Shown: positions 1 through 64,000 of the stretch, piece after piece
How positions within the stretch are numbered: the first letter of the stretch is position 1
Layout of the letters: each line of letters opens with the position of its first letter
Origin: Pedinophyceae sp. YPF-701
Taxonomy: Eukaryota > Chlorophyta > Pedinophyceae
DNA: 64,000 bases
Reading direction: 5' to 3'
Assembly: GCA_916048055.1 (NCBI GenBank)
Contig: CAJZHL010000008.1
Span: 434,001 to 498,000, forward strand
Translations under genes and position numbers: made by a program
Notes under the pieces: model-generated
Database searches by the model: none
Told to the model about the DNA's origin: nothing
The model's input: only the letters and a program-made list of their open reading frames with translations

Positions 1-944
1 CTCCACGACGAGCTGGACGGGAAATTACACGATCTCCAGGGACACGTCGAAGCTGCACAAGCCCAGTTCGCCGAGGACCTCTGGCTGGACGCGCAGCACA
101 GCCAAATGTGCATCAGCATCCTTGCAGAGCAGCAAGGGAAGCTGAAGGGACTGATCCGGTCCTTCCTGGCACTGAGGGTAAGCGCGGAAATGACCGCCGT
201 ATGCCCTTGCATCATCGCGCTTCTCAGACATAGTGCTCGGACGTAAACGTTGCAGCACTCGATGATGATTCGTTGCAGGCTAAAGCCGAAGTCGCACTCG
301 TGGTCATGAAGAAGGCATTCCACGCGCGTTCGCCTTGTGTCGTTGACGAAGATGCCTGCCGGCAAGCGCTTGTTGACGTGCTGGAGACCACAGGCCTCTG
401 GAAGGGCGCTGACTCCCCCACGCGGCTGGCCACGCGTGACGACGGAACCGGCTGGATCGGAAAGTGTGGCGGCGGCGGACCGTTTCTATTCCTGGCGCGT
501 GTTCCTGACGTCTCGGAGGGGTCGCAGCCTGCGGGATCGATTGCGGGCTTCGTGTACACCGGGCGCAGCTTCACGTCGGAACTCAAACTGGACGGCGACC
601 TCTTTGTCTTCAGTCTGAAGCGCGAGGGCGAGCTCACGAAGCAAGTGTGGCGTCTGAATGCGGGAACGAGTGACAGGGGCGTCAAGGCAGGCTCGCTCGG
701 ACCGGAAGTTTGTGTCCGTGTCTGTGTCGGTGCCTGCGACTACGACTCACGCTACTCGGGGCTGAGCTTTTTCGCCGATGGTACCAGTATCAGGCAATAT
801 TCGGATTGTGGGTGCGGCGACTCAGGCTGCAAAGAGAATTGGAGCCCGATAACCAAGGACACAGCCAAGCTCGAAGATACTGACTTGTTCGGCTGCGGCA
901 TCGGCTCCAGTGAGCTGTGCTTCTGGGAGATCTGGGAGCTGTGA
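1..944 (+). CDS. Copy A, 3' end of a BTB-MoxR-TLDc-like gene (5' outside window)
   Basis: Exons: 1..177 (homologue of exon 9, cut by the window edge) and 279..944 (exon 10, stop TGA at 942-944); intron 178-278, GTAAGC donor, TTGCAG acceptor. The first exon encodes the conserved coiled-coil segment with the motif [12 protein letters not shown]. The last exon encodes the cysteine-containing C-terminal domain ([21 protein letters not shown], ending FWEIWEL) that resembles TLDc. The AAA+ and BTB parts must lie left of position 1. Closest in the tail to copy C's exon 9 and to the broken fragment at 18206. No frame damage is seen in the visible part. Confidence 0.85.
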
Positions 945-1482
945 CCCCGTTTTTTGAGCGGCAGCTCGATGTCGCGGCACACGCAGTGCTACGTCTCTGC
1001 AATGGTGCATCTGACAGGTTGGTTGCCGCCGTTCACGAGACGGAGCTCTGGTTGCGTCGGGCGGTGCTGCGATCGCTGCTTGCATGGCTTGGACGACGCG
1101 GTGCTCGGTCCGCCCTCGTTGAGGCTCGGAGTTTTGCCAAGAGATAATGCGTGTTCAACTCACGTCATTTTGTTTCAACAGCACCCGGCGTTTTTCGGGG
1201 GATGCCCGCAGACGTACAGCGGATCCAGGTCCATCCCCGACGGCCCGTGCAAGGAGCCGCGCGGCCCCCTAGCGGTACAACAATGCTGGCCGACTCAGGG
1301 AGCAGCCTGAGGAGGTGAGTGCCAACACGCCCCTAGCGGACGAACGCCGACATTGCCGCCTGCTGCAGTCGGCGCACACTGCATTTCAGGGTGGTACGTG
1401 GCGAATGACGCGCGCCGTGCGCAGGGTGCGCCAGAATCTCCCGGGGTAGGCGAGGGATAGCACAGTGCGCACGTTGGGCACG
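945..1482. other. Spacer A-B, repeated in array
   Basis: No coding exon recognised. Blocks of this spacer recur before copies C (4985-5637) and F (18253-18800), for example the stretch with CGACGCGGTGCTCGGTCCGC near 1095 and the GCAGACGTACAGCGGATCC block near 1207. It presumably carries the copy A 3' UTR and the copy B promoter; no TATA box or other element stands out. Confidence 0.6.
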
Positions 1483-4400
1483 ATGTCGGCCCCGAGTGCG
1501 GGCGTGCCGGACATGGACCTGCTGGAGTCGCTGCGGCAGATGCTCACGCAGGCCGAGGAACAGCGGAAACGGAGCGCGGATGCGTTCGCACAAGGGCAAC
1601 TTGAGGAAGAGCAGAAACGAGCGGCGGAACGCAAGAAAGAAGACCAGAAGCGCGAGCAACGCGCAGAAGAGGTCAAGAAGGAGCTCGAACGGCACGGGGT
1701 GAGTGGCTGCGGGGCCTCATGCGCGGCGCTGTCCCGCCTCCTCCTCCGTGGTGCTGCATGGTCTCGCGCGCTCACGACATGGCCTCGCCCGCGCCCTTAC
1801 CCCCGCCTGTGGTGTTTATGGAATGCGGACCGAAAAACGTATCCCGCACCGTCGTTTCGCAGTTGACGCCGGAGCACTGCATTGCCCTGCATACGGGGGA
1901 GCGCAAGCACACGGTGACGATCGGCGTCGCCCTGGCCGACCCGGACTCGCACCTGGCGGACCTGGTGCTGGAGGCCGTGCGCAAGCGGGCGCCGTCGTCG
2001 CGCGCCTCTCGGTTGGCGCCCTGCGCTGAGCTGCACCTGCCCGACACGCACCCGGATGCATTTCAGTGGATCATCCTGAGGTGCGATTCTGCGGTGCCGC
2101 ACCGTCAGCGTCGACGCTTGTCCTCTGTTGCATCTGCCTGGCCAACTGCGGGCCACAAACAAACACCTTTTGAAGACTCATTGCAGTTATTTATTTGCGT
2201 TGTCGCTGGGCGAGAAGGCGCCGCTGCCTCCGAGCAGCATCGCGGAGCTCGTCAGGCTCCAGGCGAGGAAATGGGGCCTCCAGGTCAGTCATCACCGCGT
2301 TCGCTCGGAGCTGCAGCGTGGCGGTGGACTGCGTGGCATTGCAACGAGCCTTCCGCTGTGCGGTCGTGACACGCAGGAGCTGCTTGAGGTCCTTGATGCC
2401 ACTCACGCGGGCATCGTACGCCGTCCGTCCGCGTCCGAGAGCCCGTCCTGGACCAAGGACCAGCTGCGAGTGCTGGTTTCCCAACTCTCCACGGGGCTCG
2501 TGGACCGGGAGCACATGATGCGCAAGGCGCTGCTGGCGAGCATCGCCGGCGAGCACGTGCTGCTGCTGGGCCCGCCGGGCACGGCCAAGTCGCTCCTCGC
2601 GCGGCGGCTGCACATGGCCTTTTGCAAGGATGCAGGCGCTGAGCGAAAGGGCTACTTCGAGAAGCTGCTGACGAGGTTCTCGACGCCGGAGGAGCTGTTC
2701 GGGCCGATGTCGATCCAGAAGCTGCAGGTGCGAGCGTGCTGCGGGCTGTGTGGGAGCGCGACTTCCTCGCAGCGCACAGTGCCGACACTGACACGGCATG
2801 GGCACGAACGTTGCTGCAGGCGGACGTGTACGAGCGGCAGGTCGAGGGCTACCTGCCGACGGCGGAGATCGCGTTTATCGACGAGATATTCAAGGTGAGC
2901 CGCTGCCGGGCACGATCGACACACTACGCTGCGGTGCTCAATAGCTTCTCGCGCATGACCCGTCACGTTCCAAGCCGCGTCTGCTGACCACCGCAGGCCA
3001 ACAGCGCGGTCCTCAACTCCCTCCTCACCATCATCAACGAGCGCCTCTTCCACAACGGCAACACAACCATCAAGGTGCCGCTTATTTCAGTGATAGGGGC
3101 GTCGAACGAGGTGCCGGGGCAGTCGCAGGCGGAGCTGCAGGCGCTGTACGACCGGTTCCTGGTGCGGATGTGCGTGGGGTACCTGCGGGACAGCGACCAA
3201 GACGGAAGGTGAGTCTTCATCGATGCCTTGGACGGAGTGCGCTTGGACGGAGGCCTGCGGTGCGGACGAGATCATGATGCCGCGCGCGGACAATGTGTCT
3301 GGCACTCATCGTATGCTCGCAGGAGTCCTTTCGCGGAAATGGTCCTGGACTATTGCAACGAAGATGTTGCAGCGCAGGATGTTGCGCGAGCTGCCCTGTC
3401 GAAGGCTGACCTCCGCGATATCGCTGCGAGCGCCGACAAGGTCCACATCGGCGATGACGTCATGAGTCTGATTCGGAAGCTGCGGAACCGCTTCTCGGGG
3501 CAGGAGTGGCAGGTGAGATGCACGCACCTCTTGCAAGCACGTTGACCGTGGTGCGCAGACCGCAGGGCGGCCACACCAGAGAGGTACACCGCGGCATCGC
3601 GAGCTGCGGTGGTCGCTGACGAGTGTCACACCTCGCGCCGCAGGTGTCGGACCGCCGCTGGAAGAAAGCGGTCCGCCTTTTGCGGGTTGCAGCTGCTATT
3701 AACGGCAGGGCCGAGGTGCTTAAGTGGGACCTGCTGCACCTGACGTCGTGCGTGTGGCACCAGCCGGAGCAGGAGGAGGAGGCCCAGCGGTGCGTTGCGG
3801 ATCTGATCGCTGAGGGGACGGGCCTCGAGCGGTCGGTCCTCGAGTACCTGACTCAGCGCAAGGTCGCACTGAGTCGGGAACTGAAGGAGGCGAAGTCGGC
3901 GAAGGCGGTCGAGACCGTGCTGGCGCAGGTGTGCTGCGCGGCCAGTTGCATGACGTTGAGCACACGGGCGATGTCCTACATCTGCAGCAAACGCAACAGA
4001 AGGACTTCCGCGTTCCGCAGCTGCACGCGCTCCACGACGAGCTGGACGTGAAGCTCAAAGGCTTACAACAGGACGTCGAAGCCACGCAAGCCCTGCTCGC
4101 GGACGACCTGTGGCTCGACGCGCAGCAATGCCAGGTCTGCGTCAGCGTCCTTGCGGAGCAGCATGAGAAGCTCAAGGGACTGGACACGTCCTTCCTGGCA
4201 CTGATGGTGAGTGCTGGATAGTCTCAGTCAGTGAGCGAGCACTTGCATGGCCATGCAGAGAGGGGTCGGCGACTGTAGCCAGCTGCGTCTGAGCTCGACC
4301 CGCCATCTGGTGTGCTTGCAGGCCAGAGCCGAACAGGAGGCGGACGGACACCTGCAAGGATCGGCGGGGTCGAATCTGTTCCTGATGCCCTCGCCTTGTG

Positions 4401-4984
4401 TCGTGGACGACGCAAGAGTTCAGCAAGCGCTTGTTGATGTGCTGAGGACTACGGGCCACTGGAACGGCGCGTCTACCACTCCCCCTGCGCGCGTGGCTAC
4501 GTCTTCGGATGGCGGTGGCTTGATTGCGAAGTGTGCTAGTGGGGGGCCGTTCCTCTTCCTCGCGCGCACACAGAGTGGAGATGTGTCTGCAGCGTCTGTT
4601 GTGGGCTTCGTGTACTCCGGACAAAGCCTCGCAACGCAACTGCGACTGGACGGAGACCTGTATCTCTTCACTCTACAGCGCCGTGGCAAGCTCAGGAAGC
4701 ACGTATGGCGCATGAACAAGGGAAATGACGCAAGGGGAGCCACAGTCAGCTCGAATGGATGGGCAGTTGGTGCCCAGTGTGGTTACTCCGGCCACGTCGT
4801 CGCGGGCGTTCAGTGCACCGGGTCAACCATCACGCAGATGGCGGGGTGTCAGTGCGGTCGCCAATGCAATGCAGGAGGTTGGACCCGCCTGACCGACGGT
4901 GCTCCGAAGTTCAACAAGCTCGACTTGTTCGGGTCCGGCATTGGCAACGCCACCCCCTGCCTTTGGGAGGTGCGGAAGCTGTGA
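1483..4984 (+). CDS. Copy B: BTB-MoxR/RavA AAA+ ATPase-TLDc-like protein, 830 aa
   Basis: Exons 1483..1698, 1863..2080, 2187..2283, 2377..2727, 2820..2894, 2997..3208, 3323..3512, 3644..3928, 4021..4206, 4322..4984; they sum to 831 codons without an internal stop. Residues 1-72 form a K/E/Q-rich helix. Residues 73-177 look like a BTB/T1 domain ([19 protein letters not shown] ... HPDAFQWI). The AAA+ core has Walker A GPPGTAKS at 242-249, Walker B IAFIDE with D315-E316, sensor-1 N356 (GASNEVPG) and the YDRFLVRM arginine-finger box with R372, all typical of MoxR/Rav[14 protein letters not shown] near 455 matches the RavA sensor-2 helix. Residues 549-610 are coiled coil; 611-830 are TLDc-like. 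Start chosen at the ATG shared in position with copies C and F. Function is inferred: an ATP-driven remodelling chaperone with a BTB adaptor. Confidence 0.85.
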
Positions 4985-5637
4985 GCCGGGTGAGGTGGCT
5001 GACGCACACGTGCTCGGTCGAGAGAATCCTTGCAACCCGTGCTGCATGCACGCTGACCCCGCAAGGCAGCCGCAGCCTGCTGGTCGGAGCGACGTCGCTG
5101 CGGAACTATCAAGTCCAAGGTTTCCTCGTCTCCTCGTTGCAAGTGCTACGTCTCCGCGATGGAGTCAAACAGCTCCGTTGTCGCCGTTCACGAGGTGGAG
5201 ATCTTCTTGCGTCGGGCGGTCTGCGACTGTCGCTTGCATGGCTAGGACGACGCGGTGCTCGGTCCGCCCTCGTTGAGGCTCGGAGTTTTGCCAAGAGATG
5301 TGGTGTTTCAACTCACACGCCATTTTGTTTCTACCGCATCCAGCGCTGTTCGGAAGATGCCCGCAGACATACAGCGGATCCGAGTCCATCCCCGACAGCC
5401 CGTGCAAGGAGCCGCGCGCCACCAAGCGGTACAACAAATGCTGGCCTACTCAGGGAGCAGCCTGAGGAGGTGAGTGCCAACACGCCCCTAGCGGACGAAC
5501 GCCGACATTGCCGCCTGCTGCAGTCGGCGCACACTGCATTTCAGGGTGGTACGTGGCGAATGACGCGCGCCTCGCGCAGGGTGCGCCAGAATCTCCTGGG
5601 GTAGGCGAGGGGTAGCACAGCGCGCGCGTTGGGCACG
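4985..5637. other. Spacer B-C, repeated in array
   Basis: Homologous to 945-1482 in its second half and to 18253-18800 through most of its length. No exon recognised; presumed 3' UTR of B and promoter of C. Confidence 0.6.
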
Positions 5638-8600
5638 ATGTCGGCCCCGAGTGCGGGCGTGCCGGACATGGACCTGCTGGAGTCGCTGCGGCAGATGCTC
5701 ACGCAGGCCGAGGAACAGCGGAAACGGAGCGCGGAGGCATTCGCACAAGGGCAACTTGAGGAAGAGCAGAAACGAGCGGCGGAACGCAAGAAAGAAAACC
5801 AGAAGCGCGAGCAACGCGCAGAAGAGATCAAGAAGGAGCTCGAACGGCACGGGGTGAGTGGCTGCGGGGCCTCATGCGCGGCGCTCTCCCGCCTCCTCCT
5901 CCGTGGTGCTGCATGGTCTCGCGCGCTCACGACATGGCCTCGCGCGCGCCCTTACGCCCGCATGTGGTGCTGTACATGGAATACGGATTGAAAAACGTGC
6001 CCCTTAAGGTCGTTTCGCAGTTGACGCCGGAGCACTGCATTGCCCTGCATACGGGAGAGCGCAAGCACACGGTGACGATCGGCGTCGCCCTGGCCGACCC
6101 GGACTCGCGCCTGGCGGACCTGGTGCTGGAGGCCGTGCGCGAGCGGGCGCCGTCGTCGCGCGCCTCTCGGTTGGCGCCCTGCGCTGAGCTGCACCTGCCC
6201 GACGCGCACCCGGATGGAGCATTTGAGTGGATCCTGAGGTGCGACGCGGTGCCGCACCGTCAGCGTCGACGCTTGTCCTCTGTGGCATCTGCCTGTGGGT
6301 GCTCCTCACGCGCGCGTCCTTGGCCAACTGCGGGCCACACCTTTTGACACACTGCAGTTATTTATTTGCGTTGTCGCTGGGCGAGAAGGCGCCGCTGCCT
6401 CCGAGCAGCATCGCGGAGCTCGTCAGGCTCCAGGCGAGGAAATGGGGCCTCCAGGTGAGTCGTCGCCGCGTTCGCTCGGAGCTGCAGCGTGGCGCTTGAC
6501 AGCGTGGCATTGCACCGAGCCTTCCGCTGTGCGGTCGTGAGACGCAGGAGCTGCTTGAGGTCCTTGATGCCACTCACGCGGGCATCGTGCGCCGTCCGTC
6601 CGCGTCCGAGAGCCCGTCCTGGACCAAGGACCAGCTGCGAGTGCTGGTTTCCCAACTCTCCACGGGCCTCGTGGACCGCGAGCACATGATGCGCAAGGCG
6701 CTGCTGGCGAGCATCGCCGGCGAGCACGTGCTGCTGCTGGGCCCGCCAGGCACGGCCAAGTCGCTCCTGGCGCGGCGGCTGCACATGGCCTTTTGCAAGG
6801 ATGCAGGCGCTGAGCGAAAGGGCTACTTCGAGAAGCTGCTGACGAAGTTCTCGACGCCGGAGGAGCTGTTCGGGCCGATGTCGATCCAGAAGCTGCAGGT
6901 GCGAGCGTGCTGCGGGCTGTGTGGGAGCGCGACTTCCTGCATGACCCGCACTGCCGACACTGACACGGCATGGGCACGAACGTTGCTGCAGGCGGACGTG
7001 TACGAGCGGCAGGTCGAGGGCTACCTGCCGACGGCGGAGATCGCGTTTATCGACGAGATATTCAAGGTGAGCCGCTGCCGGGCACGATCGACACACTACG
7101 CTGCGGTGCTCAATAGCTTCTCGCGCATGACCCGTCACGTTCCAAGCCGCGTCTGCTGACCACCGCAGGCCAACAGCGCGGTCCTCAACTCCCTCCTCAC
7201 CATCATCAACGAGCGCCTCTTCCACAACGGCAACACAACCATCAAGGTGCCGCTTATTTCAGTGATAGGGGCGTCGAACGAGGTGCCGGGGCAGTCGCAG
7301 GCGGAGCTGCAGGCGCTGTACGACCGGTTCCTGGTGCGGATGTGCGTGGGGTACCTCCAGAACCGCAACGAACACGGAGGGTACGCCCACCACATTGCAT
7401 CACTTGATTGCAACGCCCTGACTCACCCGTGAGGCGTTCCATGCACCAGGGGCCTGCTTCCCCTTGTTTCACCAAGTGCGAGGGATGCTCCCCGGATGTG
7501 TGCAGGAAGCCTTTCGCGGAGATGGTGTTGAGCGACGTGACCGATGTTGCGAACGACGTCGTACAGACGGCTCTGTCCGCGGCGGACCTGCGCGACATCC
7601 GGGATCGCGCAGGGAGGGTCAGGGTCGACGAAAACGTCATGGCGATGATCGAGAAGCTGCGGGACCGCTTCTCGGGGCAGGAGTGGCAGGTGAGAGACCC
7701 CAAGTTGTCACGAATGGATTGAGAGGTCTCGGGACGACGGCATGCAGGCCGAGGACCTGGCGCCCGCACGATCGCTGACGGTGCATATTTGTGCGCGGGC
7801 TTGCAGGTGTCGGACCGGCGCTGGAAGAAAGCAGTGCGTCTCCTGCGCGTTGCAGCGGCGACCGACGGCAGGGACGAGGTGCGGAGGTGGGACCTGCTGC
7901 ACCTGGCGTCATGCGTGTGGCACCAGCCGGCGCAGGAGGAGGAGGTTCGGTCGCACATCGCGGGTCTGCTGGCCGAGGACGCGGGCTTCGAATGCTCCGT
8001 GCTGACAACTTTCCTGACTCAGCGCAAGGAAGTGCTGCACCAGGAGCTCTCCGAGGCAAAGTCGGTCCAGGATGTAGAGAAGATCCTGCAGCAGGTGCGT
8101 CTTGCGTGCGGGGGCATAAATTTGCCCGGGAGATGTTTGCTGCGGCCAGTGCATATTCCACAACGTGGCGCTCGCGCATCTTCCTCCGCAGCTTAACACC
8201 TTCCTCGACGAGCTGGACGTGAGGTTCCAGGACCAGCAAAAGGACGCCGAAGCTGCACAAGCCCAGTTCGCCGAGGACCTCTGGCTGGACGCGCAGCACT
8301 GTCAGATGTGCATCAGCATCCTTTCGGAGCAGCAAACCAAGCTGAAGGGACTGATCAGGTCTTTCTTGTCGCTCAGGGTGAGTGCCAGATCCAATCGGCC
8401 CAGCAAGCGTGCACGTCGTGAGAGGCTCACGTACGCGTTGCGCGAACGTTTTTTCGCGCGATTTGCCATCGCAGGTCAAAGCCGAGGAGACACTCAAAAC
8501 CAAGCAGGGCGCCGAATTCACGGCTCCTGCACCCAATGCCGCGATCAGCGCGGCCGATCAGCTCGCGCTGTTGGACGTGCTGAAAATCACGGGCGTTCGA

Positions 8601-9395
8601 AAGGGCGCCGCTCCCACACGCTTGGCGACGCGCAACGATGGCGGTGACTGGACCGCCAAGTGCGCAGGCGGCGGCCCGTTCCTCTTCCTCATACGCGTCC
8701 CCGTCTCCTCCAGCGGCCCGGAAGCGATCTCTGGCTTCATATACGGCAGTGCATCAAACATCACGACAGAAACGAAGTTTGACGGAGACATATTCGTTTT
8801 CAGGATGAAGCATGCGGGCAAGTACTTGAAGCAGGTGTGGCGCATGGAAAAGGGCGCGCACAGGGGCGTGAAGTCAAGTTCGGATGGACCAGAAGTGGGT
8901 TTCTACTGCCCGGCCACTTGGGAGCATTTCTCGGGCATCCGCTGCCTGACTCAGACGCAGACTGCTCCCTCTCCTCAAGGCGGTGGTTTTGGCGCTGCTT
9001 CTCCAACCCCTCCTAGTTTCGGCGGTTTCGGTCAGCCAGCCAGCACGCCAGGTCCTGCACCCACCAGCACCTTCTCATCTGCTGGTTATGGTGGCAGTAG
9101 TGGGTTCGGTACGTTTGGTGCTCCTGCGAAGCTCCCGAGCACCCCACCAGCTTTCAGTGGTGGTGCTTTCGGTCAGCCGTCCAGTTTCGGTCAGGCGCCC
9201 CAGCCCACGCAACCCAGCAAGCAAGTCTGTGTCCAGCAGCGCGGCCCCTGTGGCTGCGGCGGGACGAAAGCGCCCTGCAACGGGCCAAGATGGTACCCGC
9301 TCACCGATGATGCGCGCGTGCTCGACGAGGCAGATTTGTTCGGTGCAGGCATCAACAGCACCGTTGAATGTTTCTGGGAGGTCTGGAAACTGTGA
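5638..9395 (+). CDS. Copy C: BTB-MoxR/RavA-TLDc-like protein with FG-rich insertion, 915 aa
   Basis: Exons 5638..5853, 6021..6238, 6358..6454, 6548..6898, 6992..7066, 7169..7380, 7506..7689, 7807..8094, 8192..8377, 8475..9395; 916 codons including stop. The first 390 residues are nearly identical to copy B (Walker A 242-249, Walker B D315-E316, sensor-1 N356, R372). Exon 6 ends GG rather than AG before a GTACGC donor, so the split codon gives Gly instead of Arg. Exon 10 is 921 nt against 620-705 in the sister copies because about 265 nt (8961-9225, residues about 772-860) encode GGFG, FGQPAS, SGFGTFGAP and SSFGQ repeats like those of FG nucleoporins, inserted inside the TLDc-like domain. The domain then resumes and ends FWEVWKL. 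Confidence 0.85.
8961..9225 (+). repeat. FG-repeat insertion in exon 10 of copy C
   Basis: Low-complexity Ser/Pro/Gly/Gln segment with about eight Phe-Gly dipeptides (GFG, FGQ, FGTFG), absent from copies A, B and D-G at the same place. It is in frame and flanked by conserved domain sequence on both sides, so it is a coding insertion, not an intron: it has no convincing GT/AG pair that would restore the sister-copy length. Confidence 0.7.
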
Positions 9396-9843
9396 TCCTT
9401 GTTCCCTAGATAGCCGCCTGGCGATGGGAACCGAAGCAATCGTTGCGCCGATACTTCTACAATCACCATCTGCCCGACCCGGACGGCGCGATGCGTGTTC
9501 CGCCCTCACTGAGGTGCGCTATCAGAATCGAGAATTGATGATGTCACATGACATGACATGTAGCTGCACTCGGGTCGTTCAGGGGGCTGGTATGCCCGCC
9601 GACGCGCAGCGCGCCACAGGATGCGTAAGCAAGGCTTTGCTGCTTATTGACGACAGAGACTTTCGATGAAGGGGCCGCGTTGAGCTCCATCTCATGCATC
9701 TTCGAGGCCCTTCCCTCGACCAGGCGACTCGCGGCGCAGACGAGCTCATCGACGCGTTTCCATCGTCCGGCCGGTACTGAGGTAAATATCGAGCGGAGAC
9801 GCTGCGGCAGCGACACGAGCGCGCGGCGGCACGGCTCTCTGCA
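9396..9843. other. Spacer C-D
   Basis: Not obviously related to the A-B, B-C or E-F spacers. Contains a short ACATG-rich stretch (near 9544-9562). No exon or RNA gene recognised. Confidence 0.5.
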
Positions 9844-12800
9844 ATGTTGACGTCGCTGCATCGCGCGGCAGCGGCGCGTCACGCCAACCGGCCTCCCTCG
9901 CGCGATTATCTGCCAGCCGAGATGGAGAAGGAGCTTCAGCAGCACGGGGTGAGCGACCTACCCACCTACCTCGCTACAGTGCTCAGAATCACTGCAGAGA
10001 TTCTCTGCCTGACAAGCATTGCGAAGTTCCGCTCGCGTGACCCGGCTGCAGCACCCCGCATTCAGCTAGTACAGCGAACACCACGATCACGACGCCGTCG
10101 GCGCCAACGAGCCTGCCCCGCGCCCGTGCCTGCAGTTGACGCAAGAGCACAGCGTCGCCCTGTGCGTGCGAGATCGGGACTTCCTCGTCACGCTCAGCGT
10201 CGCCCTCGCGGAGCCTCAGTCTCTGCTCGCCCAGTCCGTGCGCTCGGCTTTGCGTGACGCGCCGCGGAGCACGACACCCATCCCGCAGCCCGCACTTCGC
10301 GTACACCTGACGAACGCGGACCCGGACGTATTCGAGTGGGTCGTCAGGTGCGCGCGCGCATCCACCGCGAATGTGCGCGCCTCCAAGCGACAGCGCTCGC
10401 GTCTGACTGCGAGCGAAACCCCCCCTCCCACTCTGGGCCAACAGGTACCTCAACGCACTGGTGCTCGGAATGGACGCGCCCCTGCCCTCGGGCCAGACTG
10501 CACAGCTGCTGCTGCTCCAAGCCAGACGCTGGGGCCTCGCGGTAGGTCGCCCTGCCCGTCGTGCACCTGCTGTAGCGACGTGTTTGTTCCTGCCACGTGC
10601 ACAGGCTCACACCGGGCCCATTCGACGCGCAGGGCCTCGTCGAGGCTCTCAGCCCCACAGGCACATGTGCGCCGCCCGCCCAGCTTCGCCTGGACGCCCC
10701 CAGCGGCCCGTCCTGGACCAAGGAGAAGCTGCAACAGCTGGTTGCCAGACTGTCAGTGGGTCTCGTGGACCGCGAGCACATGATGCGCAAGGCGCTGCTG
10801 GCCGGCATCGCCGGCGAGCACGTGCTGCTGCTGGGCCCGCCAGGCACGGCCAAGTCGCTCCTCGCGCGGCGGCTGCACGTTGCGTTCAGCGCCGACGGCA
10901 ACAGAGGCGCGTACTTCGAGAAGCTGCTGACGAAGTTCTCGACGCCGGAGGAGCTGTTCGGGCCGATGTCGATCCAGAAGCTGCAGGTGCGCCCTCGTTG
11001 ATGGCGCCGACAAAAAAAACGAGAACCATCCTACCGCGCGGAAACAGCCCCTGAAGGACGGCTGCTCGCTCAGCGTGCTCATTGCGTGCTCCCCTACGGC
11101 GCGCGGCGCATGTTTCGAAGCGCACGGCGGAGATGCGAGACCCGCGTCCCGTCCAGTTGCAGCGCCACGCCACCCGGCCAGCGCCCGAGCCTTGCGGGCT
11201 GAGGAGCCGGTTCACGGTGCGCCCCAGGGTCGCACCGTGGCGCTGTCGCCCACCCAGGGACCTCTCAAGGGTGAGATGTCTCGGGAACGTGGCAGACTCG
11301 CCACGGTGCGCCTCACGGGCCCCTGTGGGCCGGCTCTTTGGCACCTGCAAGCCTGAGGGATGGTTGCCGGAACCTTGCGTGGGTGGTCGCGCGTTAGGCC
11401 CATTTCTGAAAACCCCTGAGCCTTGTCCCGAGGCGCTGGTGGCGGGGCCAATGATGGGAGTCAGAGCGCGCCTCGCAGCGAGGGGCCTCGGGGCGTCCCC
11501 CGCGAGCGTGCCTGTGCTGTCGTCGCGTCAGGATGACTCTGGCAGTTGACGGTACGCTGCAGGCGGACGTGTACGAGCGCAAGATCGATGGCTATCTGCC
11601 GACCGCTGAGATTGCGTTCGTGGACGAGATATTCAAGGTGCTGCGCCAGAAACGACAAAACGCATCTGCATGCAACGCACGCGTGCAAGCATTGCCACTT
11701 CCAGATCTCGCGCTTCGCCGCACGTCCGCAGGCCAACAGCGCGGTCCTCAACTCCCTCCTCACCATCATCAACGAGCGCCTCTTCCACAACGGCACCAAC
11801 GTCATCACCGTTCCGCTGATTTCCATGATCGGGGCGTCGAACGAGGTGCCGGGGCAGTCACAGGCGGAGCTGCAGGCGCTGTACGACCGGTTCCTGGTGC
11901 GGATGTGCGTGGGGTACCTGCGGGACAGCGACCAAGACGGAAGGTTCGTTTCGATGTTTGATTTTTGGTTTCTGAACCACGGAATAATGCTTTGCCAGGC
12001 CAAGGGCTCATGCGACGCGTCTTGAGCGAGCTTGAATTGGTGCGGCGCATCGCGTGCGCTGATGTGCAGGAGCCCGCTGCTGCAGATGGTGCTGGACAGC
12101 GACAGCGATGTGACCGCAGCGGATGTCGCTGAGGTGGCGCTGTCGGTGGCGGACGTTCGCGACATCTGCCAGCGCGCTGACAAAGTGCACGTCGGGAAAC
12201 GCGTCGCGGAGCTGATTCTGAAGCTGCGGCAGCAATTCTCGGGGCCGGAGTGGCAGGTGTGTGGGTGTTCTGGCGGCAAACTGCGCCCGCGGATCGCCGG
12301 TGCATGATTCATGAATAACCGCTGACGGGACTCGGGCGACCGGCGCGATCTGCAGGTGTCGGACCGCCGCTGGAAGAAAGCGGTCCGCCTCATGCGTGTT
12401 GCAGCGGCGACTGATGGCAGAAACGAGGTGCGCAGGTGGGACCTGCTGCACGTGGCGTCGTGCGTGTGGCACCAGCCGGAGCAGGAGGAGGCTGCGGAGA
12501 CCCACATTCTGCGCCTGCTGGTCGACGAGGCGGGGATGGAGCGCCAGGTTCTGGCCCACCTGACTCAGCGCAAGGGCGTGCTGGAGCGGGAACTGTCGCA
12601 GGTCAAGTCAGGCGGCGACGTCGAGAAAGTGCTCGAGCAGGTGCGCGCTCGCGGGCGATTGAACGTCGGACGGAGACCGTGCAGACCCAAGAAGGAGGTT
12701 TTCAGAATGGACACAAACCTGAGCCGCTCGATGGAGCCGCTGTGCGCCGCAGATGAAGACGCTCAAGAGCGAGCTGGACAAGCAGATGGAGTCACTTTCC

Positions 12801-13699
12801 GGAGAGGTTCGAACCATCGAGGCGCACTTGGGAAGGGATATGTGGCTGGGCGACACACACAGAGGATACATCCGCGTGATCGTGGACGCGGAAAGGGAGA
12901 TGAAGGCGCTGTGCGAGTCCTTCTCGAAGCTCAAGGTGCGCGCGCACACTGGCTCTGCCTGCACCGCGCGCGGGCGGGGTCTACCCTTCGTTCCAACACT
13001 CCCCCTCGCCCGCGTCAGGAGACATGCGTCATGTCGTCTGCGTCCCGGTCTCGGCCACAGGTCAAGGCGGACGTCGTGGATCAGTGCGTTGGCTCTGCAT
13101 TCACCAAGTCATCCATAATCAGCGACGCGAAGTGTCGGCGGGCGGCCATCGAGGCGATGCTGAGCAGTGTCGGCATGTGGTGGGAGGGCGGTGCCCCCGA
13201 GCTGCTCGGCACCTCGGAGAAGCGAGGCCGCGCGGGGAAGCTCAAGTATAGCGACCCGTGCCTATGTCTGATTCAAGCACGCGAGTCCAAGGGCTGGTGG
13301 AAGCGGGGTGTCGCGTATTTTGTGGGTGTGCTGCGCTCGCGGTCCCGAAACGGCGACGAGGGGGACGCCGTGGTGTTCCGCGTGGCAGTCACGTCCCGGA
13401 CAGAGTGCGAAACGGTGGTCTGGCGGCTGAAAGGGGGCGCGCCGGCGATCACCATCGATGCCGCCGGGCCCACGGTGTGGCGTTGTGTGCAGAGCGTCTA
13501 TTCGTCGGCGAAGTTGCGCACATGCTCGACTCAGGAAGCGGTCCATGTCACATCATATCGGTTGAGCGACGGCGGCGGGTGGCAGTGCCTGCGCGGCCCG
13601 TTGTTCGGTGGAGCTGGCTGCGACTTGTTCTCGTTTGACTTGTTCAACTGCGGGGACGGAACCAGCACGCCTTGCTTCTGGGAGGTGTGGAAGCTGTGA
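9844..13699 (+). CDS. Copy D: BTB-MoxR/RavA-TLDc-like protein, 782 aa
   Basis: Exons 9844..9948, 10136..10347, 10445..10541, 10633..10986, 11563..11637, 11732..11943, 12070..12256, 12356..12640, 12753..12935, 13061..13699; 783 codons including stop. The N-terminal helix is short (35 residues) but keeps the EKELQQHG end at the same splice site. The BTB part is diverged ([20 protein letters not shown]). AAA+ motifs are intact: Walker A 206-213, Walker B D277, sensor-1 N318, R334. Intron 4 is long (576 nt) as in E and G. The C-terminal domain is the most diverged of the family yet keeps the FWEVWKL end. Introns 8 and 9 contain no stop in the exon-8/exon-10 frame. The start is the least certain; an ATG at 9922 is an alternative. 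Confidence 0.8.
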
Positions 13700-14131
13700 G
13701 CCGGGCCGGGTGCTGCCGCACACGCTTGCACGTGGCTATCACCGCGAGCAGCGGCCCTGTCAATACCACGTCTTGAGAGTCAATTTGCAATTTATCAATA
13801 CTACCATATATGCCGCTGTCCAGCACCGCTCAGACTCGAGCGACTCGCTCAGACACGCGCGGTCCATCGCCAGAGACACAGTCCGCGGCGTCTGCACCAT
13901 GCTGCAGGCCACGTGGCAGTCACCTGCACCCCCGGGGGCATCGGGGCGGGTACAGCGCCGACGTGCGGATCCATGATTGCCTCCGCCCGCCGCGCATGTA
14001 CCTGATAGCTTGGCTCCGACGGATCGTGAGGGGAGCAGGTCGAGGCCGAGCTCTCTCCCCGGAACCAACGCCACGGTCTTTGTGGAGGTCGAACAACGCC
14101 GACGGCAGCCGCTGAGGGCTCCGCGGACACT
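13700..14131. other. Spacer D-E
   Basis: Shares a block with the sequence after copy E (GAGAGTCAATT near 13779 and 18187), otherwise unrelated to the other spacers. No exon recognised. Confidence 0.5.
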
Positions 14132-17100
14132 ATGGCGGACGCCAAGGCCGTAGATGATTTCGATCTCAAGGGCACGTTGCAGAAGATGCTCGAACAGGTC
14201 GAGATGCAGGAGAAACGCTGCGCTGCAATGTTTGCGCAACAGCAGCGCGAGGAGGAGCGCCAGCGCACGGAGAAGCGCCAACGGCGCGATGAGGAGCGCG
14301 AACAGCTGGTCGCCGAGGTGGAGCAGGAGCTGAAGCGCCACGGCGTGAGCGTCCCGGCCTCGTTGCGGGCGCCATCTCTTGTGTGCAACGAACATGGTGA
14401 TGGGCTGCGCACCTGGCGCACTCGCTGAACGATCGTTCACGATCAAGTGTGGTCTTGCCTCTACCCTGCCTCGGTTCTTGTTCACTGCGTGCGCCTTGGT
14501 CCGTGCCAGTCTTCACCCAAGCAACTGCCTGCAGTTGTCATCTGAGGACTGCGTCTCCCTCCGCGTCTGCGAGCGGCAGTTCACCGTGTCGCTCGGCGTC
14601 GCTCTCCGGGACCCCAGCTCGCTCCTCGCGGACAAGATCCGCACGGCGCTGCGCAGCCGCGCCGACCGCCCGGCACAGGCACCGCACCACGTGTGCGCGG
14701 AGCTGCACTTGCCCGACTCCGACCCCGAGGCCTTCCAATGGGTCCTGCGGTGCGTCGCTGACACGCAACAGGCGCGCCCTGTCATCGCCTGCATCCGCAT
14801 CCTTCATTCCCTAATTGAAAATGCTCTGCCACCACCTGCAGATTCCTGCGCGCGTCATCGCTGGGCGAGGAACTGCCCCTGCCTTCTGGGCAGAACGCGA
14901 AGCTCCTGATGCTCGAAGCGAAGAAGTGGCGGCTCAGCGTGAGTGTCCGTTTCACCCCGTCAGCCCCGCGTTTGGTTTCACCTCGCGCAATACCGTGCTC
15001 AGGCTCACACGGCCCGCTGCGCACGCGCAGACGCTGCTGGAGGCCCTCGCGGCTGCGTCCCCGGGCCCAACAGCCGTCGTACCTAGGAGCACCTCTGCGT
15101 CCGAGAGCCCGTCCTGGACCAAGGACCAGCTGCGAGTGCTGGTTTCCCAACTCTCCACGGGCCTCGTGGACCGCGAGCACATGATGCGCAAGGCGCTGCT
15201 GGCGAGCATCGCCGGCGAGCACGTGCTGCTGCTGGGCCCGCCGGGCACCGCGAAGTCGCTCCTCGCGCGGCGGCTGCACATGGCCTTCCGCGCCGAGGCC
15301 GGGGCGGGGGGGTACTTTGAGAAGCTGCTGACGAAGTTCTCGACGCCGGAGGAGCTGTTCGGGCCGATTTCGATCCAGAAGCTGCAGGTGCGCTCGCGTC
15401 AATTGCGCCTGACGCTGATCAATTCCACCCAGAGTCCTCAGCTAGATGAAAAAGAAAGTGGAGCGGCTCCGAGCCCTGCCGCGTTGCGACGCTCTATTGA
15501 TGCAAGCGAAGGCTACGTGCGCTCACTCTCACGCACTTGTTCTACTTCGCGCGGCCAGCTGTTGCGGGACCGCGGCGCTCGGTCGTCCGCTATGGACTTC
15601 CCGCCCTCGGGACAGCCCGCAGGGGCCTGCGGGCCCGCTGTGGTGGCTGCCTCGCGCGAGAAGATGCCTCTCCAGAAGAGGTTTCCTCACAACACGGCGG
15701 AGCCACCGCAGCGGTCCCACAGGCCCCTGCGGACCAGCCCGCTCACATGTCCTTGGGCTGGTGAGGCCAGCAATGCGCACTAGGCGCACAGGATGTACAG
15801 CCTGCAGCTGCTGCGAGTTGGCCTATTCGAGTTGGCCATGCTGCTCTTTTGCGGGCTCAATATCGGCTCTCAGACTGCGCTGCACAACACCTCTCTCCTT
15901 GTGCCATGCTCACTGCGTCAGGGGCACACAATCCCGACGCTGCAGGCGGACGTGTACGAGCGCCATATCCAGGGCTACCTGCCGACGGCGGAGATCGCGT
16001 TCGTGGACGAGATATTCAAGGTGAGTCTGCTGTCGTTCATCACTGGTGTGGCAACGGGCTGGATTCAGTTGCAGCCGTGCTCCTGAGCGAGGCCACCTTC
16101 ATCGCTCCCCGTCCCCCATGACACCTGCAGGCCAACAGCGCGGTCCTCAACTCCCTCCTCACCATCATCAACGAGCGCCTCTTCCACAACGGCACCAACG
16201 TCATCACCGTTCCGCTTATTTCCATGATCGGGGCGTCGAACGAGGTGCCGGGGCAGTCGCAGGCGGAGCTGCAGGCGCTGTACGATCGGTTCCTGGTGCG
16301 GATGTGCGTGGGGTACCTCAAGAGCCACGATGACAGAGGAAGGTGAGCTCAAATTTTGCGTGAATTACGGCAAGGTTGTCTGACGCCCGAATTAATTTCT
16401 TGCACGGGTCTCCCCACCATATCACTCCACGCACTTCCAGCCATGATGCTGAGCGGTGGTCTCGCTGCGCGCAGGAAGCCTTTCGCGGAGATGGTGATGA
16501 GGAGCTCGAGCGATGTTTTGCAGGACACTGCGCAGGCGGCTCTGTCTGCGGCGGACCTGCGCGATATCCGGGACCGTGCAGAGAAGGTCATCGTCTCTGT
16601 CCATGTCATGGCGCTGATCGAGAAGCTGCGGGATCGCTTTTCGGGGCAGGAGTGGCAGGTGAGACGCGATGACGACGCGGCTGTGGGTTCGGTGTCTGCA
16701 GCCATCGTCCGCTGAGCGCGAGTCGCCTTCGTTGCTTCACAGGTGTCGGACCGCCGCTGGAAGAAAGCCGTGCACCTTTTGCGCGTAGCTGCGGCGACCG
16801 ACGGCAGGGCCGAGGTGCGGAGGTGGGACCTGCTGCACCTGACGTCGTGCGTGTGGCACCAGCCGGAGCAGGAGGAGGAGGCCAGGCAGTATATTGCGAG
16901 CGTGCTGGCTGAGGAGACGGGCTTCGAGCGGTCAGTCTTAACACACCTGACTCAGCGTAAAGATGTGCTGGTTCGGGAGCTGGCGGAGGCGAGCACGGCC
17001 GACGGCGTCGAGAGAGTGCTAGAGCAGGTATGCTCCGCGGCCAGTCGCGTGGCTTTTACCGCGAACCACACATGTCTGCCGCGTCTGGCAGGGGGTGATG

Positions 17101-18145
17101 TTTGACCCCTGCAGCAAACGCAACGGAGCATCATCTGTGCCCCGCAGTTGAATGCGCTCCACGACGAGCTGGACGTCAAGCTGCAATGTCGGCACAAGTA
17201 TATCGAAGCCACGCAGGTGTTCATCACACAGGACCTGTGGCTGGACGCGCAGCACTGTCAGATATGCATCAGCATCCTCGCAGAGCAGCACGCGAAGCTG
17301 AAGGGCCTGAGCAGGTCGTTCCTGGCGTTGCGGGTGAGTGTCGAGTGCTTTCGGCCCTTTGCAACGTCTTGCGCGACCATTGCAAGTGTGGAGTCGAGGA
17401 CTTGCGTGTTGTCTTGACGTACGATCTTGCGCAATCGCAGGGCGACGCCGAGCGAGCGCTCAAGGACTGGCAAAACATATTCATGACGCTCTCGCCGAGG
17501 ATTATGACCAGCTCTTCTCGTCAGGAAGCGCTCGTCGATGTGCTGAAGACCATGGGCCACTGGAAGGGCGCTGGTCGCCTCGTACGCCTGGCAACAAGCG
17601 AAGACGGCAGTGGCTGGATTGCCAAGTGTGCCAGCGGGGGGCCGTTCCTCGTCCTGGCGCGCGCACCTCGGGTGGGAGGCAGTGCATCCATTGCGGGCTT
17701 CGTTTACTCCGGAAACAGCCTCACGCAGGATTTGCGAATGGACGGGGACCTGTGTGTGTTCAGTCTGGAGCGCAAGGGCAAGCTCACGAAGCAAGTGTGG
17801 CGCAAGGGAGGCCAGCCAGTCAGAGCACGGCGCAGGGGTTGGTACGCCAACACGGATGGACCGGCAGCTCGTGTCGAGTGTCAGTGTGGCTCTTCGTACT
17901 CCATTGTGCGGTGCGTTGGCTCTGGGGCTGCAGGGCCATGCATCGAGCAGATCGGGGCGCGTCAATACTTTTATGAGTCCGACGGGGAAGACGAGTACGA
18001 TAACGATTATTGTCACGATGATGATCACTGTTCGGGAACTTGGGTCCCGCTGACCGGTGGTGCTGCGGCGCTTGAAAAGACCGACTTGTTCGGGGCCGGC
18101 ATTGGCAAAGCTACCCCTTGCCTTTGGGAGGTGTTGAAGCTGTGA
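14132..18145 (+). CDS. Copy E: BTB-MoxR/RavA-TLDc-like protein, 842 aa
   Basis: Exons 14132..14344, 14535..14749, 14842..14938, 15031..15387, 15946..16020, 16131..16342, 16475..16658, 16743..17027, 17148..17333, 17441..18145; 843 codons including stop. Residues 1-71 form a coiled coil rich in E/Q/R; BTB part [21 protein letters not shown] at residues about 77-97; Walker A 244-251; Walker B D315-E316; sensor 1 and arginine finger as in copy D. Intron 4 (15388-15945) is long and holds an inverted repeat. Exon 10 contains an acidic and histidine-containing loop ([19 protein letters not shown], 17975-18031) inside the TLDc-like domain, not present in the sister copies. Exons 8-10 and introns 8-9 are very close to copy F. 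Confidence 0.85.
15617..15732. repeat. Imperfect inverted repeat in intron 4 of copy E
   Basis: Arms 15617-15648 and 15701-15732 are complementary over 32 nt with three mismatches (arm begins CCGCAGGGGCCTG), separated by a 52-nt loop that can itself pair weakly. It would fold into a strong hairpin in the pre-mRNA. Copies D and G have related GC-rich sequence in their long intron 4; B, C and F have a short 92-104 nt intron 4 without it. Confidence 0.7.
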
Positions 18146-18800
18146 GCCGGGTGAGACGCTTGCACGTGGCTCTCACCATGTCCTGAGAGTCAATTCCAGT
18201 TAATGTTCGCCTGCGGCATCGGCTGCGATGCGCTGTACTTCTGGGAGATCTGAAGCTGTGACCCCGCTGGTTGGAGCGACGTCGCTGCGGAACAATCAAG
18301 TCCAAGGTTTTCTCGTCTCCTCGTTGCAAGTGCTACGTCTCCGCAATGGAGTCGGACAGGTTGGATGTTCGTTCACGAGGTGGGGCTCTTGTTGCGTCGG
18401 GCGGTCTGCGATCGTCGCTTGCATGGCTAGGACGACGCGGTGCTCGGTCCGCCCTAGTCCAACTCTCACACGTCATTTTGTTTCTACCGCACCCAGCGGC
18501 GCTGAGCGCTGTTCGGGGGATGCCCGCAGACGTACAGCGGATCCAGATCCATCTCCGACAGCCCGTGCAAGGAGCCGCGCGGCCCCAGTGCGGTACAACA
18601 AATGCTGGGCTACTCAGAGAGCGAGGTGCGGCACTGTGCCCCACACCCCCGACGCACGCATGCCGACATTGCCGCGCCCGCTGCGGTCGGCGAACACTGC
18701 ATATCTGAACAGTCAATGGCGGTTGACGCGCGCCTCGCGCAGGGTGCGCCAGAATCTCCTGGGGTAGGCAAGGGGTAGCACAGCGCGCACGTTGGGCACG
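18146..18800. other. Spacer E-F with relic of another copy
   Basis: Begins as a normal post-copy-E flank, then at 18206 holds a fragment of another copy's last exon, and from about 18263 is homologous to the spacer before copy C. This junction marks a recombination between two array units. No intact exon. Confidence 0.65.
18206..18263 (+). pseudogene. Broken 3' tail of an array gene
   Basis: Translates as FACGIGCDALYFWEI then stop, against FGCGIGSSELCFWEIWEL in copy A; the following bases AGCTGTGACC match the sequence at copy A's stop. A short deletion inside the final Trp-Glu codons has brought a stop forward. Nothing upstream of it resembles the rest of exon 10, so only the tail survives. 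Confidence 0.7.
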
Positions 18801-21800
18801 ATGTCGGGCCCGAGTGCGGGCGTGCCGGACATGGACCTGCTAGAGTCGCTGCGGCAGGTGATCTCGCAGGCCGAGGAACAGCGGAAACGGAGCGCGGAGG
18901 CATTCGCACAAGCGCAACTTGAGGAAGAGCAGAAACGAGCGGCGAAACGCAAGAAGCAAGACCAGAAGCGCGAGCAACGCGCAGAAGAGATCAAGAAGGA
19001 GCTCGAACGGCACGGGGTGAGTGGCTGCGGGGCCTCATGCGCGGCGCTCTCCCGCCTCCTCCCCCTTTGTGGTGCATGGTCTCGCGCGCTCACGACATGG
19101 CCTCGCGCGCGCCCTTACGCCCGCATGTGGTGCTCTGCATGAAATGCGGACCAGAACACGTGCCTCTTAAGGTCGTTTCGCAGTTGACGCCGGAGCACTG
19201 CATTGCCCTGCATACGGGAGAGCGCAAGCACACGGTGACGATCGGCGTCGCCCTGGCCGACCCGGACTCGCACCTGGCGGACCTGGTGCTGGAGGCCGTG
19301 CGCGACCGGGCGCCGTCGCGTGGCTCTCGTTTGACGCCCTGCGCTGAGCTGCACCTGCCCGACACGCACCCGGATGCATTTCAGTGGATCATCCTGAGGT
19401 GCGATTCTGCGATGCTGCACCGTCAGCGTCGACGCTTGTCCTCTGTTGCATCTGCACGTGGGTGCTCCTCACGCGTGCGTCCTTGGCCAACTGCGGGTCA
19501 CAAACAAACACCTTTTGAAGACACATTGCAGTTATTTATTTGCGTTGTCGCTGGGCGAGAAGGCGCCGCTGCCTCCGAGCAGCATCGCGGAGCTCGTCAG
19601 GCTCCAGGCGAGGAAATGGGGACTGCAGGTAAGTCATCACCGCGTTCGCTCGGAGCTGCAGCGTGGCGCTTGACTGCGTGGCATTGCGCCGAGCCTTCCT
19701 GTGCGGTCGTGAGACGCAGGAGCTGCTTGAGGTCCTTGATGCCACTCACGCGGGCATCGTACGCCGTCCGTCCGCGTCCGAGAGCCCGTCCTGGACCAAG
19801 GACCAGCTGCGAGTGCTTGTTTCCCAACTCTCCACGGGGCTCGTGGACCGGGAGCACATGATGCGCCGCGCGCTGCTGGCGAGCATCGCCGGCGAGCACG
19901 TGCTGCTGCTGGGCCCGCCGGGCACGGCGAAGTCGCTCCTCGCGCGGCGGCTGCACATGGCCTTTCGCGCCGAGGCCGGGGCGGGGGGCTACTTCGAGAA
20001 GCTGCTGACGAAGTTCTCGACGCCGGAGGAGCTGTTCGGGCCGATGTCGATCCAGAAGCTGCAGGTGCGAGCGTGCTGCGGGCTGTGTGGGAGCGCGACT
20101 TCCTCGTGGCGCACAGTGCCGAGACTGATCAGTGTCATGACACGGCATGGGCACGAACGTTGCTGCAGGCGGACGTGTACGAGCGGCAGATCCAGGGCTA
20201 CCTGCCGACGGCGGAGATCGCGTTCGTGGACGAGATATTCAAGGTGAGTCTGCTGTCGTTCATCACGCCATGACGCTGTTCGTGGTTGACTTCAGTTGCA
20301 GCCGTGCTCCTGAGCGAAGCCCGCCTCATCGCTCTCCGGCCCCCATGACATCTGCAGGCCAACAGCGCGGTCCTCAACTCCCTCCTCACCATCATCAACG
20401 AGCGCCTCTTCCACAACGGCACCAACGTCATCACCGTTCCACTGATTTCCATGATCGGGGCGTCGAACGAGGTGCCGGCGCAGACACAGCCGGAGCTGCA
20501 GGCGCTGTACGACCGGTTCCTGGTGCGGATGTGCGTGGGGTACCTCCAGAACCGCGATGACACAGGAAGGTGAGCTTTCTAAGCTCACATTTTAGTACAT
20601 GTTGATTGTTTCACGGGCCTGGGCGCCCGGACGAAGTTCGCACATGGATTTGCCGGCATGTCGTGATGCGCGCCATCAGTCAAGATGCTCAACCTGCACG
20701 ATTCCTGCGCGCAGGAAGCCTTTCGCGGAAATGTTGAAGAGCAGCTCAGGGGAGGCACCACAAGACATCGCGCGGGCAGCTCTGTCCGCGGCGGACCTGC
20801 GCGACGTCAGGGACCGCGCAGAGACGGTCGAGATCGGTGACGATGTCATGGCGCTGATCGAGAAGCTGCGGGACCGCTTCTCGGGGCAAGAGTGGCAGGT
20901 GAGATGACATGAGGTTGTCATTATCGTGACGTTGCGTCGAGCAGGCCGTGGATTGGATGCCTGCAGCCACCTTGTCCGCTGAGCGCAAGTCGCCTTCGTT
21001 GCTTCGCAGGTGTCGGACCGCCGCTGGAAGAAAGCCGTGCACCTTTTGCGCGTAGCTGCGGCGACAGATGGCAGGGCCGAGGTGCGCAAGTGGGACCTGC
21101 TGCACCTGACGTCGTGCGTGTGGCACCAGCCGGAGCAGGAGGAGGAGGCCAGGCGGTACATTGCGGGCCTGCTCGCTGAGGGGACGGGCCTGGAGCGGTC
21201 AGTCATCACGTACCTGACTCAGCGCAAAGACGTGCTGGTCCGGGAGGTCTCCGCTGCGGAGTCGGCGAAGGCGGTCGAGACAGTGCTGGCGCAGGTGTGC
21301 TGCACAGCTAGCTGCATGGCCTTTGCTGCGAACCACACATGTCTGCTGCGTCGGGTGATGTTTGACAGCTACAGCAAACGTTAACGCAACGGAAGCACCA
21401 TCGTGTGCCCCGCAGTTGAATGCGCTCCACGACGAGCTGGACGTCAAGCTGCAAGGTCTGCAGAAGGAAATCGAAGCCACGCAGGCCCTGATCGCACAGG
21501 ACCTGTGGCTGGACTCGCAGCACAGCAAGATATGCGTCGGCGTCCTCGCAGAGCAGCACGCGAAGCTGAGGGACATGAGCAGGTCGTTCCTGGCGCTACG
21601 GGTGAGTGTCGAGTGCTTTCGGCCCTTTGCAACGTCTTGCGCGACCACTGGAAGGGTGGAGCTGAGGTTGACTTGCGTGTTGTCTTGACGTACGATCTTG
21701 CGCAATCGCAGGGCGACGCCGAGCGAGCGATCAAGGACTGGCAAGCCATGTTCACGGCGTTCTCGCCTAGTACTGTGGTCGACGCTTCTTGTCAGGAAGC

Positions 21801-22353
21801 GCTCGTCGATGTGCTGAAGACCACGGGCCACTGGAAGGGCGCTGCTCGCCTCGCACGCCTGGCAACGAGCGATTACGGCAGTGGCTGGATTGCGAAGTGT
21901 GCCAGCGGGGGGCCGTTCCTCTTCCTGGCGCGCGCACCTCGGGTGGGAGGCAGTGCATCCATTGCGGGCTTCGTTTACTCCGGAAACAGCCTCACGCAGC
22001 AACTGCGACTGGACGGGGACCTGTGTGTGTTCAGTCTGAAGTGCCAGGCCAAGCTCACGAAGCAAGTGTGGCGCATGGCGCAGGTAGTTCAAAGCAGCAC
22101 AGCACGGGGCAGGGGGGTGAAAGCCGACACGGATGGACCGGCAGCTGGCGTCGAGTGTCGGTATGGCAGCATGGTCTCGGGCATTCAGTGCACGGGCTCC
22201 CCGCCCGCCGTCAAGCAGATGGGGGTGTGTCGAGGACAAGGTTGCAACTGCTGTTCAGGAGCTTGGATCCCACTGACCGGCGCTGCGGCGCTTGAAGCGA
22301 CCGACTTGTTCAGCAATGCTACTTCCTTTGTTTGGGAGGTGTGGAAGCTGTGA
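18801..22353 (+). CDS. Copy F: BTB-MoxR/RavA-TLDc-like protein, 818 aa (mosaic)
   Basis: Exons 18801..19016, 19184..19398, 19532..19628, 19720..20064, 20169..20243, 20358..20569, 20715..20898, 21010..21294, 21416..21601, 21712..22353; 819 codons including stop. Spacer, exons 1-3 and intron 4 are of the B/C type; exon 5 onward ([10 protein letters not shown]), intron 5 and exons 8-10 are of the E type. AAA+ motifs complete: Walker A 241-248, Walker B D312-E313. Exon 4 is six bases shorter than in B and C after Walker A ([13 protein letters not shown], as in copy E), so the E-type tract may start there. A TGTAA sits 17 nt after the stop, a possible poly(A) signal of green-algal type. Confidence 0.85.
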
Positions 22354-22691
22354 GCTGGTCAGCTAGCGCTGTAACAATCAAATCATGGCACGAGAAGCCC
22401 GAGCGTCGGAGTCATGTCCAACGCTCCACGCACTGCATCGAGAATCCGTGCGTGACCCTCTCAGGCACGCGTGGTCTTTCGTCCGACAGCGAATAAAACA
22501 TCGCGACTGGTCGGCAGTGTCAGCCTGACTGGAACACGTACCGCGCCAGCGACGAACGCCATCCCAACGGGCGAACCCGTTCGACGCTCCGCTCAGCTCA
22601 CCTGCTGCGCGGGCCACCCATCGGTGCTATTCGCTTGCTGCCGATCGTGCGCGTCTAGCTTGGACTTGCACTGACAAAACAGCCAGCACTC
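22354..22691. other. Spacer F-G
   Basis: No similarity noticed to the other spacers and no exon recognised. Confidence 0.5.
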
Positions 22692-25600
22692 ATGGAGCAA
22701 GCGGATGGGGCCCCGGCTCAGCGGACGGACGCAGAAGACGCGCACGAGCACGGCGCGACGGGCTGTCGTGCTCAGACGTCGATCCAACCGCGGACTCCGC
22801 GTAAACAGGGCGTGGATGAGCTGGCCTCAAACGGTTGCGATGCCGTGGACGACCAAGGCCCGGCGAAGCGCGCAAAGCCAGCCTGCGAGCGGGACAGACT
22901 GGCGGAGTCGATGGCGGCGCGGCTGCACAAGCACAACGTGCGCCACCTGACCTGCAATCAGCGGCTGATGATGCACCACCAAAAAACGTTGTGGCACCTC
23001 CCGGGCCGTCAGCCCGTCTGCCGTGCCGCAGAGTTCCCACGATGATCAAGCACATTTATGCACGCACGGTGCTCGCCGGAACCAAGCACTTCGCGCACCT
23101 CACCGCCCGCAGTTGACGCCGCAGCACTTGGTCGCGCTCCACCTCGGGCAGGCCAGCCAGCTCACCGTCACGCTCGGCACCGCGCTGGCCGACCCCGAGT
23201 CGCTCCTCGCCGAGTTCGTGTGCTCGGCCGCCTGCGAGCGCGGCGGCGCAGCCCAGCAGCCCTCGCTGTGGACACCGTGCGCGGCACTGGACCTGCCCGC
23301 CGACCCCGACGTATTCCGTTGGATCGTCCGGTGCGCAACACGAAGACAAATGGTCCTGCCGGTGCACATGCGACGCGTCATGCACGCCACGAATACCCCC
23401 CCCACCAGCGAGGTTCGTGCGCCGCTCCTCTGTAGGTATCTCGAGGCTTCCTCGCTCGGCGAGAGACCGCCCCTGCCCACAGGCGACACCGCGGAGCTCC
23501 TCCTGCTCCAGGCCAAGAGATGGCGGCTCAACGTACGTCGTCAAGCGCGGTCGGCTGACCACCGTTGAAATCGCACGTCGAGCTGCTCGCACGTACGCTG
23601 CGCGCGGCTCACACGCCGCCGCGACCCGCTCTACCGCAGGCGCTTGTCGAGGCACTCAACGGCAAGCTATCGCCCACGTCAGTCGCGCCGCGGCGGCTCT
23701 GCGCGCCAGGGGCCCCTTCTTGGAGCAAGTATAAAATCGACGTATTGGTGTCCAAGCTGGCTGCGGGCCTCGTGGACCGCGAGCACATGATCCGCCGCGC
23801 GCTGCTGGCGAGCATCGCCGGCGAGCACGTGCTGCTGCTGGGCCCGCCGGGCACCGCGAAGTCGCTCCTGGCGCGGCGGCTGCACCTGGCCTACCACACG
23901 GGCGGGGAGGGGGCGGGGGGCGACGGAGCGTACTTCGAGAGGCTGCTGACGAGGTTCTCGACGCCGGAGGAGCTGTTCGGGCCGATGTCGATCCAGAAGC
24001 TGCAGGTGCGAGGCTGCTGCCTGCAACTACCACTACTAGCGCGTCGCGAAGACGGCCCCGGGCGCGTTGCAGATTGGGCCGGTCTGCACGCAGCCTGCCT
24101 AGCTCTGAAGCCCGCGGAACGGTCAAAACGTCGGCGTGCGTCCCGCAAGAGCGCCAAATGCTCGCAGCTCTTGGTGCTGAAGGGCTTCTAGACCACGCAG
24201 GCCTGCGCGCCCACCGCCAAGCCCGCTGCACCCTCGACCCCTGCGAGTTCAAAGGCTGTGTTGCGCGCCGCGATTCTACCGCGGTGGGCCTCGCGGGCCC
24301 TCAGGCGGGCTCTCGAGCTCGAAAGGCTCTAGATGCCAGCTGCGGAGCACGGGCCGGCCAGAGGCGCGGGACGTGCTCGGGCCTAGCCGCAGTTTCCGTG
24401 CAGACGATGCTTCGCCGCGCCATGTAGCCGGGCAGGCAGTTGGGGGTCTGCTGCGAGACACCTCCTCCTGAGCCTTGCATGTCGCGTCAGGATTCGGTTT
24501 CACACTGCAGGCGACGCACCCGAACGTTGCAGGCGGATCAGTACGAGCGCAAGATCGAGGGCTACCTCCCGACCGCCCAGATCGCGTTCGTGGACGAGAT
24601 ATTCAAGGCGAGGATTGATGACGATGTTCGTGGGCTGGATTCTGTTGCAGCCCACGTGCTCCTGAGCGAAGCCCGCCTCATGCCCCCCCGCCGCCCCGTC
24701 CCCAATGACACCTGCAGGCCAACAGCGCGGTCCTCAACTCCCTCCTCACCATCATCAACGAGCGCCTCTTCCACAACGGCACCAACGTCATCACCGTTCC
24801 GCTGATTTCCATGATCGGGGCGTCGAACGAGGTGCCAGGGCAGACGCAGGCGGAGCTGCAGGCGCTGTACGACCGGTTCCTGGTGCGGATGTGCGTCGGA
24901 TACCTCAGGAGCCGCGACACACACGGCAGGTACTACCTTGCACAACCACATGACGTGACGCATGACGATGAATTTCGTACTTCGTCACTCAACACGCAAT
25001 CGAACACACTCTGCAACCGCCCTGTCTTCGGTCGAAAGCGAGCTGCATCCCACCCGGTGCGTCGTGGGAGGATTGCACTGGTTTGCAGGGGGGTGTTTAT
25101 GGACATGGTCCTGGGCGATGCGGGGGAAGTGACGGCGGCCAGCGTGGCCCAGGAGGCGCTGTCGGGATCCGACCTCCGCGACATCGAGGACCGCGCGAGG
25201 AACGTGGTCGTTCCCGAAGATGTCCAGGATCTGATTCTGCAATTGCGCAGCCGCTTCTGTGGCACCGAGTGGCAGGTGGGTCGGAACACGCGTCGGGCGC
25301 GCTCGCAGCAGGCCGTTCGGAGCATCGAAGAGATTCGTGGTCTCTCGGCGTGCTGCACGTGCAGGTGTCGGACCGCCGCTGGAAGAACGCGGTGTACCTC
25401 ATGCGCGTGGCTGCGGCGACGGACGGTAGAGCCGAGGTACGCAAGTGGGACCTGCTGCACCTGACGTCGTGCGTGTGGCACCAGCCGGAGCAGGAGGAGG
25501 AGGTCGAGCAGTTCGTCGTGGGCCTGCTGACGGAGGACATTGGGGTGGGACGTGAGTTTATGAGCCACTGGGATCTGCGGCGTAACACTGCGGACAGAGA

Positions 25601-26644
25601 GCTGTCTGACGCGGACTCCGTTCAGGACGTGCAGCGCGTGTTGAGCCAGGTACGGCGCCCGCTTTTGTCTTGCCTGTCTTTGAGGCTGTAGACACTCATC
25701 ATTGCCGCGGAGGGCCGTGCGGGCGTGCAGGTGGCGGACCTGACCCTGGAGCTAGAGCGCAGGGCTGCAGCTCTATTGCAGGAGATCAGCGACATGAAGT
25801 CGTTGTTGGCCGAGGACCTGTGGCTCGATGTGCAACACCGCCAAGTGTGTTTTGGCGCTCTGGACCAGAAGCATATCGAATTGCTTCGCCTGAAGGACTC
25901 GTTCTTGAACGTCAAGGTAAGCGATCTCCCTCGCGCATGCACCATCCCAACCGAACCTCTGCCGCGAAGCCCTTGAAAACCACACATGCGATTTTCGTTG
26001 TTGTCCGCTTCTTGTGAGTGCAGAGCAGGGCCAACGCCATCAAGAAAGGCATCAAGGATGCGTTCATGAACGGGCGGCACTCCGTGCTGAACAGCGACCC
26101 CTGCAGAGGAACCCCTTGCAGGAACGCGACCATCCACATGCTGCGCGCACTCAAGCTTTGGCGGGGCGCGTCGCCCCCGAAGCTGCTGACGACGAGCAGG
26201 AAAGGCGGCCTGACCGGCCACTGCGCCAGCGGCGGGCCCTTCGTCTTTTTGATACGGTCAGAGACACCCCAGGGGCACTCAATTGCCGCCCTGGTCTACA
26301 CGGGCCCCCGCATCCTACCGACCTGGATCTGCGAGGGCGACTTGCTGCTCCTGAGCGTCATGGTCAAGGGGGACCTGACGTGCAGGGCCTGGCGGCACCG
26401 CAAAGGCAGCGGCAGCTTCATCGCAGCTCAGAGCGTCGCAGGTCCCACGGTGACGACGAGCAGCGCTCCGCTGATCACGTTCTGCACACCGGGGTCGAGC
26501 GTCCGGCAGGGCATCGAGGCCGCGCACGCGCCTTGCAAGTGGGAGCCCGCCATCGGTCCGAAGAGGCCTCTGAACGAGTTCGATTTGTTCGGCGTGGGTG
26601 TAGGCAACTACGCATCGTGCGTCTGGGAGCTGTGGACGCTGTGA
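22692..26644 (+). CDS. Copy G: most diverged complete BTB-MoxR/RavA-TLDc-like protein, 830 aa
   Basis: Exons 22692..22937, 23113..23330, 23436..23532, 23640..24005, 24533..24607, 24718..24929, 25089..25275, 25365..25649, 25731..25916, 26024..26644; 831 codons including stop. Exon 1 (82 residues) has no coiled-coil similarity to the others; it is hydrophilic with a basic AKRAKP stretch. BTB part [20 protein letters not shown]; Walker A 255-262; Walker B D330-E331. Intron 2 ends TAG rather than CAG, and intron 5 starts with GC (AAG/GCGAGG). Exon 6 is nearly identical in DNA to copies D-F although exons 1-3 and 7-10 are far apart, which points to gene conversion. Last gene of the array; downstream DNA is single-copy. 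Confidence 0.83.
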
Positions 26645-26909
26645 GGCGCCCCGCGCGCCTTCGCAAACGTAATGAGCTCCGCGACCCACGGCTTTGCGTT
26701 GCCGTTCGCATCCGGTCCGCCCACTCGTGTTCGGGCGCACGCTGGAACGTCTCGAGAACGCCGGCCTGCGCCGTCGGCGCGGAAAAGTACGCCGACGTTG
26801 CGCCAGTACAGCTTGGCCGCGTTGCCAACGGTGACGTCGAATGAGCTCTCGCTGTGAGAGGGAGTTCAAAGCCAGGCGTTCGCGTCGGACCTGAACGCCG
26901 TTGCCAACG

Positions 26910-29874
26910 CTACCGCCCAACCCTTGCTGCGTGCTCCAGCCGGCGCTGCACCGCCTCGCTCACGCCGCCCACGGCCTGCATCGCCAGCTGCAGCGCGGCG
27001 TCGCGCTGCACGCCGGCGTCCGCGCTCTCCAACGTCCGCGCCGGCTCCCCGAAACACTCACCCCCGCACTCCTCCACCAGCAACACCCCCCCGTCGCCGC
27101 GCTCCGCCGCGTCCCGGTCCCACCGCGCCAGCTCCTCCCACAGCGCCCGCGCGAGACCCGTGCGCCCCTCCGCCAGTCCCCTGTCCAACATCATCGCCCG
27201 CAGCGCCGCACACACCACCAGCTTCTGTTCCTGCTCCCCCAGGTCATTACCCCCCCCCGCGGCCATGCGATCGAGCATCGCACGCGCCGACTCCAGCAGC
27301 CCCTGCTCGCCGCTCCCGCCCGCGTCGTCCTCCATCGCGTCGCCCCCCGCGCCAAGCGCCGCCCGCATCGCCTCGTGCGCTCCCAGCAGCTGCATGAGAC
27401 GATTCGCCTCCGGCAGGCACGCGCCGGGGCGGTCCGCGGGCGGGACGGCGTCCCAGAGCGCCGCGGGGACGTCGCAGGCCGCGTGCGCCGCGATCCGCGA
27501 CATCTGCACGGCTTCGACGCGCTGTGCGTGTGACGGGCCGCCCGCGCATGCGAAGGCCTGCAGCGTGCGCGCAGCGCGGTGGCGGAGCTGCGCGGCGTGC
27601 TCGAAGTGCCCGTGCGCCTCCGCGGCGTCCGAGACGGCCACGGCGTGCAGCCAGAGCGCCTCGAGGACGTCGGCGCGGCCCGTTTCCGCGGCGCCCTCCA
27701 GCAACGACAGCAGCAAGTCCTCCGGAGACCCCCCCTCCCAGCCCCAGCCGCCGTCCTGCGCCTCGCGCCTGCAGAGCCCCGGGAGCCGCAAGAGCAGCTC
27801 GCGCCACTTCCCGGGCCCCGCGAGGAGGCGTCCGAACACGTAGCGGAAGCACTCCCCCGGGTGCGTGATGCCGTTGATGTTGCGCGCGAGGCGGTCCTCG
27901 TCGCCGGTGGCCTCGAAGAGCGCGAAGAGCTCCGCATACGCCGCGAACGACAGCGCGCTGCGCTCAAGCCGGCGCAGCAGCTTGCTGCCCGCCTGGTTGC
28001 GCGCGAAGAACCCAAGAGCGTACGCCTCGCCCCACTCCCGCACGACGCCGCCGAGCACGTAGTGCTGCGCGCTGTCCATCTCAGCGCGCAGGTCCCCGTC
28101 GCCATCCTGGCCCAGAAGCGACGCGAGGTCGCCGGCGCGCTGTCCGTCGCGCAGCGCGAGCGCGCCCTGACGCAGGGAGATCAGGTCGAGGTGCAGGTGC
28201 GCCAGGTCCGCTGCACAGTCGAGGAGAGCGCAGTGGTACTCCGCGGCGGCGGCCCCGAGGGAAATCCGCAGGCCCCGCGCCGCGGCGGTGATTTCCTTTG
28301 CGGCGGCGGAGACGGCGTCGCGCACGGCGCGGTCGTGGCACCAGTGGTGCGCGGCCTTGTGGGCGTGGTGGGCGTCGACGTCGTTGGCGACGAAGCCGCG
28401 CGCGGACCCGTGGAAGAGGTTCGCGGCGCTGAGGGCGCTCTTCACGCAATCGCCGAGGGCGCGTGCCGAGAGCAGGCAGGCCGAGGGGGGTTCCTGGGGG
28501 AGTTTGACGTCGCGGAGCATGGCGGCGAGGGACGACAGCCAGCACTCGACGCTGCACGCGCAGGGGGACGGGGGGGGGCGAGCTGACGTCAGCAGAAAGT
28601 TGCGATGTCTGCTCTGTTGTGCTGGCGTCACGCGCGTGGCAGGTCGCACCCGGTGCTTCCACGACGCTATCAGGTCTACGGTGAGCTCAACAGAGCAAGC
28701 TAAAATGACCATTCAATTCCATGACAATTGCATCAATGAAATACCTCAGAGGCTCTCTCAGTCAACACCATGACAATATGCGTGCCAGCGGTCGCGTTGC
28801 CGCACCTGTCCGTCGCCATGGAGAACGCCTGCGCGTCCGCGGACAGCTCCGCGCCCGACACCCACCCGCGCTTGGCCCCCACCGCCTTGCCGCACGCAGT
28901 CACCAGCTGTGCGTGCAGCTGCAGCCCGCGCCCAAGCCCGCTCCCTTCGGCTCCGCCCTGCCCCTGCGATCGCCGCAGCTCGGCCACGGCCTGCTGCAGC
29001 ACGCGGTCCTCCGAGTCTGCGACGAGCAGCAAGGCGCGAGGTGTCGAGAGCCGCGTCGTTTTCAAGGTTCGATTTCGTGCCGCAAATCGACGCGCGTTCG
29101 AGGTACTTGCTGGTATGCGAGCCACTGACAGCGGACATCGACCCTGTGCGGTCCTGTGACAGCCTGTTGCAGTCCCGCGATGTGCCAGCAGCTTTGTTTG
29201 GCATTGCTAAAGTTGCGAGCCCTGCCTCGGGATCCGCACCGCGCTCAGACTTGACGTATCCGCACTCCTGAATCGACTCGTGAGCCTTGTGGAGAGCGTG
29301 GAGTGCCGAGAGCTGCTCGCCGAGCCGCAGCAGCCAGCCGGCCACAGCCCTGGGGAGCTGGGAGGCGAAGGGGTGCACGCAGTGCATGAGGCGCTGGTAC
29401 CGATCGACCTTCGTGTCCATCTGCTCGCCTAGACTCTGGCGGTTCTCCTTGGGCAGTGCATCGACCAGCTCCGTCGTGAACCTGCGCGAACGTGGCCAAG
29501 CGCCGGTTGCGGCAAGTAGCGGCGGCCGGGACGTGCCCGTGTGTGCCTGAGGGCGCGATTTGCGATGAAATTTCGAATGTACTTTCATCAGAGTCGGAGT
29601 TCAGCCAGTGGAAGCTCGGAAAAAAAGCGTCCGTGTCGAGGAATCGGCACGAATCGCCATTTGCACAAAGAGCGCGCGGGACGACGCGAGCCTCGGGGAA
29701 ACGTCCGCGGACGGGCGTGGCGAACCTGACGAGCACGTTCGCCTGCACGTCGTCCGAGCTCCTGGGCAGGCGGAAGCAGCCGGCCCCCTGCAGTGCCTTG
29801 TACAGCTCCTCACTCGCCGCCAACCCATCCGCCGCCGCGGCGAGCGTGTACCGCGCCGCCTTCTGCGCCTCCAT
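26910..29874 (-). CDS. NUP133: Nup133-like nucleoporin, helical domain only, 747 aa
   Basis: Exons (5' to 3') 29874..29726, 29481..29240, 29016..28806, 28551..26910; 748 codons including stop, phases 2, 1, 2. The order of recognisable segments follows Nup133: an N-terminal helix pair, RLGEQLSALHALHKAHES, then LGDCVKSALSAANL, then the ECFRYVFGRLLAGPGKWREL block, then LWLHAVAVSD, and a C-terminal ALRAMMLDRGL...ALWEEL block. Nup133 is a Y-complex scaffold subunit of the nuclear pore. Vertebrate Nup133 is over 1100 residues with an N-terminal beta-propeller; here no propeller is encoded, since a divergent gene starts 322 bp upstream. Similarity is by eye and moderate; another helical nucleoporin is possible. 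Confidence 0.6.
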
Positions 29875-30196
29875 CCCGCCGCCACGATCCGCCCGCACCT
29901 CGCGGCCGCTGCGACGCCCCGGCTCTGCGCAACACCCCCCCGTTCACACACAATGAATGAAGCCAACACGAATTGCGCGGCCGCAGCGAAGCCAGACGCT
30001 CCGAATCCGCGTGCCGGACCGAGGAGTGCGGGGGCGGAGCTGCGCCGCCTGGCAGCGAGGCCGCGGGCGGGGCGGCGGGGGTGGAGGTGTGGTCGCGTGC
30101 AGTCGGGCGGCGCGCGGTGGTTGTGTGGGGCGCCGAGTACGGGCGTCACGGCTGGCCGTGGCGGACTTTCATCGCTTCCCGGGAACCGTCGGAACC
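29875..30196. promoter_or_regulatory. Shared divergent promoter region, Nup133-like / CBSX3-like
   Basis: 322 bp between two divergent start codons; must contain both promoters. No specific element recognised. Confidence 0.4.
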
Positions 30197-31705
30197 ATGC
30201 TACGCAGGCTCGCAGGCCAGTTCTCTCTGCGCACCGCGGAAGCGGCGTTCCGGCCGGTTGCGTGCCAGGCAAGAACACGCACCCGCCTCGGCACGCGTCG
30301 CACACTGCCGCATTGCGCGTTCCAGCGACGGGAGCGCGATTTCTAGCTCACCTCGCGGCGATTCCGCCGTCCAGCTTCGCCCAGCAGCCACTCGTCGCGC
30401 TCCGCGCGGGCCTGCTCGCCTGCTGGGTGCGAGCGCTCGCCCGCGCGTCCGCAGGGGCTCACCGCGCCCGTTCCTCCGCTCCGTCGCTTCGTGCAGGCGC
30501 GTGCATTCGCGGACGAGGCCAAGAAGGTCCCGCACACGATCGGAGACATCCTCACGACCAAGGTGAGGTGCTGAAGGGCAGTCGACGGTTGCCGAGCTCG
30601 AGCTGGCCCTTCTGCCGACTGCGTCGTGGCTGGACGCTGACCCGCTGTCTCCGCCCCCGCTCTCGCCGCAGCACGACAAGGGACGGTGGCTCTGGGTCGG
30701 CAAGGACGAGTCGGTGTTCAAGGCGATCCAAAAGGTCCGGGAAACCTCGACTCCCAATTCGCTCCTCCACCTCAGCACCTCCCGCGCCGCCGCCCACGCC
30801 CCGCGCCCCGCGCCCCGCCCCGCGCCGCCGCCACCCGAGATCCACCGCTCGCGCCCACCAGCTCGCGCCCCGCGGCAAGGCGCGCCGCGCGCACGCCGCC
30901 CACACCGTCGCACGGGCCCCTGCGCAGTCGTTGGGCGTCGCCGCGCTCGATCCTCAACGGCTCGCGCCGCCGCGCGCCCGCCACGCACGCAGATGACGGA
31001 GGCGAAGGTCGGGTGCCTGGTGGTCCTCGACAACGTGCACGACGCCGGGCTAGCGAAGGGCGGCAACATCGTGGGAATCGTTTCCGAGCGAGGTGCGCGT
31101 CGACGCGGCCTCCGTTGGCGCCGCAACGCCTCGCCGGAGCTCAACCGCTTACATGCGGACCTCGTCGCGGCGCGTGCGTGCGGATACCTCGATCCGCGAG
31201 CGCGCGGGCCGCGCGAGAGCTTCACGCGTGTTACGCGTCGTACATTGGCCGCGTGGCTGCGTCGCAGACTATCTGACGAAGGTCGCGGTGCTGGGCCGGA
31301 CGTCCGCGGCGACGAACGTCACGGAGATCATGACGCCGGCGTCCAAGATCAAGACCGTGAACACCAAGCAGAAGATCGTCGAAGCAATGGACATCATGTG
31401 CAAGCACAACATTCGACACATGCCCATCGTGCGCCCCCCGTACCCCGACCCCTCGCCGCGCACGCGCTTCCGCAGCCCCCGCCGCGCACTCGCCTCCCCC
31501 GCAGCTCGCCACGCACACACGCACACCGGCCCCTCCGTCAGCGCCCGGGGGCGTCGTTTCACCCCTGCGGACGTGCGTGTCGCCGCAGATCGACGACGGG
31601 GAGATGCGCGGGATGCTGTCGATCCGGGACGTCACCGAGGCGCTCCTGGCGGAGAAGAAGGATGAGATGGAACAGATGGCCGAGTACATCAAGGGGTCCT
31701 ACTGA
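30197..31705 (+). CDS. CBSX3: Mitochondrial CBS-pair protein, CBSX3 type, 192 aa
   Basis: Exons 30197..30268, 30497..30562, 30672..30734, 30993..31092, 31268..31428, 31589..31705; 193 codons including stop. The N-terminus MLRRLAGQFSLRTAEAAFR is a basic amphipathic presequence. Two CBS motifs follow: GRWLWVGKDESVFKAI ... VGCLVVLDN ... GNIVGIVSERDYL, then VTEIMTP ... AMDIMCKHNIRHMPI ... GEMRGMLSIRDV, ending AEYIKGSY, which matches plant CBSX3 closely in order and length (about 206 residues there). CBSX3 binds adenine nucleotides and modulates mitochondrial thioredoxin. Intron 1 appears to have a GC donor (CAG/GCAAGA). Confidence 0.85.
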
Positions 31706-32735
31706 CCGCGGAGGGGCCGTAGGGGGGCGCGGGGCGCTGGGCTCTCGCGTAGCACCATCAAGGGGGGTCCCATTGATCCGTCGGACACCGATCGGACACC
31801 CCCTGGGGGTCTCAGTGCCCGTCGCGCCCCGGAAGCGCGTCGCGCCGGCCGGCCGCCGCGCCACTGCATCGGAGCACGCTGGGCGCGGGTGCCAGCTGCA
31901 GGGGCTCTCGAACAGACTCGTCATGTGTCGCACATCATCCTCTTCTGTGAATCCTAGCACGGGGCCGCGCGCCGTACAGACGTCTCATGTCCTAGCACGG
32001 GGCCGCGCGCCTCCTAGACGCTCGGCCGGCGCCGCGAGCGCGCGCCGCGCCGAGCAGATAGGGCGCTTGTAGGGCAGCGAAGAACTAGCGAACCACGAAA
32101 ATGGGCCCCAGAGCCGCGCTGCCGTTGCCGTTGACGCAAGTGGCGTCCCCGCCTTGTCGCGGCGCCTCGCTCGCTCGCGGCCGCGCGGACGCGTCTGTCG
32201 TGCAGCTCGTAGGACGGGGCGGCGGAGGAGGGCGCGGTCGGGCTCGTTGGGTCGCGGAGTGCGTGCGCGGTGTGCGGTTTCACCCGTCGCGTGCAGCGTG
32301 TGCTCGCGTGACGCAGTTTCGGGGCCGTGGCGTGGTTTCTGCGGCGTGGATCCGGCAGCCTGGGGCGCCGTGGGGCGTGCGTCGACGTTCCGGTCGCTTC
32401 CCGCGCGGCTGCGTGTCGGAGACGGGGAGACGAGAAGGTTGGAGGGACGTGCAGACGTGGTTCCGAGGACGTCCGAGGTGCAATTGAACTGTTGGAGGGA
32501 CCTCAGACACGTTGCTGGGCGGGAGCGGCATCGGCGGGCACTTCGAACCAGGAGCGACGTTGTACGTACCGTAGCGGACCCGATCCGCGCACTGAGGCGC
32601 TCCACGGGTCGCGTGTCGCGCAGTGTGCTGTAGTTCTTCTGCCAGTTGTGGCTTGGAGTGGTTGGGCGCGCAGCTGGGTCCCGGGGCCGAATCTGGCGCG
32701 ATAGTGGCGCACGCCGCAGCTCCATACCGAGAGAG
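31706..32735. other. Intergenic, 1.0 kb
   Basis: No gene recognised on either strand; the open frames here are GC-rich shadows. Contains a 22-bp direct repeat (see 31952). Confidence 0.5.
31952..32011. repeat. 22-bp direct repeat
   Basis: TCCTAGCACGGGGCCGCGCG plus CC occurs at 31952-31973 and again at 31990-32011. Function unknown; may be 3' UTR of the CBS gene. Confidence 0.8.
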
Positions 32736-34374
32736 ATGTCATCGTCCGCAGAAGTGATGGAGGACAAGCGGGAGACGCGGAGGGCGGAGCTGAGTGATTC
32801 CGGGCACACGACGGAGGTCGACGCCGAGGACGAGGCGAGTCGCCCGGCCGACGCGCGCGCCGCGAGTTCCGCTAATTTTTCGCCCGACGCGCCGGTTCGC
32901 GCTTTCCGGAGGCGCCCAGGGGCGATGCGAATGGCGCTGCAGTGCTCACGGGTCGTTGGCGCCCTCCTGCGCAGGTGTGCTGGATCTGCCTGGACGGCGC
33001 GGATCCCGAGGCGAAGGGCGGGCTACACAGGCCGTGCAAGTGCCCGCGGTTCATCCACGACCAGTGCCTGGCGCGCTGGCAACTGCAGTCCGCAGGCACA
33101 CGGTGAGCAGCGGCCCGGAACGTCGCTTGCACCGCGTACTCGCGCCGCAACATCGCGTGGACCGCGTGGTCGTCCCTCCGAGGTCGTCCTCGTGGCCACG
33201 GTGCCCCGCGCATTCGCGCGGCCAGCGCGCTGCGCGGCCCTGGGGCATTTCAGGGCGAGCAGGTCGTTGCCCCCGGAATGCGGGGCAGAAAATGCACGCG
33301 AGGCGTCGCTTCCGTGCGTGCATTTTCGACACAGCCACGTCGGGCCACGCTCGGTTCGAGGTGTCGCCGCGGTGCCGCTGCGCGCGGTTTTCGTTAGGTG
33401 TCCTTTTCGCCCTTGCCCGGCCGTGCGGCGGCGCACGGCGCGGCGCACGCTCCCCGCTCGCGCGCACCTTTCCCCCCGCGCGCCCGCAGCGCGCAGGCCC
33501 CGTCCGAGACGCCCTCCGCGGCGCCCCAGCGCGCGGATTCCCCCTGCCTTGTGCGCCGCCCGCGAACCCGCCTGGACCGCGCCCCGCCGCCCCCCGCAGG
33601 AAGGAGAAGGAGTGCGAGTTCTGCGGCTCCCAGCTCCCGGACTGGCGGACGGTTCTGACGCCGACCTGCGGCTGCGTGGCCCCAGCCATCATGAACGTGA
33701 ACTTCAACGGCTCGACCTACTCCTTCGAGGTCGCGCCGGGCGAGGACGGGTACAAGCGCTTCACGGAACGCATACGCACCGCCTTCAGCCTCCCCGCGGA
33801 CTCGGAGCTCAACATCACCTTCACCTGCGACGAACCCTCCTCCGGCTCCTTGGTCACCCTCCAGGCGCGCGCCCGGGCCCCACCCGCCCGCACGCCGACC
33901 CCGCCTCCTGCATCTTCGTACCTCATCCGCGCTCCGCGTGACGCCACGTATGCGGCGCCACCGCGCGGGAACCGTGGCTGAGTCGCCCGCAGTAGTTGGG
34001 CGCCGTGCGTCCGGCTCTGGGGCCGCGCGCGGCGCCCAGGTCGCTCGCGGCCGTCTTCGAGGCTCAGCGACCGGCCCGCGCCACGTCTCGTGCAGGGTCC
34101 CGGCGCGTACGACGCCGCAGTGCACTGCGCCTGCATCTCCGCAGCAAAACGTGCCGCGAACGGCCAGGCCCCGCAAGCTGCGCCCGCGCCCCCCGGCAGC
34201 GCGTCGGAGGCGGTGCCGTTGCCGACCGCGCCGCCCGCGCCGCGCGCTGCGGACCGCCTGCGCACGGCAGCGCCTAACGCACATGCGCGCGACGTGCGCG
34301 GAGCCAAGAAACGGCCGTTCACGATCCTGGGCCGCAAGATTCGCGCGTTCGTGGACTTCCTCGGCGGGAGGTGA
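32736..34374 (+). CDS. RING-CH (RINGv) zinc-finger protein with PB1-like domain, about 276 aa
   Basis: Exons 32736..32894, 32975..33102, 33600..33864, 34096..34374 (277 codons including stop). Exon 2 encodes a C4HC3 RING-CH finger start: CWICLDGA ... CKCPRFIHDQCLARW; exon 3 continues with CEFCGSQLPDW and CGC. Residues after NVNFNGSTYSFEVAPGED resemble a PB1 fold with an acidic loop (FTCDEPSSGSLVTL) continuing into GPGAYDAAVHCACISAAKR in exon 4. Probably an E3 ubiquitin ligase without clear transmembrane segments. Intron 3 has a GC donor (CAG/GCGCGC). Exon 1 could instead end at 32834 before a GCGAGT donor, which also keeps frame (256 aa). Confidence 0.7.
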
Positions 34375-35626
34375 CCCGAGCTGCGCGCGCGCGCGGCAGA
34401 TGCGGCGGCGCCAGTACGCGACCGTTCATGTGCTCGGCGACGGCGTCGCGGTTGCGGCGCCGGGGCCATCGTGGCTGGCGCGACGCCTGCGGAGTGCGTC
34501 CGGGCGCCCGTCAGTGCACCTGCCGCTGCCGCCGTTGCTTCGTGCTGACGCCTGCCGGGTACCGGCGCTCGGCGGTGGGCAGCCGGGCACACGTGTCGCA
34601 CCACGCATGACTGCGTTACTACACCCCCCCTCGTCGTTCCCGAGCAGCGCACCTGCTGCTATTGCCCGCCAGATTTTTCCACAGCGGACAGACCGCGCTG
34701 CCGGCCCGACCTCGTGGCAACCATCACCGTCGTTGAGCGGCGCGTCTAGAGGCCAGCGATCCCGTCGCTGACCCCCCTCCTCACACCCCCTTAGCCTCGT
34801 TGCTCGCGACCAGGCGCCGTCAGTCAGACCACTGCCAGCTCACGGTTAGCTTTACCACGACAGCTGAAGCATCCTCGCGGCGAGGTGCTTGTAGGTCAGC
34901 GAATTGCAAACAGTCGACGTAGAAGCCAGTCTTCACCACCAACCCCCCCCCCCTTCCAGGAAGTTGTTCAATCACCGCCGTGCACGTATCCGAACCCTGC
35001 ACACATGACTCAGCACTCGCCAGTGGCAGCACTGGCGCCGAGACCCCGACACCCGCCTCCCAGGCAGGCCCTACTAGCGCCCCAGGACTTCTACTACTCC
35101 CGTGACCACGGAGCGGATCGAGTGGGAGCAGTGGATCCGCCGCGGGGATCCGCGACCCTAGGGGCGCGAAGAACCTCCACCTCCCACAGCACTGCGCACG
35201 GCGCGCTGCTCGGCCGGTGCTGTAAATGCCATGATTCCCTCTCGCACGGTGCCGTCCCCATGCTGCTCGCGCACGACAACGCACAATGTGCATTTCCGCA
35301 TCTCTCGTATTTTGCGCGGGTAAGGCGTGACAATCACTCTTGAACATCTGGATTCCATGGTACTGTCATACGTGCGGGTACTGACAACAACATTTGCCGC
35401 GCTGCTCGGCCGCGGTTTCACGCGCCCCCTCGCGCACGTCTTCGCTTGTTTGCCGTCGCACTCCCCCCTTTCGCGACCCGGTATGACGCATGCGCTGACG
35501 TTTGCGGGAGACGCGCGCGGCGCTTTCAACGGCCCCGCGCCCGTGCCGGCTCGCGCATAGAGCTACTCGGTCGCGCGCCCAGCAGCCACCTGCTGCGCTT
35601 CTTCGCCCGGTCGCTCACCTGCCCTG
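34375..35626. other. Intergenic, 1.25 kb
   Basis: No gene recognised. Somewhat less GC-rich than its surroundings after 34800. Open frames on both strands lack any familiar motif. Confidence 0.5.
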
Positions 35627-36954
35627 ATGGCGGCACTCCAGGGGTTGGTGCGGCGGGCCGCTTCCGCGGCCTCAGCGCGGCTGCGCACGCCCATGGAGGC
35701 GATCACGCTCAGATGCAACGCATCCGTCGCGCAGGATCGCTCAGACGACTCAGGTGCGGCGCGCGCAGGCCAGCCACGCTGCAGGAGCGTGCGCGTTCCG
35801 TCGCTATGGGGGCTGATTCCGCACCGCTCGCTCACGCTGCTGCGCAGGCGTCGGAGGAGGGGTCGAGAACATCACGTCGGTGCCGAACCCCTTTCTGTCG
35901 GAGGCGGAGGAGGTCCAGGGGCCCTACCTCCTGCCCGTGCGCCTGCGCCCGCCTGAGGACGTCGGGAAGCGCCGTGCGGAGCGCCTGCGGAAAGCTGGCC
36001 GCGTTACCGGCGCGCTGCAGTGCCTGCCGCCTGCGCCCGGGGAAACGCAGACGCGAACGGTGCGCCCAAGCACGCTGCCGCTGACCACCCAGGCACCACC
36101 GGCCAGGGCGGCCCCGCATCTCCATGCAACGCAGCGATGGCGAGTCATCCAGCACGTTTGCGTACCTTTCATGCCATCTGACTGCGTTGCAGCGCGAATC
36201 ACACGATATCGTCGCGGCAATGCGGCTGTTTAGGCTCACCAGGTTCTTTCTGGCCCGTCCGCGCCCGTGCAGGTCCACCTCGACTTCGAGCTCTCCAAGT
36301 GGCAGCGTCTCGCCGCCAGCTTCGACCGCGACGGCGTCCGCGCGGTGCCCATCCACCTCGTTTTCGAGAATTGGCGCCTGCCTTCCTCGGGGCAACAGGA
36401 CGACGCCCCGCCGTTCGCGCCCCGGGCCGTGGTGGACGAGATCAACGTCCGCAGTTACCAGAGGGCTTACATCGAGAACGTCAACTTCCGTTTCGCGCCC
36501 CGGGACGGCACCCGGGTCCGCGTGCAAGTGCCCCTGTACGTCACCGGGCACGACGCGTGCCCCGCGATCGCGTCCGAGGGCTTCGACGCGGCCGTCCAGG
36601 TCCTCTGGCGCGTCGTCTGCTGGTGCCACGGCGACAAGATCCCCAAGAACGTCACCGTCAGCCTCCAGGGCCGCAACATCGGGCAGCCCATTCGCCTCGC
36701 TGACGTGCAGGCCCAGGTGCGCCGCGGCCCGAAATCACACCCCCCCCGGCACGCGGCCGACAAGCGTGCGATCCCCTCACCCGTGCGTGCCCCCTTTCGG
36801 CGTACTGCAGCTTCCGGAGGGGGTTGAGATGTGCAAGAAGACGTACCGCGACATGAGTCAGCCAGCGGTGCTGGTGCCCATGCCGCGGCGTCTCTCGGCG
36901 TACGAGATGGAGAACGAGGAGCTCGCCGCTGCGGCTTCCAAGGAACTGCGATGA
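35627..36954 (+). CDS. Mitochondrial large-subunit ribosomal protein bL25 (TL5/CTC type), 308 aa
   Basis: Exons 35627..35753, 35848..36059, 36273..36716, 36811..36954; 309 codons including stop. N-terminus MAALQGLVRRAASAASARLR looks like a mitochondrial presequence. GKRRAERLRKAGRVTGAL corresponds to the bL25 N-terminal 5S rRNA-binding region; VHLDFELSKWQRL, VNFRFAPRDGTRVRVQVPLY, a CPA loop, DKIPKNVTVSL, NIGQPIRLADV and LPEGVEM follow the beta-rich C-terminal domain of TL5-type L25. The C-terminal 25 residues (SAYEMENEELAAAASKELR) are extra. A TGTAA lies about 30 nt after the stop. Converges on ELP3 with 71 bp between the stops. Confidence 0.75.
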
Positions 36955-37025
36955 CGTCACACTGTCGAGGAAATCATCATCCATGTAACATGGCCTTCGC
37001 ACTGCACCCCGGCACGAACCGCGCA

Positions 37026-39271
37026 TCACGCCGCCGCGTTCGCGAGCTCCAGCCGCCGGCGCCCGCGGCGGCCGCTCCCGAGCGAGCCCGCGCCCGCTTT
37101 ACTCCCCCCCGCGACATCCCCCAGCCACTTGACCATGTACGGGCCTTCCAGCTCGTACCCGAGCTTGCGGTAGTAGTGCCGCGTGCCCACGCCGGAGATA
37201 ACCGCGAGCCGCTCCGATCCGTGCTCCTCCCGGGCGATGCGCTCCGCCTCCGCCATCAGCAGCGCCCCGTACCCACGGTGCTGCTGCCGCTGCTCTCCGC
37301 CGGGGCCGCCCTCGCGGTCCCGCGCGTGCACCGCCACCGCCGTCCCGTACACGTGCAGCTCGCGCACGATCGACACGCGCCCGCGGAGCTCCGGCTGCGG
37401 CGCCGTGGCCGTTGCGGACAGCACAGTGTGTGACGCGCCCGCCGGACCGCCCGCCCACCCGCGCCCGCCGTTGAACGTGCTGCTGCCCTTCCGCAGCCGC
37501 AGCAGCCCCACGAGAATGTCCTGCCGCGGATCCTCGTACGCCAAGAACGTCTCCCAGCCGCCGTTAGCAGCATAGTCTCGTCGTACCAGTTCCACGTCCC
37601 CGGGCCGCACTCGATGGTGCAGCTCCTGGATCCCCACCTCGCGCGTGCGGACGTCGCGGCAGCGCAGGCCGAGCTCGGCCATCCGCGCCAGCGACAGTTC
37701 CCGCAGGTTGCCTTTTTCTACCCCTGACGTCACCAGGGGCATGGGGATGTCTCGCTGGACGCGGTAGATCCTGACCCAGGGGGGCACGAGCGCCTGGACG
37801 CGCGCGACGAGGTCGACGAGGACGTGCGGGGGGTAGTTGCGGTACAAGCCGGACTTCCACAGCTCGTACAACCCCGTGCCGCGGATCACGAGGGTTGGGT
37901 AGATCTTCAGGCCGTCGGCGCGGAACGCAGGGTTCTCGAAGAACTCGCGGAACGACTCGATGTCGCGCTCGATGTCGACGTTCGGGAGGTTCGGCATCAT
38001 GTGCGCCACCACCTGCGAAGAGGGGGGGGAGTGTGGGAGGGGTGTTGTCGCCGTGCACGGCAGCGCACACGCGCTGCGACCGAGAGCGGGTGCGCGAGCC
38101 CGCGTGATGTAGGCCGCAGGGGATCCCCAAACACCAATCAGCGGCGCGCAGGACCCATAACACCCCCCCTTTGCCTCCAGCAAACACACCCCCCCGGGGC
38201 CGCGTACCTTGAAGCCCGCGTCCTTCGAGAGCCGGAAGCAGTCCATGACGGCAGCGACCGTGTGTCCGCGGTTCGTGTCGCGCGCCACGTCCTCGTACAC
38301 GCTTTGAATGCCCACCTCGAGCCGCGTGCACCCATAGGACAACATCTGCGCCAGGTGCGGCGACAGGCAGTAGTCCGGCCGCGTCTCGATCGTCAGCCCG
38401 ATGCACTTCGTCCGCGACTGCTCGCTGAACCGCACCGCCTCCGCCACGCTCGCCGACGTGTGCCCTGACAGCGCGTCGTGCAACGACCGGATGAAGTACG
38501 ACCTATAGTCCCCCGGGAGCGACATGAAGGTCCCGCCCATGAGAATGAACTCGACCTTGTCGACGGAGTGCCCCAGCCGCCGGAGCTGGTCCACGCGCGA
38601 CCGCGCCTGCACGTGAGGGTTGTAGCGCGCGCGGATGGCGCGCATCGACGTGGGCTCGTATCCGGTGTAGCTCTGGGTGGAGTACTCGAAGTCCGAGTCC
38701 GGGCCGCCCGGGCAGTAGACGCAGATGTTGCCTGTCGTCGCGATGTGCGGGCAGCGGTGCGGCTTGGACATGACGGCGACGACGGCGATGCCCGAGGCGG
38801 TGCGGATGGGCTTGGCGCGCAGCTGGGGGAGCAGGGCGGCGCGGTGCTCTTCGGGGACGGCGGCGATGATCTCGACGAGCTTCGGGGACCGCGAGAGGCG
38901 GTGCCGGCGGGCCGCTTGGCCCTTCAGGGCATTCAGGTCCACATCGCGCCCGCTCGTGACGCCCGCTACGAGCTCGGAGACGATCTCCGCGATGGCTCTA
39001 ACGCGCGCCTGCAGTGGACGGCGGCCGGAAAGGCGCTGAGGAGGCCGTGCGACGGCGTGCGTGCGCCGAGCAGTGAGACTCCTGCGAGCGACCGGCGCTG
39101 AAGGCCGGCGCGAGCCGGCGGGGGGCGTCTGCGGGGGCACAGTGCGGGTGAGCAGGCAGCGCGCACCTCCTCTGGGGACAGGACAGCGCCGTTCGGGCGC
39201 GAGCGAGCCTTGGACCGGCTTCCGCTGAACTTGGTCGGCTCAGGCTCCGTTATGAGCTCCGTCGTCGACAT
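37026..39271 (-). CDS. ELP3: Elongator complex catalytic subunit ELP3, 630 aa
   Basis: Exons 39271..39167, 39008..38208, 38012..37026; 631 codons including stop, all phase 0. Residues 36-302 hold the radical-SAM core: SKPHRCPH with C121, then C131 and C134 ([19 protein letters not shown]), [34 protein letters not shown] and [14 protein letters not shown]. Exon 3 begins [12 protein letters not shown] and ends with the GNAT acetyltransferase part ([40 protein letters not shown]). ELP3 makes the cm5U precursor on tRNA wobble uridine. Intron 2 (195 nt) is in frame without stops, so a retained-intron reading of the same gene is open. The N-terminus is fitted to the usual ELP3 start region; length is normal for the family. 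Confidence 0.95.
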
Positions 39272-39806
39272 TGCGGTGCGCTTGGATCCCTCTGCTATCT
39301 ATCCGCTCAAAGGCTCCGCGTCGGGGCAGTGTCTGTCATCCCACGCGCGAGCTGCACGGCAGCAGCCTGTGTCGCCGGGCGCAGGCTTCAGGCCCGGCCA
39401 CCGCGCGCACAGCGACGTTCAAGTCGGGTTCTCGCTGTCGGGTGATCCCACGGTCTACAGGCTGCCGTCCTTTCGGCGATGCGCTCTGTTACCGGTGCTA
39501 CCTTCCTCTCTGCCGGCCTGAGACTGAACTCAGGAGGAGGGACGCGTTGGTGTCTCTCTGGAGATGACTGGCAGCCGATTCGCTGGCGCGTATATCTCAG
39601 CAGGCACCTGGCTGGATGCCGAAGTGCCCGCGCAGGGTCGTGACTCTGCGTGCTCCACTCCCCACGGGCTGTGGGGCCTGTCCCGTACGCACCATGGCTC
39701 GCGCCTCCGGCCCGGCTTGGTTGCCGGCGCACCCCGTTGCGCAGCCGGCACAGCGGACGCCCGAGACAGTTCAATCCCGCACGAGAAGCGCGCCGCTCCC
39801 CGCAAG
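39272..39806. promoter_or_regulatory. Divergent promoter region, ELP3 / cytochrome c6A
   Basis: 535 bp between divergent starts. No element recognised; the 5' UTR of the cytochrome gene probably begins here. Confidence 0.35.
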
Positions 39807-40645
39807 ATGAGCTGCCAGGTGAGGATGCAAGTTGGCCAGGAGTCGTCCACCACGAGTTTCCTCGACCGGCATCTTCGACGACGGACCAGCGCCGGCGCAT
39901 TGGGGCCATACGTCATTTGAGTCGCCGCTCCCGATCACCATCGGCGTTCATTCCGTCCGCACGCGCAGCGCTGCCCCACACCAGCCCCCTCACCACCACT
40001 GCGCATCAGCGTTTCGCGACGCGTCCGGCGCTCCCGACGCCCAGCCGCTCCCCTTCGCAATCCCTCAGGTCCGCGTCGCGGCGTCGGCGTCCGTGGAGTC
40101 CCGCGCGTCCGCGCGGCAACCGGTGCCATCACCCGCGGCCGCGCCGCTGCTGCGGTGCCGCCGCGCGGTGGCGGGCGCGGTCGCCGCGACGGTCGTCGTG
40201 GCCATGCCGGCCCTGGCGAGCCCCGAGGAGCAGTTCGCGAACAAGTGCGTCGGGTGCCACGCCAACGGAGGCAACATCGTCGCGCGCAACGCCACCCTCC
40301 AACTGCCGGACCTGCAGGTCAGACCGCTTCGCCGTGCGCTTGCAATCACTTCCAGACAGCCATCGCGCCGCTGCGCACAGCGGTCACTCGCAGCGGGCGC
40401 ACGTGGCCGCTGTGGCGCCGCGCACAGATGGCGCACTTGTCCCTGTTGGTGCTGCGCAGCGCAACGGCCGCGACACGGTGGACGCGATCTACGAGATCAC
40501 GTACAAGGGCAAGGGCAAGATGCCTGGGTTCGGGGAGAACTGCGCCCCCAAGGGGCAGTGCACGTTCGGCCCCAAGCTGACGGACGGCGAGGTGCGCGAC
40601 ATCGCGGAATGGATCCTGGGGAAGGCCGAGGCCGGCTGGCCGTGA
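39807..40645 (+). CDS. Chloroplast lumenal cytochrome c6A, 148 aa precursor
   Basis: Exons 39807..39818, 40069..40317, 40460..40645; 149 codons including stop. Haem motif CVGCH at 64-68; distal Met in KGKMPGFG at 108. GENCAPKGQCTFGP supplies two extra cysteines (115 and 121), the insertion that defines c6A and forms a disulfide in plant c6A; GTD-to-end sequence (TDGEVRDIAEWI ... GWP) also fits c6A rather than c6. Residues 1-54 read as transit peptide plus lumenal signal (CRRAVAGAVAATVVVAMPALA, cleavage before SPEEQF). c6A is thought to act as a lumenal redox or disulfide factor rather than as the plastocyanin substitute. Exon 1 is only 12 nt (MSCQ) and is the weakest part of the model. Confidence 0.85.
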
Positions 40646-41149
40646 CGCGGCGGCGCGCAGGCTTCTGTGAGGAACGAGACTCGCGCGATTTCGTCGATGC
40701 GCCGCTGCGGTGTGTCGAGAGCAGCATTGCGTCGTTCTCATCGGGTTCGCGTCGTCTGCTGGACGTGAGGGCTTTCCTGTCGCCCTGAGCCTTGAATGCT
40801 GCGTCCGTGGCCTGGTGTGGACACGTGGGACGGCACCGCCGCTGCCCCGCTGATTTACCTTCAGGGTACAATTGAAGTAGAAAGGGGGTGTGTTGTGTCA
40901 GGGGGACCACGCGCAGCGCTGGAGGGGCCGCGCCGGCCAGAGCGGCCGCAAACTCTCCGCTCACAGGCAGAGACGCGTCGGCGCTGCGGACCACCGCTGT
41001 CGGGCCGTGCAACACCATCCAGGGAGCCAGGATGTTCCGTCGAGATGAATGAGTGAATGAAGTTATCCGCCGTTGAGGGTCCTGCCGGCAGATGAGGCAT
41101 CCAGCACCGAAGCTCGCATAGCCCTTGGGCTACTAGATAGGTGGTCGCG
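40646..41149. other. Intergenic
   Basis: No gene recognised; presumed c6A 3' UTR and helicase promoter. Confidence 0.5.
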
Positions 41150-44100
41150 ATGAAACGAGCGTTCGGAGGGGCCATAGACGACGACGATGGCGTTTTTGGG
41201 CGAAAGCGCCAGCGGCCCCCTCTCCCGGGCGTCGCGAAGGCCCAGGACGATGTCCCGGGTGCGTCACGCTTCCCCCTTGCTCCTGTGCCTTCACCCGACT
41301 TCGAATCTCGCGGACGCGTTATGTGGACGTGACAAACGGGACGTGGAGGCACAGCGAAGGAGAAGTGACGTTCGTCCGCCGCTTCTGTGTGTGCAGAGTC
41401 GTTTCGCGGCACGGACTTCTCCGCGTGGAGCACTGGCCAGCTGCGCGAGTTCCTGGACCGGAGGGGCTACGACTACGACGACTGTGTGGACCGGCACGAC
41501 CTCCTGATGCGGCGGGCGGTGCGGTGCGAGTACGAGTCGGGCCCCGCTGCGGCCCCTGCGCCCGGGACGGCGGCGGCGGAGGACGAGGACAACGGCGAGG
41601 ACCTCGACGCGTTCATGGCGGAGATCAAGCAGGCCGCTACGCGCGACAAGGCCGCTGCGGGACTGAACCAGAGAGCTGGCGGCGACAAGAGCGCTTTAGG
41701 CGTGGACGAGGACGACGGGCTGGGGGACTTCCTCGACGCCAGGGAGAAGGGCAAGCTGACGAGCGCGATCGGTGAGGCCCGGCCGCACGCCGCGGTCGCC
41801 CTTGTTCTGCACACTCGGTCATATCAAGCAATTCCCTTCTCTTTTGTTTCGTTTTCGAATGCGCTCTTCTCTGCCGAAGTCGGTGCCGTTCTGCGCGGTG
41901 CACGTTGCGCAGGGAAGGCAGCTACGCGGCAGGCGCTCGGGAAGCCCCCGCAGGAGCCAGCAGCTGACTCAGGGGTGGAGTACGACGCCAGTGGCAACGT
42001 GGTTGCGCGCAAGAGAGACGTCGAGCCGCTGGCGCCCGTCGACCACACGCAGATCGAGGTAGGCCCCAGCCGCGACCCAGCGCGCGGCTTGCGCATCCAA
42101 CATTGAGGATTCGACACCTGGGATGGGTACGATCGGAGAAGCACACAGATCAAGAGGGAATGTATCGATGGTGACAACGACCATGCTGCGCTTTGTTCGT
42201 TCGTTTGTGTGTGCAGTACCCGGACTTCGAGCGCGGCGGCGGCTACACGGAGCACCCCGAAGTCGCCGCCATGACGGACGGCGACGTCGGGGCGCTGCGG
42301 CGGCGCATGGAGATGCGCGTGGCGGGGGAGGAGGTGCCGCGGCCCGTGGCGCGGTTCTCGCAGTGCGGCTTCACGCGGGACATCATGGCGGCGATTGAAC
42401 GTGCCGGTGCGCTGCCCCGCCCAAGCGCACCACCGTTTTGCGACCCTGCACAGTGACACTGTCTGCTGCGTCATGACCCGAACGCATCGAAGCGCAATGC
42501 CGCTCGAAGTTCGTCAGGACGAGGCCCGATCGGCGGCGCCCGCCTGCCGTGGTGAACAGAGCTACGGCACCAGGGGCCAGGCAGACCTGTTTCCTTGAGT
42601 GTGGGTGCCGCGCAGGGTATAAGGAGCCCACGCCGATCCAGCGCCAGGCGCTCCCTGCGGCCCTGGCGGGCCGCGACGTGCTCGCCCTCGCGAAGACCGG
42701 CTCCGGCAAGACCCTCGCGTACCTGCTCCCGATGGCCGCGCACGTGGCCCTGCAGTCCCCCCCTGGAAAGCGAGAGTCCCCCATCGGCCTCGTGGTGACG
42801 CCGACGCGGGAGCTGGCCGAGCAGGTACACCGGGAGGCGCGGAAGGTGATGTGGGACGGCAGCGGGGGCCGGCTGAGCGTGTGTGCGGCGTTCGGCGGCA
42901 TCGACAAGGGGAAGCAGGTGGTGGAGTTAAAGGGGGGGTGTGACGTGGCGGTGTGCACGCCCGGGAGGATGGTGGACCTGGTGCGCGACAAGGCGACGAC
43001 GCTGCTGCGGACGACGATGCTCGTCCTCGACGAGGCGGACAGGTGTGGCCCCGAACAGAGACGTGCAGCCCAACAACCATCAATGCCGAATCGCGACGAA
43101 TGCCAGAAGGATGAGACTGATGGATGGCGATCTCGACGCGTGCGAGGAGCTTTGGGTTCGCTGTGGTTGGATTCTCAGACCTAGTTCCTCGATTGCCGGC
43201 GCGCAGGATGTTCGACATGGGCTTTGAGCCGCAGGTGCGCTCGCTGTGCAACCGCGTGCGCCCGGACCGCCAGACGCTCCTCTTCTCCGCGACGATGCCC
43301 GAGAAGATCAGCCACCTCGCCGCCGAGGCCCTCGACGACCCCGTCCGCATCACCGTCGGCAACATCGGCGCCGCGAACGAGGACGTGGCACAACGCGCCG
43401 TCGTGCTGGCCAGCGACGCCGCCCGGTGGCCCTGGCTCCGCGACAACCTCCCCGAGATGATCGACCACGGGCAGACGATCGTCTTCGTCTCGCGCATCGC
43501 GGCCGTGGACGAGCTCGCCGCGAAGGTCCGCGCCGCGGGGCATCGCGTCGCAACGCTGCATGGCGAGATGGTGCCTGCGGAGCGCATGGAGGCGCTCCGG
43601 CGGCTGCGGTCCGGCGAGGCGCACGTGCTTGTTGCGACGGACCTCGCAGCGCGAGGAATCGACGTTCCGAGCGTGGGCACCGTCGTTAGCTACGAGATTG
43701 CGCGGGATGTGGATACGCACGTGCATCGCGTGGGACGGACGGGGCGCGCGGGGGACAAGACGGGCCGCGCGGTGACGCTGCTGTTGCCGACGCAGGCGCG
43801 GTTCGCGGCGCGCCTGGTCGGGCAGCTGCTGGCAGTCGGACAGAACGTCGACAACGAGCTGCGTCAGCTAGCGATGAAGGATCCGAAGTTCGCGCGCGGG
43901 CGGCGCGCCGCGGGGCCGTTCCGTGGTTGCGAGAAGAAGGTTGTGCGGGGGCGGCGTGGGCCCGGCGGGGCGGGGTTGGGGTTCCAGGAGGGGAGTCAGG
44001 GAGGGGGTAAAGCGGAGGTGCCGCCGGGGGGCGGTGGTGGGCAGTTCACGCGAGCCGCGGCGTCGTACGAGGCGGAGAATCCGGCTCTGGCGAGTGTGGC

Positions 44101-45076
44101 GCCGGGACCGCAGGCGATACAGGAGGCCGTCGAGCGGGCGAAGAGAGCTGCGGCGGCCGCAGCAGGTGCAAAGCAGGCGGCCGGAGCTGCGCAGCAGGCC
44201 CACGAAGGGGCTGCGTCAGGCGGGGCTGCAGGCAAGGATGCTGCCCTGGAGGACGCGCTGGAGCGCGCCCGGAAAGCCGCCCAGGGCATCACTGCAAAGG
44301 TGGCAGGACTCCCCCCCCCACCTGTCGGACTCCCCCCTCCCCCGGTCGGCCTGCCCCCGCCGCCAACCGGCCTGCCACCGCCTCCGGCGGGGCTGCCTCC
44401 GCCTCCAGCGGGGCTGCCTCCGCCGCCAACCGGCCTTCCGACGCCGCCGACTAGGGCCTCGCCGCTGCCTGCGAGCGCTGCTTCAAAACCGCAACCAGCG
44501 CCAGCCGCCGCGGCGCCGGTCGTCGACGACGGCACGACGGCCTCGGCGCGGCAGCTCCTGCGCGACGAGTACCGCGAGCGGTCCGGCGAGCAGCTCCGCA
44601 GCAAGTTCCGATCATCGCAAGTCGTCGGCGGCGGCGCGCCGGCAGCGGTGGTCATCGTGCCGCCGAAAAAGCCCGCCGCGAACCGCACGGACGCGGGCGG
44701 AGGCGTGACGGCGGCGCGGCCTGCGTGGCAGACGCCCGGAGCCGCGCCGCGACCGCAGCAGGCGTCGTGGCTGGCGGCGCGAACCCAGCAGTACTGGCAG
44801 GGCAAGCAGTCAGTCGGACTGAGTCAGTACACGCAGCACATGGACGGCGGAGGGGCGGCGCGGCAGGCGGCTGGCGGCGCCGCGCTGCCGGCCGCGCCAG
44901 CTCCGGTGCAGTGGGGGTCGAATGCACCGGGAGGGGGAGGTGCAGGGGGGGGGTCTGCGGCGCAGGATCCGGAGGTCGCGGCGGCGCTAGCGCGCGCGAA
45001 GGAGGTCGCTGCGCGGATCTCGGGAGCGGCAGATCCATCCGGCAAGTACAAGTGGGGCACAGGGCCCTCGCAGTGA
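41150..45076 (+). CDS. DDX42: DEAD-box RNA helicase, DDX42/SF3b125 type, 1038 aa
   Basis: Exons 41150..41258, 41397..41771, 41913..42058, 42217..42406, 42616..43042, 43207..45076; 1039 codons including stop. Upstream of the core the DDX42-type blocks DLDAFMAEIKQA, EYDASGNVV, PLAPVDHTQIEYPDFER and FSQCGF are present. Core: GYKEPTPIQ (274-282), AKTGSGKT (299-306), PTRELAEQ, DEAD (412-415), SAT (443-445), HRVGRTGRAG (about 587-596). DDX42 family proteins associate with the SF3b part of U2 snRNP. The closest plant class is RH24. N-terminal residues 37-78 (FSAWSTGQLREFLDRRGYDYDDC) look like a SAP/MANF-C-like helical motif. The C-terminal 450 residues are Ala/Gly/Pro-rich with a GLPPPP repeat. Confidence 0.92.
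44308..44454 (+). repeat. Coding heptad repeat (GLPPPPx) in DDX42
   Basis: Seven tandem 21-nt units encoding GLPPPP followed by V, T or A, at residues about 784-833; the last unit has decayed to GLPTPPT. Such tracts commonly bind WW or other proline-recognising domains in splicing factors; that role is inferred. Confidence 0.85.
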
Positions 45077-45596
45077 ACATACACACCACGTGGCGCTGTC
45101 CAGTAATCCTCCGTCTCTGAGAAGCTCTCTGTAGTCTCGTCGCATCGCTGGGGCAACGATGAGCAGGCCTTCGCCGGCTCGAAAGCGCCTGCGGCGGGGA
45201 CCGCCGGGCATTTCCGCCACCACCGATGCTAGTCGTGCGCTCTGACGACCTAGCTGTACTGCTCGTTCGCTTTTTCGACCAGTGCTGCGTGACGTAGACT
45301 ATGATCGACGTGGGAGGGAGTCACATGCGTGCCGTCGCGGTGCCAGGGCCATCTCATGCCATTTGCAGGTCGCAGTCAGACCTGCGTGCAAGTCTTCCGG
45401 TGTGCTTCGTCGCCAGCGTCTCCACCCCGTCACGACGCGTGCGCAGGTCGGCAGCGCAGCCAGACGAGGTGCCACATATCAGCACTTTGCCCATACGTGC
45501 CAACTCCAGCCTCTCCTCGCTATTTGCGTGCGGCGTCTTTTCAGCAGGTTCCAGGCAGCGGAGCGGCATCCACGTCGCTCTCGCGACGCAAACGCA
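45077..45596. other. Intergenic between convergent genes
   Basis: No gene recognised; presumed two 3' UTRs. Confidence 0.5.
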
Positions 45597-47420
45597 TCAC
45601 TTCTCACTCGTCGGCGGGTTGTCCCCGCCCTCCGCGGCGAGTCCCAGGTTCGTCAGACTGGCCTTCGCCCCCAGAGATCCGCACACGGTGCTCAGGTGCG
45701 CCTTCGCGAGGCCCAGGCGCTCGCGGAGGTCCGTGCGCGACATGGCCTCCTGCCGCAGCTTGTGCATCTGCAGCGCCTCCGCGCTGCTCATGCCGGGAAC
45801 TTCGACCAGCGCGGAGTAGGAGATGCGTGACGCCCACGCAAGGTGCTGCTGGCCGGGGGGGCCTGTTTCCAGGAGCGGGCGGTCGGTGAGGGCCCTGCGA
45901 GCGCGGATGGATGGTGGGAGTGTGTTGGCGCTGCGCAGGATGGGCGGAAAGACTCGCCGTGGGGACGAGCGGCGTTGCAGCTGGTGGCGCGTTCCGTGGA
46001 CTTGTTGTTGGGCCGAGCGCGGGCGCCTCCTTCTGCGCGCCCACCAGTCGCGCGCACGGTATTTTTCTCCAGAGCTCCATGCCGTGCCACGGAACAGCGG
46101 CAAGGATTGTGTCCCGGGGCTGTTCCATGACACGGAATGGTTTTCTTCAACATAAAGCCGTGCCTGCGACCGGTGGACGCGCAGAAGGAGGCGCCGCAAC
46201 CTCCACGACAACTGCGCGCCAACGGGGCGCGGCACTGGCTACGGCCCCCCTCCCAGGCCGCCAACACCGCGCGGCGGGCGCGGGCGACGCACCAGTCTTC
46301 GACGGTCGCCATCAGGTCGACCGCCTCGCCCTCGCCGTAGATCTTCTGCGCCAGCTCCCGCGCGGTCCGCAGCAGCTCGAGCACCTCGCGCGCCTCCTCC
46401 TCCGCGCGCCGCTCCTCCGCGGTGCCCCTCACCGGCTCGTCACGCATCAGCGCCACGCGCGCGCGCAGGTACGGCCGCCCCTGGGTCAGCTGCTGCAGCG
46501 CGACGCGACCCTCGCACTGCGGCGGCGGAGCGGGGATCGGTGCTGGCGCTTCAACCGACCATTTCGACGTGGTTCGCGCCATCAAGTGGGTCCATGAAAA
46601 GCATTCGTCGGGAGCATCAAGCGGGGCTTCGTGGAGACTGGCGGACGGACCTGGAGGGTGACGAGGGCGCCGACGTCCAGCTTCTGGATGCCCTCCACGC
46701 GGCACACCCCCGCCCACGCCATGGTCATCTCCTCGTCGGGAGTGCGCACGACCAGGGCGCCCGGGGACCTCGACATCGGCCCGACACCGCCGTCCACGAC
46801 GATGTGGCCCATGAAGCGGTGCTCGGAGTCTAGAACTTGCTCGAGGAGGTCGATGAAGCGCTTTTCGTACAGGTGGATGGTCTTGCGGTAGCCAGGTGTG
46901 ATGGTGTCTTCAGGCGGCCAGGCAAGGCAGGGCAGGTCGGAGTCCGGGAGCTCCGAGTGTACCGCGGGGACCGCTGCGGGGGTCCCTGCGGCGCGGAACA
47001 CAGGTGCGGTGAGTGAGCAGAGAGGGCAGGGCTTGTGGGCGGCGCGCGCGGCGCCTCGAGGTGGTGTGGTGCGAATTCCTCCGAAAGTGGTCCGAGGCGC
47101 CGAGGTGGGGACTGAGCTTGCGATGCACGGCGTCGCGCTGGTCGTGCATCGGCCGAGAAAAAGGCCTCGAATCGTTTGTGAGCATCTGTATCTGGCGACT
47201 GAGGCTGGTATAATGCGGCGGGAGAGGTGATGCCTGCGCTGAGGCGCGCTCATGGGCCGGAACGGACCTCGTCGGCCTGCCCGGCACACATGATGCACGG
47301 GCGCAGCAGGCGCGCCATCCCTGCTGCGCCAGGAGCAGCGGCCCCTGCGCACCGCTCGCCGGTGCGGAGCGAACCCGGCGTGGTGCGCCCCGCTCGTATT
47401 CCTCGAACAAGGCGGCCCAT
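45597..47420 (-). CDS. LON substrate-binding-domain protein, about 302 aa
   Basis: Exons 47420..47375, 46973..46651, 46516..46243, 45862..45597; 303 codons including stop. Exon 2 carries PCLAWPPEDTITPGYRKTIHL, EKRFIDLLEQVL, RFMGHIVVD and AGVCRVEGIQKL, the usual order of the LON N-terminal (PUA-like) domain; exon 3 continues CEGRVALQQLTQGRPYLRA and then a helical part; exon 4 ends with SALVEVPGMSSAEAL and a helical KLRQEAMSRTDLRERLGLAKA segment. There is no AAA+ or protease domain, so it belongs to the stand-alone LON-domain proteins of algae and plants, of unknown substrate. Exon 1 (15 residues) is a weak guess chosen by phase; a targeting peptide may be missed. Intron 3 contains a foldback repeat. 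Confidence 0.7.
46021..46193. repeat. Foldback (inverted-repeat) element in intron 3 of the LON-domain gene
   Basis: Left arm 46021-46098 and right arm 46110-46193 are reverse complements over about 75 nt with roughly three quarters identity (outer ends GGCGCCTCCTTCTGCGCG near-perfect; inner ends GGAACAGC perfect), with a centre of about 12 nt. Shape is that of a MITE or a long hairpin. No target-site duplication is evident. Confidence 0.7.
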
Positions 47421-47886
47421 GCCGGGACGTGAGGGGCGCGCAGGCCGCCGTCGCGGCCGCGCTGGCCATCCTCGGGCTTTGCCGGGGCAGTTCAGGCGCC
47501 AGCTCGCTTTCCGGGCCGCACACAAGCGTTATTCACTACTTCCGTCTCTCCGAGATCCTACAGATCACGACTGAGCCGCCCACGCCGCGGCACGCGCCCG
47601 AAGCCGCTCACACAGTCAGCCAGTGCTGAGCACTGCTCTCCTTTTCCTTTGATGACTCAGGTCGCAAAACACCCCCAGACGACGGCGGGAGCACGCCTCA
47701 AACGCAGCGCCGCCGGACCGCACGGCCGCCCACGCTCCCACGCGACGTACGCCCCCCCCGGCACTACCCCGCCCCGTCAACGTTGAACACTTTACTCAGA
47801 CACGTCGCGCAAGCAGCGCGCTTGAGCACCGCGCTCTCACACCGTCCAGCCGGGCGTCCCCGCGAAGTCCGCCACGCACAGCGCCG
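47421..47886. other. Intergenic
   Basis: Between the 3' end of the YkgJ-type gene and the assigned start of the LON-domain gene (both -). A missed 5' exon of the latter may lie here; none is convincing. Confidence 0.45.
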
Positions 47887-48471
47887 TCATCGTCCCCCGA
47901 AGCCCTTGGACGCGGCGGCGGCGCGTTTCTTCACCTTTTTCGCCAGCGGGGCGCGTTCGCGCCGCGCGACGTACGCACGGCTCTCCTGCAGCATGCGCAG
48001 CGCGTGGTCGACGTCCTGCGGCGGCGCGTCCTCGTGGTCGAAGCCCTCGCACGTCTCGCGCTTCTCCTGCTGCCACGTGTCCTCGTCGACCAGCGCTGGC
48101 CACCACGGATACGTCTTGCACATCAGCGGCCTGACGTCGTGCACGCGACAGAGGTTCGAGTCCGGCTCGAGGAAGATGCACGCGCCGTCCACGTCGCCCG
48201 GCCGCGTCTTGAGGAAGTACCACCCCTGACGCCTGGTATAATCCTTGGTGTATTTTTCGAGAAAGGTGGGGGTGTCCAGCTCGAGCCTCTGCGCCATCGC
48301 GGCGGCCTCGGCGGAGTCGATCCAGACCTCGCCCGCGCCCGTGCAGCACTTGCCGCACTCAGTGCACCTGCAGGCAGCGCGCGGCGGGGGTTCGTACTGT
48401 TCCAGCAGCTTCCTGTGTTGACCACCCTGCTCGCGCATGGTAGCGACGACGGAGGAAACGGAGGGTGACAT
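47887..48471 (-). CDS. YkgJ/UPF0153-type CxxCxxCC protein, 194 aa
   Basis: Single exon, ATG at 48471, stop at 47887. The motif CRCTECGKCCTG (C-x-C-x2-C-x2-CC) and later cysteines in GACIFLEPDSNLCRVHDVRP and LMCKTYPWWP define the putative zinc- or iron-chelating family found in bacteria, algae and plants. C-terminus is basic (KKVKKRAAAASKGFGGR). Function unknown. The same frame is open upstream of the ATG to 48534, so a spliced or further 5' start is possible. Confidence 0.75.
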   Translation of the reverse strand: MSPSVSSVVATMREQGGQHRKLLEQYEPPPRAACRCTECGKCCTGAGEVWIDSAEAAAMAQRLELDTPTFLEKYTKDYTRRQGWYFLKTRPGDVDGACIFLEPDSNLCRVHDVRPLMCKTYPWWPALVDEDTWQQEKRETCEGFDHEDAPPQDVDHALRMLQESRAYVARRERAPLAKKVKKRAAAASKGFGGR

Positions 48472-49686
48472 GCGTGTAGCGACGTCTCGGTTTGTTCGCG
48501 CCGCGACGACGCCCTCGCCCCGCACCACCTCCACCCGCGCAACACCGGCAGCTCAAGCGTCGTCAACAGCCCCGCCGACCGCTGAGGGCCTCCAGTGGAG
48601 GCCACCGGGTGGACCACCCCGAAGGATGGATGCTCTCCACCCTCCGCGGGCTGTCGGCGCCATCCTCGAGCTTCTTGTCGGTCTTATACTCCCCGGAGGA
48701 CCCCAAGTACAAGCACCAGTACCGACCAAAGAGTACAAGACCGAGAAAAAGCTCAAGGATGCCGCGGAGCACTCAAGGAAGGACGCCGACAGCCCGAGGA
48801 GGGGCGGAGGCCCTCCAGCGGTCGGCGGGGTCGGTCTGAGGCTCTGTGCACTCTCTGGTGCGCACACCGCGCGATAAGCGGCGTGAAATGGGTCCGTTCG
48901 GCTCCGTGCGGTGCATCAGGGTGTTGTATGGGCGTACGTGAAGGAGCGGGCGCTGAACGCGGCCCGTGCGCGCTCGTCTTCGCCGGCGCTGTCTTGTGCC
49001 ACTGCTGCCCGGCGGATGAGGCGACCACAACGCCGCGGAAGTGCGGGTTGTCGCGATGTAACGCGGCTTGAGGGGTTACACCGAGCTTGAGGAGGCCGCG
49101 ACGTGCAAAACATGGCGCTGGCGTTCCGTCTGATGGGCGTGGAGGCGCACGTCATTGTTCGATGAAGAAAGGCCGAATGTGACGCGCCAACCAAGGAGTT
49201 GTGCGATGAAGTCAGCGCGCGCGTCAATGTGATGTCGGACGCACGCACCAGGGTGTCGCATTGCTGGCGGGGAGCTCGCAGGGACCGGTACAAGGGGGGG
49301 CGTGTCTGGGAGTGCCCACACCCCTCGCGCGCCAGTGACAGGCCGCGCGGAGTACTACAGCTCCCGCTGCAGGTGCGGGCCTCATGTACATCTGCAGCAG
49401 CGGTCGAGACGCGACGGTCCGGGCTCATTCGGCTCTTCCAGGCCTTGCCCTACACACAGTAGCGAGTGTGCTTTTGCGGCTGCTTGGGAGTGCAGTGCTA
49501 GCTTGGCCTCGTCGGTGACTGCCCATATAGAGTGAATAGCGAACTCCACGGCACGGAGAGGCGCGCGAGAGCGCAAATACTGACCTGAGAGGCCACAAGA
49601 AGGTCACGCCGTTCGTGGTCGCCTCTCTTGTTAAGTACCTAGTACAACCTCAGGGAAGCATTCCCCACTTCGTGAGTCGTGTGGAC
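48472..49686. other. Intergenic, 1.2 kb, with foldback element
   Basis: Divergent promoter region for the YkgJ-type gene and the small membrane protein. Holds the foldback repeat at 48570-48830. The remainder shows no gene, RNA or other structure that I can support. Confidence 0.5.
48570..48830. repeat. Long foldback element, about 260 bp
   Basis: Outer arms CCCCGCCGACCGCTGAGGGC (48570 onward) and its complement ending at 48830 pair over 24 nt with one extra base. Inner arms 48640-48691 and 48731-48801 also pair (CTCGGGCTGTCGGCG and GAGCTTTTTCTCGGTCTTG types) except for a 22-nt insertion in the right arm. The whole unit folds on itself, as expected for a MITE or a transcribed long hairpin. 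Confidence 0.75.
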
Positions 49687-50270
49687 ATGGTGTCGGCGGA
49701 CGAGATTAAGATCGCATCGCGCGGCAAGGTGGACCGGAAAGAACAGCGCAAGCAGCAGCGGGCCAACCTGGAGCGGGCGCTGGCTCCCAAGCGCAAAGAC
49801 CTCGAGAGCAACATCAGAAAGGATCTCGGGAAGGACGCGAGCGACGAAGAGGCGAGAATCACGGCACTTCACGCACCCTACCCTGCGCAACACGCCTCAC
49901 CAGCGCCCGCGGCGCCCCGTCCGGCGCCTTCCCACCGCCACGCCCCGCGTCCGCTCACCCGCGGCACTACCTCGCGCTGCAGGTGGAAGCCGTGGTCGAG
50001 CGTGAGTTCCAGCAGCTGATCGATGATGCGATGGATGCCATCGAACCATCGCCGGAACGGGAGTGGACGCTGCTGCGGGTGCTGTGGGAGGCGCTGACGT
50101 GGATCGTGGCCGTCGGGTGCGCGCTGTTTGCGTGGTGGGGGCTGAACCACGTGGACGAGTTGGCGCAGGTGCTGGCGGGCAACGGAAACCTGCGCGTGAC
50201 GGTGCTGGGCCGCAAGTACGAGCTCGGGTGGGCGGAGAAGCCGCAGCCCTTCCACGACTACTTCGGATGA
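49687..50270 (+). CDS. Small single-pass membrane protein of unknown function, 150 aa
   Basis: Exons 49687..49851 and 49983..50270; 151 codons including stop. Exon 1 encodes a highly charged helical segment (KVDRKEQRKQQRANLERAL); exon 2 gives EREFQQLIDDAMDAIEPSPE, one hydrophobic helix (ALTWIVAVGCALFAWWGL) and a C-terminal tail ending HDYFG. I do not recognise the family. The intron has a GC donor (GAG/GCGAGA); the alternative of reading on gives a Pro/His-rich frame that looks non-coding. Upstream frame is open to 49615, but without an ATG. Confidence 0.6.
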
Positions 50271-50700
50271 CGCCGCACGGCTTGTTTGAAGATGTCGATA
50301 GATTAATATTGAAACGTGATTGATAGTGAATGGTGTCGAGGGACGGTTGCCGTCAGCCACGGTCGCACTCACGCCCGCGTACCGACCCTCCTCGCCGCTG
50401 CTGGCCGCACACCCCGCGTTCGGGCCAGCGCCGGTGCCTCGACTCCCAGCGCCACCCCAAGGGCCATGCGCAACACCAGGTAGCTTGACCGGCCTGGCGG
50501 CGCCTGGGGCCGCCCTTCTGCCACGGATCCAAGGCACGCATGTGCATCTGCAGCTGGCGGACCGCACGCGCGAGCGCGCAAGCGTGCGCTGACGCAACTC
50601 GTCCCAGTGCAGCACCGGCCACGCAAGGCACGCCGGTGCGGAATCGCAGTTCCGCCAACTGCCGCCTCACATCGCGGCAACGGGCAGCGCATGGCGCCCG
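50271..50700. other. Intergenic between convergent genes
   Basis: No gene recognised. Confidence 0.5.
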
Positions 50701-53044
50701 TCAGCTCTCCCCGGGGCCCTCGTCCACCTCCGCTACCTGCTCTTCCGCTACACTCCCCCCAATGGCCCCCCCGCTCCGCCGCGCGCTCGCCGGCCGGTTC
50801 CGCCGCGCCGACGACGACCCCGACGCCCGCCCGTCCGCGCCGCCGCCCTCCGCGCCGCCGCCCTCCGCGCCGCCGCCCTGCTCGTCCCTCAGCGCCGTCA
50901 ATAAACTCCACCCCTCCGCGTCGCCCTCCTGCTGCCCCGCCGACAACGGCCGCCCCGACGCCGTCCGTCCGGACCCAGGCCGGCGCCCCCCGCCCGGCTG
51001 GGCCGCCCGCGCCGGCTTCCCCGGCGACGCGCCCGCCGCACGCGGACGGGACGGGCTGCTCCCGCTGCGCGGCGGGAGCCGCGCCGCCGCCGTTCCGCCG
51101 TTCCCGTTCCCCGCCGCGCTCGACCGCTTCTTCGCGTACGGCGACGGCGGAGGGTTCGCGTCCTTCTTCGCTGCGGCGGAGCTGGGCCGCGTGCGCCGCC
51201 CCTGCGTCGCGTTGCTGTCCTGACCATACACCACTAGTTTGTGTAGCCGGTCCGCCATACGAGGCTGCTTGGCGGCCGCAGCGCGCACGGGGTCCTGCAT
51301 TCCGGACCCCTCTCTCATCGGCGGCAGCGGCTTCGTGACGTTCTTGCGCCGCGACGCGACGGACGCCGGCGGCGGCGCGCGCAGCGTGCCCTTGGCCGAG
51401 CGCGCCTGTTCGCCGGCTGCGACCTCCGCGATCGTCGGCTTGAGGCACGCGGAGACCGGGCGGTTGAGCTGCAGGTTCCCCGCGGAGAACGCGGGCTCCT
51501 GGCGCTCCACGGGCCGCTGCATGTTGACGTCCTTGCCGACCAGGCCCTCGCGCAGGGCGCGGCCGAGGTCGCGCGTCTCGAGCCGCTGCTGCTTCTCGAG
51601 CGCCTGCCGCGCCACGTCGTACCGGTGGACCAGCTGCTTCGACGCGGCCTCCTTTTTCACCTGCGATATAACAAGAACATCGACAACGCCGTTGGAGAAC
51701 GGTTGGTTGCACGCACGCGTCCGGCGGCCGCAGCTACGGCGCACCGCCCTCGCGCGTGCTCAGAAATGCTTAGCTGCGCGGCGAACGGCGCGATCCGGGC
51801 GCCCCCTCGGCGCACCTGCAGCTCCGACTCCATGCGCTCCAGGCGCCCCGCGAGCGCCTCCAGCTCCTTCTCCTGCCGCGCGTGCATCCGCTGCGTCTCC
51901 ATCTCCTGCCGCTCGAAGAAGTGCTTCTCCTGCATCGCGCGCTCCCGCGCCTCCGTCTCGTCCGCGGCCTGCCGCACCGTCTCGGCCTCGGCGTAGTTCT
52001 TCTGCCGCACCAGCCGCGCCTCCTTCTCGCGCAGCGACAGCAGCTCCGCGCTCGACTTGAACCTGATGCTCCTGGACTCCTGCTGGCGCCGCAGCAGCAC
52101 CTGCTCCTGCAGCTGGCGCGCCCGCACCCCCTCCTCCATCTCGTGCAGGCGCGCGCTCAGCTCCTCGTCCGCCTTGTTCCACTCCGTCTCGAAGCGCTCG
52201 ACCTGCGGCGCGACCTCGCTTTCACACGTCACGAACAAGGCAGACGCGCGGGAACATCGCGCGAACGCTCCGCGCCCCGCGGGCCGCTGCTCACACAGAG
52301 AGCCTTCGAGCGGCGACGCTGGCGGCTGCGCGGCGGGTTCCGGCCGGGGAAGCGGCTGGCGGCGTGGCACAGGGCGGGAGGAAGGCGCGGAGGGGCACGG
52401 ACCTCGTTTCGGAAGGCTTCCTCGATCATGAGACGCTCCCGCATGTGTTTGTCCTCCAGCGCGCTGCGTCTCCTGTCGGCCTCCTCCTCGCGCACTTGCC
52501 GCATGCGCTCGGCCGTCGCGGACGCCTCGTTGTACCTGCCGGCCTCCTCGCACCTCCTGCGACGCGGTGGGGGCCGCGGGGCGCGCGCGGGTCGGCGCGT
52601 GGGCAGCGTCGTGCAGAGGCCGGGCGAGCCTGGGCCGTCCCGAACGCCAGCGCGGCTGTTCGGCAACGAACTGGACCACGGTGGTCAGCGTGGCGCGTGG
52701 AGCATCGGGGAGGTGCGACCACGCGCGGCGTGCGGGCTGCTCGCTGCGCAAGCACTCGGGGCAGCACTTTGGGGTGCCCTCCGGCGCCACAAGTGCGTGC
52801 TTTCCGGGACAGTTCGTGGAAATTCGGACGCTGGTAGCGACGGGGCGTCGCGGTGCGGCGAGTCGGACCGGAACGTCCGCGGCGGTGCTGCGTGCCTGCG
52901 GTGCTCATTTAGGCGCAGGAGGTACTCCTCGACGGCCTCGTCAGGGCGCTCCGAGATGGCGACGAGCGACAGACCCGCTTCCTCCTTCGACGTCCGGAGC
53001 GAAGCCGAGCGCCGCACGGCCGGCTGCTCCGTCGCCGCGGTCAT
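50701..53044 (-). CDS. Coiled-coil protein of a protist-wide family, 549 aa
   Basis: Exons 53044..52896, 52556..52403, 52202..51816, 51660..50701; 550 codons including stop. After a short N-terminus, EAVEEYLLRLNEHRRRCEEA and AERMRQVREEEADRRRSAL start a long charged coiled coil running through VERFETEWNKADEELSARL to about residue 300. The C-terminal third is low-complexity, with repeated RPxSA and GGGAEGGGA units. The EYLL-LNEHRRxCE...FETEW pattern recurs, as far as I recall, in flagellate and other protist proteins of unknown role; a cytoskeletal or flagellar function is a guess. Intron 1 appears to have a GC donor (CAG/GCACGC). Confidence 0.65.
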
Positions 53045-53579
53045 CGCGGCCCCTCGCTGAAGCCACAGGTGCTACGAAGCTCCCGCGCAGCCGTCCCGAC
53101 CGCGACCCGACGCGACGTGGCACAGGATCGCGCTCGATAGCTCGCGAGATCGGCGCTGGTGCCGGAAAAGGCGGCGTTCGATCACCGCTCGTGCTGAACG
53201 GCGAAACCGTCACTGTCGAGCAACAAGATGTGCGCAACGCACGGAGAGGAATCGCGGAACGGAAGTGCTGCAGGCGCGCCCGTGCACTGAATGCCCTGCG
53301 CGCGCCGGCGCCGCCCCCCTTCGCCCGCGGAGCGCGCGCGCAGCGGATTGTTGCGATGCTAACGACGCTCAGTCAGGTCTAACACCCCCCCTGTCCCGCA
53401 CACGCACCACCCACGGCCGCACGGCCGCTCCGGCGTTGCCGGCAAGCCGCTGCGGCGCGCCTCTCGCTTTGGCACCGCGCCCGCGGTCGCGACGACCCGG
53501 CGACGCGGCGTGGCGGCGCTACGAGTGCGCCAGCTGCGTGTCACACCCAGCGGCCTTACGCGGGCTCTCGAGCGGCAGC
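53045..53579. other. Intergenic
   Basis: Promoter side of the coiled-coil gene and 3' side of the YGGT gene. No gene recognised. Contains a GCGGGCTCTCGAGC stretch that also occurs in intron 4 of array copy G. Confidence 0.5.
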
Positions 53580-55057
53580 CTACTGCTGCTCCTCGGCGGC
53601 GCGGCGGCCGAACAGCCTGCGGAGCGGTCCCCGGCGCGGCTTTGCCTCCTGGGCCTCGGCGCCGCCCTTAGGCATCTCGGCGGGGAGGGCCGCGGCCGAG
53701 GAGGTGAAGACATCGAGGACGATGAACGCCAGGATCGGCGACAGGTCGATCGAGCCCCCGAGCGGCGGGATCAGGCCCCTGCGAGGTATTCGGGGTGAGA
53801 GGAGGGACATCAGCGCATTGCTTTTGCTGGACGTGCTCCAAGTTCTCGTTCGTTGACGTTGGGGCTGGCCGAAGGAGCGCGCGCGGGTGCGTGGGGAGGG
53901 GGCGTACCGGAAGAGGTTGAGGTAGGGGTCGCAGACGGTGGCGAGGGGCGAGATGAGCGCCGCGGGAGGGTTCGGGAACCAGGTGAGGACGAGGCGCATG
54001 ATGAGCGCGCCGTTGTACAGCTGGAGGAACGAGTTGATGCCCTGCGTGGTCACCGCCTCCACGACCGTGTCGCCCGGGATCACCGCTGCGGGGAGCGACC
54101 GGGTGGCTCGCTGTGAGCAACAGGCGCTCGGGACGTGTAGCTGCTCGATGACGGCGCGAAAGGCGGCGCGGGACGCGCTTCGGGATGTGATGCGTCGAAC
54201 GCGGCGACCGATGCGGGCGTGCGGCGGGAATCGCGGCGGCGGAGGTTCAGGATGCAACCACGGGGCACGTACCGGCGAACCCGAGCTGACGCAGGTTGAC
54301 GACGCGGCTAGGGAGCTGCGCGGCGTCGCCGACCGCCCTGGCACGCATCGTGTGCGTCCCGTCCTTCCTGCGAGGCCAAAGCGAGGCGGGAGGGCGCGGC
54401 GATCAGCCCTTGACCTTCAGCGAGCCCTCCAGCCGGGCTCACTGCGGTCCCTCGGGGCACCTCAGGGCTCAAATTCGATCGGACGATGTTACACCGGGCG
54501 CCAGCTTGCAGCAGCGGTACAGAAAAGCGCGAAAAAGGTGGTACGAAAGCGGAGGTGCAGTGGGAAGGCTTCCCTTGGTGGATGTGCGAGCAGGGGCTTT
54601 GGGCGGCGCGCGCGGCGTGGTTGCGGGGAGGACGGGCGCGGGGTTACCTGCAGCGGTGTGTCACGCGGAAGTTCTTCGCGAGCGCCTCGTCCACCTTGGC
54701 CTTGAGCTCCTCGAGCGGGCCCGGCATCGCGGCGACGACCTGGGTGGAGCTACGGTGCGGTGTGCGGGTCGAGCGGGGCGCGGGAGGCGGTGCGGGGCGC
54801 GTCGATGCGGAAAATGAAATCGTGAGCAACGAGTTCTGGGTTGATGCGGGGCAGGCGACGGCCCTCGACGGCGCTCAAGGCCGAGCAACCACTGAGAGGT
54901 CTTCGCGTCCACGTCAGTCGGGTTTTCCTCGACTGCCAGCGCATGCCGCCCCTGGCTGTCAACACACCATGCCGCCCGCGCGCGCGGCCGCCGCCGCGGG
55001 GCCGCACAACCACGGCAACTGTCCGGACAGCCGTCGCATGTCGCGCAACGCCGCCAT
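53580..55057 (-). CDS. YGGT/YlmG family plastid membrane protein, 217 aa
   Basis: Exons 55057..54968, 54739..54648, 54367..54273, 54085..53908, 53778..53580; 218 codons including stop. Residues 1-30 (MAALRDMRRLSGQLPWLCG, Ala-rich) fit a plastid transit peptide. The YGGT core is clear: FLQLYNGALIMRLVLTWFPN, CDPYLNLFRGLIPPLGG and IDLSPILAFIVLDVF, giving two hydrophobic helices. In plants YlmG/CCB3 proteins act in nucleoid distribution or in haem attachment to cytochrome b6. C-terminus is basic (RRGPLRRLFGRR). Exons 1 and 2 were joined by phase and give a continuous frame; MPGPLEEL near residue 35 is an alternative start. Confidence 0.82.
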
Positions 55058-55515
55058 CGCCGCGGGTCCGCAGCTAGGCCCCTTCCGCTGCTGACACGCT
55101 CTCGTTGCTCCGCAACTCCTATCGCTGGCGGACCGGGATCGTCATGCAAGCGACGCACGTGCTCCGCGACCACGTTGCGCACGCGGGGCGGCACCCAGGG
55201 CGACGGTGGAACGAAGAACCACGAATTTATAAATCTTCTCACATTGGCGGAGGTCCTCTTGACGGGGCGTGCGGGATTCCCAGCGGGGCGGACCCAGGTG
55301 GCCGCTCGCCCTGTACGTGCGCGCCCCGCGCCCACGGCGCCGTCCCCGCTCCCTGCTTGGCGGCAACGGGCGGCCCAGGCAACCTGCACGCACCCAGTCA
55401 GAGAGGGGGGGGTGTTCTGCGGCGGCGCGCGACGACCCACTGACGTCGTCGTAGCTCGTGCACTGGTGGCCTGGCTGCTCAGCGGCGACCGAGCGTTCGC
55501 GATTTGAGCGCCCAA
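55058..55515. other. Intergenic
   Basis: Promoter of the YGGT gene and 3' flank of the Rieske gene; no gene recognised. Confidence 0.5.
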
Positions 55516-56838
55516 TCACGAACGAAACGCAAACCAGGACACACGACACCAGCATCGCGGAATCGTCAGCCCCATAGGTCGCTCAGGGACCCAGAACCAC
55601 GCGCGACCGACGTGAACAGACACGCGTGCAAGCGGAACACGCGCGCGTCTGCTGCCTCGCCCATGGAACAGCGCGCAGTGCACCGGCGGCACGCACCTGT
55701 CCTCCGCCACCGTGCCGTGGGGCTGGTTCTGCGCGAGCCCGGTGTGGATGATCCGCTCGCCAGCCTCGTGGTTGTGCGCGTAGTGGTCCGAGTGGCACTC
55801 CGCGTCAGGGTCCGGTCTGACATACGCTCCGTCGTGGCGCTCCTCGACACTGTGCACGCGCTGCCGCTTCCCGATCGTCTTCCACGCGCCCGGTACCATC
55901 TTGCCCTCCTCGTTCTTCACCAGCGGCTGGTAATACTTGCACCCGTCCTCCACGCCGATCTGCACGCGGCCCGCACTCGCGGCACTCGCAACTTCAACAC
56001 ACGCCGGGCAGCGGCCGCCCCCGCAGCCACCGCCACGAACGCACGTCGCACGAGATCCCCGCGGGCTCCCAGAGCCGCGGGTCTCGATGTGCGGCGCCAC
56101 GCAGCGAAACGGCCGGGGGCAGCATGACGCGCCGCGAAGACGACGGAATCGGCGACACGGCGTGCCGCGGTGGCGACGGGCGCTGGTGCCGCGGGCGCGT
56201 CGGCGGCGAGATGGGCGCGCCGTTACCTTGTAGAAGTGCCACGGGCACGTGATGCAGGTGTGTCCTTCGACGTCTTCGATGTCGCCGATGGCTAATGGGC
56301 CGCCGGCGTGGAAGCATATGCTGTCGATGCAGTGGAGCTTGCCGGCGTGGCGGATGAGCGATACGTACCGTTGCTGCGAGGGCGGGCGCGGGTCGGTGCG
56401 GGGTCGTGCGGGGCGGGGACACGGACAGGGTGCGCGCGAGGGTGGTTGGGGGGGGGTTCCGAGCGAAAGAGGGGGGTCTGGGAGGTTGAGCGGCGGTGAG
56501 AGGACGTGTGAGATCGTGTGGTGGCAGGGCTGGCGAGGAGGGGGGCTGGTCGCTGGGCAGTCGGACGAGGAGGTGCGCAAAGCAGTTACCAACACATGGA
56601 TGTGAACCAAGCTCGAGGTGATGTCAGACTCTCCGGATTCCGCGCGCCGTGGCACCAGGACATGACTTCAAGTGTGCGGGTCGCGAAAGGAGCATGTATA
56701 TGTGCGCGAGAGGGGTGTTTCGCCAGCTAGGGACCACGCGCGGGAGCTCACGTCATCGCCGAGCTTGAAGTGGAACCTGTCGCCGTCCGCCTTCGGGTAC
56801 TCCGGCTGGTCCTTTGCGATCGCAAGCGTCCACGACAT
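55516..56838 (-). CDS. Rieske [2Fe-2S] domain protein, RFESD-like, about 225 aa
   Basis: Exons 56838..56752, 56373..56227, 55959..55516; 226 codons including stop, phase 0. Exon 2 contains both Rieske boxes: CFHAGG (C49, H51) and CPWHFYK (C72, H75), preceded by RYVSLIRHAGKLHCIDSI. Exon 3 continues with KTIGKRQRVHSVEE, DGAYVRP and CHSDHYAHN, in the order seen in animal RFESD and related soluble Rieske proteins; no oxygenase domain is attached and no transmembrane segment is present. The tail after VAEDR (about 60 residues) has no counterpart and may contain an unrecognised intron starting GTGCGTG at 55700. Confidence 0.8.
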
Positions 56839-57330
56839 CGCCGCGACCCCGCACCGCCCGCCAGCGGGGCCAGGCTCGACGCAAGGGCACCGCCGGTGTT
56901 CGCGCGCCTCGTCTCTGTGCGGCTACGGAGCTGCTGACGCGAGAGAGTGGAAGAGACAGCGAGTGTGGGCCGTGGAGGCGCCCCGGACACGCAACGGCAG
57001 CCTGCACTGCTGTGGAGTGCTCACGTCGGGTTGGTACACAGTGGTGTCAGGCGAGGCCTCCGCGGGGTCAAGGGGGCAGGACAGCGCGCGTACACCACTT
57101 CCCCCGGCCAGTCGCAGCCCGCTCGGGCGTCCCGCACCTCGTCAACAGACGACGGACAGCTTCTCGTGTCACAACGCAGCGCGGCAGACCTAAAGAGTTC
57201 AGTTAGGGCCCCATATGCCTTCGATTTGTACAAAATCACATACAGCACTGGTGAAATAAGTAAGCGAACTGAGAATAGGCACTGAGAGGTCCATTTCGGG
57301 CCGCGGATACGCACCACGAGGAGAAAAAAG
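56839..57330. promoter_or_regulatory. Divergent promoter region, Rieske / Nudix genes
   Basis: 492 bp between divergent starts; the last 150 bp are less GC-rich. No element recognised. Confidence 0.35.
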
Positions 57331-58400
57331 ATGGTCAGAACGTGCGCCGTTTGCAGCCCGCTCGCGCCCACAGCGCTCCCCGCGGGACCGCGGAAGATTC
57401 TCACGGTAACACATCGCCCGTACCACACCCGCACAACCGTTACCGCCCCACACGCACCGCGCTATCACCGTCCCGCCTTCCGGCACGTCCGCGCTCACGC
57501 CCCCGGGCCCGCCGCCTCGCCGCAGCTCGTGCTAGTCCAGGGCCAGGCCGAGGGCGGCGCCCGGTCGCTGCTCCTGGGGCTCAAAAAGCGGGGGTTCGGT
57601 GCCGGGTACATGAACGGCTTCGGAGGCAAGGTCGAGCACGGGGAGACGATCCTAGCCGCGGCGGAGCGGGAGCGCCACGAGGAGGCCGGCGTGGCCCCGG
57701 CGTCGCAGCTCGAGCGCCGCGGGGTCCTGACGTTCGTCTTCGACGACGGCCACGCGCCGTGGGAGACCCACGTCTTCTACGCCAGCGGAGTCAGGTCAGA
57801 CCGCCGGCGCCGCGCACGCCCCGCGGAGCTCGATCGTGCCCACGGACACCGCGCCCGTTGCGGCCGCCTCGCGGCCCCGAGCCCGCACACGCGCCCGCTG
57901 CAGTCATTGACTTGAAATCAGTCACCGTTTCACAAACGAAGAAACACGTCGCAGGCCTTTTGCCGGGCGCTGCGGCGCGCCGTGCGTGCTGCAGGGGGCG
58001 TGCGCGTGTGCTCGTGCGGCCACCACGCAGCTCGTGACGCACCGCGCTGCGCAGGGGCGAGCCTGCGGAGACAGACGAGATGCGCCCGATGTGGGTGCGG
58101 GAGGAGGACCTTGACTACTCGAAGATGTGGGCGGACGACGAGTTCTGGTACCCATACTTCCTGCGCGGCAAGTGCTTCCAGGGAACGTTCTGGTTCGAGA
58201 ACACACACACCATGGTGGACCAGGTGCGCCGCCGCCGCCGCCGCCGCGCACGCCGCACGGCCACGCACGCGTGTGCGCGCGCGCTACCGCGCGCCAGCCT
58301 TGCGCCTTCGCGGCACATGGACGCCGTGCGCGCCGTCGCGCCGTCGCGCCGACGCGACTTCCTCGACCTGTTCGCGTGGCAACAGACGCGGGGTGGATGA
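57331..58400 (+). CDS. Nudix hydrolase, MTH1/NUDT1 type, about 175 aa
   Basis: Exons 57331..57405, 57526..57794, 58055..58223, 58386..58400; 176 codons including stop. Complete Nudix box GKVEHGETILAAAERERHEE followed by AGV, residues 59-81 (G-x5-E-x7-RE-x2-EE-x-G). LLLGLKKRGFGAGYMNGFGG, ETDEMRPMWV, MWADDEFWYP and GTFWFENTH are the MTH1 hallmarks, so the likely job is hydrolysis of oxidised purine nucleotides such as 8-oxo-dGTP. The last intron (162 nt) is in frame without stops, so a longer product ending at the same stop is possible. The first 25 residues are the least certain. Confidence 0.85.
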
Positions 58401-59072
58401 GCGTCGCGTTCCCGCAGCAACTGGAGCCAGTTGAGGGCGTGGGGCACGTCGCGGGGCACTGCGTGCACACCCCGGTGGACCTGCGGGGGCCCGATGGGAC
58501 GCTTGGGAAGTACTCGCACTACATGGTGGGTTTGCGGCAGTGATGGCGCTGGCAAGGGGCTGGCTGGCGCGCGTGCGTTTCGGCTAGCTGCGCGGCGCGC
58601 CGTGTGTGAGTGCCCCGAGGAGGTCGTTGTGGGGTCGGTGTGTGCGTGAGCCAGTGGCCGTCTGCCTATTTGCAAGCGGGATGTCGAGTCCTTGAATCTC
58701 GAATGAAGAGAGGATGTTCGGTGGCTCGTGCGGGCCGTCGAGGTGCGCAGCGGGGGCTTCGCACTGATCGGAGGAGCGCTCTCCTTCGCGCTTGTTGCCC
58801 CTCCCAGCGTCGAAACCGCCTGCTGAGTCAGGACAACAAGTGCTACCTAGTATGACCTGCAGCGCACGGAGCTCGATGGTCCGGCGGCCCCCGTGCCGTC
58901 TGCGGTCCGCGTTCGCCATCTACAGCTGCTCCAGCAGCAAGGAACCGCGGGGCAGGGAGCGTGCGCCTCGCGCGGGACGTTTCCCTGGAGTCAGAGATCC
59001 TCCAAAGAGCGCGCGAATCGCCGCGCACGTCGCGGAACAGGGGCTTTTGGAGGGCGGACGTTGTCCGGGGCA
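58401..59072. other. Intergenic
   Basis: No gene recognised. A further exon of the Nudix gene after CCCGCAG at 58417 would read QLEPVEGVGHVAG; I see no family support for it. Confidence 0.45.
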
Positions 59073-61172
59073 ATGGTGGGCACCACGGGGTTGCGGGCTG
59101 CGGCTGGGCCGGGGTGTCTGTCCGTGCCGCAGGCGCGAAAACGTCCTGTCAAGGCCAAAGCGCGCCGGGCGCGGAGTGCGCGGGGTTCCGGCGAGGAAGA
59201 GCCGGTGCTGGCAGCTCCTTCGCATGAACTGACGCGAAGGAACGCGCTGTGCCTCGGAACGGTGCTGGCGGCGTCGGTGGGGTGCGTGGGAGCGCCTGCG
59301 CAAGCGGCACAGCCTATGGAGCTTCCGAGCATCGTGGACTTCGCGGAAGAGGTCGCGGACGCACCGGTGCAGCCTGACTACACTCGAGAGGGACCGCTTG
59401 AGGCCATCCGGTTGCCGCGCCTCGAGCACACCGCGAGCTCGTGCTTCCCTGACTGCATCGGCGCACAGTGCATCCTGCGCGCTGACGTCACATACCCCAA
59501 GGTGAGCTCCACGCCCGCTCATCTAGTATGATACCTTCTCTGGGAAACCTCTGAGCCGGAAGACAGCGATGGATCCCGCCACCAGACGCATCAATTCACA
59601 CCCAGTGGGCTCAGCACACACGCAAACGCTCGCTTCGGACTGCAGGGCGGGGTCGTGTACGGAGTGGGCCCGCCGTATCCCCTGGCGATCATCACCGGTG
59701 GCTTCCTCGTCGGCGCTGAAGCGTATCAGTCGTACGCGGAGGTGAGAGCGTGCTGAGCGCGGCATCTCCACACAACTCGCTGCGAGGGGGCAGCCTCGCG
59801 GCCACGCACGCTGCGCGTCGCGCGTCCTTTCGCGAATGCTCGAACGCGCCGCGCACGGACGTATCGTTGAGTGGTTGTGCGCTTTTGATGACGCTGTTCA
59901 CTTTGCGCTGCCGCGTGTGCTTGTGTGCGTCGCAGCGGCTGGCGACGTGGGGCTACACCGCGATCACGTACGACAAGGTCGAGACGGTCAACGACCCGCT
60001 GAACGACGAGGTTTCGGCGCGTTTCATATCGGAAATCATTGATTGGGCCGCCACCGACCGCTCCCTGTCGAAAATCTGCGACGCCTCCCGGGTGTACCTG
60101 GTCGGACACTCCCGCGGCGGCAAGCTGTCCGCGCTCGCGGCGCTCACGGACGACCGCGTGCGCGCCATGTGCGCCATCGACCCCGTCGACAGCACCGTTT
60201 ACGCCCCCGTGGTTAGTCCTCCCCCATCATCCACGGCCGAGGAGAGTAGGATGCGAGAAGGCCGTGCGACTGTGCTCGCGGTCCGCGCGGCTGGCGTCTA
60301 GGAGAAACACACAACGCTTATGCAGCTGCACAGAAACAATCACATAAGAATATATCTCAACCTGCTCTCTCCGCGCGCAGGGCCCTGGGTACCCGAGCGC
60401 CACGCAAGCGATGTCGGACTGGGCCCGCCAGCTCCAGCGCGCCGCCCCGGGCCAGACCCCCCCCAAACCCTCTGCAGCCGCCGGCACAAGCTTCGTCCGC
60501 GCAGGCGGCGGCGCGATCTACGAAGAGCTCAAGGACGTCGACGCCGCCGCGAGCCGCGCCGCGAGCCGCGCCGCGGAGCCCGCGCGGAAGGACCTGCCCA
60601 CAAACGCGGAGTGTCGGATCCCGGGGCTGTGTCTTGGTGCACGTGCAATGGCGCGCACGCAGCCGCTGCCGATGGTCGTCGTCGGCGCCGGGCGCGGCGG
60701 GGACTGCGCGCCGCGTGACGCGAACTACACGCGCTTTTACGACGCGTGCACGGGGCCGGCCTGGCAGCTGCTCGTGCGCGACGCCGGTCACTTTCAGTTT
60801 TTGGACAGAAAGAGCGCGCTGCAGTCGGCGGTGTGCGCCGAAGGCCGCACGCCGGACGGCGTCGTGCGCGCCGTGGCGCAGGCGGCGATGGTGGCGTGGG
60901 GCGAGGCGCACGTGCGCAGCGCGCCGGGACCTGCGCCGGACCCGGCGCCAGCAGGGACGGACGCCCCGCACGCAGGAGCGGCGGGGCAGGCGCTGCGGTG
61001 GCCGGGGCTGGCAGACCGGAGCCCGGAGGAGATGGCGCGGGCGGCGTCGCGCGGGTGTGCGGAGCTGGTCGGGCGGGGGCTGGCGGAGCGGGATGCGGCG
61101 CAGCGTGCCCGGGGCAAGGTTGGGGTGGGGCGGGGAGAGCAGGTGCTGGAGGTGTCGTACAAGGCGCTCTGA
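59073..61172 (+). CDS. Chlorophyllase-like alpha/beta hydrolase with lumenal signal, 530 aa
   Basis: Exons 59073..59501, 59646..59741, 59936..60211, 60381..61172; 531 codons including stop, all phase 0. Residues 1-50 are a basic transit-like region; TRRNALCLGTVLAASVG followed by AQA (RR at 55-56, cleavage near 78) is a twin-arginine thylakoid-lumen signal. The hydrolase part has PYPLAIITGGFLVGAEAY, the nucleophile elbow GHSRGG at 232-237 (Ser234), typical of chlorophyllases, and IDPVDS; CAPRDANYTRFYDAC and a RDAGHFQFLD region supply a likely catalytic His. The C-terminal 100 residues are Ala/Gly/Arg-rich. Could instead be a related lipase; activity on chlorophyll is inferred. Confidence 0.75.
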
Positions 61173-62220
61173 GGGACGTAATATATGACTTTGCAAACAT
61201 GCAGCCGGGATCACGCGCCCCAGCCGTCGTCGTCCTCGGCCGAAGTGTTCACATCATTGTTTGGGCATTGGGCACAGGTCCAGAGTACTTCGGCTACGGG
61301 ATGTGGCCGCTGTACTCCTTGACCTTAGGTATCTTCGGCCTCTTGATCTTCTTCTATGTCTTCTTCGGCTTCTTTTGCCGTGCGAGGGCGGAAAGTAGTA
61401 GCCGCCCCGCACATCGCTCTTGCGACAGGGCTGCCCGCTGAGATTGCGCCCTGCGCGAAAGGGGACCATGCGAAGCTGGATCCGTGGGCTTGCCTGGCCG
61501 CAGACACGCGAAGATGCGGCGTCGTGGCCAATGTCAGGCGAGGCTGCGCTGCACGTCACCCGAGTCACGGGCGAGGCAGCAACAGTGTGGAGCTCGCGAC
61601 GACATCGCACGCGCGAAACAGCGGCCTCGGGGGTCGCTGCGCGACACAGCCCTCGCGCAACGCATCGGGCACACACCCTTCAGGGTCCAACGCCGTTCCG
61701 AGAAAGCCGGGGCCTCGACGGCGCACACCACGCGACGACCGCACGCGCAGTGAGCGAGGGGGCGCACCGGTGGACTGCGTCGTCCTGGGCGCTCCGCACA
61801 CGCACGGCGTCTTCGACCGATTGGGAGGGGTCCACCCCGTCAGTCAGTGTGGGTCCGACCTGAGTCAGGATCGCACCCGCGGCCACCCAAAGGCGCCATT
61901 GGCGGGTCCGTGAGTTCGAGTTGCCCGTGCCCGCCAGCGCCGATGCTGGGTCGCAGACACGGGCTGGCTAGTAGGTAGAGAATAGAAAAGACTAGAATCA
62001 TCATAATGAGATAATAATAATAATAGTATAATCGTATAATAGTATAATATAGAGGAAAGAATAGTGTCAACGTAGAATAAAATAGGTAGAAAAGCGTCTC
62101 ATCTCGTGCAAGACCGTCTCCGACAGTCCTCCCTTCCCAGACGCTGCATCTTGTTTTGTTTTGCCCATCGTGTCGTTCAGCAACACAACCGCACCGGGCG
62201 CCTTCGACGAGACCGCCGGC
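61173..62220. other. Intergenic between convergent genes, with AT-rich island
   Basis: No gene recognised. First 750 bp are GC-rich with shadow frames; 61971-62095 is strikingly AT-rich. Confidence 0.5.
61971..62095. repeat. AT-rich simple sequence
   Basis: About 125 bp built from ATAATA, TATAAT and TAGA-like units in a region otherwise near 65% GC. Could be a microsatellite, 3' UTR or a matrix-attachment/replication-type island; nothing distinguishes these. Confidence 0.8.
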
Positions 62221-64000
62221 TCACTGGCCAGCGACGCAGAACGAGCTCGGAACGCCAGCGATCGCGTCGCAGAAGGTCGTGCAGTAGTAGCTCCCCGCGA
62301 CGTTGCTGCACCGTTGCGTCTCTGCGCAGGTGTGCGTGCCGTGCGCGCACTCGTCGACGTCGCTGCACGGCACGAAAGGCCCGATGTCGTCCGTGGCCCC
62401 TGCCGGCGTGCCGTCAACCGTGTACCCGGAGGGGCAGCTGCACTTGTACTTGCTCCCCGGCGGGTCGTAGCAAAGGGTCGTCGCGTCGCAGCCGCTGCTG
62501 CCCTCCGCGCACTCGTTCTCCCATCCAATGGAGCAGTTCCACTTCGGCGCCTCCGTGGTACAGTTGGCCGGCGCCGAGCCGCCCAGCGCGAGGCGCCGCA
62601 CCTCCGGCAGCGACCCGACGGCAACAAACACGTCGCCCGGGCCCGCGCGGTCCAGCCCCATGGGACCCGAGTGCGCGGGGTTCAGCGTCGCGTTCGCGGG
62701 CGGGTGCACGAGGCCGAGCTGCTCGGGGGTCGCGATGGTCGAGACGGTGCCGCCCAGGTTGACCTGCCTGACGCGCCGCCCGCGCTCCTCCGTCACGATC
62801 AGCGCGCCGTCCGCGAGGATGACCCCGTGCGGGCCGTCGAAGCGCGCACACCCGCGGAAGCCGTCTGCGTACCCGGCGGCGCCCTGGACCGAGCCCGCGA
62901 ACGTCCCGACGTACGTGCCGTTGTAAATCACGCGCACAGCGTTGTTGCCCTTGTCCGCCACGTACGTGCGGTTCGAAGACGGATCGAACGCCACGCCCGT
63001 CGGCGCGTTGAAGCGTGCGGCGCCACCGACGGCGTCCAGCAGCCCCGGGCTCCCCGCCGAGCCCGCCAGGACCACCAGCGTCGAACCAGTGAAGTGCAAC
63101 ACGCGGTGGTTGCCCGTGTCGGCGATGAACAGCCCCGTGCCGTCGCGGTCGAGCGCGAGGCCCTCGGGGCCGTTCAGACGCCCGACCGTCGCGTGCGTCG
63201 GCGCCCCCACGTCGGAGCCCGCAGCCCCATTCAGTGCGCCAACCACCACCGACATCGCTGTTCCATCGATCTTCACGACGACGTTCGCCCCAGCGTCCGC
63301 GATGTAGATCGCGCCGCCCGCGGTCCTGACGATCCCCGCGGGGCTGTCCAGGCGCGCCGCGCCGCGTACGTCGCCCGTCACCAGCGCCCCTGCCTGCCCC
63401 TGGACGCCAGCGACGGGCTCGGAGATCAGGTACTGCCCCGTTGGCTTGAGCATCCGCACCTGGTGACCCGCGGCGTCCGCGACGAGGACGTCCCCGGCCA
63501 CATTCGCCACGTCGCGCGGCTGCGACAGCGGCGGCGGTGCGTTTGCCACCCCCCCGTCGACGAAGCGCCTGACGGTGATGCTGAAGTCGACTATTCCAAC
63601 AATTCCGGAGGAAGGCGTGATGGCAAGCCGGAACCACTTGAACGCCCTCTCGTGCGATGCGTATGGGTGGGTAAGACTCCAGTCTTTGTCTCCCGGGGAG
63701 GACCCCGAAACGCCATCCAGGTCCTCCCAGATTGCATGGTCGTTCGAGCCCTGCAGGATGTGGTTGATGGTGGTGCCGCTATGGTGGACGTGGTAGGCCG
63801 TCGCCACGACGGCCGCCGGCATCTCGTATACCAGGCTGACAGCAGAGCTGGCGCTCCACGACGTCGCAGCGTCTCCGTCGAAAACGCCCGACGTGCCCAA
63901 GGGGCGGCCCTGGACCCACGCGATGACCCCCGTGTGGACGTTGATGGACCTGCTGTCGTCCGCCGGATCAGCCACGAGCGACTTGACCTTCTCGGGAGGG
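62221..64000 (-). CDS. Secreted discoidin-like / NHL-repeat / EGF protein (5' end outside window)
   Basis: One open exon from the right window edge to a stop at 62221, 593 residues visible. First 150 visible residues (GVFDGDAATSWSASS, ILQGSNDHAIWEDLDG, FKWFRLAITPSSG) resemble a discoidin/F5-8C carbohydrate-binding fold. Then five or six NHL repeats with the typical LNGPEGLALDRDGTGLFIAD, HRVLHF and FNAPTGVAFDPSSNRTYVAD pattern, forming a beta-propeller. The C-terminus has EGF-like modules, including a calcium-binding start DVDECAHGTHTCAETQRC and GSYYC. This arrangement is extracellular or cell-surface; a transmembrane or signal part must be in the missing N-terminus. The frame ends FCVAGQ with no membrane anchor. 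Confidence 0.8.
   Translation of the reverse strand, partial: PPEKVKSLVADPADDSRSINVHTGVIAWVQGRPLGTSGVFDGDAATSWSASSAVSLVYEMPAAVVATAYHVHHSGTTINHILQGSNDHAIWEDLDGVSGSSPGDKDWSLTHPYASHERAFKWFRLAITPSSGIVGIVDFSITVRRFVDGGVANAPPPLSQPRDVANVAGDVLVADAAGHQVRMLKPTGQYLISEPVAGVQGQAGALVTGDVRGAARLDSPAGIVRTAGGAIYIADAGANVVVKIDGTAMSVVVGALNGAAGSDVGAPTHATVGRLNGPEGLALDRDGTGLFIADTGNHRVLHFTGSTLVVLAGSAGSPGLLDAVGGAARFNAPTGVAFDPSSNRTYVADKGNNAVRVIYNGTYVGTFAGSVQGAAGYADGFRGCARFDGPHGVILADGALIVTEERGRRVRQVNLGGTVSTIATPEQLGLVHPPANATLNPAHSGPMGLDRAGPGDVFVAVGSLPEVRRLALGGSAPANCTTEAPKWNCSIGWENECAEGSSGCDATTLCYDPPGSKYKCSCPSGYTVDGTPAGATDDIGPFVPCSDVDECAHGTHTCAETQRCSNVAGSYYCTTFCDAIAGVPSSFCVAGQ

Follow-up and report, generated by a model that had tools for sequence, protein, structure and literature searches.

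Eight neighbouring same-strand genes of Pedinophyceae sp. YPF-701 (NIES-2566), a marine green alga now named Akinorimonas japonica (taxonomy; PMC12574857, in excerpt), encode a RavA-type MoxR AAA+ motor preceded by a coiled coil and a putative BTB domain, called by profile, and followed by a TLDc domain, called by predicted fold. Two ViaA genes lie in the same cluster. We consider it fairly probable that the array products constitute a cytosolic RavA-ViaA-type machine with one motor and differing tips, and that the V-ATPase is its likeliest target.

The window, i.e. the whole analysed stretch of 64,000 nucleotides (C8:434001-498000), is part of an assembly of 27.9 Mb in 32 contigs. A genome search for the RavA lid revealed at least nine places, of which eight belong to C8 and one belongs to C32. 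The array starts upstream of the window; positions without prefix refer to the window.

ViaA2, L010:7704-9896, upstream of gm1
gm1, L009:662-4458, RavA-type copy, ten exons, open
ViaA1, L009:6879-4648, strand opposite to the RavA copies, four exons, 624 aa, between gm1 and g0
g0, 1..944, + strand, exons 9-10 only (1-177, 279-944); exons 1-8 upstream at L009:7482-9895
g1, 1483..4984, + strand, 830 aa, ten exons
g1 exons 2-3, 1863-2080 and 2187-2283 (1863..2283), + strand, putative T1/KCTD-like BTB, residues 73-177
g1 exons 4-8, 2377..3928, + strand, RavA-type MoxR AAA+ and lid
g1 exon 10, 4322..4984, + strand, candidate TLDc, residues 611-830, assigned by alignment, the fold being predicted for the g5 homologue
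g2, 5638..9395, + strand, 915 aa; exon 10 (8475-9395) with Gly/FG-rich insert
g3, 9844..13699, + strand, 782 aa, short exon 1
g4, 14132..18145, + strand, 842 aa, sole copy with a Pfam BTB_2 match
g5, 18801..22353, + strand, 818 aa, mosaic with g1/g2-like front and mostly g4-like rear
g5 exon 10, 21712..22353, + strand, candidate TLDc domain used for fold prediction
g6, 22692..26644, + strand, 830 aa, intron 5 with GC donor

Each of the eight copies consists of ten exons in identical order and yields an open frame of 782-915 aa in the spliced models. The first-pass annotation had recognised six intact ten-exon neighbours, and g1-g6 are indeed open when spliced, while the array in fact comprises eight genes. 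Introns of g1-g6 are of the GT-AG type in 53 of 54 cases and GC-AG in one. The g0 model is 824 aa long with a single, terminal stop. The deposited protein P0001, itself a prediction, is identical to our g5 model over 818 aa; hence a full-length model joins the BTB, AAA+ and TLDc exons in one gene, as had been assumed. A second deposited protein, P0002 (631 aa), combines exon 1 of g0, exons 2-4 of g2 and exons 5-9 of g4. Because exons of three different array genes are joined, this public model is doubtful; an annotation error is likely, with long-range splicing as the other possibility. Intron 4 falls into two size classes, 92-104 bp (g0, g1, g2, g5) and 527-576 bp (gm1, g3, g4, g6).

The motor was readily identified. 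Pfam bpMoxR and AAA_lid_8 matched in all three copies scanned (g1, g3, g6), and the top-ranking PDB entries for g1 are structures of E. coli RavA (3nbx, E 9e-62), which bears out the MoxR/RavA ATPase proposed earlier. The Walker A and B, sensor 1, arginine-finger and sensor-2 motifs are present in 8/8 copies. Against the NCBIfam RavA profile NF010054, g1 aligns to positions 9-335 of 498 with 270.8 bits, below the equivalog cut-off of 681 bits; the C32 RavA likewise falls short (244.9 bits). A LARA target-binding domain was not found: the profile match of g1 stops before it, and the C-terminal exon has a predicted TLDc fold. The array thus resembles E. coli RavA-ViaA in its AAA+ core and lid and in having a ViaA-family vWA gene in the cluster, but differs by the missing LARA match, the putative C-terminal TLDc and the added N-terminal coiled coil and candidate BTB. 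Moreover, it consists of eight nuclear paralogues with nine introns each, and the partner is arranged head-to-head, in contrast to the operon of E. coli.

Of the clues to function, the ViaA partner carries the most weight; it suggests a remodelling machine of the MoxR-vWA kind. ViaA1 matches NF008230 ('ATPase RavA stimulator ViaA') with an E-value of 2e-54, whereby its 185.4 bits remain below the equivalog cut-off of 500 bits. It exceeds the Pfam cut-off for VWA_2 and retains an intact MIDAS (D-x-S-x-S, T and D present); a sequence search of the PDB gave no match at E ≤ 0.1. The vWA half of ViaA2 is identical to that of ViaA1 (residues 321-624) and the preceding part is 46-66% alike. The ViaA2 frame is broken in a G-run near the 3' end, due to mutation or sequencing error. 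Both ViaA genes stand head-to-head with a RavA copy, with predicted start codons 602 bp (ViaA1-g0) and 765 bp (ViaA2-gm1) apart. A third ViaA-like gene is located on C11 and a separate RavA (530 aa) on C32; these two may form a pair of their own.

At the N-terminus, exon 1 encodes a charged coiled coil, as judged by eye. Exons 2-3 matched Pfam BTB_2 in one of the eight copies (g4, E 0.0031, 18.3 bits versus a cut-off of 21.4) and in none of the remaining seven, so that the curated cut-off was reached in 0/8. Full-length Pfam scans of g1, g3 and g6 yielded no BTB or TLD match at E ≤ 1, and a genome-wide Pfam BTB search gave four matches, none within the array. A genome-wide BTB_2 search gave no match anywhere, whereby the controls were also silent, so that this search carries no information. 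In a profile search of the PDB with the BTB region, KCTD9 ranked second (E 0.16) behind an unrelated match at 0.12, and it was chosen for hhalign because of this listing. The eight-copy alignment and the KCTD9 BTB are in register over 95 columns, i.e. the whole domain, with E 5.4e-5 and a probability of 67%; the score of 31.0 lies above all of 200 shuffles (maximum 18.7) and all of 200 random segments (maximum 17.8). For KCTD5 the score was 22.2 (probability 12%). Among the alignments made, A6 has the motor aligned but covers the BTB region with RavA N-termini that are unrelated to it, and A4 and A7, which included exon fragments, were misaligned and discarded. The BTB that the first-pass annotation had placed at residues 73-177 is consequently retained as a putative T1/KCTD-type domain on the KCTD9 profile comparison, while Pfam lends it a sub-threshold match in a single copy. 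Cullin genes are present in the YPF-701 genome.

The predicted structure of g5 exon 10 is a TLDc fold, and exon 10 is regarded as a candidate TLDc domain on the basis of this prediction only. None of the eight exon-10 domains matched Pfam TLD at E ≤ 10, and a genome-wide Pfam TLD search gave four matches, none in the array. Comparison of the array exon 10 with the alga's own TLDc by hhalign gave no link (Prob 0.2), an exon 10 profile search of the PDB returned chance WD-repeat matches only (E 0.6), and a search with the C-terminal region among 6,400 candidates retrieved itself only. The TLDc-like domain suggested earlier for residues 611-830 is thus favoured by fold prediction for the g5 homologue, but neither by Pfam nor by hhalign. 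Compared to OXR1/OXR2, NCOA7, mEAK7, Skywalker/TBC1D24 and Rtc5, the predicted array TLDc shows 9-15% identity and no Pfam TLD match, and unlike in these proteins it is fused to an AAA+ motor. In g2 alone, an FG-repeat-like insert of ~80-90 residues rich in Gly/Phe-Gly is found inside this domain (exon 10, 8475-9395).

We searched for relatives with g5 (best 120 of 828 matches) and with the Dolichomastix protein P0107 (best 120 of 2,857). Apart from P0001 and P0002, every g5 match listed covers 53% of the query or less. In related green algae, motors of this type are joined to other domains. Besides the ordinary-length RavA P0124, Cymbomonas tetramitiformis contributes four longer proteins to the matches listed: P0122 carries SPRY (26.4 bits, cut-off 26.3), P0123 a weak SPRY, P0126 a weak ZZ match and an N-terminal extension, and P0130 no extra domain named by Pfam. 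Dolichomastix P0088 carries APC10/DOC (30.6 bits, cut-off 21). In a Pfam scan of ten relatives, 0/10 had a BTB or TLD match. The first 239 residues of Dolichomastix P0107 are shared with P0088 and the last 507 with P0121, which indicates either a transcript-assembly chimera or real recombination.

For tree building, rows were required to contain two anchor motifs, which 112 of 118 homologues did. The first tree, using 36 rows, did not place the array. The second tree, of 37 rows, unites the array with seven longer RavAs (P0122, P0123, P0126, P0130, P0088, P0107, P0121) in one branch (15 rows, support 97/89), places RavAs of ordinary length from algae in a second (8 rows, 100/99), and gathers 14 rows with the label bacterial in a third (92/83). 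The latter are those of 15 chosen rows that passed; five bear bacterial names, and nine are metagenome proteins assumed to be prokaryotic. Rows P0096 and P0197 of the ordinary-length set, which we label canonical, and also P0076 are not attributed to an organism. The array sits on a long branch, and grouping it with the canonical (p-AU 0.11) or the bacterial rows (p-AU 0.274) was not rejected. Canonical algal RavAs (C32, Apatococcus P0111, Ulva P0129, Pyramimonas P0177, Cymbomonas P0124 and others) share the RavA-type AAA+ with the array, but leave no room for BTB and TLDc at either end (C32, 530 aa) and sit on the other branch. The seven longer chlorophyte RavAs share with the array the branch and a motor with appended parts; their appended domains are different, and in 3/7 none is named by Pfam.

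Over the 28 pairs of array copies, exons 4-6 are the most alike, with a median nucleotide identity of 85-92%; the value falls to 68-77% for exons 1-3, 7 and 8 and to 65% for exons 9 and 10. Individual copies are mosaics. Exons 1-6 of g1 and g2 are 96-100% alike, exons 7-10 only 68-75%; silent differences amount to 8/295 sites in the former and 166/314 in the latter (Fisher p 4e-49). Up to intron 4, g5 is nearest to g1/g2, whereas g4 is nearest in every one of exons 5-10 (81-97%); intron 5 of g5 is nearest to g6 and its intron 6 has no close relative. This pattern of identity implies that the copies have swapped motor and end parts with one another. Median dN/dS reaches 0.89 in exon 1 and 0.57 in exon 10 and lies at 0.39-0.45 in exons 2-9; with values of 0.39-0.57 throughout exons 2-10, the copies are under constraint. 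The ratio of nonsynonymous to silent changes (N:S) in exon 10 was compared to exons 4-9 in 6 of the 28 possible pairs, the p-values being uncorrected and the pairs sharing genes. It is elevated in two pairs (g4/g5, p 0.0008; g1/g5, p 0.004), and the excess is not significant in the other four (p 0.06-0.17). For g4/g5, exon 10 dN/dS is 1.25, not shown to exceed 1. Positive selection on the candidate TLDc domain was weighed and is not claimed, an N:S excess in two of six pairs being no proof.

In the machine we propose, AAA+ rings would hydrolyse ATP, and the vWA domain of ViaA with its intact MIDAS would dock on the ring and hold the client. NorQD, an ATP-driven remodeller of a MoxR ring and a vWA protein, offers a precedent for which client binding by the MIDAS has been proposed (PMC9976466, in excerpt). 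The predicted TLDc tip may grip the target complex in place of LARA, since the putative TLDc lies at the C-terminal end, beyond a RavA match that stops short of LARA; in E. coli RavA the LARA domains contact the target LdcI (PMC6987120, in excerpt). At the opposite end, the candidate T1/KCTD-like BTB could serve self-association or adaptor contact, and Cullin-3 recruitment through it is possible. Gene conversion would keep the motor alike among the copies while the tips differ. As the copies share the motor and differ in their tips, they may represent one engine with several specificities. V-ATPase would be the first target to consider because, among TLDc ligands, it is known best and the yeast TLDc protein Oxr1p disassembles it (PMC11094088, in excerpt). 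V-ATPase binding may, however, be lost, as the predicted array TLDc is so diverged that Pfam and hhalign miss it.

The array could instead be a diversifying recognition or conflict system, with a constant MoxR-vWA motor and fast-changing tips shuffled by recombination, as the equivalent in eukaryotes of the ternary MoxR-vWA conflict systems of bacteria. We regard this as possible but rather unlikely. It would account for eight tandem copies with constant core and variable tips, for the exon 10 excess in two of six pairs including the g4/g5 ratio, and for related algal RavAs with SPRY or APC10/DOC tips. Constant MoxR and vWA cores with variable attached effectors are described in the available parts of Kaur et al. 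2020 (PMC7159879), and Pfam bpMoxR is named after one such system. Yet the array belongs to a single-celled eukaryote and its tips are fused to the MoxR protein; a third core component (VMAP, iSTAND, FtsH or beta-propeller) is not among the components recognised here. The rate evidence is limited as stated above. Moreover, silent sites of exon 10 have diverged as well, and much of the contrast between core and tips can therefore be put down to a homogenised core.

Plain tandem duplication under relaxed constraint, leaving one useful BTB-RavA-TLDc gene among drifting, unspecialised duplicates, appears less likely still. Tandem same-strand copies with mosaic gene conversion agree with it, and dN/dS is highest in exons 1 and 10, as relaxed constraint predicts. 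However, all eight copies have kept open frames and intact motor motifs, and the medians in exons 2-10 speak for constraint. Finally, the BTB, AAA+ and TLDc exons could belong to separate genes that were joined by the choice of splice sites. The proteins of this alga that were examined are predictions and P0002 is chimeric, but one exon order recurs in eight copies, the g5 model equals the deposited protein, and a Dolichomastix transcriptome protein joins RavA to a C-terminal domain in a single frame; such an artefact is therefore very improbable.

The three-domain fusion proposed in the first-pass annotation withstands both refuting conditions named there, through the BTB profile match, the predicted TLDc structure and the deposited predicted model that joins the exons. 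The coupling to Cullin-3 or V-ATPase suggested there is kept as a candidate role, and the ViaA partner and the tips of other algae had been overlooked. RavA-ViaA has been described in bacteria, its targets being respiratory complexes and a lysine decarboxylase according to excerpts of the literature. Eukaryotes have other MoxR-clade machines: midasin and Mg-chelatase share with the array the pairing of a MoxR-clade AAA+ with a vWA domain, but belong to other sub-clades according to the available parts of PMC7159879. Our data suggest a borrowed bacterial machine that was given new targets. Eukaryotic docking domains on a nuclear RavA-ViaA cluster would, if true, illustrate how such a machine can acquire new targets. 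Two questions become testable in a culturable alga: whether TLDc brings an ATP-driven remodeller to the V-ATPase, and whether the RavA paralogues of algae are a diversifying recognition family. More speculatively, green algae might have made RavA-ViaA modular, with a constant motor and exchangeable tips (TLDc and BTB here, SPRY or DOC elsewhere) recombined in tandem arrays, as a conflict-system counterpart or an ATP-driven substrate receptor of a ubiquitin ligase.

Judged by titles and abstract openings, searches of an open-licence literature collection showed no description of the fusion. An apparent match for MoxR and TLDc was dismissed, as 'mOXR1' there denotes mouse OXR1. Directly 3' of the array, an open frame of 600 aa (26910-28712, - strand) has no Pfam match at E ≤ 0.001. 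Further neighbours assigned by Pfam are ELP3 (37026-39239, - strand) and a DEAD-box helicase (43121-45076, + strand).
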